Shown here piece by piece: positions 1-64,000 of a stretch of DNA of 64,000 nucleotides. The DNA is from Skermanella mucosa (GTDB lineage: Bacteria; Pseudomonadota; Alphaproteobacteria; Azospirillales; Azospirillaceae): the NCBI RefSeq assembly GCF_016765655.2, contig NZ_CP086106.1:186001-250000 (forward strand). Reading direction: 5' to 3'. Under the pieces are notes generated by a model that was not told where the DNA came from, did no database searches, and worked only from the letters and a program-made list of their open reading frames with translations. The position numbers were made by a program, and so were the translations under genes. The stretch's first letter is position 1. Every line of letters begins with the position of its first letter.

Positions 1-292
1 CGCAGGTCATGCCGCCGACGCGCAGATCGAACTCGGCGGCCGCGGGCTCGTAGCCCGCCCTGATGATGGCATCGACGACGCCTTGGGTATCGGGTCTGGG
101 ATCGACGAAGGTGATCCGCGCCTTCTCGGTCGCGAGGTTCACGGACACGTCGGTGACGCCCTCCACCTTGCGGATGGCCTTCTCCACGCGACCCACGCAC
201 GATGCACAGGTCATCCCACCGATCCCGATATCGATTTCGGACGCGGCCTGCTCCTGCGGCGCGACCGTCTCCCTTGCAGCTGCGTAAGCCAT
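1..292 (-). CDS. copA: Copper-translocating P-type ATPase CopA, N-terminal part (cut by window edge)
   Basis: Only the first 97 codons lie in the window. The minus-strand reading starts at ATG 292 and encodes a short leader, then a heavy-metal-associated (HMA) domain with the metal-binding motif GMTCASC at about residues 26-32. A second HMA domain begins with GMTC exactly where the window ends. Two tandem N-terminal HMA domains are typical of bacterial Cu(I)-exporting P1B-type ATPases in the inner membrane. The catalytic core lies outside the window, so copper specificity rests on the CASC motif, the CueR-type promoter directly upstream and the neighbouring copper genes. A mercury or silver role is less likely but cannot be excluded. 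Confidence 0.85.
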   Translation of the reverse strand, partial: MAYAAARETVAPQEQAASEIDIGIGGMTCASCVGRVEKAIRKVEGVTDVSVNLATEKARITFVDPRPDTQGVVDAIIRAGYEPAAAEFDLRVGGMTC

Positions 293-323
293 GAATGGCT
301 CCTGTTCTCCATAACTGCAGACG

Positions 324-354
324 TAGATAGGCCTTCCAGCTATTGGAAGGTCAA
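324..354 (-). promoter_or_regulatory. CueR/MerR-type promoter of copA
   Basis: On the minus strand a -35 box TTGACC (349-354) and a -10 box TATCTA (324-329) are separated by 19 bp. The spacer carries the dyad CCTTCCAATAGCTGGAAGG (332-350). A 19-bp spacer filled by such a dyad is the hallmark of promoters untwisted by MerR-family activators, and this dyad is close to known CueR sites. The copA start codon lies about 30 bp downstream. No cueR gene is in the window. Confidence 0.8.
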
Positions 355-520
355 GGGGGATTCTTGATCGAGCGTTTCACCGGTGGCAAATCCAGGGCAG
401 CTGCCAAGCCGACACAAACGGCCAGCGCAGTTGCTCACGCTGGCCGCGTCCCGGGCTTACAACTAATCCGAAGCTTGGCGTACCTCAATCCTGCCGGCGG
501 GCCAATACGCCGTCCTCGCA

Positions 521-862
521 CTACTGAGACATCATTTCTCGGCAGTGCTGCATCATCTGTGAGTGGTCCATCTGGCCCATGCCACTGGAATTCGCGGCAC
601 CACCGTGGGCCATGCCGCCGCCCTGCATCGTACCGGACCCGTCCCCCTGCATCATGGCGCGGCAGTGCTGCATCATCTGAGTATGATCCATCTGGCCCAT
701 GCGCGAGTGGTCCATCTGCCCCATGCCGGAGGTGCCCATGGTCCCGCTCTGGCCGGTCGGTGAAGCCGTCCGCGGCGCCTGGGCTGTTCCGCTGGAGCAG
801 GCGGCCAGGCCCACCGCAAGGGCGGCGAAAGCGCTGGTCCGTAGTGTGTAATTGATCATCAT
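521..862 (-). CDS. Met/His-rich lipoprotein, probable periplasmic copper binder
   Basis: The start was placed at the double ATG (857-862) preceded by a GGGAGAG ribosome site. The protein then begins MMINYTLRTSAF and has a lipoprotein signal with lipobox LAAC. The mature part is dominated by repeats of the type MGQMDHSQMMQHC, with two long units ending in HCR(A/E)MM. Met-x-x-Met and His clusters of this kind bind Cu(I)/Cu(II) in proteins such as CopC, PcoE and SilE, but I cannot assign a named family. It lies between copA and a copZ-like gene on the same strand, so a role in periplasmic copper buffering is inferred. The duplicated unit is also visible in DNA, as near-identical stretches at about 543-560 and 661-678. 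Confidence 0.7.
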   Translation of the reverse strand: MMINYTLRTSAFAALAVGLAACSSGTAQAPRTASPTGQSGTMGTSGMGQMDHSRMGQMDHTQMMQHCRAMMQGDGSGTMQGGGMAHGGAANSSGMGQMDHSQMMQHCREMMSQ

Positions 863-1003
863 CGTCTCTCTCCCTGACACTGTTAAAAAAACCAGCAGGA
901 GCCGCCATCCGTCGGGACAGCTTTCGCGGATGTTCGGTTCCCATCCAAAAAGGAGCAGCCTGGGAGCGCGCAGCGTCACCCTAGCTCCCTTGTCACTACG
1001 CCT

Positions 1004-1204
1004 TTACGCCGCGTCGCGGACGTCGTATCCGGCGTCCTCGATGGCTTGTCGAACCGCACGCTCGTCGGCGCTGCCCTCGATAGTCACCTCGCCGGCCTTC
1101 AGATCCACAAGAGCGCGTTCGACCGCGGGCACGGCCTCGACGGCCTTGGTGACGGTCTGGGCGCAATGACCGCAGGTCATTCCCGCGACTTTTAGCTTTA
1201 GCAT
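1004..1204 (-). CDS. copZ: CopZ-like HMA metallochaperone
   Basis: A 66-residue protein that is a single heavy-metal-associated domain with the metal site MTCGHC near the N-terminus and the usual beta-alpha-beta-beta-alpha-beta pattern. Such proteins carry Cu(I) in the cytoplasm and pass it to CopA-type ATPases and copper sensors. A strong GGAGGAGA ribosome site stands before ATG 1204. It is about 65% identical by eye to the second copy at 12151-12351, so the island holds two paralogues. No MerR-type dyad is obvious upstream of this copy, unlike the second one. MerP (mercury) is an alternative for any single HMA protein, but mer genes are absent here. Confidence 0.8.
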   Translation of the reverse strand: MLKLKVAGMTCGHCAQTVTKAVEAVPAVERALVDLKAGEVTIEGSADERAVRQAIEDAGYDVRDAA

Positions 1205-1426
1205 GATGGTCTCCTCCGTGAATAATGGCTACTACTCTGTTCACGTACTCGTGTTTTATGATCAGACGGATCGGGGACCGGGAATTCGGCTCCAGATAAG
1301 TGCACTTGCCGATGGTCGGTGGCGTTGCGACGCTTCGTTTCTGCACGCGAGGGCCTCTAGTGACGTGGGCTTCGGGCCACAGTCTGGCGGGCACTCCCAC
1401 AGCCAACTTGCACCCTCCGGCTTTCT

Positions 1427-2008
1427 TCACGGTGATTCCACCGGCGGCTCGGACGTGCAGTCCAGATAGCCGCGATACCCAACTTTGAGGTTCGGCTCAA
1501 TTTCGAAAATCATGTTCGCCTCCTGGCGTTGAACGCCGTCACCATTATCGGCGCTTGTTCCGGGATCAGGCAAAACAGTCATTCGGATTGGATCGGCAAC
1601 CAGAGAGAAATTCCCACCCTGCCCGCTGCCATTGCCGTCATCGATCGGTTCTGGTTCCAGGGCGACCAAGCTCCCGTTCAACTTGACGACCCCGCCACCC
1701 GCACCTCCATCAGGGTCCATGTTCACTGACAGAACCGGCCCACCCGAAGTTGTGTATCGGAACTGGCAGTAGAGTCCCGACCCGACCGCTTTGCGAATTT
1801 GCGCGTCGTTCATCGTGGCGGGATTGACTTTAGGGATATGTGCCCCCGAAAGCGCTTCCTCCGCGGGCACGAGCCTCGCGATCTCGGGTGCTTGCACGGC
1901 CTCCAAGTCATCATCCGGTGCGTCATTCTGATCGCATCCCGCGAGCAGCCCGGGGATGAGTATAAGAAGAAAAGGCACCTGCCCGATCCGGGGAAAGAAC
2001 TCGCCCAT
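1427..2008 (-). CDS. Hypothetical lipoprotein, translationally coupled to DUF305 gene
   Basis: A 193-residue protein with an N-terminal signal and lipobox LLAGC (Cys about residue 25), so it should be anchored in the outer or inner membrane facing the periplasm. The mature part is acidic and contains a glycine-rich stretch near its middle. I recognise no family. Its ATG (2006-2008) overlaps the stop of the DUF305 gene by one base (TGATG), which indicates coupling. It is the last gene of a cytochrome c / DUF305 / lipoprotein operon embedded in copper genes, so a metal- or redox-stress role is plausible but unproven. Confidence 0.7.
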   Translation of the reverse strand: MGEFFPRIGQVPFLLILIPGLLAGCDQNDAPDDDLEAVQAPEIARLVPAEEALSGAHIPKVNPATMNDAQIRKAVGSGLYCQFRYTTSGGPVLSVNMDPDGGAGGGVVKLNGSLVALEPEPIDDGNGSGQGGNFSLVADPIRMTVLPDPGTSADNGDGVQRQEANMIFEIEPNLKVGYRGYLDCTSEPPVESP

Positions 2009-2463
2009 CAGTCCCGCGCCTCCAGGTCGGCGGCGAGGTACTTCATCTCCGCGATCTCACGCTCCTGCGCCTCGATGATCTCGTCCGCGAGCTCACGAAC
2101 CCGTGGATCGGTAATCTGCGCACGCTCGCTCGTCAGGATCGCGATCGAATGGTGTGGGATCATCGCCCGCATGTACTCGACATCATCCACCGTCGCCTGA
2201 CTGCGCACGATCCAGAGCGCAAAGGCGAACACCATAATTGCCCCCCCGAATATGGCGAGGTTGACCGCCCGCTTCCTGTACATGCCCAGCATATAGCCGA
2301 GCATGATGACGGACATAGTCGCCCCCATGACGAGGGCCATCCAGGCGCGGGTCTCGCTCCAGAAGATGTGCTCGAAGGAATAGGTGTTCAGGTACATCAG
2401 ACCGTACATGACGACGGTCGAGGTCGCGATCATTGCGGCGAAGCGCCAGTACGACATCTGCAT
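2008..2463 (-). CDS. DUF305-family membrane protein
   Basis: A 151-residue protein with three predicted membrane segments (about residues 7-25, 40-60 and 66-86), followed by a C-terminal domain with MIPHHS and a Glu-rich helix. The MIPHHS motif is characteristic of DUF305, a ferritin-like four-helix family often found beside copper-resistance genes and thought to bind metal. Usual family members are secreted; here the domain follows a membrane anchor. A GGAGAACGAG ribosome site precedes ATG 2463. It sits between a cytochrome c gene and a lipoprotein gene on the same strand with tight spacing. Confidence 0.8.
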   Translation of the reverse strand: MQMSYWRFAAMIATSTVVMYGLMYLNTYSFEHIFWSETRAWMALVMGATMSVIMLGYMLGMYRKRAVNLAIFGGAIMVFAFALWIVRSQATVDDVEYMRAMIPHHSIAILTSERAQITDPRVRELADEIIEAQEREIAEMKYLAADLEARD

Positions 2464-2497
2464 GAGGCTCGTTCTCCGTGGTTAGCGCGCCCTAAAG

Positions 2498-3049
2498 TCA
2501 GTTCGAATGGCCGCCGCTGGATGCCGCGCCGCCCAGCGCCGCGTACTCTTCGGGCGTCATGGCCGGCAGCTCCTTGACGAAAGCGGCGATGCTCCAGAGC
2601 GCCCGGTCGTCATGGGTCGGCCCGAACGCTGGCATTCCGGACATCTTCACTCCATGCTTGACGAGCCAGAATATCTCCTCCGGTTCCCACTCGGCAGCCG
2701 CCTCGGCGAGATGAGGCGGCCTCGGCCGCATGCCGTTTGCCCAAGTGGACCGCTCGACGCCCGGTCCGGCGTGGCAATGCTGGCACATCGACTTGTAGGA
2801 ACCTGCACCGGCTCCGATCATTTCCGGGGTAAGGCTTTCGGGTGCGCCAACGTCCGCAGCGCGACTCTTGACGGAGTTGTGGAGGGTGGTGTCGAACGCC
2901 CACCGCGTAAAGGAGGTGTGTTCCTCCGTCGCGGCGACGTTGAACGCCCCCGAGTAGATGAAGAATAAGCCGGCGACGCCAAGCAACGCTAGAACGCCCA
3001 GGGCACCGGCAGTAACGGAAAGGCCTACGGTTTTCTTCCGGTTATCCAT
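2498..3049 (-). CDS. Membrane-anchored class I c-type cytochrome
   Basis: The protein has a positively charged start (MDNRKK), one hydrophobic segment of about 25 residues acting as signal or anchor, a heme-attachment motif CQHCH near residue 90 and a likely axial Met in MSGMPAFG. That makes it a monoheme periplasmic cytochrome c of about 183 residues. The open frame reaches back to 3121, but ATG 3049 (or 3055) is favoured because GGAAAGAG lies just upstream. It heads the operon with DUF305 and the lipoprotein. Cytochromes of this kind recur in copper islands, possibly as electron partners of metal oxidases; the partner is not in view. Confidence 0.8.
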   Translation of the reverse strand: MDNRKKTVGLSVTAGALGVLALLGVAGLFFIYSGAFNVAATEEHTSFTRWAFDTTLHNSVKSRAADVGAPESLTPEMIGAGAGSYKSMCQHCHAGPGVERSTWANGMRPRPPHLAEAAAEWEPEEIFWLVKHGVKMSGMPAFGPTHDDRALWSIAAFVKELPAMTPEEYAALGGAASSGGHSN

Positions 3050-3213
3050 CTCCATCTCTTTCCGGCATAATTTCTCAATGCCTTTTCCACGCTCACTCTC
3101 CGGTTTGTTGCACATGGGCATCTCCGCCCCGTAGCTAGTGGCGTCCGCAAAACACGCAGGTCATCTCACAGAAAGTTATTTGCAACTTGCCGGGTGACTG
3201 GGCTACACCCTGG

Positions 3214-3414
3214 TTATGTTTTTCCGGGTGTCCGATTGAGTTCGACCTCGCGGGCGGCTGTGCCCCGATCAGCGGGCGCCCCCTTCATGTCTTCGCTTAC
3301 CCTCTGAACTTCGGCAGCGCTGTTTCGCTCGGGGCGACGCGGTTCCTGTGGGCTGGTTTGCCGCTCGAGATCTTCGTCGGTGCCTTGCCTGGCGTTGCTC
3401 TCTTTGCTTTCCAT
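3214..3414 (-). CDS. Small hydrophilic hypothetical protein
   Basis: A 66-residue, highly charged protein (start MESKESNARQ) with no membrane segment, no cysteine and no family I recognise. It is called because a very good ribosome site, GAGGAGGATC, stands four bases before ATG 3414. It lies just downstream of a truncated permease on the same strand. It could be a real small gene or a chance frame behind a good Shine-Dalgarno sequence. Confidence 0.45.
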   Translation of the reverse strand: MESKESNARQGTDEDLERQTSPQEPRRPERNSAAEVQRVSEDMKGAPADRGTAAREVELNRTPGKT

Positions 3415-3445
3415 AAGATCCTCCTCGTTATCCTCCGGGATGGGG

Positions 3446-3649
3446 TTAAAGCCGAGACGACGAGATGAATCCGAAGAGGGACGCCAGTCCTGCCTGCTTC
3501 GGCCCGCGCTCGCCGAGCGCCTTGCCCATTTGCTCGCGGCTGACAAGTACCTGGATGCCTGCGGAGATGATGTAGCCGAAGGTGAGTACTCAGAGCGCCT
3601 GCCACAGCATGCCGGTACCGGTGTACAAGGCTCTCCAAACATGAACCAT
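3446..3649 (-). pseudogene. Fragment of YraQ-type permease (DUF318 family)
   Basis: Translating from ATG 3649 gives MVHVWRALYTGTGMLWQAL, an in-frame TGA, then VLTFGYIISAGIQVLVSREQ, and further on LGERGPKQAGLASLFGFISSS before a TAA at 3446. This matches the start of YraQ/DUF318 permeases, membrane transporters often linked to metal or arsenic genes, where Trp is expected at the TGA position. The protein stops after the first transmembrane hairpin of a normally 300-residue or longer family, so it is both interrupted and truncated. Family assignment is from memory of the motif around GERGPKQAGLASLFGFISSS. Confidence 0.6.
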
Positions 3650-3807
3650 ACTCCCTAGTCCGTTCAATCTGCCGGTGCGGCACCCTCGAAATAGTGACGA
3701 CCTTGCCGATCAAGGCCTCGTCCGCCGCGCGGCGATCAGTCCGGGCGCGGTCTTCTTTCGGATGAGCGACCCCGCGGAGAACGGATCCACGAGGTCGCCC
3801 AAGTCGA

Positions 3808-4212
3808 TCAGGCGGCCATGCTCTGAAGCGCGGCCTGACAAGCCTGCTCACAGCGTCGGCACGACTCCGCGCAGATCCGGCAATGCTCGTGCATCGACGC
3901 ATGGCTGTCGCATTCTGCGCCGCACATACGGCAAGCGGCCGCGCAGGCCTGCAGCGTTAAACGGATCAGTTCTTCATTGGACCCTGTACGGCGTGTCGCG
4001 ATCGATCCAGTGGCAGCACAGATATCTGCACAATCAAGGTTGAGCCGAATGCACTGGCGAAGCTCCTTGACCATGTCTTCAGCGAGGCAGGCATCTGCGC
4101 ACGCGGTGCAGGTTTGGGCACAGGAGTAACATTCCTCAATGCAGCGAATCAGGGCATCATTGATATTACCCTTTACTTCCGGGTGCGTTCCGATCATCTC
4201 GCGAGCTAACAT
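3808..4212 (-). CDS. Cys-rich four-helix-bundle copper-binding protein (DUF326), copy 1
   Basis: A 134-residue cytosolic-looking protein with about 20 cysteines arranged as CxxC and CxxxC pairs along helices (for example CIEECYSCAQTC and CAESCRRCEQACQ). This is the pattern of DUF326 / copper storage protein-like four-helix bundles, whose cysteines line the core and bind many Cu(I) ions. GGGAG stands eight bases before ATG 4212. A paralogue exists in pieces between 13873 and 20052. A conserved operator-containing block lies about 250 bp upstream (4375-4545). Cu(I) storage or buffering is inferred from family and context. Confidence 0.85.
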   Translation of the reverse strand: MLAREMIGTHPEVKGNINDALIRCIEECYSCAQTCTACADACLAEDMVKELRQCIRLNLDCADICAATGSIATRRTGSNEELIRLTLQACAAACRMCGAECDSHASMHEHCRICAESCRRCEQACQAALQSMAA

Positions 4213-4800
4213 ATCACGTTCTCCCAATGTTTGGCGCAAAGGTTTGATCCAGCAGCGTGCTTCCTCTTTCCAACCGTAATAGAGGATGTAGATTAGTCCA
4301 GGATCCGAAATAGAGAATGCTTTCGGTAAGGACGTAACCTCACGCAGATTGCTCCAGCAAGAGGATCTGAGTGCCTGGCCATGTTCATGTCGGTTTCCTC
4401 GTCCGGTTGGTGCCCTTCCAACATTCCACATCGCCCAGCCGTTTCGCGCATCAGGTCACTTGTAACACTTCGTAACAAGCCAAAACTTTCTGAAACACAA
4501 TCGCCTGCATCTGAGTCACTGCCGGGGTGTTAGATCCCATTTTATGATCGGACAAACCCACACCACATGGTAGGAAGATGCCCCTTAACCTACAACATTT
4601 TGCATTCTCGGGTATTTATCACACGGGTTCTTATTGGACTGTCTTGGTGGTCGCAGCGTACGAGAATATAGAGAATTATAGCCGTATTTTGTATAGTCTA
4701 CAGAAATTCACGGTTTTGCGTCTGGATGGCTTCCATTCTTCCTTGCTGTCCTCGGTGCAGCAGGCGCCGCCTGATCCGGTTCGGCTTCATCGCCGGCAAG
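4213..4800. other. Long intergenic region with conserved promoter block
   Basis: No convincing gene. It holds the regulatory block shared with 9025-9200 and 20465-20640 (see box at 4462). On the minus strand the block contains AGGAAACCGAC followed by ATGAACATG, a possible leader or the relic start of a lost gene. The stretch 4600-4740 is unusually AT-rich for this window. Confidence 0.5.
4462..4477 (+). promoter_or_regulatory. GTAACA direct-repeat operator, copy 1
   Basis: GTAACACTTCGTAACA: two GTAACA half-sites with a 10-base period, as expected for an OmpR/PhoB-type regulator binding one face of the helix. The same 16 bases recur at 9120 and 20557, with a variant at 26628. This copy lies about 250 bp upstream of the minus-strand DUF326 gene. 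Confidence 0.6.
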
Positions 4801-5391
4801 CAGAGGTAGCGCTGTAAACGGTGCCGCTACCAGTTCACTCGACCTGAAGTCCATCGCACGCCGGAACCGACGCGATGCGCGGCCGTCAGTCTGTACGGCT
4901 ACAGTCTGTCGTTCAACGCCGTGGCCGACCTGCTCGGCACGACGACGCAGTCGATGCTGCGCTGGGTTGTGCCGCTATGTCGATCAGTACTGCGCCAAGC
5001 CGCCGCCGAGCGACGCGGTGGTGATCGAACTCGATGAAATGTGGCGCTTCGTGCAGCGCAAGGACAACAAAGTCTGGATCTGGAAAGCCTATGACCACGT
5101 GACCGGATGGCTGGTTGACCGGGAGTGCAGTGGCCGAGACGAGCGGACCTTCCGGCGGCTGTTCGACCGCTTCGCGCGCTGGAAGGTGGCTGTTCTGCTC
5201 CGACCGCTATGTCGTCTACCCGCTGGTGCTCGCGGTCGGCAGCCATTATCAGGGCACGGGCGAGACCGTTACCCTGGAGGGCAACAATGGCCAGCAGCGG
5301 CATTGGACCCCGATCCTGCGGCGGCGCTCTATCGTCATTTCCAAGTCCCTCGCCATGCCTCTCGCGCATCCAATGGATGCGCTGTCGGCCT
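4801..5391 (+). pseudogene. Degenerate IS1-family transposase
   Basis: The plus strand encodes, across several frames, RCKRCRYQFT (the InsA-type zinc ribbon end), YGYSLSFNAVADLLG, then IELDEMWRFV with WIWKAYDHVTGWLVD, and SDRYVVYPLV. These correspond in order to the InsA and InsB regions of IS1-family transposases, including the E/D catalytic region. There is an in-frame TAG near 4807 and at least two frameshifts (about 4965 and 5190), so no active enzyme can be made. Terminal repeats were not found. Confidence 0.65.
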
Positions 5392-5989
5392 GACAGCGGC
5401 GGCTTGCCACCGCGAACGGGATCGAGCGTCGGGTCGCCCTGTTTGCCCGTCTGCACGTCAACAAGCAGGCTGCTCCTGAAATGTACAGGCTGCCGATCCA
5501 CACCGGCAGGTCTTTTGCAATCAGCTAAAATGCAGCACTAGCCCGTGAAACCCTCGCCCCGCACTTCGATTCGCCAACTTGGCTACGAAGGCGAGGCTCC
5601 TCCGAAACTCAGGAGTTGGACGCTGAAGAGTCCCTCGCCGTCTGTCCAGCACTCGACGCTGCGCCACCCCGCAGCCTCAGCCAAGCGGCGGAACCCTGCC
5701 ACGGTGTACTTGTAGGAAACTTCGGTGTGGATCGTCTCGCCGGCCTCGAAGCAGAATGGCACGCCCGCCACCTGCGCCGTCTGTGCCCAGAGGCTCTCCA
5801 AATGCATCTCAACTCGCCCGAGTCGCTCGTCATAGAAGGCCCGGTGGATGAAGCCGCCGAGGTCGAACGTGCCGTCCAGTTCACGGTTGATCCGCTCAAG
5901 GAGGTTCAGGTTGAAGGCTGCGGTGACGCCGCGCGAATCGTTGTAGGCGGTGATCTGCCGTCGATGAAGTTGGACACCGGATTGTCCAT

Positions 5990-6373
5990 ATGGAAGAAGC
6001 GATGGAAGATCCGAAGAACACACCCAAGCTGCCGACGGACTCTGGTGAGAAAGCCGGGCCGAAGGTCATTCAGCGCTGGAGCGCCGCCCGCAAACGCGAG
6101 GTGGTCCTCCGTCTGCTGCGCGGTGAATCGCTCGACCTGATTTCCCGGGAGATCGGCATCGAGACTTATCGGCTGGAGCGTTGGCGCGACAAGGCGCTGA
6201 CGGCGATGGATGCCGGCCTGAAGGAGCGCGCCGACGACGATCCCGTCCAGGCTGGTCTCGACGCCGCCCACAAGCGGGTCGGCGAGCTGAGCATGGAAGT
6301 CGAGTTGCTGCGCGCCAAGATCGGGCGCCTGGAGGCTGGAACCCCTTTTCCCCGGGCGAGGTCGCGAAGATGA
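5990..6373 (+). CDS. IS3-family transposase OrfA (helix-turn-helix)
   Basis: A 127-residue protein with a DNA-binding helix-turn-helix region (WSAARKREVVLRLLRGESL then LDLISREIGIETYRLERWR) and a leucine-zipper-like tail (VGELSMEVELLRAKIG). This is the usual layout of IS3-group OrfA, which binds the terminal repeats. Its stop overlaps the orfB start as ATGA at 6370-6373, so OrfAB fusion by frameshifting or coupled translation is expected. Both reading frames are open. Confidence 0.8.
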   Translation: MEEAMEDPKNTPKLPTDSGEKAGPKVIQRWSAARKREVVLRLLRGESLDLISREIGIETYRLERWRDKALTAMDAGLKERADDDPVQAGLDAAHKRVGELSMEVELLRAKIGRLEAGTPFPRARSRR

Positions 6374-7263
6374 GCGCGGCGATCTCGCCTTCAACCCAGC
6401 GGCCCTACGGCGTGCAGCGGGTCTGCCGCATCTGGGCCCTGCCGCGCTCGACCTTCTACCAGGCGCGTCGCCCGGCCAACGCCGCTCCTGCCAGGCCACG
6501 CGGCCCCAGGCCGCCGGTCGATGACGCCAGCCTGCTCGCCGCCATCCGGGCCGACCTCGCCGCCTCGCCGTTCTCCGGCGAGGGCCACCGCAAGGTCTGG
6601 GCGCGCCTGCACTACGGCCTGGGCCTGCCGGTCGGTCGCAACCGCGTGCTGCGCCTGATGCGCGACAATCAGCTGCTCTCGCCGTTCCGGCGGCCGCCGC
6701 GCCCGGCCAACGACCATGACGGCACCATCCTGACCGAGGCCCCGGACGTCCTGTGGGGCACCGACGCTACCCTGGTGCAGACATCCCAAGAGGGCCGGGT
6801 CTGGGTATTCGCCGCCATCGACCACTTCAACTCCGAGGTCGTCGGGCATCATGTCTCGACCGATGGCTCGCGCTTCGCGGCACTCGAGCCAATCAGCCAG
6901 GCGGTGACATCCCGGTTCGGCGGGATCGCGGCCGATGCCGCCCGCGGCGTGGCGCTGCGCTTGGACAACGGGCCGCAGTACACGTCCCACCACTTCTCCC
7001 AGCAGATCGGCCACTGGGGCATGGCGCTGAGCTACGCCTTTGCGCACCAGCCGCAAGGCAACGGCGTCATCGAGCGGTTCTTCCGGACCCTCAAGGAACA
7101 GGCGATCTGGGGCCGGAGCTTCCGCACCGCCGCCGAAGTCAGGGCGGCGGTCAGCGATTTCGTGGCCCGCTACAACGCCGCTTGGCGACTGGAGCGGCTG
7201 GGCTACCTCAGCCCGCGCGACTACCGGAACCGCCACCGCCAGCCGGAAAGCCTTGCCGCATGA
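6370..7263 (+). CDS. IS3-family transposase OrfB (DDE integrase)
   Basis: A 297-residue protein with the rve integrase core: WGTDATLVQTSQ (first Asp), RLDNGPQYTSHHF (second Asp) and GNGVIERFFRTLKEQ (Glu), the DDE triad in the expected spacing, preceded by an HTH_21-like region (EGHRKVWARLHYG). The frame is intact and starts in a 4-base overlap with orfA. The element is probably still able to move if its left end is functional, which is doubtful because the left repeat looks truncated. Confidence 0.85.
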   Translation: MSAAISPSTQRPYGVQRVCRIWALPRSTFYQARRPANAAPARPRGPRPPVDDASLLAAIRADLAASPFSGEGHRKVWARLHYGLGLPVGRNRVLRLMRDNQLLSPFRRPPRPANDHDGTILTEAPDVLWGTDATLVQTSQEGRVWVFAAIDHFNSEVVGHHVSTDGSRFAALEPISQAVTSRFGGIAADAARGVALRLDNGPQYTSHHFSQQIGHWGMALSYAFAHQPQGNGVIERFFRTLKEQAIWGRSFRTAAEVRAAVSDFVARYNAAWRLERLGYLSPRDYRNRHRQPESLAA

Positions 7264-7521
7264 TCCATCCCGATGTTCGATCGAGGGCTGACCATCCCGC
7301 CGTCCCGACCTGCCACCCGGCAGGCCGCCGCGCGCAGGCCCGGTCAAGCAGGGCCATCGGCCCCCGCCACAGCGGCTTGTGCTTGACCGGGCCGAGCACG
7401 GTGGCATCCTTCCTTCAGGTCGGAAGCCCACAACCCCGACCAACCACCCCGTAACCCTTCGCCGGTGTCCAATCTATTGGTGGCGGTACAGGTGCAGCGT
7501 TGGAAGCCGAAGACTTCTCCA

Positions 7522-8793
7522 TCATGCATCCTCGGCCAGCCGCAGACCGGCAAACATCCAGCGCTGGTGCGGATAGAAGAAGTTCCGGTAGGTGGCGCGC
7601 ACATGCTCATCCGGTGTTACGCAACATCCTCCGCGTAGGACATATTGATTCGCCATAAACTTGCCGTTGTACTCGCCCACGGCACCCTTTGCTGGGCGGA
7701 AACCGGGATAGGAAGAGTAAGCGCTCGCCGTCCATTCCCAGACATCACCGAACATTTGAACGGGCTGCATTTCGGTGGTGAGTTTCGCCTGAACGGAACG
7801 CAGCAGACCACTTCCCAGCATGTTACCCCGCACCGGCAATCCGCGTGCGGCATTCTCCCATTCGAACTCGGTGGGCAGTCGTTTGCCAGCCCAGCGGGCA
7901 AAAGCGTCGGCCTCGTAGTAGCTGACGTGACAGACCGGAGTCTCGTCGTCGATCGGGATCTCGCCCATGAGCGTGAATTGAACCCAGCCACCGTCGCGCC
8001 GCCGCCAGTAACCTGGCGCCTCCCACTGCTGAGCATTTACGGTCGCCCAGCCGTCTGCAAGCCACAGTGTCGGCGTCCGGTAGCCCCCATCCTCAATAAA
8101 AGCCTGCCAGTCACCATTGGTTACCGGCCGCGAGAACACCCGGTGTGAGTGCAGCAGCGTCTCGTGAAAGGGACCCTCATTGTCGAAGGCGAAGCCCTGC
8201 CCCTCATGACCGATGCCGACAATTCCACCGTTGAAGCCAATCCAGCACCCCTCCTCCTTGGTCGTGGCTGGCGCGGGGCGGAATGAACGGTAGGCCGGGG
8301 CTGTCGGATTACAGGAGAAGAGGTGTAACAGATCCATGAGAATCAGCTCCTGGTGCTGCTCCTCATGGACAAGGCCGAGAGTGATGAGTGGTGTCAGCTT
8401 TTCGTCCGCTCCCTCCAGGAGGACGTGCATGGCGGTATCTACATGCCGGCGGTAGGCGAAGACTTCGGCACTGCCTGGCCGGGTCAGCAATCCTCGGGCG
8501 GGCCTCGGGTGACGCGCGCCGACTGTGTCATAATAGGAGTTGAAAAGGTAACTAAAGGATGAGTTGAAAGGCTGGTAGGACGGCAAGTGGGGCATGAGCA
8601 GGAAGGTTTCAAAAAACCAGGTTGTGTGCGCCAGATGCCACTTGACTGGACTCGTATCCGGCATCGACTGGACGACCTGGTCCTCCGGTGATAGTCCACG
8701 CGTGAGATCGATCGTGGCATCGCGGATGCGGATATAGCGCTCAAGTGACGTTGCCGCTTCGCACTGGGCTGCGATCCCCACCGTGTCCATCAT
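7522..8793 (-). CDS. egtB: Ergothioneine biosynthesis protein EgtB (iron-dependent sulfoxide synthase)
   Basis: A 423-residue protein with an N-terminal DinB-like helical domain carrying HLAHTTWFFE (about 54-63) and HEEQHQELILMD (about 145-156), which supply the iron-binding histidines. A C-terminal formylglycine-enzyme-like domain (about 190-420) ends in FYPHQRWMFAGLRLAEDA. EgtB joins hercynine and a thiol substrate through an oxygen-dependent C-S bond. The length is normal and GGAGG stands eight bases before the ATG. egtD follows with overlapping start and stop codons but is destroyed by an IS. A GTAACA operator lies about 330 bp upstream. Without EgtD elsewhere this enzyme lacks its substrate. 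Confidence 0.9.
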   Translation of the reverse strand: MMDTVGIAAQCEAATSLERYIRIRDATIDLTRGLSPEDQVVQSMPDTSPVKWHLAHTTWFFETFLLMPHLPSYQPFNSSFSYLFNSYYDTVGARHPRPARGLLTRPGSAEVFAYRRHVDTAMHVLLEGADEKLTPLITLGLVHEEQHQELILMDLLHLFSCNPTAPAYRSFRPAPATTKEEGCWIGFNGGIVGIGHEGQGFAFDNEGPFHETLLHSHRVFSRPVTNGDWQAFIEDGGYRTPTLWLADGWATVNAQQWEAPGYWRRRDGGWVQFTLMGEIPIDDETPVCHVSYYEADAFARWAGKRLPTEFEWENAARGLPVRGNMLGSGLLRSVQAKLTTEMQPVQMFGDVWEWTASAYSSYPGFRPAKGAVGEYNGKFMANQYVLRGGCCVTPDEHVRATYRNFFYPHQRWMFAGLRLAEDA

Positions 8794-9200
8794 TCTGTTA
8801 ATCCTCCACCCGGGAAATCTGCAAAAGCTGCCTCAGCCACGATCCTTCCATCAGAGGCGAGCCATCACACGATGGTGCGTCATCAAAGTCGGGCGATGAC
8901 TCCTATCCACCTCTTTCGAGGAGGCGCATTCGACGGAGCAGGGTGTCTGACGAGATATGCAGCTATCAAGTTGTATAGAGTTTTGCGCGGTTATTCGCGC
9001 AGATCCAGCGGCAACCAAAGCGGCTCTGGAGTTGCAGCAGCATGTTCATGACGGCTTCCTGAGGTTCGTGTCTTCCAAACACGCATCATCGTTCAGCCGT
9101 TTCGCGAGAGAGCTCACTTGTAACACTTCGTAACAGGCTGAAATTCTTTGCAGCAAAAGCGGCTGCATCAGAGCGCTCATCCAGGTGTTATCCAGATGTC
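8794..9200. other. Divergent intergenic region between egtB and the two-component system
   Basis: About 400 bp with no gene. It carries the second copy of the conserved block (about 9025-9200) including the GTAACA operator at 9120. On the minus strand the block again shows an AGGAAGCCGTC ribosome-like site before ATGAACATG, giving a possible 27-residue peptide (MNMLLQLQSRFGC...). Confidence 0.5.
9120..9135 (+). promoter_or_regulatory. GTAACA direct-repeat operator, copy 2 (response regulator promoter)
   Basis: GTAACACTTCGTAACA, identical to the copy at 4462, ends 65 bases before the response-regulator start codon. This position suits autoregulation by the OmpR-type regulator it precedes. That link is an inference. 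Confidence 0.65.
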
Positions 9201-9926
9201 ATGGAAACCACAGCCCACATCCTCATTGTCGACGACCATCAGGAAATCCGGGATCTGCTCGGCCGCTTCCTGGAGCGACATGGATTTCGATCGACCGTCT
9301 GTCGGGATGGAGCCGAGATGCGGCGCGCACTCGAGGCCACCCGTTTCGACCTCATCGTACTTGATCTGATGCTACCCGGTGACGACGGGCTCAAGCTCTG
9401 CCGCGAACTTCGATCGCCCGAGGCCGGGAACCCCGACATCCCCGTCATCATGCTAACGGCGATGGGCGAGGAAACTGACCGGATTGTCGGCCTGGAAGTG
9501 GGAGCCGACGACTACCTCCCGAAGCCATTCAACCCCCGAGAACTCCTCGCCCGCATCAGGGCTGTTCTACGCCGCACGGCCGGCCCTCATTCCGGTATCG
9601 TCAAGGCACCACATGAGTACCGGTTTTCCGGATGGGTTCTGGACCTCGTCCGGCGGGAGCTGACATCCCCACCCGGAGCCCTGGTCGCCCTCACGGGCGC
9701 CGAGTACGACCTTCTTCTCGCTTTTCTGGAGCGACCAGGCCAGGTGCTGAGCCGCGACCAGCTGCTGGAACTCGCGCGAAACCGCATCCACGGCTACGGC
9801 AGGAGCGTCGATGTCCAGGTCAGCCGTCTCAGGCATAAGATGGGTGACGACACATCCCTCAGCCCGCTCATCAAAACCATACGGGGATCCGGCTATGTCC
9901 TCACCGCGGATGTCGAGCGGGCATGA
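9201..9926 (+). CDS. OmpR/PhoB-family response regulator
   Basis: A 241-residue protein with an N-terminal receiver domain (acidic pair DDH near residue 12, phospho-acceptor Asp in DLIVLDLMLPGDDG, conserved Lys in DYLPKPF) and a C-terminal winged-helix DNA-binding domain (GAEYDLLLAFLERPGQVLSR to IKTIRGSGYVL). It forms a two-gene operon with the histidine kinase, whose ATG overlaps its stop (ATGA). The signal is unknown; copper or envelope stress is inferred from the neighbourhood. The GTAACA direct repeats at 4462, 9120, 20557 and 26628 are the best candidate binding sites. Confidence 0.9.
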   Translation: METTAHILIVDDHQEIRDLLGRFLERHGFRSTVCRDGAEMRRALEATRFDLIVLDLMLPGDDGLKLCRELRSPEAGNPDIPVIMLTAMGEETDRIVGLEVGADDYLPKPFNPRELLARIRAVLRRTAGPHSGIVKAPHEYRFSGWVLDLVRRELTSPPGALVALTGAEYDLLLAFLERPGQVLSRDQLLELARNRIHGYGRSVDVQVSRLRHKMGDDTSLSPLIKTIRGSGYVLTADVERA

Positions 9927-11272
9927 TGGCGAGGATGGTGGCGGCTCTGCGATCGCTGGTGCCGGACACTATCGTCGGCCGTGCCGTGGCAATCCTGCTG
10001 GTAGCACTGGCTCTGTCGCACCTGCTCAGCATGGGCTGGTACCAATCCTACCTGTCCTATCAGGCCGACCTGGTCGATGAACGGGTTGCGGCCGAGCGGA
10101 TTGCGGCGGTCAAACAGGCCGTCACGGCCCTGCCGCCCGAGGAGCGCGAGAGTGCCGCGCATTCCCTGTCCGGCCGCGGCCTCACCGCCCATTGGGGCGC
10201 CATTCCGTTGGTCGAGGAGGCGTCCGCCCGTGACGATCGACTCGATATGCTGGTGCGCCGCCTTCAGCAGTTGGTTCCCGAGATCGACGGCAACGGCCTT
10301 CGTGTCGCCTACGCGGCGAAGGGATACGGCGCCGACCATGTCCTGCTGGTATCGACAAGGCTGCCCGACGGAAGCTGGATCAACGCCCGGGCGACGGCAC
10401 TGAGCGCCCTAGACAGGCAGGATCGGCACTTCATCGTTCCGACCACGCTGATGTCGCTCGCCATCCTGGCCGTCTCCATCTATCTGGTGCGCGTCTGCAC
10501 CGCCGAGTTCAGGAGCATTGCCCGCGCGGCGCGACGACTCGGGGTTGATGTGACGGCGCCACCCCTGCCGGTCCATGGGCCGGAAGAGGTGCGGGAGGCT
10601 GCTACGGCGTTCAACGAAATGCAGGGCAGAATCCGCACCCTGGTAACGGATCGGACACAAATGCTTGCCGCCATCTCACACGATCTTCGCTCTCCCATCA
10701 CGACCATCCGGCTGCGCGCGGAGTTCATCGAGGAGGGCGAAGAGCGTGACCGCATCCTGGCCCAACTGGACCAGATGGAGGCTATGGTATCCGCCACGCT
10801 GTCCTTCCTCAGGGACGACGGAGGACGGGAGGAGACCAAGGTGGTCGATGTCAGCGCGCTGCTGGCGACCATCTGTGACGACCTGTCCGATGCGGGCCGT
10901 CCGGCATGCTTTCGGGGTCCCAGCGGGGCGACGATGAGATGCCGTCCGATTGGCCTGAAACGTGCTTTGGCGAACCTGATCGAGAACGCGGTCAAGTATG
11001 GCGCCTCCGCCACCGTGATTCTGGAGACTTCGCCGGGCCGTCTGGAGATCTCGATCGACGACGAGGGCCCAGGCATCCCCGACACCGAACTGGAGGCGGT
11101 GTTCAATCCATTCTACCGTCTTGAGGAGTCCCGCAATAGGGAGACGGGTGGTTTCGGTCTCGGCTTGACGGTGGCCCGGTCGGTCATCAGGGGGCACGGT
11201 GGCGATCTGGTCCTGGAGAACCGCCCGTCCGGCGGACTGCGCGCCTTGATTACGCTCCCATGGGTGTCCTGA
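9923..11272 (+). CDS. EnvZ-like sensor histidine kinase
   Basis: A 449-residue inner-membrane kinase: first membrane segment at about 18-40, a periplasmic sensor loop of about 130 residues without recognisable metal-binding motif, second segment at about 170-190, a HAMP linker, a HisKA domain with phospho-acceptor His in ISHDLRSP, and a HATPase domain with NLIENAVKYG, DEGPGIPDTELEAVFNPFYR and GFGLGLTVAR. Length and order are those of the EnvZ class. It overlaps the response-regulator stop by four bases. A palindromic terminator follows at 11321. The sensor loop lacks the Met/His clusters of CusS, so a copper ligand is not evident. Confidence 0.9.
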   Translation: MMARMVAALRSLVPDTIVGRAVAILLVALALSHLLSMGWYQSYLSYQADLVDERVAAERIAAVKQAVTALPPEERESAAHSLSGRGLTAHWGAIPLVEEASARDDRLDMLVRRLQQLVPEIDGNGLRVAYAAKGYGADHVLLVSTRLPDGSWINARATALSALDRQDRHFIVPTTLMSLAILAVSIYLVRVCTAEFRSIARAARRLGVDVTAPPLPVHGPEEVREAATAFNEMQGRIRTLVTDRTQMLAAISHDLRSPITTIRLRAEFIEEGEERDRILAQLDQMEAMVSATLSFLRDDGGREETKVVDVSALLATICDDLSDAGRPACFRGPSGATMRCRPIGLKRALANLIENAVKYGASATVILETSPGRLEISIDDEGPGIPDTELEAVFNPFYRLEESRNRETGGFGLGLTVARSVIRGHGGDLVLENRPSGGLRALITLPWVS

Positions 11273-11320
11273 CCCTTCCGGAGGCAGGTCCTCGAGCGCA
11301 GCATGCAAACTAAACTGCTC

Positions 11321-11348
11321 CCTTGATCATGATCAAGGTGGTTTTTCC
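11321..11348 (+). terminator. Probable intrinsic terminator after the two-component operon
   Basis: CCTTGATCATGATCAAGG (11321-11338) is a perfect 18-bp palindrome followed at once by TGGTTTTT. It begins about 48 bases after the kinase stop codon. The hairpin has essentially no loop, so it would fold with a few central bases unpaired. Confidence 0.55.
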
Positions 11349-11445
11349 GGACCCTCCCCATGTTGCCGATGCCGGCCCGTCCTATCAGCCTGACAGAGCA
11401 GTTGGTGTCTGCTCAATGGCATCATTACGAAGCGGGGATGAAAAT

Positions 11446-11700
11446 ATGGCCATGCGGCGCAGGTCGGAAGTTACGCTCAAGACAGTGGTGATCAGCCTAC
11501 TGGCACTGGTGACGTTGCTCGTCTACGCTGTCCCGAGTTACGCCGGCTTACTGCCCGACGACTGTTGGATTGCGCTCAACGAGCAGGTAGTAGTCACGAC
11601 AACCACCGGAACCGTTGATAGCCGTGACTATAGGCTTCTGCGCCTGACCGGGCGGGAAAAAGCCGTGCGATCATTCACAGATCATCCCTGTGCTAGTTGA
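11446..11700 (+). CDS. Small secreted hypothetical protein, probably truncated by IS relic
   Basis: The reading from ATG 11446 begins MAMRRRSEVTLKT and has a clear signal peptide (hydrophobic core ISLLALVTLLVYAV, cleavage near SYAG). A short mature part of about 50 residues with one internal and one terminal Cys follows. The reading ends exactly where homology to the IS3-family relic starts (about 11695), so the natural C-terminus has probably been lost. No family recognised. Confidence 0.45.
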   Translation: MAMRRRSEVTLKTVVISLLALVTLLVYAVPSYAGLLPDDCWIALNEQVVVTTTTGTVDSRDYRLLRLTGREKAVRSFTDHPCAS

Positions 11701-12116
11701 AGAAGCAGGCGATCTGGGGCCAGATCTTCTGCACCGCCGCAGAAGTCAAAGCGGCTTTCTGCGATTTCGTCGCCCGCTACAACGCTGACTCGCGAATGGA
11801 GCAACTGGACTATCTCATCCCGCTCGACTACCGGAACCGCCATCTCCGGCCGGAAAGCCTTGCCGCGTGATCCATCCCAATGCCCGATCGAGGGCCGAAC
11901 ATCCCGCCGTCCCGCCCTGCCGAGCGGCAGGCCACCGCGCGCAGGGCCAGTCAAGCAGGGCTGAAGAAGCATTGGCACCGTGAGCCATGCTCGACAGCGA
12001 CTTGCGCCTGACCAGACCGAGCACGGCGGCATCCTTCCTTCAGGTCGGAAGTCCACAACCCGGACCAAATACCCTGTAACCTTTCTCCGATGTCCAATCT
12101 GTTGGTGGCGGTACAA
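11700..12116 (+). mobile_element. Decayed 3' end of an IS3-family element
   Basis: The stretch matches the last 170 bases of orfB and the whole 3' untranslated end of the element at 5971-7490, with scattered substitutions, and ends in the same right terminus (GGTGGCGGTACA). The encoded tail CDFVARYNADSRMEQLDYL parallels SDFVARYNAAWRLERLGYL of the intact copy. The left part of the element is missing, so it cannot move by itself. Confidence 0.7.
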
Positions 12117-12150
12117 CTTGTCTACCCTCATCTCGGCATCCGCCCTAACT

Positions 12151-12351
12151 TCAAGCAGCGACCTTAACCGAAAACCCGGCATTCTCAATGGCCTGCCGCA
12201 CGGCCTGCTCATCCGGATTGCCCTCGACAATTATCTCGCCGGCCTTTAGGTCCACCAAGGCCCGCTCTACAGAAGGGATCGCTTCAACAGCTCTCGTAAC
12301 GGACTTGGCGCATCCACCGCAAGCCATTCCATCAACTCTCAGCTTCAGCAT
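12151..12351 (-). CDS. copZ: CopZ-like HMA metallochaperone, copy 2
   Basis: A 66-residue single HMA domain with the metal site MACGGC and the same overall sequence as the copy at 1004-1204 (shared SVERALVDLKAGE and AVRQAIE segments). AAGGAGAG stands before ATG 12351. Unlike copy 1 it has its own CueR-type promoter at 12381-12411, so it should respond directly to cytoplasmic copper. Its function is presumed to be Cu(I) delivery to CopA or sequestration. The gene sits alone between an IS relic and the manganese catalase. Confidence 0.8.
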   Translation of the reverse strand: MLKLRVDGMACGGCAKSVTRAVEAIPSVERALVDLKAGEIIVEGNPDEQAVRQAIENAGFSVKVAA

Positions 12352-12380
12352 GATACTCTCCTTGTTACTATGATCCGCCA

Positions 12381-12411
12381 AATACAAAGCTTCCAGTAGC
12401 TGGAAGGTCAA
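12381..12411 (-). promoter_or_regulatory. CueR/MerR-type promoter of second copZ
   Basis: On the minus strand, -35 TTGACC (12406-12411), a 19-bp spacer holding a CCTTCCAGC/GCTGGAAG-like dyad, and -10 TGTATT (12381-12386). It is nearly the same architecture and dyad as the copA promoter at 324-354. The start codon of copZ copy 2 lies 30 bases downstream. Confidence 0.75.
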
Positions 12412-12715
12412 GGCTATTTCGGAATCCGCTGAGGCTTTTTCGTGATTACACCGCCCTTGATGCTCCAGGGCTGGCGTTGGTGAACGGAAGCAAAGGAACC
12501 AAGCCGCGGTGGCGTAGAGAGCAGGCTTGACGAAAGTAGAAGGTTGATTGCGAACCGGCCTAATTCCTGGGTCTAGGCTTGGCTTTCTGGTCAGCATCGC
12601 CAGACTGCACTACCGTAATGCGGTGCACTTTTGGATAATACCCGTTCCCCGGAGCAAGGAGGTGGAGCGGTCCCGGAACAGGTAAGCCCTTCTCCGGGAG
12701 CGTTCCACATCCCTG
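12412..12715. other. Intergenic region between copZ copy 2 and Mn-catalase
   Basis: About 300 bp downstream of the catalase pseudogene and upstream of the copZ promoter. I see no credible gene, IS end or hairpin in it. Confidence 0.4.
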
Positions 12716-13689
12716 TTAGCGGTCGGGGACATTGAGCGGGGCATCCAACTTATCCTGCGGATAGGTCGACCATTGAGTCGGCCCAGGGGGCGTGACGGCC
12801 TTGATTTCCCCGCTCCGCATCTGGCTGAGTTCAGTCTCGATCTTCCGGGCTTCCTCCATGGTCCGGGTGGTACCCTCTGGCTGGTGGTCGAGTTCGCCGC
12901 GTGTCTCGACGACGTGCCTATGCGGATCGTCGACGTAAGTCCACTGCTCGCCCGGCTGCCACGGCCCCTGGCCCTCGTTCCATGGCCCGCGGGCGTCAGC
13001 TCCGTTGGACATGTTGAAGTAAGTATGCGTATGCTTCGGATTGCCCTGGCGGACGCCTGGTGGGAAATTGGGCTGGATCGTCTCCAAGGCGGCGTTGAAC
13101 ACTGGAAGTGGGCAATCTCCCGCGTCATCAAGAAACTGAGGGTTTCCTTGACGTAGGCATCGTCGGTGAACTTCATCAGATACTCGTAGACGATTTTGGC
13201 TCGGCTTTCCGCGGCCATGTCCGAGCGCAAGTCGACCGTGAGATCACCGTTGGCGTTCACATAGGCGGCTGTCCAGGGAATACCCTGGCTGTTTGTCAAT
13301 TCAGGGCCACCACCAGTCAGCGCCCCAAATTGCGGGTTCATGAGCGCCTCGTGTATAAGTTCCTCCTTGGCAGCCTTGCCATCCATCATTTTCATGATCG
13401 GATTTTCATCAGCGATGTCCTTGATCTCGCCGTGCACGCCACTCAGTAGCATCGTGATTGTGGCGCCGACGATCTCGAGGTGGCTCAACTCCTCGGTCGC
13501 GACATCCATTAACAGGTCGTATTTGTCCGGATAGGGACGGCGGGCCGCGAATGCCTGCACGAAATACTGCATCGCGGCTTTAAGTTCTCCGTTGCCACCG
13601 CCGAACTGCTCCAGAAGAAGAGCGGCAAACCTCGGGTCCGGCTCCGATACTCGGGCGTTGAACTGCAACTCCTTAGCATGTCGGAACAT
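12716..13689 (-). pseudogene. Manganese catalase with a one-base frameshift
   Basis: Starting at ATG 13689 (AAGGAA ribosome site), the protein MFRHAKELQFNARVSEPDPR continues through the dimanganese-binding helices (ATEELSHLEIVGATI, AAKEELIHEALMN, MTREIAHFQ). It then loses frame. The neighbouring frame carries on seamlessly with MFNAALETIQPNFPPGVRQG and ends NVPDR at 12716. Inserting one base near 13101 (restoring CAG ATG TTC) rejoins both into a full-length manganese catalase of about 320 residues, which would break down hydrogen peroxide without heme. As read, only a truncated and probably inactive protein is made. A sequencing error cannot be excluded. Confidence 0.85.
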
Positions 13690-14686
13690 GGTGCATTCCT
13701 TTCCAGCTCTATGATGGCCTCATCTGCCGATGGGGCCGGAAGGCGGTCCGCGGCTTACCATTTGGTTGAAGGCTCGGACTCTCCAACCCGGGTGACCTGG
13801 ACCAACTTGACGGGAAACAGCGTCACGTACAAATGGCCCTACGGAGAAGCGCCTCCGCAGGGTCAGTGCTGATCAAGTGGCCATGCTCTGAAGTCCGGTC
13901 TTATGTATCAGCCGCCACCAGAGCAGGATGGAATACGAAGTATTGTGCCCTATCGTCGCGGCTTTCGGATAAGTCACTGACAAAAAAGAACATATAGCGA
14001 ACATAGTGCTTCCGCAGCGGCATGATCGCTGTAGACTCTGGGGATCGCCGAAGCCGGAGATTGCCCATGTCGCAGCACTTTCTCCTGAGCGCCGCCGCCC
14101 GGACCGTCAGCCTGAAGCAGATCCTGCGGATGGAGGAGGATGAGGCCTGGACGCTGTTCTGCACGATCCGCTGGCCGGAGACCGAGGGGGCGCCGGTGTG
14201 CCCGCACTGCGGCTGTCCGACCTGCTGGTCCTGTCCGCGGCCCAATGGGGCGCCGCGGTTCCGCTGCTCGGCCTGCCGGCGCGACTTCAGCCCGACGTCG
14301 GGCACCCTGTTCGCCTTCCACAAGCTGGAGATCCGCGATTACCTGGCGGCGGTCGTGATCTTCTGCGACGAGGTCAAGGGCAAGGCAGCACTCGCGCTGT
14401 CGCGCGACCTCGACGTCCAATACAAGACAGCCTTCGTGCTGGCCCACAAGATCCGCGAAGCGATGGCCTCGGAGGTCAAGGACCTGCGGCTTGGTGGCGC
14501 CGGGCGGCACGTCGAGATCGACGGCTGCTACGTCGGCGGCCACGTCCTGTAGCGCGACAATCTGGATGAGAAGCGAGCGACAATCTGGATGAGAAACAGC
14601 GGTCGCAGTGGAAGCATGATTGCCGCTGTTTACAGGAAGAGCAAGAGCGTGGTTGAGGTTTTGGCCTGATTGACGCGGCGCGACAA

Positions 14687-17046
<2,360 letters not shown>

Positions 17047-17735
17047 TCAGACCATCGCGACCGCCAGACGGCGTGATCCGATCAAGGATCACACCGTCGC
17101 CAGCGCCGTGCCTCCGATCGGGCTACGCCCTCACTCCGGCACGGCGCTGGCGACACTTTCTCATCCAGATTGACGCTCCGTTCTCACCTTGATTGTCGCG
17201 GGATAACGTCCGGCCCGCGAACCGCAAGGACGATCGCATAGACCGGCGTCTGGCGGAGAACCGGAGCGGCCGGCGCCAGGTCGTCGTGGTGATCCGGGAA
17301 CGCGCGCTGTCCGGCACCAGCCTGGGCGCCACCTTGCCCGCCGTGTTCGCCAGCGAGGATGCCGCCGCCAGCTTCATCAAGGCCAGGGTCGATCGCGCCT
17401 CGACGGTGCACGCCGACGAGTCTTCGGCCTGGAACGCCCTGCATGCCCGGTTCGACACCCGGCGGATCAACCACTCGGTCGAGTACGCCAACGACGAGGC
17501 CTGCACCAACCAGGCGGAGGCTTATTTCGCAAGACTTCGCCGGGGCGAGATGGGGCATCACCATCGCATCTCCGGCGTCTATCTGGTTCGCTACGCGCGG
17601 GAGGCTTCCTGGAAGGAAGATCACCGGCGCGACCGCAACGGCCTGCAAGTGCGCACCGTCCTCGTGCTGGTCACCCGCACCGGTCCGTCTGTCGATTTCT
17701 GCGGCTATTGGCAACGCAGCCGCCCCGCCGCCTGA

Positions 17736-18167
17736 TCACTCGCGCACCTGCCAGCTGACCAGGACACCGTCCTGGATCCGCTCCACCAGATCGGCGGCCT
17801 GCCGGTTCAGGGCATTGCTGACCAGCTTGCGCAGCAGCTCCGCCGTTCGGCCGTCCTGGGGATCGAGCCCCCGGCGCTCCATGATCTGCACGGTGATCTC
17901 GCGAACTGACAACGCCGCCGGCGCCGTTCGCAACACCTCGAGGAGCAACCGGGCCAGTTCGCCCGGCTTGAACCAGCTGTTGGGCCGGCGCACCGCCCTT
18001 GGAGGGATCGTTGCCGGCTCGAACTCGGGCGCGAACAGCCGCAAGACCGCGTCAACATGCAACAAATCGGCCCGGTGCTGGCCGATCCGCTTTTCCAGAT
18101 CGGCGATGCTGCCGGACAACTCGGCCCGCTTGTCCTTCAAAGCGGCAACGACATGCGGTTCGGCCAT
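17736..18167 (-). CDS. IS1595-associated accessory protein, copy 1
   Basis: A 143-residue protein that begins with a coiled-coil (ALKDKRAELSGSIADLEKR) and continues with a small helical, winged-helix-like domain (LARLLLEVLRTAP, LSVREITVQIMERRG). It is convergent with, and directly abuts, the transposase gene (stop codons adjacent at 17735/17736). The second IS copy encodes the same protein with a Met-to-Ile change. It could be a passenger or a transposition regulator; I know no function for it. Confidence 0.7.
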   Translation of the reverse strand: MAEPHVVAALKDKRAELSGSIADLEKRIGQHRADLLHVDAVLRLFAPEFEPATIPPRAVRRPNSWFKPGELARLLLEVLRTAPAALSVREITVQIMERRGLDPQDGRTAELLRKLVSNALNRQAADLVERIQDGVLVSWQVRE

Positions 18168-18377
18168 AACCCGTATCCTCTTGAAAAGATGGGGTTATGC
18201 TCCTCATGTCGGGGGTACTTTGCAAGCCGCTCTTGGTGGCGGCAGCTACATAAGACCGCTGAAGTCCGACTTGGCAAGCCTGCGCACAGCGTCGGCACGG
18301 TTCCGCGCACATTCTGCAATGCTCGTGCATCGACGCATGGCTGTCGCATTCCGTACCGCTCAGGCGACAAGCGACCG

Positions 18378-19775
18378 GAGCTATAGCGGAATTTGGGTGA
18401 CGGTCCGATCAGGCGGCGTCCTGTGAGGCGGGATCGGAGACCTCGATGCCGTCACGGAATGTGATGCCCTGAATGACCTTGGGCAACTGGTTTTCGCCCT
18501 GAAGGCGGCGCCAGGTTTTCGCGGCGGCGGTGATCAGCTTGAAGACCATCAGCCTGGCGGTTTGCTGCGAGAGCGCGCCTTTGGTCCGGAATGTCCGGTG
18601 CCGTACGGTCGCGAACACGCTTTCTATGGGATTCGTGGTCCGCACGTGATCCCAGTGTTCGGCGGGGAAGCCGTAGAAGGCGAGCAGAGCCTCGCGGTCC
18701 CGGGTCAGGCACTCGACCGCCTTGGCGTACTTGGCCGCATACTTCTTCTCGAAGGTGACCAGGGCGGCTTCCGCCGTCTTGCGGTCCGGAGCCATCCAGA
18801 TCTCCCGCAGGTCCCGCTTCACCGCGGGCTGGACGGACCGGGGCACCTTGTTCAGGACATTGACCGATTTGTGTTGCCAGCAGCGCTGATGCCGGGTCGC
18901 GGGGAAGACCTCCTCCAACGCCTTCCAGAACCCGAGCGCGCCGTCGGCGATTGCCAGTTCGGGGGCGACCGCCAAGCCGCGGGCCTGGATGTCGACCAGC
19001 AGCTCGCGCCAACTCTGCGCGCTCTCGCGCACGCCGACCTGGAAACCGACCAGCTCCTTCCGGCCCTCCGGGGTGGCGCCGATGATCACCAGCATGCACT
19101 CGGCCGCCGGTTCCATGCGGGCCTGGAGGTAGACGCCGTCGGCCCAGACATAGACGTACCGGCGGGCCGACAGGTCGCGCCCCTGCCAGCGCGCGTAGTC
19201 GGCCGCCCAGTCCTCCTTCAGCCGGACGAGGACGGCGGGTGACAGGTTCGGCGCCTCCTTGCCGAGCAGCGCGGCCAGGGCTTCCTGGAAGTCGCCGGTG
19301 GAAATGCCGCGAAGATAGAGGATGGGAAGCAGAGCATCCAGGCTGCGTGTCCGGCGTGCCCAGCGCGGCAGCAGTGTCGAGGTGAAATCGATGCGCTCGC
19401 CGCCATTCTCGGCACCGCGGTCGCGGACCTTGGCCCGGCGGACCTCGACCGGGCCGATGCCGGTCTGGATCACGCGCTCCGGGCCGTGACCATGCCGGAC
19501 AAGCCGGTCACGGCCATCCGGCAGTTTGAGGTCCTTCCGCTCGGCCAGGAAAGCCGCCACCTCCGCCTCGATCGCCTGCTCCAGCAGCCGACGGGCTCCG
19601 GTTCGCAAAACGGCGGTCAACGGGTCGTCGATCTCGTCAGGCTGACGCAGCGGGACAACTTTGCTATCTTCGGTCATGGCGTATCGCTCCCTCGTGGAGG
19701 TTCTGGCAGGTTTGGTCACCCACCTCGATACGCCGCCTTCCTCAGACCGTCATCACCCAGTTTCCGCCATAGCTC
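18378..19775 (-). mobile_element. IS256-family element inside DUF326 copy 2
   Basis: The ends are GAGCTATAGCGGAATTTGGG and, inverted, GAGCTATGGCGGAAACTGGG, and each side is followed by the 9-bp direct repeat AAGCGACCG (18369-18377 and 19776-19784). A 1,398-bp element with one long transposase gene on the minus strand. Removing it with one repeat copy restores the DUF326 reading frame. Confidence 0.9.
18409..19677 (-). CDS. IS256-family (mutator-type) transposase
   Basis: A 422-residue protein with the mutator-type signature (LPELAIADGALGFWKALEEV-like region around APELAIADGALGFW, followed by RHQRCWQHKSVNVLNKVP) and DDE acidic residues in YVWADGVYLQAR and IADGALGFW. The start was set at MTEDSKVVPLRQ (19677), with GGGAGCGA about ten bases upstream, rather than the longer frame. 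Normal length, no frameshift. Confidence 0.9.
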   Translation of the reverse strand: MTEDSKVVPLRQPDEIDDPLTAVLRTGARRLLEQAIEAEVAAFLAERKDLKLPDGRDRLVRHGHGPERVIQTGIGPVEVRRAKVRDRGAENGGERIDFTSTLLPRWARRTRSLDALLPILYLRGISTGDFQEALAALLGKEAPNLSPAVLVRLKEDWAADYARWQGRDLSARRYVYVWADGVYLQARMEPAAECMLVIIGATPEGRKELVGFQVGVRESAQSWRELLVDIQARGLAVAPELAIADGALGFWKALEEVFPATRHQRCWQHKSVNVLNKVPRSVQPAVKRDLREIWMAPDRKTAEAALVTFEKKYAAKYAKAVECLTRDREALLAFYGFPAEHWDHVRTTNPIESVFATVRHRTFRTKGALSQQTARLMVFKLITAAAKTWRRLQGENQLPKVIQGITFRDGIEVSDPASQDAA

Positions 19776-20052
19776 AAGCGACCGCGCAGGCCCTCAGTGT
19801 GAAGCGGATCAGTTCTTCGTTCGATCCGGTGCATCGTGTCGCGACTGATCCAGTGGCCACACAGATGTCCGCGCATTCGAGATTGAGCCGAATGCACTGA
19901 CGGAGTTCCTTGACCATGTCCTCGGCCAAGCAGGCGTCCGCATACGAGATGCAGGTCTGAGCGCAGGAGTAACACTCCTCGATAGAGCGAATCAGGGCGT
20001 CACTGACGTTGCCCTTCACGTCGGGATGTATATCAATTATCTCGCGGGCCAT

Positions 20053-20896
20053 TATGCTACATTCCCCCAGTGTTTGTTATGATGGCTGATCTCAGCATAG
20101 TGCTTTGTCTTGCTACCTTCTTAGAGGCGCAGTTTCATAAATAAAGCAACTCGTAATCCGAAATAAAACGAGATCACAACGAGTGCATGATCTCATCCGA
20201 CTTGCCCTAACTAAGGACATCCAGCCTCCTCGGCGAAACCTCTGGAAGGGACAGAATCGGGCAGCACGTTTGACTACTCTGGACTGGGTGAGAACACTAT
20301 TTCATAGACAGCCGAGGGAGGCATGTACATCAGGCAACATTGGCGCGACAGAGGACGCCGCTTCGAGTCATGCCCATTATCTGATGAGGTTCCAGCGTGC
20401 CTGCAGCACATTTCCCGGACCGAGATTTCTCAAGCAAGCACCATGTCAATCAGGCACTTCTGGATGCACTGCTACATGTTCGCGACGGCCTCCTTTGCGA
20501 GGTTGATGCCCTTTAAACACTCCATATCACTAGCCGTCTCGCGAACGAACTCATTTGTAACACTTCGTAACAAGCTGAAGTTCTTTGAAACTAAAGCGGA
20601 TATCATAAGCAGTACCGGCGTCTTTGATCGCTGTGATGCTGGAGCGGTCTTTGCGGGACGGCGGTGCCATATGTAACGGGTCTAGTGACTGTCGATAATG
20701 GCCGCAGGCACAGCCCTCCGCCCGTCGGGCGCCGACCTTCACTCATCCCGGAGGGGCATCCAGGCAAGAGCGCCGCAACTAAGGGCAGACGCGAAAATAA
20801 GTTATGCAGTTTGTGGAAATAAACAGGGCCGGATGCCTTCAGTATGGAGGAGTTAAATGCATTACATATTCCTGCGTCTGTCTTAAAGAAGCATTC
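20053..20896. other. Long gene-free region upstream of DUF326 copy 2
   Basis: About 840 bp between the DUF326 start and the GH15 stop codon. No ORF with plausible composition or ribosome site. It carries the third copy of the conserved promoter block (about 20465-20640), whose minus-strand ribosome-like site is followed by GCGAACATGTAG, so the leader ATG of the other copies is lost here. Confidence 0.5.
20557..20572 (+). promoter_or_regulatory. GTAACA direct-repeat operator, copy 3
   Basis: GTAACACTTCGTAACA, identical to the copies at 4462 and 9120, inside a homologous block. It lies about 500 bp upstream of DUF326 copy 2 on the minus strand, paralleling copy 1 in front of DUF326 copy 1. Confidence 0.6.
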
Positions 20897-22693
20897 TTAG
20901 CTGCTGGCGCGTTGCGTTGCGGGCCGGAGGCCTGCAGACAGGTTGCGGGCACTGTTGGCAAGAGCAAGGTGGCTGAAGGCCTGTGGAAAGTTACCAAGAT
21001 GCCGGCCGGTGCGAGGATCATACTCCTCCGCTAAGAGGCCGACATCGTTTCGCAAGTCCAGAAGCCGTTCGAACAAAGCGCGCGCATCATTGTGCCGTCC
21101 CAGGAGGGCTAGATTGTCTACGAGCCAGAAGCTGCAGGCCAAAAATGCTCCCTCCCCGGGTGGCAGGCCGTCAGCTGCTTCTCCGGTATTATAACGTAGC
21201 ACTAACCCATCCACGACAAGACGTTGCTCGATCGCATTGACGGTCTGCTGGACGCGTAGATCACTTGGGGGTAGGAAGCCGACCAGAGGGATTAAAAGCA
21301 AGCTGGCATCCAGCTCCGTCGACCCATACGATTGCACGAAGCTGCTTAGATCGGAATTGAATCCGTTGCGACATACGTCTTCGTGAATTGTGCGCCGAAG
21401 TTTGCGCCAATGCTCCACAGGGCCTTTGAGGCCCAAGGTCTCCACGCCCTTGATAGCACGGTCGAGAGCAACCCAGGCCATGACTTTGGAATGGGTGAAG
21501 TGGCGGCGCCCCCCACGCACCTCCCAGATGCCCTCATCGGGCTCTTTCCAGACTGTCTCGAGATGATCAACAAGTGCGCGCTCCAGAGCCCAGCCCGCTT
21601 CGCTCCCGGGAAGCCCTGCGACTCGTGCCTGGTAAAGAGCGTCGATCACCTCTCCGAAAACGTCGAGTTGGAGTTGCCCGAACGCGGCATTGCCCACGCG
21701 GACAGGCTGCGAGCCTTCATAGCCGGGCAGCCACGGCACCTCCCACTCGTTTAGATGGCGCTCGCCGGCGACACCGTACATGATCTGTACCTGTTGGGGA
21801 CTTCCTGCCGCAGCACGCAGCAGCCACTCGCGCCAAGCGCATGCTTCTTCTAAGTAGCCGGCGTCAATGAGCGACAACAGTGTAAACGTAGCATCTCGCA
21901 GCCAACAGAATCGGTAGTCCCAATTGCGGGGCCCTCTGAGTTGTTCCGGTAGAGAGGTGGTCGGCGCGGCAACTATGCCGCCCGTCGGGCGGTAGGTTAA
22001 AGCTTTGAGCGTAATGTGGGAGCGCAGAACGGCATCGCGCCACTCACCCGTGTGCTGACAGCGCGATGACCACTCTTGCCAGAATGCCTCGGTGTCCTTG
22101 AGAGCAGCAACCGGGTCAACAGGCTCCGGCAGGCGGAGGTGTGAGGGGCCGTAGGTGAGGACGAATGAGGCACTCTCTCCCGCATGAATCGTGAATTCAC
22201 CAAGGGTCTTAAGATTCTCACCATGGAGTGGGACTGTCGTCCGCAGTACGACCATATCCGGGCCTGCGATGGCCCGCAAGCCAGTCCCGTCTGGCAAACG
22301 AGTGACCCACGGGATCATGGTGCCGTAGCCGAAACGAAGCACCAACTCCGTACGCATTGTAACTTGCCCACGCCTCCCGACAACGATGCGCACTAAATCG
22401 GATGCAGCACCACGTAACGGCATGAAGTCAATCAGTGTGACGGCGCCATCCGCCGTCACAAAGTCAGTCTCCAGGATCATTGTCCCATTACGGTAATGTC
22501 GACTGACACGCGGCCCCGACTCGACGGGAGCAACGATCCAGTGTCCATGCTCCGGCCCGCCGAGCAATGCAGCAAAGCACGCGCCAGAGTCAAACCGCGG
22601 CCAACACAGCCAGTCGATTGATCCGTTACGATCCACTAGGGCTACGGTCTCGCAGTCGCCGACCAGCGCATAATCCTCAATCCGAGACGGCAT
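20897..22693 (-). CDS. Glycoside hydrolase family 15 protein (glucoamylase/trehalase type)
   Basis: A 598-residue protein with an N-terminal beta-sandwich domain (IEDYALVGDCETVALVDRNGSIDWLCWPRFDS) and an (alpha/alpha)6-barrel from about residue 215. The likely general acid Glu is in PDEGIWEVRGG, before HFTHSKVMAWVALDR. The likely general base is the Glu of LLAEEYDPRTGRHLGNFPQAF. Family members hydrolyse alpha-glucosidic bonds; this subgroup is often annotated as trehalase or glucoamylase, and substrate cannot be told from sequence. ATG 22693 is preferred over the TTG at 22705 because GGAG lies six bases before it. It is the third gene of the SPW-fusion/SDR operon. Confidence 0.85.
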   Translation of the reverse strand: MPSRIEDYALVGDCETVALVDRNGSIDWLCWPRFDSGACFAALLGGPEHGHWIVAPVESGPRVSRHYRNGTMILETDFVTADGAVTLIDFMPLRGAASDLVRIVVGRRGQVTMRTELVLRFGYGTMIPWVTRLPDGTGLRAIAGPDMVVLRTTVPLHGENLKTLGEFTIHAGESASFVLTYGPSHLRLPEPVDPVAALKDTEAFWQEWSSRCQHTGEWRDAVLRSHITLKALTYRPTGGIVAAPTTSLPEQLRGPRNWDYRFCWLRDATFTLLSLIDAGYLEEACAWREWLLRAAAGSPQQVQIMYGVAGERHLNEWEVPWLPGYEGSQPVRVGNAAFGQLQLDVFGEVIDALYQARVAGLPGSEAGWALERALVDHLETVWKEPDEGIWEVRGGRRHFTHSKVMAWVALDRAIKGVETLGLKGPVEHWRKLRRTIHEDVCRNGFNSDLSSFVQSYGSTELDASLLLIPLVGFLPPSDLRVQQTVNAIEQRLVVDGLVLRYNTGEAADGLPPGEGAFLACSFWLVDNLALLGRHNDARALFERLLDLRNDVGLLAEEYDPRTGRHLGNFPQAFSHLALANSARNLSAGLRPATQRASS

Positions 22694-22726
22694 CTTGGGC
22701 TCCAAGGTGCAGTTAAAGAAACAGGC

Positions 22727-23542
22727 TCAACCGTTCTCCCGGAACCCCGGATAGAGGGCCATGCCCCCGTCGACGAATATTGTGGTTCCAACCACATAGT
22801 CCGATGCATCCGACGCTAGCCAGACCGCGGCTTTCGCAACGTCTTCCGGCTCGCCGACCCGCCCGTAAGGGATCAGCTCAAGCAGCTTGCGTTCAGCCGC
22901 AGATGTACTCCAGGCCTCCCTGTTGATTGACGTCTTGATGGCTCCCGGCGCATTGCCGTTTACCCGGATGCCATGCTCGGCTACCTCCTGGGCGAGGCTT
23001 TTCATCATTAGCATGATGCCACCCTTTGATGCCGCGTAGTTGATGTGCCCAGCCCAAAGAACAACTTCATGGACAGAGTACAAACAGATAATTTTACCCC
23101 GTGCTCGTGAGACCGACGGGGCAACTCCCTGCTTCAGGAACCGCCGGACTGCCTCGCGGGCGCACAGGAACTGGCCTGTAAGGTTCACGTTGATGACACG
23201 CTGCCACTGATCTAAGGTCATATCGCTAAAGGGCGCGTCCTGTTGAATCCCAGAGTTCGCTACCAAGATATCAATTCGGCCGAACTCACCGATGAAAGCA
23301 TCGGGCATGGCTTGGACCTCGGTCTCATTCGAAACATCAGCTTCAAGTGGGATCGCTTTACTACCACTCTCTCGGATGTTCTCGACAATCCGCTGTGCTC
23401 CTTCAGGATGGGAGCGGTAATTGACACCAACTGCCGCTCCGGCGGCCCCTAAGGCATAGGCGGTAGCAGCTCCGATGCCTGAGCTGCCACCGGTTACCAG
23501 AGCCGCTTGGCCATGTAACGGATGAGGATTATCATGAACCAT
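22727..23542 (-). CDS. Short-chain dehydrogenase/reductase (glucose 1-dehydrogenase-like)
   Basis: A 271-residue classical SDR: nucleotide-binding TGGSSGIG, NxGI-type motif VANSGIQ, catalytic Ser in ICLYSVHEV, Tyr-x-x-x-Lys in INYAASKGG, and a C-terminal FVDGGMALYPGF. The Rossmann fold lacks a clear acidic residue after beta-2 (NYRSHPEG), which favours NADP(H). Start ATG 23542 is backed by GAGGAA; the longer frame begins with TTG and overlaps the preceding gene. It lies 11 bases after the epimerase/SPW gene and 33 before GH15, so one operon. Substrate unknown, perhaps a sugar given its neighbours. Confidence 0.9.
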   Translation of the reverse strand: MVHDNPHPLHGQAALVTGGSSGIGAATAYALGAAGAAVGVNYRSHPEGAQRIVENIRESGSKAIPLEADVSNETEVQAMPDAFIGEFGRIDILVANSGIQQDAPFSDMTLDQWQRVINVNLTGQFLCAREAVRRFLKQGVAPSVSRARGKIICLYSVHEVVLWAGHINYAASKGGIMLMMKSLAQEVAEHGIRVNGNAPGAIKTSINREAWSTSAAERKLLELIPYGRVGEPEDVAKAAVWLASDASDYVVGTTIFVDGGMALYPGFRENG

Positions 23543-23553
23543 GATTGTATTCC

Positions 23554-26202
23554 TCAAATGATGTACCGGTCCCAGCTTGCATAGTGCTCGTTGCTACGTC
23601 GCCCACGCGGCAGACTCAGGCCCATAAGCGCCAACCCCAAAATGACGCTCGCTATGGCAGCTAGATTTGAGGCACCGTCAAGAAGCCAAGGCGCAACGAC
23701 GAGCCACACGCCGAACAGAACGTTGATGAACCGAAGCGGGCGAGCCACCTCTGCCGTCGCAATGATCGCCACGGTGATAATCAGCGCGCCGACGATATGG
23801 TCGCTGTTGGCCATCTGGCCCGACGTTCCGAAGATAGGCCGGGTCAACATGAGAAACGCGCCAATGGCCATTGAAACGCTGAGCGTCCAGGGCAATGTGA
23901 CACCGCGTATCGTATCCATCCAAATCGCACGGGGGCTTGAGAGTGTATCGGAGGTGTCCTCCTGGCCGCCGTCAACCGCGTCGCCCTGAAAGAAGGTCCG
24001 GACCAGCGGCTTGCCCCGGCAATGAGCCCAGTACAGAAACTGTCCCATCGCGATTACCTCGTCCAGGGCGAAGGGGATCATGACGAGCATTGCGGCTGCT
24101 GCGAGCAATGCGGGCGTGCTCCAAGTGCCGATCACAATCGGCTGGATGATGATGAAATAAATGCTCACTACCCCAAGCGGGATCACAAGGATGCCGAAGA
24201 AGGTCACCATCCACGGCATTGTACGCCAACGGTCGCGGGTGCCCATGACTGCCATAAGGATCTCGAGTATGTAACTCACGGCACCCAAACCCGCATCCGG
24301 GATGGGCCAAGCCTTCGAGACGGCCGAGGTAATAATCTCCTCCGTACCGTTCTTCGGGTCGAGGGGATTGCCCGCGAAGACCGGCTCCCAGGCGTAATCA
24401 ACGTGCCCGAGCTGGTAAGCGGTAAGCATGCGCGAGATAAGAAGGCCAATAAGGCCCAGAGCGGCAATTGGTAGCCGCTGCGCGCCGGTCGATGGACAGT
24501 AGGTCCAGCCGGGTGGCACCACCTTCGGGTCCATCATGCCAGCCATGCTCATGCCTGGCATCATGGGTACAAGTACAGAGAAGGCGATCACGAGCGAGCC
24601 GACGAGAAGGTTGTTTTGGTATTGCGCTGCGCTCGGGCTCCAAAATAGAAGCGGAGCGAACAAGAGCCAGATTCCAATGAAGGTGACCGCCCACTGCGCG
24701 AACCAGGCTGTTCGTTTGGAAAGCGAAAGAGTGCCGAACAAGGCGATTAACAGCCCGCTGACAATGTCGCTCGCCATGAGGGCGCCCGCTCGCCATTCGA
24801 CTGAGGGCAGCCCGCGCTCTTCAGTCACAGCGTGGACCGCAGCGCCTACTGTCTCGCTCGAAACCGCGTCATAGACCAGCGGACTGGCTGCGAGCCACAA
24901 GCCTAAGCCGACGTTGGCGAAATGTGCCCAACGGGTGCGCCGGGCGTCCTGCTCCATCATGGCCATGTGATCATGACCACCCATACCGGTCATTGGGTCA
25001 TTTCCGGAATGGGCATCACCTTGTTCTGTGTGACCCATCGCGGCATGGTCGGCACTATCGTCGTCATGAGCCAAGGCACTGGCGGCTGCGCCGTGGTCCG
25101 TGCTTTCTTTCGGAGTTTCGCGTGCTGGCCGCTGTCCATGCCAAGCGACGAGAGCGGGATTCAGCTTGTTTGCTTTGTACCAAGCGACAGGGTCCCGCTG
25201 GAGCGCCGCCACGATCCGGGGGAGTGTATCGCGCAACCTGTGTTTCGGTTCCCAGCCAAGGAGTTCGCGCGCCCGTGAAGTGTCCAGCACATAATGGTCG
25301 TTTGCCTGCTCGACCATCCAAGGCTTGATGAAATCGTCTGAGCCGATTACCTCATCCTGAAGCCATGTACCCACTTTGGCAAGACCCTGAGGAACACGCA
25401 CCGTCATCCAGTTCTCACCATGCATGGCTTCACCGATGATGTTCTGCACTTCCGCATACCCCACCGCATCTGACTCGCCGATGAGGAGCGGGAGTTCAGG
25501 CGGGAGATCGCGACGGCGCTCGACCAGGCGGGCGATAGCGTCACTCAGGTCGTCGATGTGGACGAAGGACTGACCGGCACAAAGCATCCCGGGGTAAAGG
25601 TGGGCGATGAGCCGGTGCTCATAAATCCGTGCTACCTGCTCAGCGATAAAGGGAGAGTGGCCAAGATCGTCATAGACGCCAGCGACTCGGAGCATAACCA
25701 CCGGGATTTGTCCGTGCCGTTCGTGCAGCAGGCGCTCTGTGCGCACCTTCGACTCGGGGTAAGACCAGGACGGTTCGACAGGCGAACTCTCGTTGATGAG
25801 CTTGTCTGGCCGATTGGTAGGCTTATGGACCAGCATCGTGCTCGCCAAGACGAACTGCTCGACGTCAAAGTCTTGAAAGCTGTCTATCAGCCGACGTGTG
25901 CCCTGGACGGTAATCTTGTCGTAGAGCGCGTTCGGTTCGCCTGAAACATCATAGTAGGCGGCGAAGTGCAGGACGGAGGCGATATGTGTCCCAAAGCGGC
26001 GGCGAACCTCCTCTAAGGCAACTATCACCTTTTCGTCTGAGCTCAAATCAAAGTCAACGGCGTGGGCTGGCGCCGGCGGGTCAGGCGGACCGGGACGGTC
26101 AAGAGCAACAAGCGTATACTGCTCAGCCAGTCTTTTGATGACGCCGCTGCCGATGAAGCCACTTGCACCTGTTAGAACAATGACATCCTTATTCTCCGGC
26201 AT
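23554..26202 (-). CDS. Fusion of NAD-dependent epimerase, VKOR-like membrane domain and SPW repeats
   Basis: An 882-residue protein. Residues 1 to about 330 are an extended SDR (TGASGFIG dinucleotide site, catalytic YPESK). A His/Met-rich linker (about 370-430, HDHMAMM) follows, then about ten membrane segments. The membrane part has SPW-repeat-like blocks (LAASPLVYDA, LLFWSPSAAQYQNNLLVG, WLVVAPWLLDG) around a segment resembling vitamin K epoxide reductase-like proteins (IYFIIIQPIVIGTW then AAAAMLVMIPFALDEVIAMG). In relatives I recall, the W is followed by a CxxC pair; here it reads WSTPALL, so both cysteines are missing. GGAGAATA precedes ATG 26202. First gene of the operon; function unknown. 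Confidence 0.8.
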   Translation of the reverse strand: MPENKDVIVLTGASGFIGSGVIKRLAEQYTLVALDRPGPPDPPAPAHAVDFDLSSDEKVIVALEEVRRRFGTHIASVLHFAAYYDVSGEPNALYDKITVQGTRRLIDSFQDFDVEQFVLASTMLVHKPTNRPDKLINESSPVEPSWSYPESKVRTERLLHERHGQIPVVMLRVAGVYDDLGHSPFIAEQVARIYEHRLIAHLYPGMLCAGQSFVHIDDLSDAIARLVERRRDLPPELPLLIGESDAVGYAEVQNIIGEAMHGENWMTVRVPQGLAKVGTWLQDEVIGSDDFIKPWMVEQANDHYVLDTSRARELLGWEPKHRLRDTLPRIVAALQRDPVAWYKANKLNPALVAWHGQRPARETPKESTDHGAAASALAHDDDSADHAAMGHTEQGDAHSGNDPMTGMGGHDHMAMMEQDARRTRWAHFANVGLGLWLAASPLVYDAVSSETVGAAVHAVTEERGLPSVEWRAGALMASDIVSGLLIALFGTLSLSKRTAWFAQWAVTFIGIWLLFAPLLFWSPSAAQYQNNLLVGSLVIAFSVLVPMMPGMSMAGMMDPKVVPPGWTYCPSTGAQRLPIAALGLIGLLISRMLTAYQLGHVDYAWEPVFAGNPLDPKNGTEEIITSAVSKAWPIPDAGLGAVSYILEILMAVMGTRDRWRTMPWMVTFFGILVIPLGVVSIYFIIIQPIVIGTWSTPALLAAAAMLVMIPFALDEVIAMGQFLYWAHCRGKPLVRTFFQGDAVDGGQEDTSDTLSSPRAIWMDTIRGVTLPWTLSVSMAIGAFLMLTRPIFGTSGQMANSDHIVGALIITVAIIATAEVARPLRFINVLFGVWLVVAPWLLDGASNLAAIASVILGLALMGLSLPRGRRSNEHYASWDRYII

Positions 26203-26761
26203 TCATTATTCTCCTGCTCTTTACATTTTCAAGGTGGCAGCGGCGCGAATCACGCTTTCGAGCGGCGGATGAGTTCTACCCTCTTCTTTTGATTGTTCGC
26301 GGGAACTGGCTCCTCGGATGACCATCTGGACTTAGGATCGGCGAGTGACAACCGGTTCAGGTTAACTGCCGCTTTGCCGTGTAAATGCCTGCATGCTAAT
26401 CGCGGCTGATGACCAGTCTGCACGCAGGCCGTGTCATTGGCTTTGCATCTCACTCTCCCTCACCAGCTTGAACAACGCTTCCGGGCCCTTGAGGTGTTTG
26501 AGGCACAGCTTTAGCCCGTGTTCAACATTTGATTGGCGCATCACCTGCAGTGGTGACGCACCTCATCAGGTAGTGACGCCTTCTCAAACACAGCCGCAAT
26601 CCGGCAGTTTCCCCTGCCGGCTGATTTGTAACAATTCGTAACGAAGGGAGGACGGCCTCAAGGATCCCCTCGTCGCCAGGCAGTGCACTCCTGGGCTGTT
26701 CAGTTCTTACCGCGATGCGTGCAAGGATGATCTGGCAGCCTGCCAGGATCGCGCAATGAAC
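26203..26761. other. Intergenic region upstream of the SPW-fusion operon
   Basis: No gene is apparent in these 560 bp. It includes the variant GTAACA operator at 26628 and presumably the operon promoter on the minus strand. Confidence 0.45.
26628..26643 (+). promoter_or_regulatory. GTAACA direct-repeat operator, variant copy 4
   Basis: GTAACAATTCGTAACG: same layout as the three identical copies with two differences. It lies about 430 bp upstream of the minus-strand epimerase/SPW operon. The surrounding sequence is not otherwise homologous to the other blocks beyond CTGATTTGTAACA. Confidence 0.5.
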
Positions 26762-26994
26762 TGAACCGCACCGGGTTTACCGGAGGCCCCATTTCTTGTG
26801 AGGTGGACCCTGGAAGCCGTCGAGTTCGCCACCCTGGAATGGGTGGACTGGTTCAATCACCGGCGCCTGCTCGAACCCACCGGCAATATCCCGCCCGCCG
26901 AGGCCGAAGCGCTCTACTATGCTCAAACCGAGGATGCCGCCAGGGCGGCGTGACTCAACCAAATCGGCCTCCGGGAATCCCGGCGCGGTTCAGT
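26762..26994 (+). mobile_element. Internally deleted IS3-family element with both ends
   Basis: The left end TGAACCGCACCGGGTTTACC and the inverted right end TGAACCGCGCCGGGATTCCC enclose only about 230 bp. Inside, 26801-26953 encodes LEAVEFATLEWVDWFNHRRL, then LLEPTGNIPPAEAEALYYAQ and a stop. This is the C-terminus of an IS3-group OrfB. The rest of the transposase is gone, so this is a MITE-like derivative that could be mobilised only in trans. Confidence 0.75.
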
Positions 26995-27527
26995 TCAGCG
27001 GTGACGCGCCGACCGGGCGCGCTCTTGATCCGGCCACTACAGCGGATTGCGTTAAATCTGGATCGCTTTGGAGCGTGGTGTGGCCCAGAAATGCCAGAGC
27101 AACGGTATGGGTGCTTCGGATTTAGCGCACGGCACTGTAGCCCTGTAGCGCAACCGAACTGAAGGAGCCCAACAACGATTACCGGCTTGACACCAAAAAC
27201 CCCATACAAGCAATTACGACGTCGAAGCTTTTCGGCATGCCGGGTTCCTGAGTCCTGTTGGTCTTTTCGGGATATTGCTGCTTCTACCGAAATCATGCTT
27301 AATACAACTATGCCAGCACGATCAAGTTGTTAGCCGAACGAGAACTGGACAACTTTTGCGAGGAAAGGGTCGGTGCGGAGCTTTCATAGAAATCTCAACC
27401 GGATGCCCAGTTCTTCAGAGCAGGTGACATACATCCTGCAACGCTCACCTGTATATGCTCCAGGGGCCGAAGTCATAAAACTAGAGAGACAAGCGTACCG
27501 AATGCTTGACTTAAGTGGGATGTTTCC
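26995..27527. other. Gene-free region
   Basis: Over 500 bp with no credible gene, hairpin or IS terminus that I can identify. Base composition falls toward the right (below 50% GC around 27300-27530), unlike the core genome. Confidence 0.35.
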
Positions 27528-27755
27528 TTACTCAGTTAACCGATCATCAAACCACTTAGAAGCTTCTTCAAGACTGTGGAAGAGCATGTACCCATCTTCT
27601 GGCTGCAGGCGGCGATCACATGAGTAACCATAATGGATGCAGCCATCTGATCTTTCAGTCACAATTCCACGTACGGCCCCATAGGCAAAGATAAGCCAAC
27701 CGCGAGCAACTAGCCGTCTGTCCCCTAAACGGATTGGTAGCAGACGAACATTCAT
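27528..27755 (-). CDS. Small hypothetical protein
   Basis: A 75-residue protein starting MNVRLLPIRLGDRR, with GGAGG five bases before ATG 27755. It contains one hydrophobic-aromatic stretch (ARGWLIFAYGAVRGIV) and ends in a charged helix. No family recognised. Composition is less GC-rich than the flanks, as for the next two genes, suggesting a shared foreign origin with the phage-like module. Confidence 0.45.
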   Translation of the reverse strand: MNVRLLPIRLGDRRLVARGWLIFAYGAVRGIVTERSDGCIHYGYSCDRRLQPEDGYMLFHSLEEASKWFDDRLTE

Positions 27756-27906
27756 CTTGTCCTCCAGTTTCCAACATGCGCCCCAATGTGAGTTTATATG
27801 GCAGCGGGGAAAGTGGGGTGGCAAATGCCACCCCATGAAGACCCTAGCATGCCAAACCAAACCCCACCCCACCAAAGCAAAACCGAAGAAGTTCAAACAA
27901 GAATCT

Positions 27907-28476
27907 TTACAACTGAGACACACTGAACCTGCCGAAGCGTGGCCTCCAGTCTCCTAAAGCAAACTGCTCACCAGCAAGGCAAAAAATATCTAAGATGTCG
28001 CGCTCGTTCAGCAGTGAACACTGATAATGTATTTCAACATCAGCTGCCCATTGGCGTACTATCGGTCTAGTTCTAATCGTTCGATTTGCGTTAACACGTA
28101 CTGGAGAGCGGATGCGGTATTCAGGATTAGCCCAGAGGTCGTCTAAACTTGAAGGGCCATCGTAGATCAGTTTCGAATTGTTCGGACAAATGAGGCCGGC
28201 CAGAGCAGCACGGCCAATTCTACGAGTTCGGGCCCCGCGCACAAACATGGCCTCAATGGCTTCACCAGGGATTACCAATTTGCCGTGCTCTGCCCAAAGA
28301 CTACCATACCACTCGATCTGAGCAATTCTTTCAAAATCCGCATCGGTCTTCAGCTTCTTTCGGGTGATTTCACTGAGTTTACGGCTAAGAGGATGAAGAG
28401 GATCGGCCAACACAGCCGCGCGCATAATCAAGGGCGCGACGCCGGTCATCCGGATATGCAGCAACGAGTAGGTCAT
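27907..28476 (-). CDS. Phage-type conserved hypothetical protein
   Basis: A 189-residue soluble protein starting MTYSLLHIRMTG with a strong GAGGAGG ribosome site. Segments GVAPLIMRAAVLADP, KLVIPGEAIEAMF, KLIYDGPSSLDDLW, RTIRTRPIVRQW and FALGDWRPRFGRF match, from memory, a conserved protein of phages and prophages whose function is unknown. The glycine-rich beta-strand pattern could suit a RAMP/Cas7-like fold, but that is speculation. Its start lies inside the 3' end of the HNH gene with a 92-base overlap, so the two are probably co-translated. Confidence 0.6.
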   Translation of the reverse strand: MTYSLLHIRMTGVAPLIMRAAVLADPLHPLSRKLSEITRKKLKTDADFERIAQIEWYGSLWAEHGKLVIPGEAIEAMFVRGARTRRIGRAALAGLICPNNSKLIYDGPSSLDDLWANPEYRIRSPVRVNANRTIRTRPIVRQWAADVEIHYQCSLLNERDILDIFCLAGEQFALGDWRPRFGRFSVSQL

Positions 28477-28801
28477 GAAGGGCCTCCTCTTCGATCGAAG
28501 GAAATGTCCTATTTACCAGATGGCGAACTTCCTGCACGTACACCGGGCTTTTTGCATAGCGCCAGCGTCGTTCGCGGTCAGTAACGGCGAAATGGCATTC
28601 CGTACAAAGGGTCGTGAGATCCTCTGGTTGTTCGTGACCGAGTCGCTCGTAGGTTCGGTGATGGACCGTCAGAACCACCTCTGGGGGTGCTCTGTTGCAC
28701 AAGCGGCAGCGATGATCAGACCGTCGCAGCTCCTCCAGACGCGCTGGGTTCCTGCGCCACAGGCTGCTCCGAATATACTGCTGATACGTATGGTTCATCA
28801 T
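28385..28801 (-). CDS. HNH endonuclease
   Basis: About 138 residues from MMNHTYQQYIRSSLWRR. The HNH core is evident: CRLCN and CTECH supply four zinc-binding cysteines, and VHHRTYERLGHEQPEDLTTL holds the catalytic His pair and Asn-equivalent region. Such proteins nick or cut DNA in phages, intein-like elements and restriction systems. The ribosome site is weak (AAAGG). It is in one transcription unit with the phage-type protein and divergent from an Xre regulator. The longer open frame up to 28948 overlaps that regulator and is not preferred. Confidence 0.75.
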   Translation of the reverse strand: MMNHTYQQYIRSSLWRRNPARLEELRRSDHRCRLCNRAPPEVVLTVHHRTYERLGHEQPEDLTTLCTECHFAVTDRERRWRYAKSPVYVQEVRHLVNRTFPSIEEEALHDLLVAAYPDDRRRALDYARGCVGRSSSSS

Positions 28802-28921
28802 ATCAGACCTTTTTGGCTTTAACTGCCTGACGGCGGCGCCGTGGTGCCTCCGCGCCAATTCCTCCTCCGTTTGTAGACTATAGTCCGTAGACTTCCTGTC
28901 TGCAACACGCTTGCGTCCGGT

Positions 28922-29158
28922 ATGGACATACGTTTGTTGGTAGGACAAAATTTACGTCGGCTGCGCCAAGCTAGAGGGTGGTCACAGGAGGATCTTGCTC
29001 TCACCGCCGGCGTGGACCGGACTTATGTCAGTGGCGTAGAACGTGGAGTGCGCAATCCAACGGTAATGGTGCTCTGCCAGTTCGGTGCTGCGCTTGGCGT
29101 TGAAGCTGCTGTTTTGATCCTCGAAGAAGGTCGGTGTATTGTTGACAGGAAACAGTAA
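28922..29158 (+). CDS. Xre-family helix-turn-helix regulator
   Basis: A 78-residue protein that is almost entirely a lambda-repressor-like HTH domain: VGQNLRRLRQARGWSQEDLA, then TAGVDRTYVSGVERGVRNPT. It is divergent from the HNH gene, and the intervening 120 bases should hold the promoters of both. By analogy with similar modules it represses them. No enzymatic domain is fused. Confidence 0.85.
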   Translation: MDIRLLVGQNLRRLRQARGWSQEDLALTAGVDRTYVSGVERGVRNPTVMVLCQFGAALGVEAAVLILEEGRCIVDRKQ

Positions 29159-29610
29159 TTGTTTCAGCGGGGTAGAAAAAGGTTCATTATCATTGTGTCG
29201 CCGTTCGACCAGCCCGTCCGACAACAGAGGCTCAGTGATCAAGAGCGATGCAGCTGCGGAAGGACTGGTTCCTTTTATATGCTCGTCCAATCGCCCGTTT
29301 GCACCAACCTGCACCGGGAATGCGGAAGAGCCAAGCTTTTATCCGCCCTTCATATAGAAACCGGCATTACAATGCATGCCTCTTCAGCCGCCCGTCGATC
29401 CGGGGTTCGGACACGCCGCAGTGAGAGCAGCAATGGTATGGATTCTCGCCGCCGGTCGGCTCCGTGGGGTAATCGTGATAGTACCTTTCCTCAACCGTTG
29501 CCGTCTTCCTTCTCATTCGTCAGATCCGGGCTGCGCTCGATCCACTCCAGTCGCACGTCCATCCGGCCCCCGGCGCTCACGATCTAGCCTAGCTGCACGT
29601 CCACCGGCTC
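29159..29610. other. Gene-free region left of IS66 relic
   Basis: About 450 bp without a supportable gene. Only short frames of irregular composition occur; I see no IS terminus. Confidence 0.35.
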
Positions 29611-30104
29611 CCCGATCGCCTTCGAGGCGCTGGAGCGGATCGGCGCCTTTTACGATATCGAGCGCGAGATTACCGGGCGACCGGCGGAGGAGCGCCGCCG
29701 AATGCGGCAAGAGCGGAGACGAGGTCTCGTCGAAGCCTTCCAGACATGGTGCGAGGACCGGCTCCGGTGCATTCCCGGCAAAGGCGGCCTGTCAACCGCA
29801 ATGTGCTACTTCCTCAAGCGCGTCGAGGCATTCTCCCTGTTCATCGAGGACGGGCGCGTGGCGATCGGGCCCTTGGGCAACGCGAAGCGGTACAACAACC
29901 CGGCCGAGCGGGCGGTCCGGCCGATCTCGACGAATTGTTCATTATGACCCCTTCTTCAAGTGTCTGGAAGCATTGAGATCTGATTATGGTACTAGCTGCG
30001 CGGCAATGCTCGACCGCATCGGCGACCATCTGGTCACCCGCCTGCACGAACTCCTGCCCTGGAACTGGGCCTCCAGCGAGGCGCTCCGGAAACAAGCCGC
30101 CTGA
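29611..30104 (+). pseudogene. IS66-family transposase relic
   Basis: Plus-strand reading gives IAFEALERIGAFYDIEREIT, RQERRRGLVEAFQTWCEDRL and KRYNNPAERAVRPIST, which are typical of the C-terminal half of IS66 TnpC. A short unrelated or rearranged stretch follows, then in another frame DRIGDHLVTRLHELLPWNW, the family C-terminus, ending at 30104. The N-terminal half and the region around the last catalytic residue are lost. Confidence 0.7.
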
Positions 30105-30109
30105 AATGG

Positions 30110-30470
30110 CCGCGATCAGCTCCGTCTTCACCATCGCCCGCGTCGATCTCCCGCACACCACGCCCCTGGGCACGCAGCAGCGCGATTTCCTCCCGCTCCG
30201 CAAACTGCAAGTACCGTCCCGACGGCGGCTTCTCCGATGATGAGAACCTCGCTGGTGGCATGCCGCCTGCCTCTCGGAACCACCGTGTCCCCACCGCGGG
30301 CGACACTTTGGCAAGAGATGCCGCATCCTCGCTCGTTTGTCCCGTCGCAATCGCCGCCCAGAATTGCCGGGGCTCCTCACGTTGCGCTACGAGGGGGGCC
30401 GGCCAGGTGACCGCAGGGGAGCCCGCCCAGATCGATCCGATCGCCGCTTCTGCTTCTTCATCGCAACCTC
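30110..30470 (-). pseudogene. IS30-family transposase N-terminal relic
   Basis: The minus strand encodes KVSPAVGTRWFREAGGMPPA and SGRYLQFAEREEIALLRAQG with VREI, the characteristic N-terminal helix-turn-helix region of IS30-type transposases. It then loses frame. The catalytic domain is absent, replaced by the IS66 relic. An upstream, partly frameshifted part (REEPRQFWAAIATGQTSEDA) belongs to the same gene. Confidence 0.6.
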
Positions 30471-30634
30471 CTGCGTCAGGCTGTTGCGACGACCGCTTAA
30501 ATCTGCCGTCCTGTTCGAGGCCGCTCGGGTGTCCCTGACCGTCATGGTCATGATCGGCATGATCATGCCCTTGATCCGTCCCATTCCGGGAGTTCTGGAT
30601 CGGTGTTCATAATTCCGTGTTCATCCGTGCTCTC

Positions 30635-32788
30635 TCAGCGCGCTCGTGGCGCATCGTCGGAAGCGTTCACCTCAAAGCCGCCCTTAGTGTTCTGTGAATT
30701 CAGGGTGGAAGCGTCCCGTGCTCGCCCAAGCGCGTCCAGGACGGTCTCTGTTGACAGGAGTTCCGGCAGGATGATCCCGCTCGGCGCGCCGGGGCCGTAG
30801 ACGGCGTTGAACGGGATGCCGTAGCGATCGTTCCGGGCCAGGTAGTCCGAGATCCGCGGGTCGGGACGCGTCCAGTCGGCCCGCATGGGGACCACGCCCG
30901 GTGCCGCCAGCGCGTCCGCGACCTTGCCCCGGTCGATGACCAGCGACTTGTTCGCCTGGCAGGTGATGCACCAGTCAGCCGTCACATCCACGAACACCGT
31001 CCTCCCCTGCGCGACCAGCCGGCCGATCTCGACCTGGTCGAACGGCGCCCATGCCGCCGCCGTCCCGGTCGTTTCCGCGGGTTCGCTCAGCAACGCCGGG
31101 GACGCCACCGCGGCGGACAGCGACACCGCCACCAGCCCCAGCGTCGCCGGGAAGCCGAGGCGGTTCCGGAGGATCAGTGCCGCGCCGAGCACGGCCAGGG
31201 TGCCCGCGATGACGAAGGCGGCTTGCCAGGAGGTCTGGGCCGCCAGCACCGCCAGCAACCATGCCGCGGTCCCGAGGAGTGCTACGGCCAACACCCGGCG
31301 AAGCATGGCCATCCACCGGCCGGGCCGGGGCATGAGGCTGACCAGCCGTGGAAAGGCTGCAACCAGCAGGTAGGGCGATGCCAGGCCGACGCCCAGTGCG
31401 GCGAAGATGGTCAGGATCTCGACCGGACCGCGCGCCAGCGCGAAGCCAACGGCCGTGCCGACGAACGGGGCCGAACACGGCGTCGCCAGCAGGGTCGCGA
31501 AGGCCCCGGTTGCGAAGTCGCCGGCATGTCCGCTCCCGCCCGCGCGCCCCAGGACCGTGGCGAGACGGGACGGCAGGGGAATGTCGAGACCACCCGCAAG
31601 ACTGGCGGAGAAGGCGACCAGCACGGCGGCCATGGCCACCAGGAACAGCGGCTGCTGGAACTGCACGCCCCAACCGACGGCGGATCCCGCGAGTTTCAGG
31701 CCGATGAGCATGCCCGCCAGCAGGAGCATGGAGGTCATGACCCCCGCGGCCGTCGTCAGGAAGCCCAGCCGCACGCGACGACGCCCGGTGTCGCGCCGGT
31801 CGATCACCGACAGCAGCTTCAGACTGAGCACCGGCAGCACGCATGGCATCAGGTTCAGTACAAGCCCGCCGAGCAGCGCCAGGAGAAGGATTGGGGTCAG
31901 GTCACCGATACCCGTGCCGCCGGTCTTTGATGCGGCGACCGTGACCCGGGCTTCTGCGGCCCTTGGGCCGTCCGTCACGGTGACCACAAACGTCCTGCCA
32001 GGCATGGTCACCAGATCCGGACCGGACGTGACCGGCAGTCTGGCCGTGGCCCCGCGGCCATCCGGTGCGAATGAGATCTCCGGCTTGCCGAACGTCCAGT
32101 CACCGCCCTCGACCAGCACGTCGGGTTCGACCATCGGCCTGCTGGAGGCGATGCGAACCGCCAGGGCCCCCGGCTTGCCGGTCTCGACCGAAGCTGCCTC
32201 GACCTCCAGGCCTGAGCGTACGCCGTCGTCGGGCACCTGCGCTTCGAAGCGGGCGACCAGGTTGGCGGCTTCGGCGTCGGCCGCAGCCGGCCCGGATGGC
32301 AGGTCGAGTGCGATCTCCAGGGAGACCGGGATGCAGACGGTGCTGCACACCAGCACGTCTGCTCGGCCGCGCAGGACTACCGGCTCACCCTGACGTTCGA
32401 CCCGGATGTCGAGCGGGAAGACGACCTCACGGTCATAACCGAAGGTTTCCAGTCCGAACAGGGTGAAGCGGTGCGGCGCGGGCCATCGCCAGTCCACCCC
32501 GGCGACGTTCGCGGAGGCCGACCAGTCCACCGTCGGTGGCGCGCCGGCATCGCCGGGCGAACGCCAATAGGTTTTCCAGCCGTCCGCGAGCATCAGGTGC
32601 AGGCCCACCGGAATGGTTTCCCGATCGCCGACAGCCTCCACGGGCGAGACTAGCCGGGCCTGCAGGGTGTCGTGGCTCGACCACTCACCGATCGTGGCGG
32701 CGGCAGGACTGCCGAACCACGCAGCTGCCGTGGCGAGCACTGCCGCGACGCTCCGGATGCCCAGGCCCGCCGTCATCCTGTTTCTCAT
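30635..32788 (-). CDS. ScsB/DsbD-type thiol:disulfide interchange protein
   Basis: A 717-residue protein. It has a signal peptide (start MRNRMTAG, AGAGG ribosome site), then a periplasmic immunoglobulin-like domain with the Cys pair CSTVC near residue 155. A membrane domain of about eight segments follows, with MPCVLPVLSLKLL and ATPCSAPFVGTAVGF carrying the two redox cysteines. The C-terminal thioredoxin-like domain has ADWCITCQANK. It should carry electrons from cytosolic thioredoxin to periplasmic partners. ScsB relatives support copper tolerance. It is last in the PCuAC-SCO1-DsbA-ScsB row, so the DsbA-like protein is the probable partner. Confidence 0.9.
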   Translation of the reverse strand: MRNRMTAGLGIRSVAAVLATAAAWFGSPAAATIGEWSSHDTLQARLVSPVEAVGDRETIPVGLHLMLADGWKTYWRSPGDAGAPPTVDWSASANVAGVDWRWPAPHRFTLFGLETFGYDREVVFPLDIRVERQGEPVVLRGRADVLVCSTVCIPVSLEIALDLPSGPAAADAEAANLVARFEAQVPDDGVRSGLEVEAASVETGKPGALAVRIASSRPMVEPDVLVEGGDWTFGKPEISFAPDGRGATARLPVTSGPDLVTMPGRTFVVTVTDGPRAAEARVTVAASKTGGTGIGDLTPILLLALLGGLVLNLMPCVLPVLSLKLLSVIDRRDTGRRRVRLGFLTTAAGVMTSMLLLAGMLIGLKLAGSAVGWGVQFQQPLFLVAMAAVLVAFSASLAGGLDIPLPSRLATVLGRAGGSGHAGDFATGAFATLLATPCSAPFVGTAVGFALARGPVEILTIFAALGVGLASPYLLVAAFPRLVSLMPRPGRWMAMLRRVLAVALLGTAAWLLAVLAAQTSWQAAFVIAGTLAVLGAALILRNRLGFPATLGLVAVSLSAAVASPALLSEPAETTGTAAAWAPFDQVEIGRLVAQGRTVFVDVTADWCITCQANKSLVIDRGKVADALAAPGVVPMRADWTRPDPRISDYLARNDRYGIPFNAVYGPGAPSGIILPELLSTETVLDALGRARDASTLNSQNTKGGFEVNASDDAPRAR

Positions 32789-32852
32789 CACACTGCCTCT
32801 CGATGTCCCGCGCCTCAGCCTAAGCACGCGAAATCCTCTCGCCGGCGGCGAC

Positions 32853-33470
32853 TCAGGGCTTCGGCAGCAACGGTTCGACAGCCTTCTTGAACTCATCAAT
32901 CGGGAGCACGCCCTTGTAGGTCTTGCCATCGATCACGAAGGAGGGGGTCGATTCTACCCCGTGCTTCTGCTCGCCCTCGAGGCGGGACTGGACGATGGAG
33001 TCCTGAAGCGCCTTGTCGGCCCGGCAGGCATCGTAGGCAGGGCGTGACAGGCCGGCCAGTGCGCCGATACGCGCCAGAGCCTCGACCGGGTCCTTCCCGT
33101 GGGACCAGTCCTCCTGTTTCGAGAACAGGACCGAGAGGACCGGGAAGTAACGCTCGGGTGCTACGCACCGTGCCAGGATCGCCGCTTCCAGGGCTATGCG
33201 GTCCAGGGGGAAGTCGCGGTAGACGAGGCGGACCTTACCGGTGTCGATCAGCTCCTTCTTCACCTGCGCCAGGACCTCGTTGTGGAAAGTCGCGCAATGA
33301 TGGCAGGTCAGCGAGGCATACTCGATCACCTCGACCGGAGCATCCGGGCTCCCCAATGCGCGGGGGGCTGTGGCGGTCTGCGGGACAGTCGGCGTTTGGG
33401 CGATGGCGGCACCGGAGAACAGGCACGAGGCCGCCAGGACGGCGGCGCGAAGGGTTCGGTTCAGGGGCAT
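32853..33470 (-). CDS. DsbA-family thiol oxidoreductase (periplasmic)
   Basis: A 205-residue protein with a signal peptide (to about AAIAQ) and a DsbA-type thioredoxin fold. The active site CHHC lies in YASLTCHHCATFHNEV, and cis-Pro is present in VESTPSFVIDG. It resembles disulfide isomerase/reductant proteins such as ScsC/BdbD more than E. coli DsbA. GGAG precedes ATG 33470. The adjacent ScsB-like membrane reductase probably keeps it reduced, letting it service SCO1 or other copper proteins. Confidence 0.9.
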   Translation of the reverse strand: MPLNRTLRAAVLAASCLFSGAAIAQTPTVPQTATAPRALGSPDAPVEVIEYASLTCHHCATFHNEVLAQVKKELIDTGKVRLVYRDFPLDRIALEAAILARCVAPERYFPVLSVLFSKQEDWSHGKDPVEALARIGALAGLSRPAYDACRADKALQDSIVQSRLEGEQKHGVESTPSFVIDGKTYKGVLPIDEFKKAVEPLLPKP

Positions 33471-33537
33471 CGGGTAACTCCAAGGGGGCTGGTTGGTTTA
33501 TCGGGATCTGGTGACGGGGTTTGGCCCGTCTTCCGGC

Positions 33538-34158
33538 TCATGAGTCCTCAAGCAGGAGGCGGAGTTTGCCGGCGGCGACCTCCGGCTTCTCGTGGATATC
33601 GAGGGTCGAGCGCGGACGGCCCTCATCGTCCAGCAGCAGCATCGTCGCCGTGTGGTCCATGGTATAGCCCCCGTCGTCCTGGGGAACCTTGCGCGAATAG
33701 GCGCCCAGGCTCTTGAGGGCGGCAGCGACCTGATCCGGGGCGCCGGTCACGCCGATAATGCGCGGATCGAACAGGTCGGTATACTCGGCCATGACGTCGG
33801 CCGTGTCGCGCTCCGGATCGACCGTCACGAACAAGGGTCGTACGGCTTCAGCCTGCGGGCCGAGTGCCTGGAGCGTGCTCGCCACGTAGGACAGCGAGGT
33901 CGGGCAGACGTCGGGACAGTGGGTGAAACCGAACACCACCAGCGTTGGCTTGGCCCGCAGGTCATCGGGCGTGAAGGCGCTGCCCGTCTCGTCCAGGAGC
34001 CGCCAGTCAGCTCCCTCGGCCATCGGACGACCAGGTTCGACCAGACCCTCGCGCAATGGTACGTCGCGCGATACCAGCCAGGTCAGCAAGGCGGCCGAGA
34101 TAACGACCATGCCGACGAGCGCCCACAGGAAGAAGCGGAGATTCCTCAGATTGGCCAT
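33538..34158 (-). CDS. SCO1/SenC family copper chaperone
   Basis: A 206-residue protein with one N-terminal membrane anchor (about 9-29) and a thioredoxin-like domain. The Cu(I) site is the CPDVCP motif in FGFTHCPDVCPTS plus the distant His of YTMDHTATMLLLD. SCO proteins deliver copper to the CuA site of cytochrome oxidase or act in copper homeostasis. It starts 7 bases after the PCuAC stop, so the two are co-expressed, a common pairing. Confidence 0.92.
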   Translation of the reverse strand: MANLRNLRFFLWALVGMVVISAALLTWLVSRDVPLREGLVEPGRPMAEGADWRLLDETGSAFTPDDLRAKPTLVVFGFTHCPDVCPTSLSYVASTLQALGPQAEAVRPLFVTVDPERDTADVMAEYTDLFDPRIIGVTGAPDQVAAALKSLGAYSRKVPQDDGGYTMDHTATMLLLDDEGRPRSTLDIHEKPEVAAGKLRLLLEDS

Positions 34159-34165
34159 GGCATCC

Positions 34166-34633
34166 TCACTCCGGTCCCATGGCGCCGGGCTTGCCGACCT
34201 TGACCGGGACCTCGACCTGCCCGGCCTTCTCGAAGGTGATGGTCAGCGGGAACTGCTGGCCGACCTTCAGGCCACCTTTGAGGTCCATCAGCATGATGTG
34301 CGTCCCGCCGGGCCTCATCTCCAGCGCCCCACCAGGCGGGACGCTGAGCGGACCAGCCTCACTCATGCGCGAGACATCGCCTTCCTGTCTTGTCTGGTGG
34401 GCCACGGCATGGCCCGCAACTGGCGTTTCCATGGACAGGATACTGTCGGGCTCAGAGCCGGTGTTCCTGACCGCCAGATAGGTGGCGCCGGTTTTGGCGG
34501 ACGGTGTGGTGGCGCGCGCCCAAGCCTGCTCGACAACCAAATCACCTGCGGTTACCTCGGCGGCGTGCGCCACCGAGGTGATAATGGTGACGGAAACGGC
34601 AATGGCTGAGAGAAATGATTTCACCTTATCCAT
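34166..34633 (-). CDS. PCuAC-type periplasmic copper chaperone
   Basis: About 155 residues with a signal peptide (MDKVKSFLSAIAVSVTII, cleavage after AHA) and a cupredoxin-like PCuAC domain. The copper ligands follow the H(M)x10Mx21HxM pattern: HQTRQEGDVSRM, then PGGTHIMLMDL. PCuAC passes Cu(I) to SCO1 and CuA sites. Start at ATG 34633 is chosen because the signal peptide begins there, although AGGAG is unusually close. The same-strand neighbour downstream is SCO1. Confidence 0.9.
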   Translation of the reverse strand: MDKVKSFLSAIAVSVTIITSVAHAAEVTAGDLVVEQAWARATTPSAKTGATYLAVRNTGSEPDSILSMETPVAGHAVAHQTRQEGDVSRMSEAGPLSVPPGGALEMRPGGTHIMLMDLKGGLKVGQQFPLTITFEKAGQVEVPVKVGKPGAMGPE

Positions 34634-34789
34634 TCTCCTGGATTGAGCTGGCACTGGCAGCCGGGCGAACGCACTCTGTGCGGCTGGCTGGATGGCGCGT
34701 TTGAAACCTTGGGCACACTCTCCGGCGTTTTCGTCTGTCAATTCGATCAGGGATCGGCAGCTCGCAGCGAGCCTGGATCGGTTCGGCTG

Positions 34790-35350
34790 TCATGCTTCGT
34801 TCCTTTTATCCTCTATGGCCCCATTTAGCGGCAGCGCGTTGACCTTCTTGTCGGCGGCACGATCGGCAGCCCACGAATGCAGCAGCATTGCCGCGACGCC
34901 GCAGAAGATGGCTGCGTCGGCTAGGTTGAAGGCGGGCCAGTGCCAGCCGAGCGCATGGAAATCCAGAAAATCGGTCACCGCTCCCTGACGCACCCGGTCG
35001 ATCACGTTGCCGATGGCGCCGCCAATGACGCCGCCGATGGCCGCGGCCTCGATCCGGCCGTCGGCACGCCGGGCCCACACGATGAGAGCGGCCACTATGC
35101 CCAGGGTGAGGCCGACCAGCAGCCAGCGGCCGAGCGCCTCGTCGCTGCTGAGCATCCCGAAGCTGACCCCGCGGTTGAAGCCAAGTGTCAGGTTGAAGAA
35201 CGGGGTCACCTCGACGAGACGCGGAGGATCCATGACATGCTCAAGGATCACCCACTTGGATGCCTGATCGGCGGCCGCCGCAAGGAGGGCAACCGCCAGC
35301 GCCAGCCAGAGACCAGTTCTCCGGCTTGTGGCGTTTTCAGAGTTCGTCAT
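34790..35350 (-). CDS. lspA: Signal peptidase II (lipoprotein signal peptidase)
   Basis: About 186 residues with four membrane segments and the catalytic aspartates in the family motifs: GGAIGNVIDRV (first Asp) and FNLADAAIFCG (second Asp), preceded by FNRGVSFGM. It cleaves prolipoproteins in the inner membrane. The start can be ATG 35350 (AAAGG upstream) or a GTG at 35365 overlapping the cadA stop. An lspA copy fused or linked to a lead/cadmium ATPase gene is common in metal-resistance operons (as in pbr and cad elements), and this is such an accessory copy. Confidence 0.92.
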   Translation of the reverse strand: MTNSENATSRRTGLWLALAVALLAAAADQASKWVILEHVMDPPRLVEVTPFFNLTLGFNRGVSFGMLSSDEALGRWLLVGLTLGIVAALIVWARRADGRIEAAAIGGVIGGAIGNVIDRVRQGAVTDFLDFHALGWHWPAFNLADAAIFCGVAAMLLHSWAADRAADKKVNALPLNGAIEDKRNEA

Positions 35351-35361
35351 AGCGCCTTTCT

Positions 35362-37524
35362 TCACTTCGCCCGGCGGAGCAGCCGCAGGGCGTTGAGGGT
35401 GACCAACACGGTGGCCCCGGTGTCGGCCAGGATGGCGAGCCAGAGGTCAGTGACACCGAGCAGGGTGGTGACGAGGAACACGGCCTTGAGGCCGAGGGCG
35501 ACCGCCACGTTCTGGTGGATGTTCGTCATCGTCGCGCGGGACAGCGCGATGAGGTCGGCAACACCCTCGACCCGGTTGCCCAGCAGGGCGGCGTCCGCGG
35601 TCTCCAGAGCGACGTCGGTCCCGCCACCCATGGCGATGCCGACATCGGCCGCCGCCAGCGCCGGGCCGTCGTTGATGCCGTCGCCCACCATGGCGACCGG
35701 TGCCCCGACCTTCAGGGCCGCGATCTCGCTCAGCTTGTTCTCGGGCAGAAGGTCCGCCTTGACCTCGATGCCGAGCTTCCGTCCGATGGCCTGCCCGGTT
35801 CGGCCATTGTCGCCGGTCAGCATGACGCTGCGGACGCCGAGCTCCCGGAGTGCCGCAATGCCCCGCAAAGCGTCAGGCCGCGGTTCGTCGCGCAGTGCGA
35901 TCAGGCCCACCGGCTGTGCGTCGGCCAGGACCACGACGACGGTCTTGCCCTCGTCCTCCAGGGCGGCGATGCGGTCGGCAGGGATGCTCTCCGGGCCGCA
36001 GCGTTCCAGCGCGTGGCGCGGCGAGCCGACCTCGACGAGTTTCCCGCCGACCACGGCCTGCGCCGCTCTTCCTGGAAGAGCCTTCTGCCCGCGTGCCGGT
36101 CGGAGCGGTATGCCGTCGCCCGCTGCCCGGTCCAGGATGGCCCGCGCGATCGGGTGGCTGGAGCCGTTCTCCACGGCGGCCGCCATCCCGAGCAGGGAGC
36201 GTTCGTTCCCCGTCAGCGACACCAGGTCGGTCACCTGCGGCCGTCCCTGTGTCAGCGTTCCGGTCTTGTCGAAAGCGATGGCGCGGACCCGGCCGATCGT
36301 CTCCAGGGCACCACCGCCCTTGATGAGCAGGCCGCGCCGCGCGCCGGCGGCGATGCCGGAGGTGATGGCCGCCGGCGTGGAGAGGACCAGGGCGCACGGA
36401 CAGCCGATCAGCAGCAGCGCCAGGCCGCGATAGATCCAGGTGTGCCAGTCCGCCCCGAAGGCGAGCGGCGGGACCAGCACGGTCAGGACCGCGACCAGGA
36501 TGACGAAGGGCGTGTACCGCGCGCTGAACCGCTCGATGAAACGCGCCGTCGGCGACTTGGACGCCTGCGCTTCCTCGACGAGGTGGATGATGCGGGCGAT
36601 GGTGTTGTCAGCTGCCGCCCGCATCACCCGGACCTGCAGTGCGCCGGTTGCGTTGATGCCGCCCGCGATGACCGCTGAGCCGACCTGCTTGGGAACGGGA
36701 ACCGACTCCCCTGTCACCGGGGACTCGTCCACGTCGGACTCGCCATCGACGACCTTGCCGTCGGCCGGGACGCGATCACCGGGCCGGACGAGCACCACTT
36801 GGCCGATCTCCAGGCGCGACGCCGGAACCTCGCGGGCGATCTCCCCGTCGATCACGAGAGCGGTTCGTGGCACGAGTGCCGCCAGCGCCTCGATGCCGGA
36901 CCGGGCCGAGCCCGCCGCAACACCCTCCAGGAGCTCGCCGACGGCGAACAGCAGGACGACGATCGATGCCTCGGCCGTCTCGCCGATAATGAGTGCTCCC
37001 GCGGTGGCGATCGACATCAGCATCTCGATGCTGAAAGGCGAGCCGACGCGGGCCAGGGCCAGTGCTCGGCGTCCGAACACGGCCAAGCCCACAAGAGCGG
37101 CGGGGACGAGAGCGTAGTCCTCCAGGGCAGGGGCGAACCAAGAAACCAGAAAGCCTACGGCGACGAAAAGCCCGATCAAGCCGGTCAGACGGGCCTTGGG
37201 CGTCATCCACCACGGCTGCTTCGCGGGAGCGGCGACGTCTGTCTCGCCTTCGACCAACACCGGGATGCGGTCCATGTCTTCGACGCCGAACCCGAGACCC
37301 CGGATCGTGCCCTCCAGCTGCTCACGGGGGGTCGCGGCCTCGTCAAGCTTCAACCTCAAGACCTGGGAGTGATAGCTCAGGCTGACGTCTTCGACGCCCG
37401 GGAGGCGGCCGACGGCCGTCTCGATTTTGGTCGCGCAGCTCGGGCAGTCCATGTGCGCAACCTTGTAGCGGAGAGTGCTTTTGCCCTCGGCCGCTAATTG
37501 CCCGATGTGTGCCTCGTCCAGCAT
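35362..37524 (-). CDS. cadA: Cd/Zn/Pb-exporting P-type ATPase (CadA/ZntA type)
   Basis: A 720-residue P1B-2-type ATPase. It has an N-terminal HMA domain with MDCPSC, then membrane segments, actuator TGES in VTGESVPVP, the metal-binding CPC in LIGCPCALVLSTP, phosphorylation site FDKTGTLT and hinge VGDGINDGPAL. MDCPSC plus CPC and the C-terminal LWLAILADTG region are typical of Zn/Cd/Pb exporters rather than copper exporters. GGGGAG stands before ATG 37524. Expression is expected from the MerR-type promoter just upstream. Confidence 0.93.
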   Translation of the reverse strand: MLDEAHIGQLAAEGKSTLRYKVAHMDCPSCATKIETAVGRLPGVEDVSLSYHSQVLRLKLDEAATPREQLEGTIRGLGFGVEDMDRIPVLVEGETDVAAPAKQPWWMTPKARLTGLIGLFVAVGFLVSWFAPALEDYALVPAALVGLAVFGRRALALARVGSPFSIEMLMSIATAGALIIGETAEASIVVLLFAVGELLEGVAAGSARSGIEALAALVPRTALVIDGEIAREVPASRLEIGQVVLVRPGDRVPADGKVVDGESDVDESPVTGESVPVPKQVGSAVIAGGINATGALQVRVMRAAADNTIARIIHLVEEAQASKSPTARFIERFSARYTPFVILVAVLTVLVPPLAFGADWHTWIYRGLALLLIGCPCALVLSTPAAITSGIAAGARRGLLIKGGGALETIGRVRAIAFDKTGTLTQGRPQVTDLVSLTGNERSLLGMAAAVENGSSHPIARAILDRAAGDGIPLRPARGQKALPGRAAQAVVGGKLVEVGSPRHALERCGPESIPADRIAALEDEGKTVVVVLADAQPVGLIALRDEPRPDALRGIAALRELGVRSVMLTGDNGRTGQAIGRKLGIEVKADLLPENKLSEIAALKVGAPVAMVGDGINDGPALAAADVGIAMGGGTDVALETADAALLGNRVEGVADLIALSRATMTNIHQNVAVALGLKAVFLVTTLLGVTDLWLAILADTGATVLVTLNALRLLRRAK

Positions 37525-37575
37525 GGTACTCCCCGTGAACATCGGAGGGCGGATGCCGCCGCCGTCTGAGTGTGC

Positions 37576-37608
37576 TAAACATGGACCCTGTAGCAGCTAC
37601 AGGGTCAA
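37576..37608 (-). promoter_or_regulatory. MerR-family (ZntR/CadR/PbrR-type) promoter and operator
   Basis: On the minus strand a -35 TTGACC (37603-37608) is followed by a long dyad with perfect 11-bp arms (GACCCTGTAGC and GCTACAGGGTC around one base, 37584-37606). A weak -10 (TGTTTA or ATGTTT, 37576-37582) lies beyond an extended spacer of about 20 bp. The divergent merR gene starts six bases after the -35, so regulator binding here affects both genes. Confidence 0.8.
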
Positions 37609-37614
37609 GGGGCC

Positions 37615-38028
37615 ATGTCGGAGAAAATCACGTCGGTCGATCACACCATCGGCGCGCTGGGCAAGCTGACCGGCGTGAACATCGAGACCATCCGCTACTA
37701 CGAGCGGATCGGCCTGCTGCCCGAACCGGCGCGCAACTTAGGCAACTACCGCGTCTACGGGGAAACGCACGTCCGGCGGCTGACGTTTATCCGCAAAGCG
37801 CGCGGCCTCGGGTTCCCGATCGAAGCGGTGCGCCGAATGCTGGCCCTGTCGGACCAGCCGGACCGGCCCTGCGGCGAGGTGGACGCCCTGGTCGTCGAGC
37901 AGATGCGCGAGGTTGAGCGTAAGATCGCGGACCTGGAGCGGCTCCGGGCGGAACTCGACAGGCTCGCCCACCAGTGCCGCGGCGGGCTGGTTTCGGACTG
38001 CCGCATCATCGAGGCGTTGACACCGTGA
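37615..38028 (+). CDS. MerR-family metal-responsive regulator (ZntR/CadR/PbrR-like)
   Basis: A 137-residue protein with the MerR winged HTH (TIGALGKLTGVNIETIRYYE), then ERIGLLPEPARN, a long dimerisation helix and the metal-binding cysteines: one in PDRPCGEVDAL and two near the C-terminus (HQCRGGLVSDC). This three-cysteine layout is that of divalent-metal sensors (Zn, Cd, Pb), not of CueR. Divergent from cadA with a shared operator. AAGGGG precedes ATG 37615. Confidence 0.9.
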   Translation: MSEKITSVDHTIGALGKLTGVNIETIRYYERIGLLPEPARNLGNYRVYGETHVRRLTFIRKARGLGFPIEAVRRMLALSDQPDRPCGEVDALVVEQMREVERKIADLERLRAELDRLAHQCRGGLVSDCRIIEALTP

Positions 38029-38158
38029 GGCATGGAGGGTCGTGGATCGGAAATACTGCGATATATCCGGTCTTATGTAGCTGCCGCCACCAAGAGCGGC
38101 TTGCAAAGTACCCCCGACATGAGGAGCATAACCCCATCTTTTCAAGAGGATACGGGTT

Positions 38159-38590
38159 ATGGCCGAACCGCATGTCGTTGCCGCTTTGAAGGACAAGCGG
38201 GCCGAGTTGTCCGGCAGCATCGCCGATCTGGAAAAGCGGATCGGCCAGCACCGGGCCGATTTGTTGCATGTTGACGCGGTCTTGCGGCTGTTCGCGCCCG
38301 AGTTCGAGCCGGCAACGATCCCTCCAAGGGCGGTGCGCCGGCCCAACAGCTGGTTCAAGCCGGGCGAACTGGCCCGGTTGCTCCTCGAGGTGTTGCGAAC
38401 GGCGCCGGCGGCGTTGTCAGTTCGCGAGATCACCGTGCAGATCATAGAGCGCCGGGGGCTCGATCCCCAGGACGGCCGAACGGCGGAGCTGCTGCGCAAG
38501 CTGGTCAGCAATGCCCTGAACCGGCAGGCCGCCGATCTGGTGGAGCGGATCCAGGACGGTGTCCTGGTCAGTTGGCAGGTGCGCGAGTGA
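38159..38590 (+). CDS. IS1595-associated accessory protein, copy 2
   Basis: The same 143-residue coiled-coil/helical protein as at 17736-18167, differing at one visible position (IIERRG instead of IMERRG). Its stop codon directly abuts the stop codon of the convergent transposase gene. Conservation of the frame in both IS copies suggests it is part of the element, not a chance passenger. No known function. Confidence 0.7.
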   Translation: MAEPHVVAALKDKRAELSGSIADLEKRIGQHRADLLHVDAVLRLFAPEFEPATIPPRAVRRPNSWFKPGELARLLLEVLRTAPAALSVREITVQIIERRGLDPQDGRTAELLRKLVSNALNRQAADLVERIQDGVLVSWQVRE

Positions 38591-39595
38591 TCAGGCGGCG
38601 GGGCGGCTGCGTTGCCAATAGCCGCAGAAATCGACAGACGGACCGGTGCGGGTGACCAGCACGAGGACGGTGCGCACTTGCAGGCCGTTGCTGTCGCGCC
38701 GGTGATCTTCCTTCCAGGAAGCCTCCCGCGCGTACCGAACCAGATAGACACCGGAGATGCGATGGTGATGCCCCATCTCGCCCCGGCGAAGTCTTGCGAA
38801 ATAAGCCTCCGCCTGGTTGGTGCAGGCCTCGTCGTTGGCGTACTCGACCGAGTGGTTGATCCGCCGGGTGTCGAACCGGGCATGCAGGGCGTTCCAGGCC
38901 GAAGACTCGTCGGCGTGCACCGTCGAGGCGCGATCGACCCTGGCCTTGATGAAGCTGGCGGCGGCATCCTCGCTGGCGAACACAGCGGGCAAGGTGCCGC
39001 CCAGGCTGGTGCCGGACAGCGCGCGTTCCCGGATCACCACGACGACCTGGCGCCGGCCGCTCCGGTTCTCCGCCAGACGCCGGTCTATGCGATCGTCCTT
39101 GCGGTTCGCGGGCCGGACGTGGCCGCCGACGTAGCAGCCGTCGATCTCGACGTGCCGCCCGGCGCCACCAAGCCGCAGGTCCTTGACCTCCGAGGCCATC
39201 GCTTCGCGGATCTTGTGGGCCAGCACGAAGGCTGTCTTGTATTGGACGTCGAGGTCGCGCGACAGCGCGAGTGCTGCCTTGCCCTTGACCTCGTCGCAGA
39301 AGATCACGACCGCCGCCAGGTAATCGCGGATCTCCAGCTTGTGGAAGGCGAACAGGGTGCCCGACGTCGGGCTGAAGTCGCGCCGGCAGGCCGAGCAGCG
39401 GAACCGCGGCGCCCCATTGGGCCGCGGACAGGACCAGCAGGTCGGACAGCCGCAGTGCGGGCACACCGGCGCCCCCTCGGTCTCCGGCCAGCGGATCGTG
39501 CAGAACAGCGTCCAGGCCTCATCCTCCTCCATCCGCAGGATCTGCTTCAGGCTGACGGTCCGGGCGGCGGCGCTCAGGAGAAAGTGCTGCGACAT
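38591..39595 (-). CDS. IS1595-family transposase (intact)
   Basis: About 334 residues from MSQHFLLSAAARTVS. An N-terminal zinc ribbon (VCPHCGCPTCW ... FRCSACRRDFS) is followed by the DDE/N-type domain: EIDGCYVGGHVRPANRKDDR, VHADESSAWNAL, HSVEYANDEACTNQAEAYF. This order is characteristic of the ISPna2/IS1595 group. The frame is complete and its ends are intact, so it may be active and could also mobilise copy 1 in trans. Confidence 0.92.
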   Translation of the reverse strand: MSQHFLLSAAARTVSLKQILRMEEDEAWTLFCTIRWPETEGAPVCPHCGCPTCWSCPRPNGAPRFRCSACRRDFSPTSGTLFAFHKLEIRDYLAAVVIFCDEVKGKAALALSRDLDVQYKTAFVLAHKIREAMASEVKDLRLGGAGRHVEIDGCYVGGHVRPANRKDDRIDRRLAENRSGRRQVVVVIRERALSGTSLGGTLPAVFASEDAAASFIKARVDRASTVHADESSAWNALHARFDTRRINHSVEYANDEACTNQAEAYFARLRRGEMGHHHRISGVYLVRYAREASWKEDHRRDSNGLQVRTVLVLVTRTGPSVDFCGYWQRSRPAA

Positions 39596-39812
39596 GGGCA
39601 ATCTCCGGCTTCGGCGATCCCCAGAGTCTACAGCGATCATGCCGCTGCGGAAGCACTATGTTCACTATATGTTCTTTTTTGTCAGTGACTTATCCGAAAG
39701 CCGCGACGATAGGGCACAATACTTCGTATTCCATCCTGCTCTGGTGGCGGCTGATACATAAGACCGGATATATCTGCCGCTAAACCATGCATCGCCTTTT
39801 GATCGATGGTAG

Positions 39813-39846
39813 CTGAGGTGGACCCCGGAAATGGGGTCCACCTCAG
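39813..39846. repeat. Perfect 14-bp inverted repeat (hairpin)
   Basis: CTGAGGTGGACCCC, six bases GGAAAT, then GGGGTCCACCTCAG. It interrupts the IS110-type transposase reading near its C-terminus. It may be two opposed IS ends left after internal loss of an element. No T-run follows, so it is not a good terminator. Confidence 0.6.
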
Positions 39847-39848
39847 TC

Positions 39849-40830
39849 CGGGCGGCGCAGACCGCGACTTGAACGAGAGTCGTTTTGAGGTGAATGTTGC
39901 CCTTGCGGGCGGCCGTGCTCTTCTTCTTTCCGGCGCTCTCGTGATTGCCAGGGCAGACCCCGGCCCACGCGGCCAAGCGCTTGGCGTTGCCGAACACGGT
40001 CATGTCAATACCGATCTCCGCGTTGATCGCCACGGCGATCCGGCCGTCAACACCGAGGATCTGCCGGAGCAGATGCCGCTGCGCCGCGTAGGGCTGGGCC
40101 TTCTCCTGGATGCGCTCGTCAAGGGTACGCAGATCCGCCTTGATCGCCTCGACCCGCCGGAGGTGGAAGGCCAGCAGGTAGCGGTGATGCTCGGTCGGCC
40201 GTCCAGCGCCAGGGCCAGCGGCTCCAGCTTGCGGCACAAACTCCGCTCCGCCAGGTCCGCCATCTCCTGCGGCGTGGCGGTGTTCTCGATCAGCGCCTTC
40301 AGCATCGCCCGACCGGACACGCCGAACACCTTGCTGACCACGCTGGCCAACTTGATGTTGGCGCTCTCGAGCAGCTTGAGCGTGCGGTTCTGCTCGGTCG
40401 CCAGCGCCTCGGCCAAGGAGCGCCGTAGCCGGACAAGGTCACGCAGGTCGCGGATGGGCGGTGGTGGCACGAAGCTCGGCTTGACCAGGCCGTGGCGCAC
40501 CAGGTCGGCGATCCACTCGGCGTCCTTCACGTCGGTCTTGCGCCCCGGCACATTCTTAATGTGATGGGCATTGGCGACAATCAGCTCGAAGTGGCCTTCC
40601 AGGATGGTATGGACCGGTTTCCAGTAAATCCCGGTGCTCTCCATGCCGATATGCGTGACGCCCAGTTCCTTGAGCCAGCCCCGCATCGCCTCCAGGTCCC
40701 GGGTCAGGGTCGAGAAGGTTCGGATCTCCTTGCGCGGCTTGCGGTCGGCCTCGCCGATCAGCACACAGGCGACCACCGTCGCCTGATGGACGTCGAGACC
40801 GGCACAGCGTTCGATGATTGCTTCCATCAT
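39849..40830 (-). pseudogene. IS110-family transposase, frameshifted and truncated
   Basis: From ATG 40830 the reading MMEAIIERCAGLDVHQATVV gives the N-terminal DEDD domain of IS110 transposases (GLDVHQ, HIGMESTGIYWKPV, GRKTDVKDAEWIADLVRHG) until about residue 210. After LALALDGR a frameshift (about 40200) moves to the frame PTEHHRYLLAFHLRRVEAIK, which carries the C-terminal transposase_20 part (AWAGVCPGNHESAGKKKS, RKGNIHLKTTLVQVA). The last 60 or so residues are missing after AAR, at the hairpin of 39813. Inactive. Confidence 0.8.
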
Positions 40831-41231
40831 CGCCTCCGTGAAGCTGTTGCCATGGCGATCGCTGCACCGCAAGTCAAAGACAGAAGCTGTCCCCCGTGCT
40901 GGCCCGAACCGGGTCGCGACTCTCGGTGATGCCTGGATGCGGTACCGGTCAATCTCCTATGCGGGATGGATCACCTATCAGAATCCAACCTCCCTGCAAT
41001 CGCCGTCTGATAGATCGACACCTTCGGCGATCATCTCCAGCGGCTTCACCATTTTTTCGTGAACCGGTGGTGCGCGCCCGCGCGCAGGGGATCTCCTATC
41101 TAGCTTCTTTATGCCTGCGTATCAGTTGGCCTGTGTCAGCTTGGCGGTTGGGCAACCGTATTAGACGGATCAACGAGTGCCACGCCGATCGTTAGCCGTT
41201 CCCGACCAAAAAGAATTTTATTAAAATTTAT
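40831..41231. other. Gene-free region with AT-rich end
   Basis: Left part is probably the 5' non-coding end of the IS110 element. No gene supported. The last 40 bases (about 41190-41231) are markedly AT-rich (AAAAAGAATTTTATTAAAA) and run directly into the 40-bp palindrome. Confidence 0.45.
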
Positions 41232-41271
41232 CGAGCAATGGGTCCCCGCCTAGGCGGGGACCCATTGCTCG
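41232..41271. repeat. Perfect 40-bp palindrome at the island edge
   Basis: CGAGCAATGGGTCCCCGCC, then TA, then GGCGGGGACCCATTGCTCG: every base pairs, including the central CCTAGG. It lies 90 bases left of the truncated trxB gene. Candidates are two abutted mobile-element ends, a recombination or attachment site, or a hairpin terminator reading leftward into the AT-rich stretch. Confidence 0.85.
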
Positions 41272-41363
41272 ATTCGCCAACCTGCTTTACTAACGTTTCG
41301 ACATTCAGGTAAGTTTTGGACAGCAAGTAGGAGGTTACCATTTATGTGTAGGGGCACTATAAG

Positions 41364-42227
41364 GAGAATTATCCCGGGTTCGCCGACGTCATCCAGGGTC
41401 CCTGGCTGATGGAGCAGATGCAACGTCAGGCCGAGCATGTCGGGACCGAGATGTTCTTCGACGTGATCACCGAGGTCGATTTCACCCAGCGCCCGTTCCG
41501 GGCCAAGGCGGACAGCGGCGACCTCTTCACCGGCGACACCGTGATCATCGCGACCGGGGCCCAGGCGCGCTGGCTGGGGCTGGAGAGCGAGCGCACCTTC
41601 GCCGGCGCCGGCGTCTCCGCCTGCGCCACCTGCGACGGCTTCTTCTTCCGCGGCAAGGAGATAGCGCTGGTCGGCGGCGGCAACACCGCGGTCGAGGAGG
41701 CGCTGTACCTGACCAACCACGCGTCCAAGGTCACCGTGATCCACCGCCGCGACGCGTTCCGCGCGGAGAAGATCATGCAGGAGCGGCTGTTCCGCAATCC
41801 CAAGATCCAGGTGGTCTGGGACACCGTGGTGGACGAGATCCTGGGCGAGGGCGGCGAGGGCGCGCCGAAGGCGGTGACCGGGCTGAAGCTGCGCAACGTC
41901 AAGACCGGCGACGTCTCGACGCTGCCGGTCGAGGGGGTGTTCATCGCGATCGGCCATGATCCGGCGACCAAGGTCTTCCAGGGCAAGGTCAACACCGATC
42001 CGGAAGGCTATATCCTGACCGCCCCCGACTCGACCGCCACCAACGTGCCCGGCGTGTTCGCCGCCGGCGACGTGAAGGACAAGGTCTACCGCCAGGCGGT
42101 CACCGCGGCCGGGATGGGCTGCATGGCGGCGCTGGAGGCGGAGAAGTTCCTGGCCCAGTCCGAGGGATCGCCCGAGGAGGCGCTCCGCGAGGCGACGACC
42201 ACGCAGATGATCGGCGCCTGGGACTGA
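41364..42227 (+). pseudogene. trxB: Thioredoxin reductase lacking its N-terminus (5'-truncated)
   Basis: The frame starts abruptly as ENYPGFADVIQGPWLMEQM, which in TrxB corresponds to about residue 50, and runs to the normal C-terminus. The redox site ACATCDG, NADPH-binding VGGGNTAVEEALYL with HRRDAFRA, and FAD-binding GVFAAGDVKDKVYRQ are present. The missing N-terminus includes the GxGxxG dinucleotide fold that binds FAD, so a product begun at the internal ATG 41409 should be inactive. The upstream frame is closed by a stop at 41349. The break marks the junction between accessory DNA and the lysR-containing core. Confidence 0.85.
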
Positions 42228-42434
42228 GTCCCCCTTTTAAGGTGGCGACCGCCCGGAAACGCCCCTCGAATCCGGCGTTTTCGCGGCGGTTGCCCGTTAT
42301 TCGTGCTCTTTCGATCCTCACGACCGTGGCCTTGATGTACGTCGCGGTATATCATCGTAGTGTCGGCGCATTCCGCCGACCAAGATGACGCGACGGACGG
42401 ACATCATTCCGCCCGCCGATGAACGGGACGTTTC

Positions 42435-43325
42435 ATGGACTGGGATAAGCTTCGGGTCTTCCACGCCGTGGCCGAAGCCGGCAGCTTCACTCATGCCGGT
42501 GAAAGCCTGAATTTAAGTCAATCCGCGGTCAGCCGCCAGATCAGCGCGCTCGAGGAAAGCCTGAACGTGCCGCTGTTCCACCGGCATGCCCGCGGCCTGA
42601 TCCTGACCGAGCAGGGCGATCTGCTCTACCAGACCGCGCGCGACGTCTTCGCCAAGCTGTCGATGACCGAGGCGATGCTGACGGAGAGTCGCGAGCACCC
42701 CAAGGGGCCGCTGAAGATCACCACCACGGTAGCCTTCGGGACGACCTGGCTCACTCCGCGCGCCCGCGAATTCCTGCAGATCTACCCGGAGATCCAGCTT
42801 TCCCTGCTGCTGGACGATACCGAGCTGGACCTGGGCATGCGCGAGGCGGACATCGCGATCCGCATGACCTCGCCGCGCCAGCCCGACCTGATCCAGCGCC
42901 ACCTGATGACCATACGGTTCCATGTCTACGGCCATGTCAGCTACCTCAAGCGGAAGGGCGTGCCCAAGACGGTCCAGGAATTGGACAACCACGACCTGAT
43001 CGCCTATCCGTCGGACATGCGGGCGCCCATCACCAACATCAACTGGCTGCTGGACGCCGGCGATCCGCCCCAGGGAACCCGCAATCCCATCATGCGCGTC
43101 AACAATGTATACGCGATCTTCAAGGCGGTGGAGAGCGGTCTGGGCATGGCCGCCCTGCCGGATTACATGGTCGAGGGCAGTCGCGACATCGTGCGGGTGC
43201 TGCCCGAGCTGAACGGGCCCACGGTCGAGACCTATTTCGTCTACGCCGAGGAACTGCGCCACTCCAAGCGCATCGCCGTGTTCCGTGACTTCCTGGTGCG
43301 CAAAGTGGCGGAGACGACGTTCTGA
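42435..43325 (+). CDS. LysR-family transcriptional regulator
   Basis: A 296-residue protein with an N-terminal winged HTH (DKLRVFHAVAEAGSFTHAGE) followed by LNLSQSAVSRQISALEESL and a C-terminal periplasmic-binding-like effector domain (LKITTTVAFGTTWLTPRARE onward). The trxB-lysR order is familiar in Azospirillum-type genomes. Effector and targets are unknown. A rho-independent terminator lies at 43523. The 207 bp between trxB and this gene hold no other feature I can name. Confidence 0.9.
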   Translation: MDWDKLRVFHAVAEAGSFTHAGESLNLSQSAVSRQISALEESLNVPLFHRHARGLILTEQGDLLYQTARDVFAKLSMTEAMLTESREHPKGPLKITTTVAFGTTWLTPRAREFLQIYPEIQLSLLLDDTELDLGMREADIAIRMTSPRQPDLIQRHLMTIRFHVYGHVSYLKRKGVPKTVQELDNHDLIAYPSDMRAPITNINWLLDAGDPPQGTRNPIMRVNNVYAIFKAVESGLGMAALPDYMVEGSRDIVRVLPELNGPTVETYFVYAEELRHSKRIAVFRDFLVRKVAETTF

Positions 43326-43414
43326 ACAGATCGTTGCATATCAAAGCCATGCGGAGGTTGCATGGGCGCTTCCCCAAATCGTGCATGGAAACTGGGCAGC
43401 GCATGACCAAATAA

Positions 43415-43550
43415 TCATCTGGCGGTGTTGCGATGCAATATCCGCTGTTTCGCCCCGGGCTCCGGTCCGGGGTTGGGTCTTCGGACCCGCGTCTCCCAGA
43501 CGTGAAGCCTCCCTGTTCAACTCGCCCGCAAGTCTTTCGATTTGCGGGCG
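43415..43550 (+). ncRNA. Possible 6S-like small RNA
   Basis: Between lysR and its terminator lies a non-coding stretch with dense secondary structure. A closing stem GGCGGTGTTG (43421-43430) can pair with CAACTCGCC. Inner hairpins CCCCGG/CCGGGG and GGGTC-TTCG-GACCC follow, then TGAAGCCTCCCTGTTCAAC. The segment GGTTGGGTC...CGGACCC...GAAGCC parallels the 3' half of 6S RNA (GGTTGGTGAGC...GCTCGGTCCG...GAAGCC in E. coli), from memory. Against it: the usual zapA/ygfA neighbours are absent and the 5' side is not clearly matched. An ordinary structured 3' UTR of lysR is the alternative. Confidence 0.4.
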
Positions 43551-43559
43551 TTCTTTTTT
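43523..43559 (+). terminator. Rho-independent terminator
   Basis: CGCCCGCAA, a nine-base loop, TTTGCGGGCG and then TTCTTTTTT. Strong GC stem followed by a T-run on the plus strand, ending the lysR/possible sRNA transcript. Confidence 0.85.
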
Positions 43560-43584
43560 GCGGGGAGGGGCGGCGCCGGCCGCA

Positions 43585-44064
43585 CTATTCGTAAATCCCG
43601 ATATAGGCCACCAGGTCCTTGCCCGGCACGCGCTTCACGAAGGAGTTCTTGGGCTCGATGCGGTTGGAGACCGGGTTCAGCCAGCGGTAGCTGACCCAGC
43701 CCTGGCCGCTTTCCGTCGCGACCTTCAGGATGTCCTTGACCATGAAGCGGCCGTCAGGGTCCTTCAGGTTGATCACGTTCTGGCCGACTCCGGCCGGGCG
43801 GGGCGGATAGGCCAGCCAAGTCCCGGTCAAATCGATCACGTTGACATAGATCTCCCCGAAGCGGAATTCGCCAGCCTGGTTGAAGACCTCCCGCGCGGCT
43901 TCGATCCCCCGCGACTCGATCAGCGTCGCCGCCTTCAGGGTCAGCGCCTCCACCTCGTCGCGCGTCGGCTTGGCGGAGTCGGCGCCGGCGGCGCCCGCCA
44001 GCATCAGGACGATGGCCCCGACCAGGGCAATCCTGCCGCTCCAATCCGCGATGAACTGGCGCAT
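43585..44064 (-). CDS. Periplasmic single Cache-domain protein
   Basis: About 159 residues with a signal peptide (hydrophobic IALVGAIVLMLAGAAGA) and a single small-Cache domain (GEIYVNVIDLTGTWLAYPPR, KDILKVATESGQGWVSYRW, KNSFVKRVPGKDLVAYIGIY). Cache domains bind small molecules outside the cell, usually as part of receptors; here no signalling domain is attached, so it may be a free binding protein. Three ATGs in tandem occur (44064, 44067, 44070); the last has the best spacing from GGGAG. Confidence 0.8.
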   Translation of the reverse strand: MRQFIADWSGRIALVGAIVLMLAGAAGADSAKPTRDEVEALTLKAATLIESRGIEAAREVFNQAGEFRFGEIYVNVIDLTGTWLAYPPRPAGVGQNVINLKDPDGRFMVKDILKVATESGQGWVSYRWLNPVSNRIEPKNSFVKRVPGKDLVAYIGIYE

Positions 44065-44393
44065 CATCATTCTCCCGACCGGAATAGCTGCAAAACGCGA
44101 GCACACCTATTAATACAAACGATATGGTTGTCAATGGAGTTGAATGTCCGGGCGCAGGGGCAAGAATAGACAGAACATTTGGTATAGTTTGCAAAAGGTA
44201 TCGCCGCCGTGCGGGACTGTCGCACCTCTTCGGCGGTGCAGCATGTTGTTTTTCATGGACAGTCATCGGCGGCGGGAGGACGATCGATCGTACCGATACG
44301 GTAGCGGGTCGACGACGTCCACGGCCGTCGTTTCAAGACAGGCCGAACCCGCGGACGCCCCCGATCCGTCAGAACGGTACTGGGAGGTTCCGA
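44065..44393. other. Divergent intergenic region
   Basis: About 330 bp between the Cache gene (minus) and the EF-G-like gene (plus). It should hold both promoters. A longer open frame upstream of the EF-G start exists but lacks a ribosome site and homology. Confidence 0.4.
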
Positions 44394-46439
44394 ATGCCAA
44401 GCACCAGAATCGCGGGGCCACGTTGCGCCGCCCTCGTCGGCCCCTATCTCAGCGGCAAGACCACCTTGATGGAAAGCCTGCTGTTCGCGGCGGGCGCCGT
44501 CACCCGGAAAGGCACCGTCAAGGACGGCAACACGGTGGGAGACAGCGCGCCGGAAGCGCGCGCCCGCAAGATGAGCGTCGAGGTCGGGCTGGCCAGCGCC
44601 GACTATCTCGGCGAGCGATGGACGTTCCTCGACTGCCCGGGCTCGGTCGAGCTGTCCGCAGAGGGCCAGGCGGCCCTGATGGTCGCGGACGTCGCGGTCG
44701 TCGTGTGCGAGCCGACGGCGGACAAGGCGCCGATGCTGGCCCCCCTGTTCAAGTTCCTCGACGACAACGGCATCCCGCACATGCTGTTCGTCAACAAGGT
44801 GGACGCCATGGGCACCCAGGACGTCCGGGTGCGCGACCTGATGCAGGCGCTCCAGGCCGTTTCGGCCCGCCCGCTGGTGCTCCGCCAGGTGCCGATCCGC
44901 GAGGGCGACGCCGTCACCGGCTGCGTCGACCTGGTCAGCGAACGGGCCTACCACTACAATCCCCACGCCCCGTCCAACCTGGTCCAGGTGCCCGACACGG
45001 TGCGCGAGCGCGAGCAGGCGGCCCGGCAGGAACTGCTGGAGGCGCTGGCCGATTTCGACGACAGCCTGCTGGAGCAGCTGCTGGAGGACGTGGCGCCCGA
45101 CAAGGAGGAGGTCTACCGGCAACTCGCCAAGGACCTCGCGTCCGACCTGATCGTCCCGGTCTTCATCGGCTCGGCGGAGAACGACAACGGCGTCCGGCGC
45201 CTGCTGAAGGCCCTGCGTCACGAGACGCCCGAGGTCGCCGCGACGGCGGCCCGGCTGGAGATCCCCGGGGCCGCGGGCGTGGTGGCGCAGGTCTTCAAGA
45301 CCTACCATGCGCCGCACGCCGGCAAGCTCAGCTTCTCCAGGGTTTGGAAGGGCGAGGTCACCGACGGCATCACCCTGGGAGGCGACCGGGTCAGCGGCAT
45401 CTACCGCATGCACGGGCACGAGCAGCACAAGCAGCAGGCAGCGGGAACCGGCGAGGTCGTGGCTTTCGGGCGGATGGACCATGTGGCGACCGGCGACGTG
45501 CTCGACGACCAGGGCGGCCGGACCCGGGCGCCGTTGTGGCCGTCGCCGCCGTCGCCGGTCTACTCCGCCGCGATCTCGGCCGAGCAGCGTAACGACGAGG
45601 TCAAGTTGAGCGCCGCGCTGGCCAAATTGACCGAGGAGGACCCGTCCCTGTCGGTCAACCAGAACGCCGATACCGGCGAGATCGTGCTGTGGGGGCAGGG
45701 CGACATCCATCTCCAGCTCGCGATGGATCGCCTGCGCACCAAGTACAACCTGCCGGTCCGGTCGCGGGCGCCGCAGGTGGCCTACCGGGAGACGATCCGC
45801 AAGGGAACCGCCCAGCATGCCCGCTTCAAGCGGCAGACCGGCGGCCACGGCCAGTTCGCCGACGTGCATGTGGAGGTCAGGCCGCTGCCGCGCGGCAGCG
45901 GGTTCGCGTATGACGACAAGGTGGTCGGCGGCGTGGTGCCTCGCCAGTTCATCCCGGCGGTGGAGGCCGGCGTGCGGGAATATCTGGCGCAGGGGCCGCT
46001 GGGCTTCCCGGTGGTCGATGTCGGGGTGACCCTGACCGGCGGCCAGTTCCACGCCGTGGACAGCAGCGAGCAGGCCTTCAAGACGGTCGGCCGCATGGCC
46101 ATGGCCGAGGCGATGCCGAAATGCGATCCCGTGCTGCTGGAGCCGATCCTTCAGGTGACCATCGCGGCTCCGACGGAGTTCACGCCCAAGGTGCAGCGGC
46201 TGATCACCGGCCGCCGGGGCCAGATCCTGGGATTCGACGGACGCGCCGGCTGGGACGGCTGGGACGAGGTCAAGGCCCTGATGCCGGAAGCGGAACTGCG
46301 GGACCTGATCGTCGAGCTTCGCTCGCTGACCCTGGGTCTCGGCATCTTCACCACCAGCTTCGACCATCTGGCGGAACTGACCGGTCGGCTGGCCGACCGG
46401 GCGGTCGAGATGCGGCAGTCGCTGGTCGCGGCGCAGTGA
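44394..46439 (+). CDS. Elongation factor G-like GTPase (EF-G paralogue)
   Basis: A 681-residue translation-factor GTPase with EF-G domain order: GTP-binding domain, domain II, III (EDPSLSVNQNADTGEIVLWG), IV (RQTGGHGQFADVHVEVRPLP) and V. The P-loop reads GPYLSGKTT where canonical EF-G has AHxDxGKTT, and the G3 motif reads DCPGS where DxPGH is usual, so the catalytic His is Ser. NKVD (G4) is intact. This marks the EF-G-like subgroup that is separate from the housekeeping fusA of the str operon. GGGAGG precedes ATG 44394. Role unknown; ribosome recycling or a stress-time GTPase are possibilities. Confidence 0.85.
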   Translation: MPSTRIAGPRCAALVGPYLSGKTTLMESLLFAAGAVTRKGTVKDGNTVGDSAPEARARKMSVEVGLASADYLGERWTFLDCPGSVELSAEGQAALMVADVAVVVCEPTADKAPMLAPLFKFLDDNGIPHMLFVNKVDAMGTQDVRVRDLMQALQAVSARPLVLRQVPIREGDAVTGCVDLVSERAYHYNPHAPSNLVQVPDTVREREQAARQELLEALADFDDSLLEQLLEDVAPDKEEVYRQLAKDLASDLIVPVFIGSAENDNGVRRLLKALRHETPEVAATAARLEIPGAAGVVAQVFKTYHAPHAGKLSFSRVWKGEVTDGITLGGDRVSGIYRMHGHEQHKQQAAGTGEVVAFGRMDHVATGDVLDDQGGRTRAPLWPSPPSPVYSAAISAEQRNDEVKLSAALAKLTEEDPSLSVNQNADTGEIVLWGQGDIHLQLAMDRLRTKYNLPVRSRAPQVAYRETIRKGTAQHARFKRQTGGHGQFADVHVEVRPLPRGSGFAYDDKVVGGVVPRQFIPAVEAGVREYLAQGPLGFPVVDVGVTLTGGQFHAVDSSEQAFKTVGRMAMAEAMPKCDPVLLEPILQVTIAAPTEFTPKVQRLITGRRGQILGFDGRAGWDGWDEVKALMPEAELRDLIVELRSLTLGLGIFTTSFDHLAELTGRLADRAVEMRQSLVAAQ

Positions 46440-46685
46440 CGAACGGCGGGTCCGGCTCCCGGCAGGGGGCCGGCCCGCCCGCTCGGCCCGCGGCAAGCCG
46501 CGCCCGCGTCAAATATGCCGGCTCACGGCACCTTTTCCCCGATTTCTCGTTGAAACAGTGAAATCCGCCTGCCCCGAGCCCCTATGCGGCGGATGTGCCG
46601 CGACGGGGTTGACTTGGCCGAGGTGCGGCCAAGTTTGGATTGGCAGGGTGGACAAGTCAATCCACGATGTTTCAAGGAGAAAACC

Positions 46686-47192
46686 ATGGCGTTCGAAAGT
46701 ACGACCGCACAATCCCATGAGCCGATGGCCGTCCATACCGGTATCGCGGAAGACCAGCGGAAGGCGTTGTCCGATGGCTTGGCGAAGGTGCTGGCCGACA
46801 CTTACACGCTTCTGGGCAAGACCCATGGCTTTCACTGGAACGTGACGGGTGCCCAGTTCCATAGCCTGCACGAGATGTTCGAGACGCAGTATACGGACCT
46901 CACCACCGCGGTCGACGAAATCGCCGAGCGCATCCGCGCCCTGGGCTATTTCGCGCCGGGCAGCCTCAGCCAGTTCCTGAAGCTGAGCACGATCGAGGAC
47001 GAGCACGGCGTGCCCGACGCGCGCGGCATGCTGGAGCAGCTGGTGCGTGACAACGAGACCGTCACCCAGGCCTGCCGCGCCGTCGTCCAGATCTGCGACG
47101 ACGCCAACGATACCGTCACCGAAGACCTGATGAACCATCGCATGGACGCCCACGAAAAGGCGGCCTGGATGCTTCGCTCGTCCATGAGCTGA
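46686..47192 (+). CDS. dps: Dps-family ferritin-like protein, copy 1
   Basis: A 168-residue Dps: short N-terminal tail, then KVLADTYTLLGKTHGFHWNV, with FHSLHEMFETQYTDLTTAVDEIAERIR supplying the intersubunit ferroxidase residues (His, Asp, Glu). Dps forms a 12-mer that stores iron, consumes peroxide and often binds DNA. AAGGAG lies eight bases before ATG 46686. A second dps (47728) follows after one small gene, so this locus encodes two. Confidence 0.92.
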   Translation: MAFESTTAQSHEPMAVHTGIAEDQRKALSDGLAKVLADTYTLLGKTHGFHWNVTGAQFHSLHEMFETQYTDLTTAVDEIAERIRALGYFAPGSLSQFLKLSTIEDEHGVPDARGMLEQLVRDNETVTQACRAVVQICDDANDTVTEDLMNHRMDAHEKAAWMLRSSMS

Positions 47193-47276
47193 TCGGGCGA
47201 GCTGATCGGGCGAGCCTAACCCCCCACTGCCGCCGGCGGCGTCCAGCCCCCGGCGGCCGAAGGAACAGACGATCCG

Positions 47277-47558
47277 ATGCCGTTCTTCGTTCTGGAACCC
47301 GTGCTCCCCCTGGCCCGCAAATGGGAGCATTACCGCAAGACCCGCCGGCTGATCGTCCGCGCGCCGGACGAGGCGGGAGCGCGCAAGGTCGCCGCCGACC
47401 AGGCCGAGCTGGCCGGGCGCGAAGGGATGCATCTGCTGCTTCCCGAGGCCGACGAAGGCGAGGTCCTGGCAAATCCCTGGCTCGACCATGAACTGGCCGT
47501 CTGCACGCCGCTCGATCCGGACGGACCTCCCGAAGTGCTGAGCGCCCAGGTCGACTGA
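47277..47558 (+). CDS. Small hypothetical protein between two dps genes
   Basis: A 93-residue soluble protein (start [20 protein letters not shown]) with a GGAA ribosome site ahead of the ATG. The central part ([20 protein letters not shown]) looks like a basic helix followed by an acidic C-terminal half. No family recognised. Its placement between two dps genes on the same strand suggests co-expression under oxidative or starvation stress. Confidence 0.65.
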
Positions 47559-47727
47559 CGCTTTCGTGATGGGCCGGAAGGCATCCGGCCTGGATCGTTA
47601 CGCTATGCGATTCGTGCAGGTCACAAACATTGGAACGATTCTAAAAAGAACCTTTGCCGGTTCGTGTCCGGTCCCCACATCTGTGCTACGGATCAGGTTC
47701 GGATCCGAGTTTCCAGGGGGACGAATA

Positions 47728-48198
47728 ATGCAGATCGATATTGGCATCGCCGAGAACGACCGGCGCGAGATCGCCGAAGGCCTGTCCCGGCTGCTGGCCG
47801 ACACCTACACGCTCTATCTGAAGACCCACAGCTTCCACTGGAACGTGACCGGGCCGATGTTCAACACGCTGCATCTCATGTTCGAGACGCAGTACAACGA
47901 GTTGGCGCTGGCCGTGGACCTGATCGCCGAGCGCATCCGCGCCCTGGGCTTCCCGGCTCCCGGCAGCTACGCCCAGTATTCGGCCCTGACCTCCATCCAG
48001 GAGGCCACCGACGTGCCCAAGGCGGAGGAGATGATCCGCCAGCTGGTCGCCGGCCAGGAAGCCGTGGTGCGCACCGCGCGCTCGGTCTTCCCCGCCGCCG
48101 AGAAGGTCGGCGACGAGCCGACGGCCGACCTGCTGACCCAGCGCATGCAGCTCCACGAGAAGACCGCCTGGATGCTGCGCAGCATGCTGGAAAGCTGA
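47728..48198 (+). CDS. dps: Dps-family ferritin-like protein, copy 2
   Basis: A 156-residue Dps with the same core as copy 1 ([41 protein letters not shown]) but without the longer N-terminal tail, so DNA binding by the tail may differ between them. GGGGG stands before ATG 47728. About 60% identical by eye to copy 1, indicating an older duplication. The msrP-like gene follows on the same strand. Confidence 0.92.
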
Positions 48199-48333
48199 AG
48201 CCCGTCGGGGTCCCGGTGATCGCGCGTCACGGCGCGATCACCCGAACTTGATTTGCACGCGCACCGCTCCAAGGTCAAATCTGCAAGCGACGGGTCCGCG
48301 GACCCGAACGGAGATTGCCGAGGAAGGAATGCC

Positions 48334-49314
48334 ATGCTGATCCGATCCAGACGGGGGTGGGAACTGCCGGAATCGGCGGCGACGCCCGAAGACGTCTTCC
48401 TGAACCGGCGCAGCCTGCTGAAGGCCGCCGTGGCCGCCCCGGCCATCGCTGCGGCCGGCTCCGTCTTCGGCGGACCGGCGTTCGGCCAGACGGAGGTGGC
48501 GGCGGACGATCCGACCGCCGGCCTCTACCCGGTGCCGCGCAACGAGCGATTCACTCTGGACCGCGCCGTCACCGACCCGGCCGAATCCACCACCTATACG
48601 AATTTCTACGAATTCGGTTCCCAGAAGAACATCTGGCGGGCGGCGCAGAAGCTGAAGCTGCGGCCTTGGACCGTGACGTTCGACGGCATGGTCGAGCAGG
48701 AGCAGACCGTCGATATCGACGATCTCCTGAAGCGGATGCCGCTGGAGGAGCGCCTCTACCGCCACCGATGCGTCGAGGCCTGGTCCATGGCGGTGCCGTG
48801 GAGCGGCTTTCCCATGAAGGCCCTGGTCGATCTCGCCCGGCCGCTCGGCTCCGCGAAATACGTGGTGATGCGGACCTTCCAGGACCCCGGGATGGCGAGC
48901 GGGCAGCGCCAGTTCTGGTACCCGTGGCCCTATGTCGAGGGCCTCACCCTGGCCGAGGCGACCAACGAACTGGCCTTCCTGGTGACCGGTATGTACGGCA
49001 AGCCGGTGCCCAAGCAGAACGGCGCGCCGCTGCGGCTCGCCGTGCCCTGGAAATACGGGTTCAAGTCGATCAAGTCGATCGTCAGCTTCACGTTCACCGA
49101 CCAGCGCCCGGTCAGCTTCTGGGAACAGATCCAGGCCGCCGAGTACGGCTTCTGGGCCAACGTCAACCCCGAGGTGCCCCACCCCCGCTGGAGCCAAGCC
49201 AGGGAGCGGGTGCTGGGCACGGGCGAGATGGTGCCGACCCAGCTCTACAACGGGTACGGCGAGTACGTCGCGGATCTCTACAAGGATCTTGAGGGAGAGC
49301 GGCTGTACGTCTGA
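48334..49314 (+). CDS. msrP: Methionine sulfoxide reductase catalytic subunit MsrP (YedY)
   Basis: A 326-residue protein with a twin-arginine signal (RRSLLKAAVAAPA) and the sulfite-oxidase-type molybdopterin fold. The Mo-ligand Cys is in YRHRCVEAWSMAVPWSG, and VPWKYGFKSIKSI is a family signature. The enzyme repairs oxidised methionines in periplasmic proteins and normally works with the heme membrane subunit MsrQ, which is not adjacent here. Start ATG 48334 is supported by GAGGAAGG and by the position of the Tat motif. Confidence 0.92.
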   Translation: MLIRSRRGWELPESAATPEDVFLNRRSLLKAAVAAPAIAAAGSVFGGPAFGQTEVAADDPTAGLYPVPRNERFTLDRAVTDPAESTTYTNFYEFGSQKNIWRAAQKLKLRPWTVTFDGMVEQEQTVDIDDLLKRMPLEERLYRHRCVEAWSMAVPWSGFPMKALVDLARPLGSAKYVVMRTFQDPGMASGQRQFWYPWPYVEGLTLAEATNELAFLVTGMYGKPVPKQNGAPLRLAVPWKYGFKSIKSIVSFTFTDQRPVSFWEQIQAAEYGFWANVNPEVPHPRWSQARERVLGTGEMVPTQLYNGYGEYVADLYKDLEGERLYV

Positions 49315-49327
49315 GCAGGGCGCGCCG

Positions 49328-49729
49328 TCACTCGGACCCGGTTTCCACGCGAACCGCGTCCAGGCAGGCCAGGATGGCGTCGCTGTCCTCGGCCATCGCC
49401 TCGGCCGCTCGGGCGGCGGGTCCGTCCGGCTCGATCCCGTTGTCGGGAGCGCCCTCGACCAAAAGCTGGGCGCCGCCCTTGATCGCGTTCAGGCAGTTGC
49501 GGATGGCGTGCCGGTGCGGCCGGCTCAGCAGGTCGGCCGGGGTACCAGTGCCGGTCAGGTCCTGGAGCGACGCGATCGAGACCGTGATGTATCCCAGCAT
49601 CTTGAGGTCGTCCTCGTCGGTGATCGAGGGCTCGGCCTCCTTCACGCGGGCGCCGTGGCCGGCGATGCTCCCGGTCAGCCGCTTCAGTTCGCCGTGGGCC
49701 GCCTCGATGGTGAACGGGGCGTCGCTCAT
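49328..49729 (-). CDS. Small phosphotransfer-like protein
   Basis: A 133-residue helical protein starting MSDAPFTIEAAHGELKRL. The segment RPHRHAIRNCLNAIKGGAQL resembles the dimerisation/histidine-phosphotransfer helix of sensor kinases (His-x-x-Arg-Asn-x-Leu-x-Ala-Ile), but there is no ATPase domain. Its ATG overlaps the stop of the single-domain response regulator (ATGA), and the hybrid kinase lies just upstream, so it probably acts in the same phosphorelay. An anti-kinase or Spo0B-like transfer role is inferred only. Confidence 0.65.
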   Translation of the reverse strand: MSDAPFTIEAAHGELKRLTGSIAGHGARVKEAEPSITDEDDLKMLGYITVSIASLQDLTGTGTPADLLSRPHRHAIRNCLNAIKGGAQLLVEGAPDNGIEPDGPAARAAEAMAEDSDAILACLDAVRVETGSE

Positions 49730-50112
49730 GACCCGCTCACCGCGGGGAAGCGGGTCAGCAGAGCCTCGATCTTCGCCAGCAGGCGGTCGATGTCGACCGG
49801 CTTGGTCTCGAACTCGTCGCAGCCCGCCGCCATGGCGCGCTCCCGGTCCTCCGTCATGGCATGGGCCGTCAGCGCCATCACCGGGATCGCCGAGGTCGCC
49901 GGATCGGCCTTGATGGTGCGGGTCGCCTGCCACCCGTCCATCACCGGCAGGCTCATGTCCATCAGGACGAGGTCGGGATGCTCGCGGATCGTCGTCTCCA
50001 CACCGGCGGCGCCGTCGACCGCGACGATCACCCGGAACCCGCGTCGTGTCAGGCGGCGCGACAGCATGTCGCGGTTCAGGTCGTTATCCTCGACGATCAG
50101 GATACAAGTCAA
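49726..50112 (-). CDS. Single-domain response regulator (TTG start)
   Basis: A 128-residue receiver domain with no output domain: ILIVEDNDLNRDML (acidic pocket), LVLMDMSLPVMDGW (phospho-acceptor Asp), MALTAHAM and ETKPVDI (Lys). I place the start at the TTG at 50112 (LTCILIVED) because GGGAGG lies seven bases upstream; the ATG at 50148 would overlap the kinase gene and adds a charged tail untypical of the family. It follows the hybrid kinase by 13 bases and is coupled to the phosphotransfer-like gene. Confidence 0.85.
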   Translation of the reverse strand: MTCILIVEDNDLNRDMLSRRLTRRGFRVIVAVDGAAGVETTIREHPDLVLMDMSLPVMDGWQATRTIKADPATSAIPVMALTAHAMTEDRERAMAAGCDEFETKPVDIDRLLAKIEALLTRFPAVSGS

Positions 50113-50125
50113 TCGACGCCTCCCG

Positions 50126-53100
50126 TCACGGTCCCGCAAGATCTGCAAGTTCGCGATCGGCCAGTTCCCCGACGATCAGCCGGCGGACCGTCCTGACCAG
50201 ATCGTCCCGTTCATATGCACCTTTACGTAACACACGATCAACCTGCCCGTCCATTCGGACAACCTGCTCCTCGTCCAGGTCCAGCGCGGTCACCACGACG
50301 ATGGGAATGCCGCTGAGCCGGCCGTCCCCGCGCATCATCTCCAGCACCCGGAAGCCGTCGGGCACCGGCATGTCCAGGTCGAGGACCACGGCCAGCGGCC
50401 GGCGGGTCTGCATCCGGTCTAGTGCCGCCAGCCCGTCCTCGGCCTCGGCGACGGTGAAGCCTGCGCGTTCCAGCGTCCGGCGCAAGACGTCCCGGGCGGC
50501 GGCATCGTCATCGACCACCAGCACGTCGCAGGCGCTGGCGACCTGCGCCGACGGCATCGGGGCGTCGGTGCCGGCGACGCGGCGGATCGCCTCGGCGATG
50601 GCGTCGGCGGAAGCGGGCTTGGCCAGGCACTCGGCGGCGTCGGCCAGCAGATGGAACGGGATCGGTTCCGAACCCGACGGCACCAGCAGGATCTGCGGCG
50701 GGCAAGCCATGCCGAATTCCGCGAGCAGGCTTTCCGGCAGCGACCGGCCGTCGCGGCAGGGCAGTTCCGCATCGAGCACCAGGATGTCCGGACGCAGCGC
50801 GCGGGCCATCCGAAGCCCCTCGGTCCCGCCGAAGGCATGGAGAACCATCAATATGCCGGCCAGCGGATCGGCCAGGCGGTCGGCGGCTCGGCGGCGCTCC
50901 ACGACGCCGTCGACCGCGTCGTGCAGGTCGGGGTCGTCGCCGATCATCAGCACGCGGACCGTCCGGCCGGGCGCCGCCGGATCAGGATCGCCCGCCGGAC
51001 CGGGTGCCGCGGCATCCGGCCGTGAGTCCTCCGCGGCCGTTCCGGGCGGCGCGGCCGCCGTGCCCCTGAACTCCGCAGGCAGGGTTATGGTGAAGGCGCT
51101 GCCCTTGCCGGGCTCGCTCGACACGTTGATCCGGGCGCCCAGCATGTCGGCGAAATGCCGGCTGATCGCCAGTCCCAGCCCGGTCCCGCCGTAGCGCCGC
51201 GTGGTCGAGGCGTCGGCCTGGGTGAAACGGCGGAACAGCCGGCTGAGCTGCTCCGGCGTCATGCCGATGCCGGTGTCGCTCACCGTGAACTCCACGGCAG
51301 GGGCGGGCGCCCTGATGCCGCGGGAGGAAATGCGGATGACTCCCCCGGAGGTGAACTTGCAGGCGTTCCCCACCAGGTTCAGCAGCATCTGCCGAAGCTT
51401 GGTCTGGTCGGACAGGACGATCCCCAGGGGAGGGCCGGCCTCGACCTCGATCCGGTTGCCGTTGGCGTCCGCCAGGGGGGCCGAGATCGCCCGGACCTCC
51501 TCGACCAGCAGGTCGGCGTCGAACGGCGCGATGTCGACCGACATGCGGCCGGCCTCGATCTTGGACAGGTCGAGGATGTCGTTGATCAGGGCCAGCAGGT
51601 GCTTGCCGCTGGAGCGGATCTTCTCCAGGTCGGGAACGTAGGCCTCGTCCCCCCGGTCCCCGGCGTCCTCGGCCAGCATCTCGGCATAGCCGATGATGGC
51701 GTTCAGCGGCGTGCGCAGCTCGTGGCTCATGTTCGCCAGGAACTCCGACTTGCTGCGGTCCGCCGCCTCGGCCTGCTCCTTGGCGCGACGGAGGGTGTCG
51801 GCGGCGCGCTGCGCGTCGGTCACGTCGAAGAAGGTGCCGATCATGCCGGCATCGGCGCCGTCCGCCCCGCGGAAGCCGGCTTCGCCGACCATCACCGTGC
51901 GATCCTCGCCCTCCGCCGCGTTGTGCAGCACCGCCTCGTACTGGCGGATCGCGCCGCCGTCCGAACCGGTGCTCGCCGTCGTGCCCGAGGCGTCGCGGCC
52001 GAACTGTGCCGCCGCCTCCCCGAACAGGTCGGCCGGCGTCCGTCCCGCCACCTGGTCGCGCGGCACCCCGGCGAACGCGGCGAAATGGCCGTTGCAGCCG
52101 ATATAGCGGCCGGACGGGCCGATCATGAACAGGGGCACCGGCACGGTGTCGAGCATGGTCGCCAGCAGGCGGTTGCGTGCCTCCAGCGCGTCGGTGGTCG
52201 CCGTGATGGCCCGCCGGTGGTCGGCCAGCCGGTGTCCCATCGCCACGATGCGGTCGGCGGTCCGTTCGAGCTCCAGGATGCCGAAGCGGGGCGCCTGTTC
52301 CAGGTCCTGGCCGGCGCCGATCCGGTCGGTGATCGCGTCGACCTCGCCCAGCGGGCGGGAGATCGCGCGGCTCATGCCCTGGGCCCGGCGGTACAGAAGT
52401 GCGAAGAACCCGGCATAGAACAGGGTCACGGCGGCGATCAGCATCAGGCCGATGCGGTCGAACCGGTCCTTCAGCGCCGTCGCGTCGGCGAAGATGCTGC
52501 TTTCCGGCGCCAGCACCAGCAGCCTCCAGCCGGTCTCGCCGATGGTCGCCCAGGATGCCAGGCGCGACCCGCCATCGCCGTTTCCACCCCCGGCGGCACC
52601 GTCGAGCGCCAGGGTGCCGGCCCCGGCGGCGGAGGCCCCGACCAGGGCCGCCAGCGGCTTCAGGTCCGGCCGCCGGAAGATGTTGAAGTCGTCCGGCTTG
52701 AAGGTGTCGGCCATGATGGCCTTGTCGTAATGGTGCTCGGTCAGTTCGGTCAGCCCGAAATCGCGCTCGGCGGCTGGCGGCACCGCGAGGAGCACGCCGT
52801 CGCGGTTGAGCAGGACGGCATAGCCGTCCCAGGGCAGTTCCAGCCCGGCGATCCGCTCGACGAACCGGCCCACCGTGACGTCCACGCCGACCACGCCTTC
52901 CAGCGCGCCGTCCACATAGGCGGGGGCTATGGCCGACGCCATCCAGCCGCTGCCCGCCGGATCGACGTAGACGTCCGTCCAGACCGTCCGGCCGTCGGGA
53001 TTATGGGCGGCGTCAGCCTCGTAGTAGAAATTGAAGGACGGTATGTCCATCAGCTCGGCATACTGGCCGGACACGTCGAAATACGGGTAGATGCGGTTGA

Positions 53101-53653
53101 GGCTGTCCCGGGTGTTGAGATAGGCCTGGACGATCAGCGGGTTGGTCTGCTGGAGGTTCTTCAGGAACGGATCGAGCTGGGACAGCCGGAGCGCCTTGGC
53201 CCGCTCCGCCTCGCCCACCGGCACGATGCCGCTGTAGAAGGCGGCTCCCTGGCCGATGTCGCGCGTGGTGTACCACGACCCCAGGGGCCCGTAGGCGTAG
53301 CGCCCGACCTCCTCCGGCGACGGCTCCCAGGGCGTGCGGTAGGCCAGTTCCGCCTGGCGCGCGAGCAGGGCCGTCGCGGAGCTTATCCCGGCCAGCGTCG
53401 CGTTCAGCGTCTCCGCCTCCTGCCGGGCGGTGCGCGTCAGCTGGTCGCGGGCGACGGCGCGCATCGCCTCCAGGTTCTCGTCCCGGATCAGGGCGTTGGA
53501 GAAGAGATAGACCCCGATCAGCGCCAGTTCGACGAACAGCAGCGGGATCAGGGCGGCGCGCAGGTAGGAGCGCCAGATCCAGCGCAGCAGCGACTGCGGT
53601 GCGGCTTGCGCCTCCCCGGCGGACGGCACCGGGATCTGGCTGGCGTGAGGCAT
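50126..53653 (-). CDS. Hybrid sensor histidine kinase (dCache-HAMP-PAS-HisKA-HATPase-REC-REC)
   Basis: About 1,175 residues from [14 protein letters not shown]. Order: membrane segment (about 28-50), a large periplasmic double-Cache sensor ([30 protein letters not shown]), a second membrane segment, HAMP, a PAS domain ([20 protein letters not shown]), HisKA ([20 protein letters not shown]), HATPase ([33 protein letters not shown]), then two receiver domains. The first receiver lacks a clean acidic pocket (VLMIGDDPD) but keeps [10 protein letters not shown]. The second ([26 protein letters not shown]) looks complete. It likely signals through the adjacent single-domain regulator. Ligand unknown. 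Confidence 0.9.
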
Positions 53654-53816
53654 GTCGGTGATCCTGGCCGCGGGCGCGTTGCTGAAAAGGCTAATCCAAA
53701 AGATCCGGGACGACAATTTCTCCAAATTGCCGGGACTCCGCAAGGCGTGATTGATAGACAGCGTAGCAAAGGCACGCGAACCGGCCCCCGGGGACCGGCA
53801 GAAAAGAGGAAACGTG

Positions 53817-55253
53817 ATGACTTCCCAGGACCTGTGCGATCTCGACGCCGTCACCCTCCGGCGGATGATCGGACGCAAGGAGATCTCCCCGCGCGAGTTG
53901 GTGGATGCCTGCATCCGCCGAGTCGAGGCCGTGGACCCCACCGTCAACGCCCTGGTCAGCCGCTGCTTCGACCGGGCGCGCATGGAGGCCGCCGAGGCCG
54001 AGGCGGCCGTCATGGGCGGCGGCCCGCTGGGACCGTTGCACGGGCTGCCGATCGGCATCAAGGACCTGAGCGACACCGGCGGCGTGCGCACCACCTACGG
54101 TTCCCAGCTCTATGCCGACCATGTCCCGGCCGAGGACGAGCGGGTCGTCGCCGCGGTGCGCCGGGCCGGCGCCATCGTGCTGGGCAAGACCAACACGCCG
54201 GAATTCGGCACCGGCGCCAATACCCGGAACGCCGTGTTCGGGGCGACCCGCAACCCCTTCGATCCCGCCCGCACCTGCGGCGGCTCGTCCGGCGGTTCCG
54301 CGGTGGCGCTGGCCTGCGGCATGGTCCCGCTCGCCACCGGCTCGGACCATGGCGGCAGCCTGCGCACGCCGGCCGCCTTCTGCGGCGTCACCGGCTACCG
54401 CCCCTCGCCCGGCATGGTTCCCAGCGATCGCCGGGGCATCGCCTGGTCGCCGTCCTCGGTGGACGGCCCCATGGGCAGGACCGTCGCCGACGCCGCCCTG
54501 CTGATGTCGGCCATGGCCGGCACCGACCCGCGCGATCCGCTGCCCGGCTGCGCCGACCCCTCGGCCTTCCTGAACCTGCCGGAGGTGGACACGGCGTCGC
54601 TTCGCGTCGCGGTGTCGGAGGACCTGGGCTTCGCGCCGGTGGACGACGGCATCCGCGCCACCTTCCGGGCCGCGGTCGGACGGATGTCCGGCGCGTTCGG
54701 CAGCGTGGCGGAGGAGGGGCCGGACCTCGCCGGGATCGACACCGTGTTCGAGATCCTGCGCTCGGTCATCTTCGTCGGGTCCCACCGGGAGAAGTTCGAG
54801 AAGCACCGCGACGCCCTGGCCCCGAACGTGGTCGCCAACATGGAATCGGCCCTCAAGCTCGACATCCGGGACATCGCCTGGGCCATGTCCGAGCAGACCC
54901 GGTACTTCAGCCGGTTCGTCACCTTCATGGAAGGGGTCGACGTGCTGATCTGCCCCGCCGTGGCGGTCCCGCCCTTCCCGGTCGAGCAGTGGTACCCGGA
55001 GACGATCAACGGGGCGCCGACCCGGAATTACATGCACTGGCTCGCCATCACCTATGGATTGACCGTGCTGAGCCATCCGATCGTCGTGGTCCCGTGCGGG
55101 CTGGACGCGACCGGAACGCCGTTCGGCATCCAGATTTGCGGCCGCTACGGCGCCGACCGCGCGGTGCTGGGCGTCGCCCGGGCGATCGAGCGGCTGCTGG
55201 CCGGAATTCCCGGGCTGGAGCGGCCGGTGCCGGGCTTGGCAAAGACCCCATAG
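53817..55253 (+). CDS. Amidase signature-family hydrolase
   Basis: A 478-residue amidase with the Ser-cisSer-Lys triad: Lys in [13 protein letters not shown], cis-Ser and nucleophile Ser in the [14 protein letters not shown] to [16 protein letters not shown] signature. Members hydrolyse amides such as indoleacetamide, aryl amides or 6-aminohexanoate dimers; the substrate is not evident. AAGAGGAAA precedes ATG 53817. An SDR gene follows by 57 bases, possibly an operon with the TPR and DUF1622 genes. Confidence 0.88.
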
Positions 55254-55310
55254 CTCCGTATGGTTCCTGCGGCCCCCACGCCTTTGGCCTGAAGCCGCAA
55301 GGAGAACGCC

Positions 55311-56090
55311 ATGACGGAAGAGACCCGCGTCGCCCTGGTGACAGGAGCCAGCCGGGGGATCGGCAAGGCCATCGCCACCGCGCTGGCCGAAGCCGGCTTC
55401 GACCTGCTGATCACCTCCAGGACGGCGACCGCGCTGGAGACCCTGGCGAGCCATCTCGCCCGCGAGACCGGGCAGCGGATCGAGATCCTGCACGGCGACC
55501 TGCGCGAGCCCGACCTTGCCGAGACGCTGGTCGAAACCGCGGTCGACCTGTTCGGCCGGCTCGACCTGCTGGTCAACAACGCCGGGGCGACCAAGCGCGG
55601 GCCGTTCCTGGACCTCGCCGAGGACGACTGGCAGGACGGCTTCGCGCTGAAATTCTTCGGCGCGGTCCGGCTGTCGCGGGCGTCCTGGCCGCACCTGAAG
55701 CGGACCGGCGGGCAGGTGATCAACATCATCGGCTCGGGCGGGCGGACCCCGACGGCCGAGTTCACCATCGGCGGCTCGGTCAATGCCGGCCTGATGAACT
55801 TCACCAAGGCGCTGGCCGACCTGGGTCTCGCCGATGGCGTCCGGGTCAACGGCATCAATCCCGGACCGATCCGGACCGAGCGGCTGGAAACCCGCATCCG
55901 CCAGTTCGCCCAGTCCCAGGGCATCGACACGGAGGAAGCGGCGAGCCGGATGGTGCAGGCCCAGAAGGTCATGCGGTTCGGCGAGCCGGACGAGATCGCC
56001 TCGGTCGTGGAGTTCCTGGCCGGGGAGGGCGGCGAGTTCATCCACGGCGCCCTGATCGACGTGGACGGCGGCTCGACCAAGGGCCTCTGA
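55311..56090 (+). CDS. SDR-family protein lacking the canonical Tyr-Lys pair
   Basis: A 259-residue Rossmann protein with TGASRGIG and LVNNAGATK, so it binds NAD(P). The catalytic region reads IIGSGGRTPTAEFTIGGSVN then AGLMNFTKAL. Where classical SDRs have YxxSK, this one has no Tyr and a Val in place of Lys. It may be a non-catalytic or divergent SDR. AAGGAGAAC lies before ATG 55311. It is between the amidase and TPR genes, all on the plus strand with short gaps. Confidence 0.8.
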   Translation: MTEETRVALVTGASRGIGKAIATALAEAGFDLLITSRTATALETLASHLARETGQRIEILHGDLREPDLAETLVETAVDLFGRLDLLVNNAGATKRGPFLDLAEDDWQDGFALKFFGAVRLSRASWPHLKRTGGQVINIIGSGGRTPTAEFTIGGSVNAGLMNFTKALADLGLADGVRVNGINPGPIRTERLETRIRQFAQSQGIDTEEAASRMVQAQKVMRFGEPDEIASVVEFLAGEGGEFIHGALIDVDGGSTKGL

Positions 56091-56108
56091 GCCGGCCAGG
56101 AGGGTGCC

Positions 56109-57428
56109 ATGAGGGACCGGCGGGGTGAGCCCCTTTCGACGGACGACCCCGCGGCGGTGGAGCGGCTCGACGCGGCGGTAACCCTGATGAACGGCTACTT
56201 CACCGACCCGCTGGCGGTGATCGACCGGGCGCTGGAGGAGCGCCCCGATTTCGTCATGGGTCACTGCTTCCGCGCCGGGCTGCTGCTGATCGCGGCGCAG
56301 AAGTCGGTCGGGCCGGAACTGCGCCGCAGCGTCGAGGCGGCGGAGGCGCTGGCGGGAACGGCCAACGACAGGGAGCGCGGCCACATCGCCGCGGCGCGGG
56401 CTTGGCTGGACGGCGACTTCCACCGCACGCCCGAACTCTACGGGCGCGTGCTGGAGGATCATCCCGGCGACCTGGCCGCCCTCCAGTTCGCCCATCAGTG
56501 CGATTTCTTCGTCGGCAATGCGGCGGCGCTCCGCGACCGGCCGGCCGGGGTGCTGGCGCAATGCGACCGGGATCTGCCCGGCCACGGCTTCGTGCTGGGC
56601 ATGCACGCCTTCGGGCTGGAGGAGAACGGCGACTTCGCCGCGGCGGAAGAGGCGGGGCGCCGGGCGGTCGAACTGATCCCGCGCAATCCCTGGGCGATCC
56701 ACGCCGTCGCCCACGTGATGGAGATGCAGGGCCGATCGGACGAGGGCATCGCCTGGATGGCGGACCGAGAGGCCGATTGGGCGCCGGACAACCTGCTGGC
56801 GGTCCATAACTGGTGGCATCTGGCGCTGCACCATCTCGACCGCTGCGAGACCGCGGCCGTGCTGGACATCTACGACCGCCATGTCCGGCCGCGGCCGGAG
56901 GCGATCGGGCTGGAACTGTCCGACGCCACGGCGCTGCTGTGGCGGCTGCACCTGGCCGGCATCGACGCCGGCGACCGCTGGCGCGAGGTCGCCGACGGTT
57001 GGGAGCCCATGGCCGGCGACGGCTACTACGCCTTCAACGACATGCACGCGATGATGGCCTTCGTCGCGGCCGGACGGGATGCTGCCGCGAGCCGGCTGGC
57101 CGCGACCCTGTCGGCGCGGGTGGCGGGAACCGGCACCAACGCCGCGATGACGCGGGAGGTCGGCCTGCCGGCGTGCCTGGCACTGCTGGCGTTCGGCCGG
57201 GGCGATTACGCCGCCGCGACGGACCTGCTGCTGCCCCTGCCGGCGATCTCCCGCCGCTTCGGCGGCAGCGACGCCCAGCGCGACGTCATAGCCTTGACCC
57301 TGCTGGAGGCGGCGCAGCGGGCCTGCCGGACGGAGACCGCACGAGACTTGGCGGCGCGGCGGATCGAACTGAAGCCCCGCAGCCGGTTCAACCGCCTGCT
57401 TACGGAAAAACGCCTGAACCTTGGGTGA
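56109..57428 (+). CDS. Tetratricopeptide-repeat protein (TTC38-like)
   Basis: A 439-residue soluble protein built of helical repeats (RALEERPDFVMGHCFRAGLL, FGLEENGDFAAAEEAGRRAV, HAVAHVMEMQGRSDEGIAWM), which resembles the TTC38/StaR-like group. The conserved HNWWHLALHHLD segment is a feature of that group. Function is unknown in bacteria; it often neighbours hydrolases and oxidoreductases. AGGAGG is placed before ATG 56109. The next gene starts near its stop. Confidence 0.8.
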   Translation: MRDRRGEPLSTDDPAAVERLDAAVTLMNGYFTDPLAVIDRALEERPDFVMGHCFRAGLLLIAAQKSVGPELRRSVEAAEALAGTANDRERGHIAAARAWLDGDFHRTPELYGRVLEDHPGDLAALQFAHQCDFFVGNAAALRDRPAGVLAQCDRDLPGHGFVLGMHAFGLEENGDFAAAEEAGRRAVELIPRNPWAIHAVAHVMEMQGRSDEGIAWMADREADWAPDNLLAVHNWWHLALHHLDRCETAAVLDIYDRHVRPRPEAIGLELSDATALLWRLHLAGIDAGDRWREVADGWEPMAGDGYYAFNDMHAMMAFVAAGRDAAASRLAATLSARVAGTGTNAAMTREVGLPACLALLAFGRGDYAAATDLLLPLPAISRRFGGSDAQRDVIALTLLEAAQRACRTETARDLAARRIELKPRSRFNRLLTEKRLNLG

Positions 57429-57471
57429 GCAAGCCCGTTCCCCGGAGGATCGGACACACAGGACCTTTCCC

Positions 57472-57957
57472 ATGCTCGCGGCCTTCCTGCTTTTCTGCGG
57501 CCTGTTCGGCGCCTCCGCGGCCTTCGCCCAGGAGGCCGGGGGCTTCCTGTCCGAGTCCCGCAGCACGGTCGTCCATCTGGCGGAACTGGTCACGAGCGCG
57601 ATCGAGGCGGTCGGGATCGCCGTGATCGTTCTGGGGGCGACCATCGCCACGGCGCTTTTCCTGCGGGACGGCTTCGGTGCCGCCGGCTGGGACGATTCCT
57701 ACGAGCGGTACCGGGCCAATCTCGGCCGCGGCATCCTGATCGGGCTGGAGCTTCTGGTCGCCGCCGACATCATCGCCACGGTCGCGGCCCCTCTGGACTT
57801 CAACACCGTCGGCGCCCTCGGAGTGATCGTCCTGATCCGGACCTTCCTCAGCTTCTCCCTGGAAGTCGAGATCAAGGGCCACTGGCCCTGGCAGGAAAGC
57901 CGGATCAAGAAGCAGGGAACCGATCCGGGCGGCAAAGCGGGAACGTCGCAAATGTGA
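57472..57957 (+). CDS. DUF1622 membrane protein
   Basis: About 161 residues with a hydrophobic start (MLAAFLLFCGLFGASAAFAQ, a probable signal or first membrane segment), a second segment (AIEAVGIAVIVLGATIATAL), and two more around LLVAADIIATV and GALGVIVLIRTFLSFSLEVE. The RxxLGRGILIGLELLVAADII block is typical of DUF1622. Function unknown. A TTG start at 57421 overlapping the TPR gene is possible but less likely given the signal sequence. Confidence 0.8.
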   Translation: MLAAFLLFCGLFGASAAFAQEAGGFLSESRSTVVHLAELVTSAIEAVGIAVIVLGATIATALFLRDGFGAAGWDDSYERYRANLGRGILIGLELLVAADIIATVAAPLDFNTVGALGVIVLIRTFLSFSLEVEIKGHWPWQESRIKKQGTDPGGKAGTSQM

Positions 57958-57968
57958 TTCAAGTTCTT

Positions 57969-58036
57969 GCCACAGATTACAGCGATGGACAAAGATGCGG
58001 CCTGGATGATCTGAGTGTATCGCCGTAATCTGTGGC
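57969..58036. repeat. Imperfect inverted repeat (GCCACAGATTAC family)
   Basis: GCCACAGATTACAGCGAT and its inverted partner ATCGCCGTAATCTGTGGC, with one mismatch and about 32 bases between. Followed by TTCTTTTTCTT. It may end the DUF1622 transcript and shares the CCACAGAT core with the next repeat. Confidence 0.75.
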
Positions 58037-58088
58037 CAATTCTTTTTCTTCCGGTTCAGAATCGTCCGGGGCAAGTATTATTATCTAT

Positions 58089-58159
58089 CCACAGATGCAC
58101 GCAGATGGACACAGATAAGATATTGATAAGTATCTGTGTCCATCTGCGTGCATCTGTGG
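58089..58159. repeat. Perfect 29-bp inverted repeat with internal CAGATG units
   Basis: The left arm (58089-58117, beginning CCACAGATGCACGCAGATGG) and right arm (58131-58159, ending CATCTGCGTGCATCTGTGG) are perfectly complementary with a 13-base loop. The arms contain spaced CAGATG/ACACAGAT units. Located between convergent genes, so it may act as a bidirectional terminator. Similar CACAGATG palindromes are scattered through many bacterial genomes. Confidence 0.85.
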
Positions 58160-58190
58160 CTAATTTCTCTTCTTCCCGCCCCAAAGTCGT

Positions 58191-58862
58191 CTATGGCAGG
58201 CCGAACCGGGCGATGATCCGGAACGGGGCGTCGCGGGTGTCCTGCTTGAACACGGACAGGGCGTCGATCTCCAGCGGGTCCCGGGTGAAGGGCGCCACCG
58301 CCGGTTCCAGCAGGGTCCTGGCGGCGGCCCTGGCATCGTCGTCCAGGCTGCCGGTCAGGGTCATGTGGAAGCGGAATTCCTCGAAGACATAAGGATAGCC
58401 CCAGCGCCGGAGATGCTCGTCCTGGCGCGGCGTCAGCCCGTGGGCGCGGCGCTTTTCCAGGTCGGACGCCGACTGGGGCGCTCTGAACGGGTCAAAGAAT
58501 CGCACGCAGTCGGCGGCGAACGCGTCGAGATCCCCGGATGGGGCCGAGGGGATCAGGGCGAGGAATCGGCCCAGTTCCGCCAAGCGGAGGGAAGGCACGG
58601 TGAAACGCGGGTGATCCGCTACGAAGGTCTCGGCCGCCGCCAGCAGTTCCGCTTCGTCCCGGCCCGGCGCCAGCGCCATGGGAGGCTTCAGGGTAGCGTG
58701 GAACCCGTAACGGCGCGGATCGGCGGTCCAGTCCGGATGCACGCCGTCCGGGGGATCGAGGGTTTCGCCCGTCGCCGCGTCGCGGCCGAGCCAGCGGCCG
58801 GCGAATTTCCACAGGGCGCTGTCCGGGGGCGGGGCGAAATAGAGGGCGTAGCGGGCGGTCAT
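58191..58862 (-). CDS. DUF1045 2H phosphoesterase-like protein
   Basis: A 223-residue protein with the two His-x-Thr motifs of the 2H phosphoesterase fold (GFHATLKPP near residue 54 and FHMTLTG near 168), matching DUF1045. Family members include PhnN-linked proteins of phosphonate operons, but no phn gene is near. Its ATG overlaps the stop of the FAD-oxidoreductase gene (ATGA), so it is the last gene of the lipid cluster transcript. Role in that cluster is unknown. Confidence 0.85.
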   Translation of the reverse strand: MTARYALYFAPPPDSALWKFAGRWLGRDAATGETLDPPDGVHPDWTADPRRYGFHATLKPPMALAPGRDEAELLAAAETFVADHPRFTVPSLRLAELGRFLALIPSAPSGDLDAFAADCVRFFDPFRAPQSASDLEKRRAHGLTPRQDEHLRRWGYPYVFEEFRFHMTLTGSLDDDARAAARTLLEPAVAPFTRDPLEIDALSVFKQDTRDAPFRIIARFGLP

Positions 58863-59962
58863 GGGACGGCTTCTTCGGGAACGCGGGTAGCATATGCTAT
58901 CGCCTTCAGCAGTCCCGGCGCCAGCCGCACGGCACCGGCGGCGAGACCCTGGAGCGCCGGGCGGCGGATCGCCTGCGCCAGCAGCGTGGCGGTGCGGATC
59001 TGCCCGGCGAAAGCCGACCCGTCCAGCGCCGGCTGCCCGTCGATCACCCGGCCGGCTGCCAGGAAGGCCGAGTGGAGGGCGATCGCCATGCCGTCGCCGC
59101 AGAAGGACGGGATCACCGCGAGCTGGTCGCCCAGCCGGTGCAGCCGCCGCGACGGGATGCCGGCCCGATGCACGAAGCCGTAGGGAATGCCATAGATCGA
59201 CAGGGGCCGTTCCCAGCACGCCGTGGCGCCGGCCAGCCGGTCCGCGAAGGCGGGAGACTCCTCGCGAAGATGGTCCAGCAGGGTCTCCCACCGCCGCCCG
59301 ACCCGGTCATGGACAGGCTTGGCGGCCACCAGGCACAGGTTGGCCCTTCCGTTCGCCGCCGGCTGCAACCCGGCATAGCCGCCGGGGAATAGCAGCACTT
59401 CCACATGGCCGGCGAGGCGCGCCGCCTGTTCCGGCGCCAGCGTCAGATACTGCTTGAACCCGATCAGGTCGTTGATGGAGCCGGGGGGCCGGCGGTGGCC
59501 GCGCAGGTCGTGCTTGCCGGTCGCCAGCAGCGCCGCGCGGGCGGCGACCGGCCCGTCCGCCTGGAGCGTGACGCGATCCTCGCCTTCGGCCAGGGAGCGG
59601 ACCGTCACGCCGCGCCGGATCTCGGCGCCCCTATCCGCAGCCGCCCGGAGAAGCGCCTCGTCCATAACCTCGCGCGACAGGCTGAAGGCGGGGAAGGGCA
59701 GGCGGGTGGTGGTTTCCGACCGCCCTCGGACCAGTCGGACGGAATGGATCGGCAGCGCGCCGAGGTGGTGCAGGTCCAGCCCCAGCTTCCTCAGATACCC
59801 GGCGGCCTCGACGCTGACGAACTCGCCGCAGACCTTGTGGTGCGGGCCGGTCTCGCGCTCGAACAGCACGGCGGAGCGCCCGGCCTTCGCCAGCAGGCAG
59901 GCCGCCGCGGCGCCGGCGGGTCCGCCGCCGACGATCACGGCGTCATGGATCGCGGAGTTCAT
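58859..59962 (-). CDS. FAD-dependent oxidoreductase (geranylgeranyl reductase-like)
   Basis: A 367-residue flavoprotein with N-terminal VIVGGGPAGAAAACLLAKAG, then HKVCGEFVSVEAAGYL and PSFCGDGMAIALHSAFLAAG, the pattern of the geranylgeranyl reductase / tryptophan halogenase superfamily. It may reduce, hydroxylate or epoxidise a polyketide or isoprenoid lipid. Its ATG overlaps the methyltransferase stop, and its stop overlaps the DUF1045 start. The triplet type III PKS / methyltransferase / flavoprotein suggests sequential tailoring of one product. Confidence 0.85.
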   Translation of the reverse strand: MNSAIHDAVIVGGGPAGAAAACLLAKAGRSAVLFERETGPHHKVCGEFVSVEAAGYLRKLGLDLHHLGALPIHSVRLVRGRSETTTRLPFPAFSLSREVMDEALLRAAADRGAEIRRGVTVRSLAEGEDRVTLQADGPVAARAALLATGKHDLRGHRRPPGSINDLIGFKQYLTLAPEQAARLAGHVEVLLFPGGYAGLQPAANGRANLCLVAAKPVHDRVGRRWETLLDHLREESPAFADRLAGATACWERPLSIYGIPYGFVHRAGIPSRRLHRLGDQLAVIPSFCGDGMAIALHSAFLAAGRVIDGQPALDGSAFAGQIRTATLLAQAIRRPALQGLAAGAVRLAPGLLKAIAYATRVPEEAVP

Positions 59963-60675
59963 TTGATCCGGCCGACGCCGTAGCGGAACGGCGTGAACCA
60001 CTCGATCGAGACGTCTCCCGGCGCGAATCCCGCCTCGGTGATCACGCGCTCCCAGTCGGCCCGGGTGAAGGCCCGCGCCACCGAAAGCGGGGCGTCGTGG
60101 ACCACCAGACGGTTGACCGGCAGCGTGGCGACCATCGCGCGGGCGAAGGCGTGGGAGATCGCGTGGCGGTGCAGGTCGTTGCTGAACCAGCCGAGACCGG
60201 CGCGGCCCTCCATCCATCGCAGGAAGCGGACCAGGGATTCGTCCTCCAGGTGATGGGTGAACAGCGCGCTGATCACCACGTCGGTCCGGTTGTCCTCGGG
60301 CAGGTCGAACAGATCGCCGACCCGATAATCGATCCCGGCGTCCGGCGGGGTCGCCAGACCGGCCGCCCGGGCGGACCAGGGGTTCAGGTCAACCCCGGAC
60401 AGCTCGACCTCGACGCCGCGCCGGCCGGCCCAGCGGTGGATTTCCCGCAGCATGTCGCCATAGCCGAAGCCCACGTCCAGGATGCGCAGCCTGCGCCGCC
60501 CCGTCCGCTTCACCACCCGGTCGAGCCACGACAGGGTCGGGCGGTACGCCAGGGTACACAGGTTGATCCGGCGCAGGTCGCGCAGGCAGTGCTGGAACTC
60601 CTCGAAGCCGACCTCCTCCGTGTCCATCAGTTCCGGCCGGGTGCTCCGCCGGGACAGGTCGGTGGCCGCGGTCAT
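59959..60675 (-). CDS. Class I SAM-dependent methyltransferase
   Basis: A 238-residue protein with the SAM-binding motif LRILDVGFGYGDMLREI, acidic ribose-binding LSGVDLNPWS and VVISALFTHHLED. Coupled by ATGA overlaps on both sides to the type III PKS and the flavoprotein, so it most likely methylates the PKS product (O- or C-methylation). The exact acceptor cannot be read from the sequence. Confidence 0.88.
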   Translation of the reverse strand: MTAATDLSRRSTRPELMDTEEVGFEEFQHCLRDLRRINLCTLAYRPTLSWLDRVVKRTGRRRLRILDVGFGYGDMLREIHRWAGRRGVEVELSGVDLNPWSARAAGLATPPDAGIDYRVGDLFDLPEDNRTDVVISALFTHHLEDESLVRFLRWMEGRAGLGWFSNDLHRHAISHAFARAMVATLPVNRLVVHDAPLSVARAFTRADWERVITEAGFAPGDVSIEWFTPFRYGVGRIK

Positions 60676-61757
60676 GCCGCGGCGAGGCGGAACAGCATGC
60701 TTTCCGCCGTCAGCCCCGGCCCGAAGGCCATGGCGCAGCCCAGCCCGTTGCCGCCCATGCCGGTGTCGCGGAAGCGGTCGAGCATGCGCTTCAGCACGAA
60801 CATGACCGTCGCCGACGACATGTTGCCGTAGTCGCGCAGGATCGCGCGCGAGTCGGCGAGCTGGTCGCCCTTTCCCTCTATGGCCCCGGCGACCGCGTCC
60901 AGGATCGAGCGTCCGCCAGGATGGACCGCCCACAGCTCCACGTCGGACGGGCTGCGGCCCTGGAGGATCGACGGCAATGCGTCGGGAAGCCCCTGCCCGA
61001 TGGTGCCGGGGACGGTCCCGGCCAGCCGCATGTCGAAGCCATGGCGGCCGATATGCCAGGTGATCTGGTCGGCGCTGCCGGGGATCACGGTGGCCCGGAA
61101 CCCCTGAAGCTCGATCCCGTCCGGCTCGGCGCTGACCAGACAGGCGGAGCAGCCGTCGGCGAAGATCAGGAAGCTCAGCACCTCCTCGATATCCGCGGTT
61201 TCCTGGAGATGCAGGGTGCAGAGCTCCAGGTTCACGATCGCGACCTTCGAGGCGGGTTCCGACCGGACGATGTGCCGCGCCGCCTTCAGCGCGTTCATGG
61301 CGGCGTAGCAGCCCATGAAGCCGATGATGGTCCGCTCCACCGACGGGTCCAGGCCGAAGTGCCGCGCCAGCTCCAGGTCCAGTCCGGGGGCGTAGAAGCC
61401 GGTGCAGGAAGTGACGATCAGGTGGGTGATCCCGTCGCGGTGCCGCTCGATCCCGGCGGCTTCCAGGCTGGCGGTGGCAAGGCCGAGCGCGTGGCCCTCG
61501 TAGAACTTCATCCGGGTGGCGGTGTCGGGAAAGGCGCCGCGGGTGAAGAAGCCGCCGGTGTCCAGGACCTCCGGGTCGGGGTCCGGCTCGAAGAAGGAAT
61601 AGCGGTGCTCGATCTGGCACCGCTCCGCCATGCGGCGGAACAGCTTGCGCAGGCGCTCGTCGGTCAGCAGGGCCGGGGCGTAGCTGACGAACTTGTCGTG
61701 GACGTCATGGGTTGGAACCGCGGTTCCGATCGCGTTGATGTAGGCGGCGGTAGGCAT
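60672..61757 (-). CDS. Type III polyketide synthase
   Basis: A 361-residue chalcone/stilbene-synthase-like enzyme with the complete Cys-His-Asn triad: Cys in TIIGFMGCYAAMNALK, His in ELWAVHPGGRSILD and Asn in LRDYGNMSSATVMFVL. The C-terminal GFGPG-type loop reads MAFGPGLTAESMLF. It extends an acyl starter with malonyl-CoA; bacterial relatives make alkylresorcinols, alkylpyrones or tetrahydroxynaphthalene. Starter and ring closure are unknown here. It is placed between a glycosyltransferase and a methyltransferase. Confidence 0.93.
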   Translation of the reverse strand: MPTAAYINAIGTAVPTHDVHDKFVSYAPALLTDERLRKLFRRMAERCQIEHRYSFFEPDPDPEVLDTGGFFTRGAFPDTATRMKFYEGHALGLATASLEAAGIERHRDGITHLIVTSCTGFYAPGLDLELARHFGLDPSVERTIIGFMGCYAAMNALKAARHIVRSEPASKVAIVNLELCTLHLQETADIEEVLSFLIFADGCSACLVSAEPDGIELQGFRATVIPGSADQITWHIGRHGFDMRLAGTVPGTIGQGLPDALPSILQGRSPSDVELWAVHPGGRSILDAVAGAIEGKGDQLADSRAILRDYGNMSSATVMFVLKRMLDRFRDTGMGGNGLGCAMAFGPGLTAESMLFRLAAA

Positions 61758-61811
61758 CCGGGGCTCCGGTCATACGGTCTTTGCAGCTGCAACAGTCGGG
61801 CGGCCCGATCA

Positions 61812-62936
61812 TCATGACTCGCCCGTGGGATAGGCACGCCCGCGCCAGGTGGAGGGCCGGCCGCGCAGCGAGGTCCACAGGGCCGACCACTGGATCGCCA
61901 GCATGATCGCGACGCCGACGGGGTGCAGGAAGGCGCTGGCGATGCTCTGCTCGAAGCGGAACGCCAGGGCCAGCCGGGTGCCGAGCGCCACGGCGATACC
62001 GACGCAGGCCGGGAACAGCGCTTCGGGCGGCCCGCCGAGGAGGAGCAGGAACGGCAGGATATGGCCGCCGGCCAGCAGGGCGGTCCAGACCGGCAGACCG
62101 ACGGGGGTCGCCATCCCCTCGGTCGCGTTCTTGGTGAAGCCCTGCCAGACCTCGGTCCCGCTGCGGTACATGCGGCAGGTGGCGACGTCGTCGGCGTCGA
62201 ACAGCTCGGTATGGATGCCGGCGCGGCGGAAGGCGCGCGGCAGCTTGATCCCGTCGTGCAGCGACTGCTTGATCTCGGCATGGCCGCCGGCGCGGGCATA
62301 GGCGTCGGCGCGGGCGATGAAGAGCTGGCCGCATCCGGCCCCCAGCCCCGGCGCCCCGGACAGCCGCATCCCGACGAAGGGCAGGTAGCCCAGCAGCAGG
62401 AAATGGATCATCGGGATGACCAGCCGCTCCGGCCATGTCCCGGTTTCCTGGCGCGGAAAGCCGCTGGCCAGGCCGGTCGCCGGGTGCTTCGCCATGAAGG
62501 CCGCCATGCGGGCAAGGCCGTCGGGCGCCAGCCTCACGTCGGCATCGACGAAGACCAGCAACGGATATCGGGCCAGCTTCGCCAGATGCCAGCAGGCATG
62601 CTGCTTGCCCGACCATCCCGGGGGAAGGGCGGGGGCCTGCTCGACCCGCACCCGCGGATCGCCGATCGCGCGCACCACGTCGGCCGTGCCGTCGGTGGAG
62701 TGGTCGTCCAGCACGACCACCTCCAGGTCCAGCCCGCCGTTCGCCAGCGCCGCCCGGACGGAAGCCTCGATCTTGTCCGCCTCGTTGCGGGCCGGGATCA
62801 GCACGGAAACGCCGGGCCACCCTCCGGCCGGCGCCTGGCCGGACTTCGGCGGCGGGCGGTAGAGCAGCAGGTTCCACACCGTCATCACGGCCGGAATCAT
62901 GGCGAGCCAGGCGCAGACCCAGGCGAAATTCTCCAT
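61812..62936 (-). CDS. Family 2 glycosyltransferase (membrane-bound)
   Basis: A 374-residue protein with an N-terminal membrane segment and a GT-A domain (VSVLIPARNEADKIEASVRA, VVLDDHSTDGT, LVFVDADVRL as the DXD motif). Three or more C-terminal membrane segments follow. It resembles CrtQ-type carotenoid glycosyltransferases. It overlaps the acyltransferase stop by one base (TGATG). With the acyltransferase and desaturase it suggests a glycosylated, acylated lipid or carotenoid. Confidence 0.88.
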   Translation of the reverse strand: MENFAWVCAWLAMIPAVMTVWNLLLYRPPPKSGQAPAGGWPGVSVLIPARNEADKIEASVRAALANGGLDLEVVVLDDHSTDGTADVVRAIGDPRVRVEQAPALPPGWSGKQHACWHLAKLARYPLLVFVDADVRLAPDGLARMAAFMAKHPATGLASGFPRQETGTWPERLVIPMIHFLLLGYLPFVGMRLSGAPGLGAGCGQLFIARADAYARAGGHAEIKQSLHDGIKLPRAFRRAGIHTELFDADDVATCRMYRSGTEVWQGFTKNATEGMATPVGLPVWTALLAGGHILPFLLLLGGPPEALFPACVGIAVALGTRLALAFRFEQSIASAFLHPVGVAIMLAIQWSALWTSLRGRPSTWRGRAYPTGES

Positions 62937-63721
62937 CACGGGTGATCCCTGCCGTGTTCGGGGTGGAAGCGTTCGCCGCGGGCCAGCGCCTTGGCGCGGC
63001 GCCACAGGTCGTAGACGCCGCCGACGCCGGCGGCGCCGCGCATCAGCGGCTCGAATCGGGCGGGGTCGCGGGTCATGGAGTCGGCGGCGAGGGCGTCCAT
63101 GGTTTCGGCCAGCGTCGCTTCAAGCCGGGTCTGCCATTCCTCGACCGTGCCGCCGCCGCTCCGCATCACCGGCCCGAAGCGGCATAGCGCCTCGGGCGTG
63201 CGCTCGTCCCAGAACGGATATTCCAGCGCCAGCGGGACGACCGAGGCACCCTCGACCCGGCGCGCCAGATGGGCGATGCCGGGGCGCAGGGAGACCGGCC
63301 GGACCCGGGCATCGGTGAAGTTCCCCTCCGCCGTGATCCACAGCATGGTGCGGGGATCGTCCAGCAGCCCGGTGCAGACCTTCAGGAAGGTCGCGGCACC
63401 GCGCGGCGTGCCCGGCTCGATCCCGAACAATCCGATCCGGCGCATGAAGCCGTACTGCTCCAGCGCCTTCGCCTCCATCGGGCCGTAGCCGAAGCGTTCG
63501 GGGAAGCGCAGCGTCGCCAGCACCATGAACATCGCGGGGTCCCACCACGAGGGATGGTTGGAACAGACGATCACGGGCCGGTCGGGGGGAAGGTCGGGAA
63601 GCGTGCCGCGCGCCAGCCGCACGCCGTGGAAGCGGCGCGCGACGTAGCGGCACATGTAGGGGCCGAACAGCCGGACGATGCGGGGCGACCGTGATGACCG
63701 CACCGCCTCGGCCGGCGTCAT
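62936..63721 (-). CDS. PlsC-type lysophospholipid acyltransferase family protein (CrtO-like)
   Basis: A 261-residue acyltransferase with the catalytic NHPSWWDP (NHx4D motif), substrate motifs FGIEPGTPRGAATF and ITAEGNFTDARVRPVSLRPG. Similar enzymes acylate glycosylated carotenoids or lysophospholipids. Start and stop are coupled to the desaturase (ATGA at 63718-63721) and glycosyltransferase genes. Confidence 0.88.
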   Translation of the reverse strand: MTPAEAVRSSRSPRIVRLFGPYMCRYVARRFHGVRLARGTLPDLPPDRPVIVCSNHPSWWDPAMFMVLATLRFPERFGYGPMEAKALEQYGFMRRIGLFGIEPGTPRGAATFLKVCTGLLDDPRTMLWITAEGNFTDARVRPVSLRPGIAHLARRVEGASVVPLALEYPFWDERTPEALCRFGPVMRSGGGTVEEWQTRLEATLAETMDALAADSMTRDPARFEPLMRGAAGVGGVYDLWRRAKALARGERFHPEHGRDHP

Positions 63722-64000
63722 GCCACGCTGGCCGTCGGCCGGGGAGCCGTCTCGAACGTCGCCGGCTGCACGGCGCCGCCCATGTCCTGGTCCAGCGTGT
63801 CGGCCGCGATCCAGCCCGACATCATGACCATCGGCATGCCCGGACCCGGATGGGCGGCGCCGCCCGCCAGGTACAGGCCGGCCAACTCGCGGCTCCTGTT
63901 GCCCGGCTTGAAGGCGCCGAAGAACCTGCCATGGCTGGCCAGGCCATAGATGGCGCCGTTCAGCACGCGGTAGCGGTCGTGGATGTCCTGGGGCGTCAGC
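63718..64000 (-). CDS. Phytoene desaturase-like flavoprotein, C-terminal part (cut by window edge)
   Basis: The last 93 codons of a gene continuing beyond the window. The segment RFFGAFKPGNRSRELAGLYL followed by AGGAAHPGPGMPMVMMSGW is the C-terminal FAD-binding signature of CrtI/CrtD/CrtN-type carotenoid desaturases and related isomerases. It heads, within view, the coupled lipid cluster. The N-terminal GxGxxG fold is outside the window. Confidence 0.85.
   Translation of the reverse strand, partial: LTPQDIHDRYRVLNGAIYGLASHGRFFGAFKPGNRSRELAGLYLAGGAAHPGPGMPMVMMSGWIAADTLDQDMGGAVQPATFETAPRPTASVA

Follow-up and report, generated by a model that had tools for sequence, protein, structure and literature searches.

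The window, a stretch of 64,000 nucleotides from Skermanella mucosa (contig NZ_CP086106.1, positions 186,001 to 250,000), carries four copies of a GTAACA direct repeat, here called sites A to D, among two genes of the DUF326 family, an egtB-like gene, a regulator-kinase pair and a fusion gene (Table 1). Copper handling is the likeliest theme of these sites. The fusion gene encodes 882 amino acids with NAD-dependent epimerase, VKOR and SPW domains, and its only ortholog among 82 genomes of the order (E<=1e-100) and among 385 genomes of a class sample (E<=1e-150) was the window's own. DUF326 copy 2, regarded in an earlier sequence-only reading as a target, is interrupted by a Mutator-family insertion element, presumably of the IS256 type. 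Elsewhere in the window, the front end of a CopA-type ATPase (2-292; 89% identical to the G080 protein over 97 amino acids) is cut by the left edge, a second P-type ATPase (35% to the CopA of G080) adjoins a CueR-like match (41%) within 35392-38019, and a manganese-catalase ORF at 12610-13689 matches its family only over the first 195 residues, the rear appearing by eye to be out of frame. The product of DUF326 copy 1 aligns over residues 4-128 of 134 with residues 4-128 of the solved Csp3 structure 5arm (E=2.2e-44) and is by this homology a Csp3-type protein; against the Csp1 family (TIGR04401) it scored 35 bits, the cut-off being 100. The match begins at residue 4, which, read from the alignment start alone, leaves little room for a signal. 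Csp3 proteins are reported to be cytosolic, to bind many Cu(I) ions and, on expression in E. coli, to raise copper resistance (PMC7558416).

Table 1. Genes, sites and other features of the island (positions in the window).
Feature	Position	Strand	Remarks
DUF326 copy 1, Csp3-type copper storage protein	3808..4212	-	open frame intact
Leader beside site A	4340..4459	-	homologous leader at this place in three relatives
Site A	4460..4477	+	TTGTAACACTTCGTAACA
Site A, putative weaker third and fourth half-sites	4482-4487, 4492-4497		
egtB-like gene	7522..8793	-	DinB_2 and FGE-sulfatase domains; name egtB from the earlier reading
Site B	9118..9135	+	18-mer TTGTAACACTTCGTAACA, upstream of the OmpR-type regulator
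Site B, putative weaker half-sites	9140-9145, 9150-9155		
OmpR-type response regulator	9201..9926	+	receiver and winged helix; best NCBIfam match OmpR, below cut-off
EnvZ-like sensor histidine kinase	9923..11272	+	HAMP, HisKA, HATPase_c; best NCBIfam match EnvZ, below cut-off
DUF326 copy 2, rear (aa 93-130)	18259..18372	-	beyond the insertion
Mutator-family insertion element	18368..19784	-	10-base direct repeat at ends; transposase 18409-19719; splits DUF326 copy 2
DUF326 copy 2, front (aa 1-93)	19775..20055	-	broken
Site C	20555..20572	+	18-mer TTGTAACACTTCGTAACA
Site C, putative weaker half-sites	20577-20582, 20587-20592		
Epimerase-VKOR-SPW fusion	23554..26202	-	nearest leftward gene to D; candidate target
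Site D	26626..26643	+	TTGTAACAATTCGTAACG, 1 mismatch in 16 specified bases; without third or fourth half-site

The regulator belongs to the OmpR/PhoB class by its domains (PF00072, 1.6e-31; PF00486, Trans_reg_C, 3.1e-20). Among 94 families it scored best against OmpR (PRK09468), with 245 bits under a cut-off of 331, and it is therefore treated as OmpR-like and not filed as OmpR. The kinase scored best against EnvZ (PRK09467) among 73 families, with 184 bits under a cut-off of 415. In the stretch that we take to hold the OmpR recognition helix the regulator reads RSVDVQVSRLR and E. coli OmpR reads RSIDVQISRLR. The claim that this is the only OmpR-type regulator in the window is borne out for full-length proteins, a scan with the regulator sequence returning otherwise two partial, receiver-only matches at 49750-50536. 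By eye, the presumed periplasmic part of the kinase is without Cys and poor in His and Met, and direct copper sensing is therefore not evident.

The 16-mer GTAACACTTCGTAACA is found identically at 4462, 9120 and 20557, each time on the + strand, with a variant, GTAACAATTCGTAACG, at 26628 on that strand, just as the sequence-only reading had it. The conserved unit is an 18-mer starting at 4460, 9118 and 20555, with its variant at 26626. The distances given earlier hold as well: site B ends 65 bp before the regulator start and lies 324 bp from egtB, and sites A, C and D lie 247, about 500 and 423 bp from the leftward genes, DUF326 copy 1, DUF326 copy 2 and the SPW fusion, respectively, as measured from the coordinates. 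Counts in the window are far above those of its shuffles, with four occurrences of the 16-mer at up to 3 mismatches against 0.05 expected, and four of GTAACA-N4-GTAACA at up to 2 mismatches against 0.70, a number reached in 1/100 shuffles.

The scans were extended to the whole genome (7.84 Mb, 5 contigs), with counts of control patterns alongside. With at most one mismatch TTGTAACANNTCGTAACA was found at A to D only (reversed control 0); with at most two it was found five times against 0 in the control, the fifth match lying 48 bp before a paralogous regulator; with at most three the counts (9+0 vs 6+5 in the control) are background-like. Exact GTAACA-N4-GTAACA, to which site D does not conform, has four matches genome-wide, namely A, B, C and C1:4459950, which lies outside the island in a gene context that is not clear from ORF translations read by eye. 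Since these matches are few and the control gave 0, the motif is not equally frequent at random places, which is what the genome-wide scan proposed in the sequence-only reading was to decide. Neither GTNACA pairs, scanned for distant targets (6 vs 1 in the control, three of the 6 being A to C), nor TNGTNACANNTNGTNACA with one mismatch in the window's genome (8 vs 3) stood out, and ORF translations read by eye made no copper or regulator gene evident at the other matches (L004, L010, L011, L013, L174, L175). A sigma-70 scan gave no promoter match in the region of B and, in that of A, one + strand match against 0.5 expected, which is uninformative.

The anatomy of the sites was examined by scoring GWAACA at offsets -20 to +61 over A, B, C and the sites of the relatives G080, G081 and G078. 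The four highest means fell at +2 (6.00), +12 (5.67), +32 (4.83) and +22 (4.33), the next being 3.33, and site D scores 2/6 at each of the last two of the four half-site positions (+22 and +32). This suggests four half-sites at 10-bp steps in A to C and in the three relatives, the two on the regulator side being weak. The two half-sites with a 10-base period described earlier are confirmed, but in A to C the repeat probably extends by two weaker ones.

This layout is that of an OmpR box. GTAACA-N4-GTAACA differs by one base per half from the E. coli box GTTACAnnnnGTTACA, with its layout GTTACA-N4-GTTACA (PMC7315122); the ChIP-exo motif of OmpR is reported to contain GTTACATTTTGTTACAT (PMC5438342), and predicted OmpR boxes listed for Acidithiobacillus caldus include GTAACAAGTTGTAACAGGTG (PMC9861516). 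The regulon had been called undescribed, which can hold for this wiring but not for the kind of site, the OmpR box being published; among the matches listed in open-licence literature, in titles and the starts of abstracts, none mentioned a wiring of Csp3 to an OmpR-class two-component system. With EnvZ/OmpR of E. coli the system shares a regulator 48% identical to OmpR, a similar recognition region and tandem half-sites 10 bp apart, but it differs in having GTAACA and not GTTACA as half-site, in a kinase only 29% identical to EnvZ over 319 aligned columns, in adjoining copper-storage genes and in scoring under both family cut-offs. Bordetella RisA resembles it in a GTTACA motif, determined by ChIP-seq, and in a site in its own promoter; unlike the four strong sites in one island described here, RisA has 430 binding sites, and its authors report finding no autoregulation (PMC11019879). 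The CztR/SilR/CopR regulators are likewise of the OmpR class and stand beside copper genes, yet the regulator scored 146 bits against their family (TIGR01387; cut-off 279.2), and the box here is a direct repeat of OmpR type.

As the motif was first picked for its identity within the window, the identity of A to C alone proves little, and the relatives, which had no part in that choice, constitute an independent test in G080, G081 and G078. Both G080 and G081 have one perfect site between DUF326 and the regulator-kinase pair, 65 bp before the orthologous regulator; the identities are 96% and 95% for DUF326 and 95% and 90% for the regulator, respectively. G078, with a regulator 83% identical, has a 2-mismatch site at 66 bp, and its divergent gene encodes a different DUF326-family, Csp-like protein. 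G079 lacks a close ortholog, its best regulator match being 58% identical, and a search at up to 2 mismatches found no site there except that before the paralogous regulator. In the same island of G080, CopA- and CueR-type genes lie near csp. Two 2-mismatch sites of G080 (L051 16152-16169 and 17049-17066) lie upstream of an RTX gene and of a PCu(A)C copper chaperone; their flanks are unlike the csp leader and they therefore look independent.

The claim that the repeats are operators of the neighbouring OmpR-type regulator is supported by this same position in three relatives, by related GTAACA pairs before many more distant homologs and by the OmpR-box layout. That the repeat instead belongs to a mobile element, or arose by chance, is very improbable, even though a transposase-bearing element and transposase-like ORFs occur in the region and the copies have flanks in common: there is a single perfect copy in G080 and G081 and a single 2-mismatch copy in G078, at a fixed place before the regulator, and the alignment of the shared leader weakens near the old csp start. 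The position kept in three relatives already contradicts such an origin, and because the site stays before the regulator in all three we rejected carriage by a mobile element; a chance repeat was rejected on the shuffles and the genome-wide rarity in addition to this position.

Comparison with the relatives also bears on the arrangement of the window. Segments 3593-4515 and 9041-11547 both match overlapping parts of one G080 stretch, and the site-bearing piece is therefore present twice in the window. For what lies between, 4516-9040, which includes egtB and transposase-like ORFs, the compared stretches of G080 and G081 gave no match at this locus. Control of egtB by site B, which it faces and whose target it had been proposed to be, is unsupported because the gene lies in inserted DNA.

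Sites A, B and C align pairwise across about 140-180 bp. For D, the left flank (60 bp) compared with those of B, G080, G081 and G078 beats at least 2999 of 3000 random stretches; against A and C the likeness is weaker (0.9% and 0.13% of random stretches equally good), and on the right flank clear homology is absent (fractions 0.014 to 0.91). With both flanks of A to C and the left flank of D homologous, these are not four separate recruitments, and the picture of four separately acquired targets gives way to one in which A to C appear to be duplicates of a single divergent promoter whose left side recurs in D. On the aligned flanks, A to D are apparent descendants of a single divergent promoter between a Csp3-type gene and the regulator. 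Between site and csp start, a recognisable leader is present in A, B, C and three relatives; that of G078 (L053 7972-8043) contains an inverted repeat, GGCTGATG/CATCAGCC, and Rfam at gathering scores gave no RNA-element match in 3500-27500.

The two sides of the promoter have fared differently in the copies. Identity to G080 and G081 on the Csp3 side amounts to 0.86 and 0.85 for A, and to 0.73 and 0.67 for B; on the regulator side the values are 0.82 and 0.85 for B, and 0.59 and 0.58 for A. The regulator-side flanks of A and C have 0.52-0.61 identity to each other, to B, and to G080 and G081. No base of the 18-mer varies among A, B, C, G080 and G081, and of the 158 flank columns 63 are invariant in the same five. 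These figures bear on the possibility that only autoregulation is real, with B serving the regulator operon and A, C and D being relics without a present target. The homologous flanks of A to C, the one side shared by D and the conservation across the family of the place before the regulator would agree with it, as would the broken gene at site C and the second csp3-like genes (G000 3452410, G080 3797265, G079 1950145), near which no site was found at up to 2 mismatches. Against it, the 18-mer is still identical in A and C despite the divergence of their regulator-side flanks, on its Csp3 side A has stayed close to G081 and G080 (0.85-0.86), and the divergent place is occupied by a DUF326-family gene in three relatives. 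We regard autoregulation alone as a real possibility that is on balance doubtful; it shares the OmpR-box core with the explanation preferred below, so that the probabilities of the two overlap.

Homologs of the regulator were searched in 82 genomes, and the loci of 30 matches (L021-L050) were inspected. The site lies at 65-66 bp in L021-L024. All 21 loci L030-L050, from the genus group with Azospirillum sp. B21, have a GTAAC pair upstream, at 72-73 bp in 20 and at 127 bp in L045, and each has a further pair closer to the start by 28-29 bp; in L027 the pairs lie at 151 and 44 bp. Upstream pairs were absent from L025, L026, L028 and L029. At L025 (G038) the regulator is preceded, 518 bp away, by an RTX gene of the same strand, which has a 3-mismatch palindromic site 39 bp before it; in the best of four comparisons the left flank of that site was like the G078 leader to a degree matched by 1 of 2000 random stretches.

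A wider set comprised the best 80 of 556 homologs, from named genomes, with pairs scored out of 12. A pair of at least 10/12 within 250 bp was found in 31 of the 80, which are not independent since many come from the same genera, as compared to 6 of 400 stretches drawn at random from these loci and mostly coding; the remaining 49 score 8 or 9. A divergent LTXXQ gene (a minus-strand match starting at most 700 bp upstream) accompanies 18 of the 80, and among these best 80 of 556 a pair of at least 10 is present in 16 of the 18 LTXXQ loci vs 15 of the 62 others. Paralogous regulators in the window's genome (G000) and in G051 also stand opposite LTXXQ genes with a pair between. These systems, mostly of Azospirillum, in which an LTXXQ (Spy-like) gene is divergent from an OmpR-class regulator, resemble the present one in the divergent target and the upstream GTAAC pairs but differ in the target, which is an LTXXQ protein there and copper storage here. 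The arrangement of target gene, GTAAC pair and regulator is thus found repeatedly in the family, copper storage being the local target here; a Csp3 gene stands next to the regulator only in the S. stibiiresistens locus among the best 80 of 556. One-mismatch sites were also noticed about 130 bp before an HlyD-type membrane-fusion gene (L054 7669-7686) and, by eye, near efflux-type genes (L059 5883-5900, L060 5077-5094).

All five Skermanella genomes compared have TTGTAAC(T/G)GATCGTTACA about 47-48 bp before the paralogous OmpR-class regulator, and in the window's genome this site (L057 6326-6343) faces an LTXXQ (Spy-like) gene. A different OmpR-class regulator, e.g. the paralog C1:2488551, might bind the island sites in a shared or crosstalk regulon, since the two recognition regions are almost alike and the paralog has a similar site of its own, TTGTAACTGATCGTTACA. 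We consider this unlikely, as G079, which has the paralog and its site, lacks both the island site and a close ortholog of the island regulator.

The most likely interpretation, as judged from sequence comparison, is an autoregulated OmpR-class system that would drive copper storage. In full, the repeats would be OmpR boxes of the regulator at 9201-9926, predicted to be bound by it and spread by copying of the two-way csp3/regulator promoter, and this we hold to be quite probable. The phosphorylated regulator, partner of the EnvZ-like kinase, would bind the tandem boxes, with copper or envelope stress as the presumed signal. In the ancestral promoter one operator would have served, by autoregulation, the regulator-kinase operon on its right and, on its left, a copper-storage gene. 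The operators of A to C may hold up to four 10-bp half-sites, two strong and two weak, with room for two dimers side by side. Of the copies, A would have kept the Csp3 side and B the regulator side, C, whose Csp3 gene carries an insertion, would be in decay, and D would be an old partial copy ahead of the epimerase-VKOR-SPW fusion gene. The comparative case is strong for predicted control of the regulator's own promoter, control of csp3 copy 1 is likely, and for the broken DUF326 copy 2 the matter is moot. Several observations weigh against this interpretation: the 247-500 bp that separate A, C and D from the next leftward start are far for a direct activator, the second csp3-like genes have no nearby site, an extra exact match lies at C1:4459950, and four loci (L025, L026, L028, L029) and 49 of the 80 wider homologs are without a pair at the threshold.

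If the preferred interpretation is true, Csp3 copper storage would be tied to an OmpR-class two-component system. One may speculate further that an OmpR/EnvZ-class system, whose relatives face a Spy-type envelope chaperone, was rewired to copper storage in the Skermanella island, that its two-way operator was then copied, with the storage side and the regulator side split between copies, and that further copies were offered to new genes, so that an island-limited regulon would be growing by operator duplication; we give this scenario somewhat less than an even chance. The island would then be a small case of regulon growth by copying of one promoter, of which the relatives show the single-copy arrangement.
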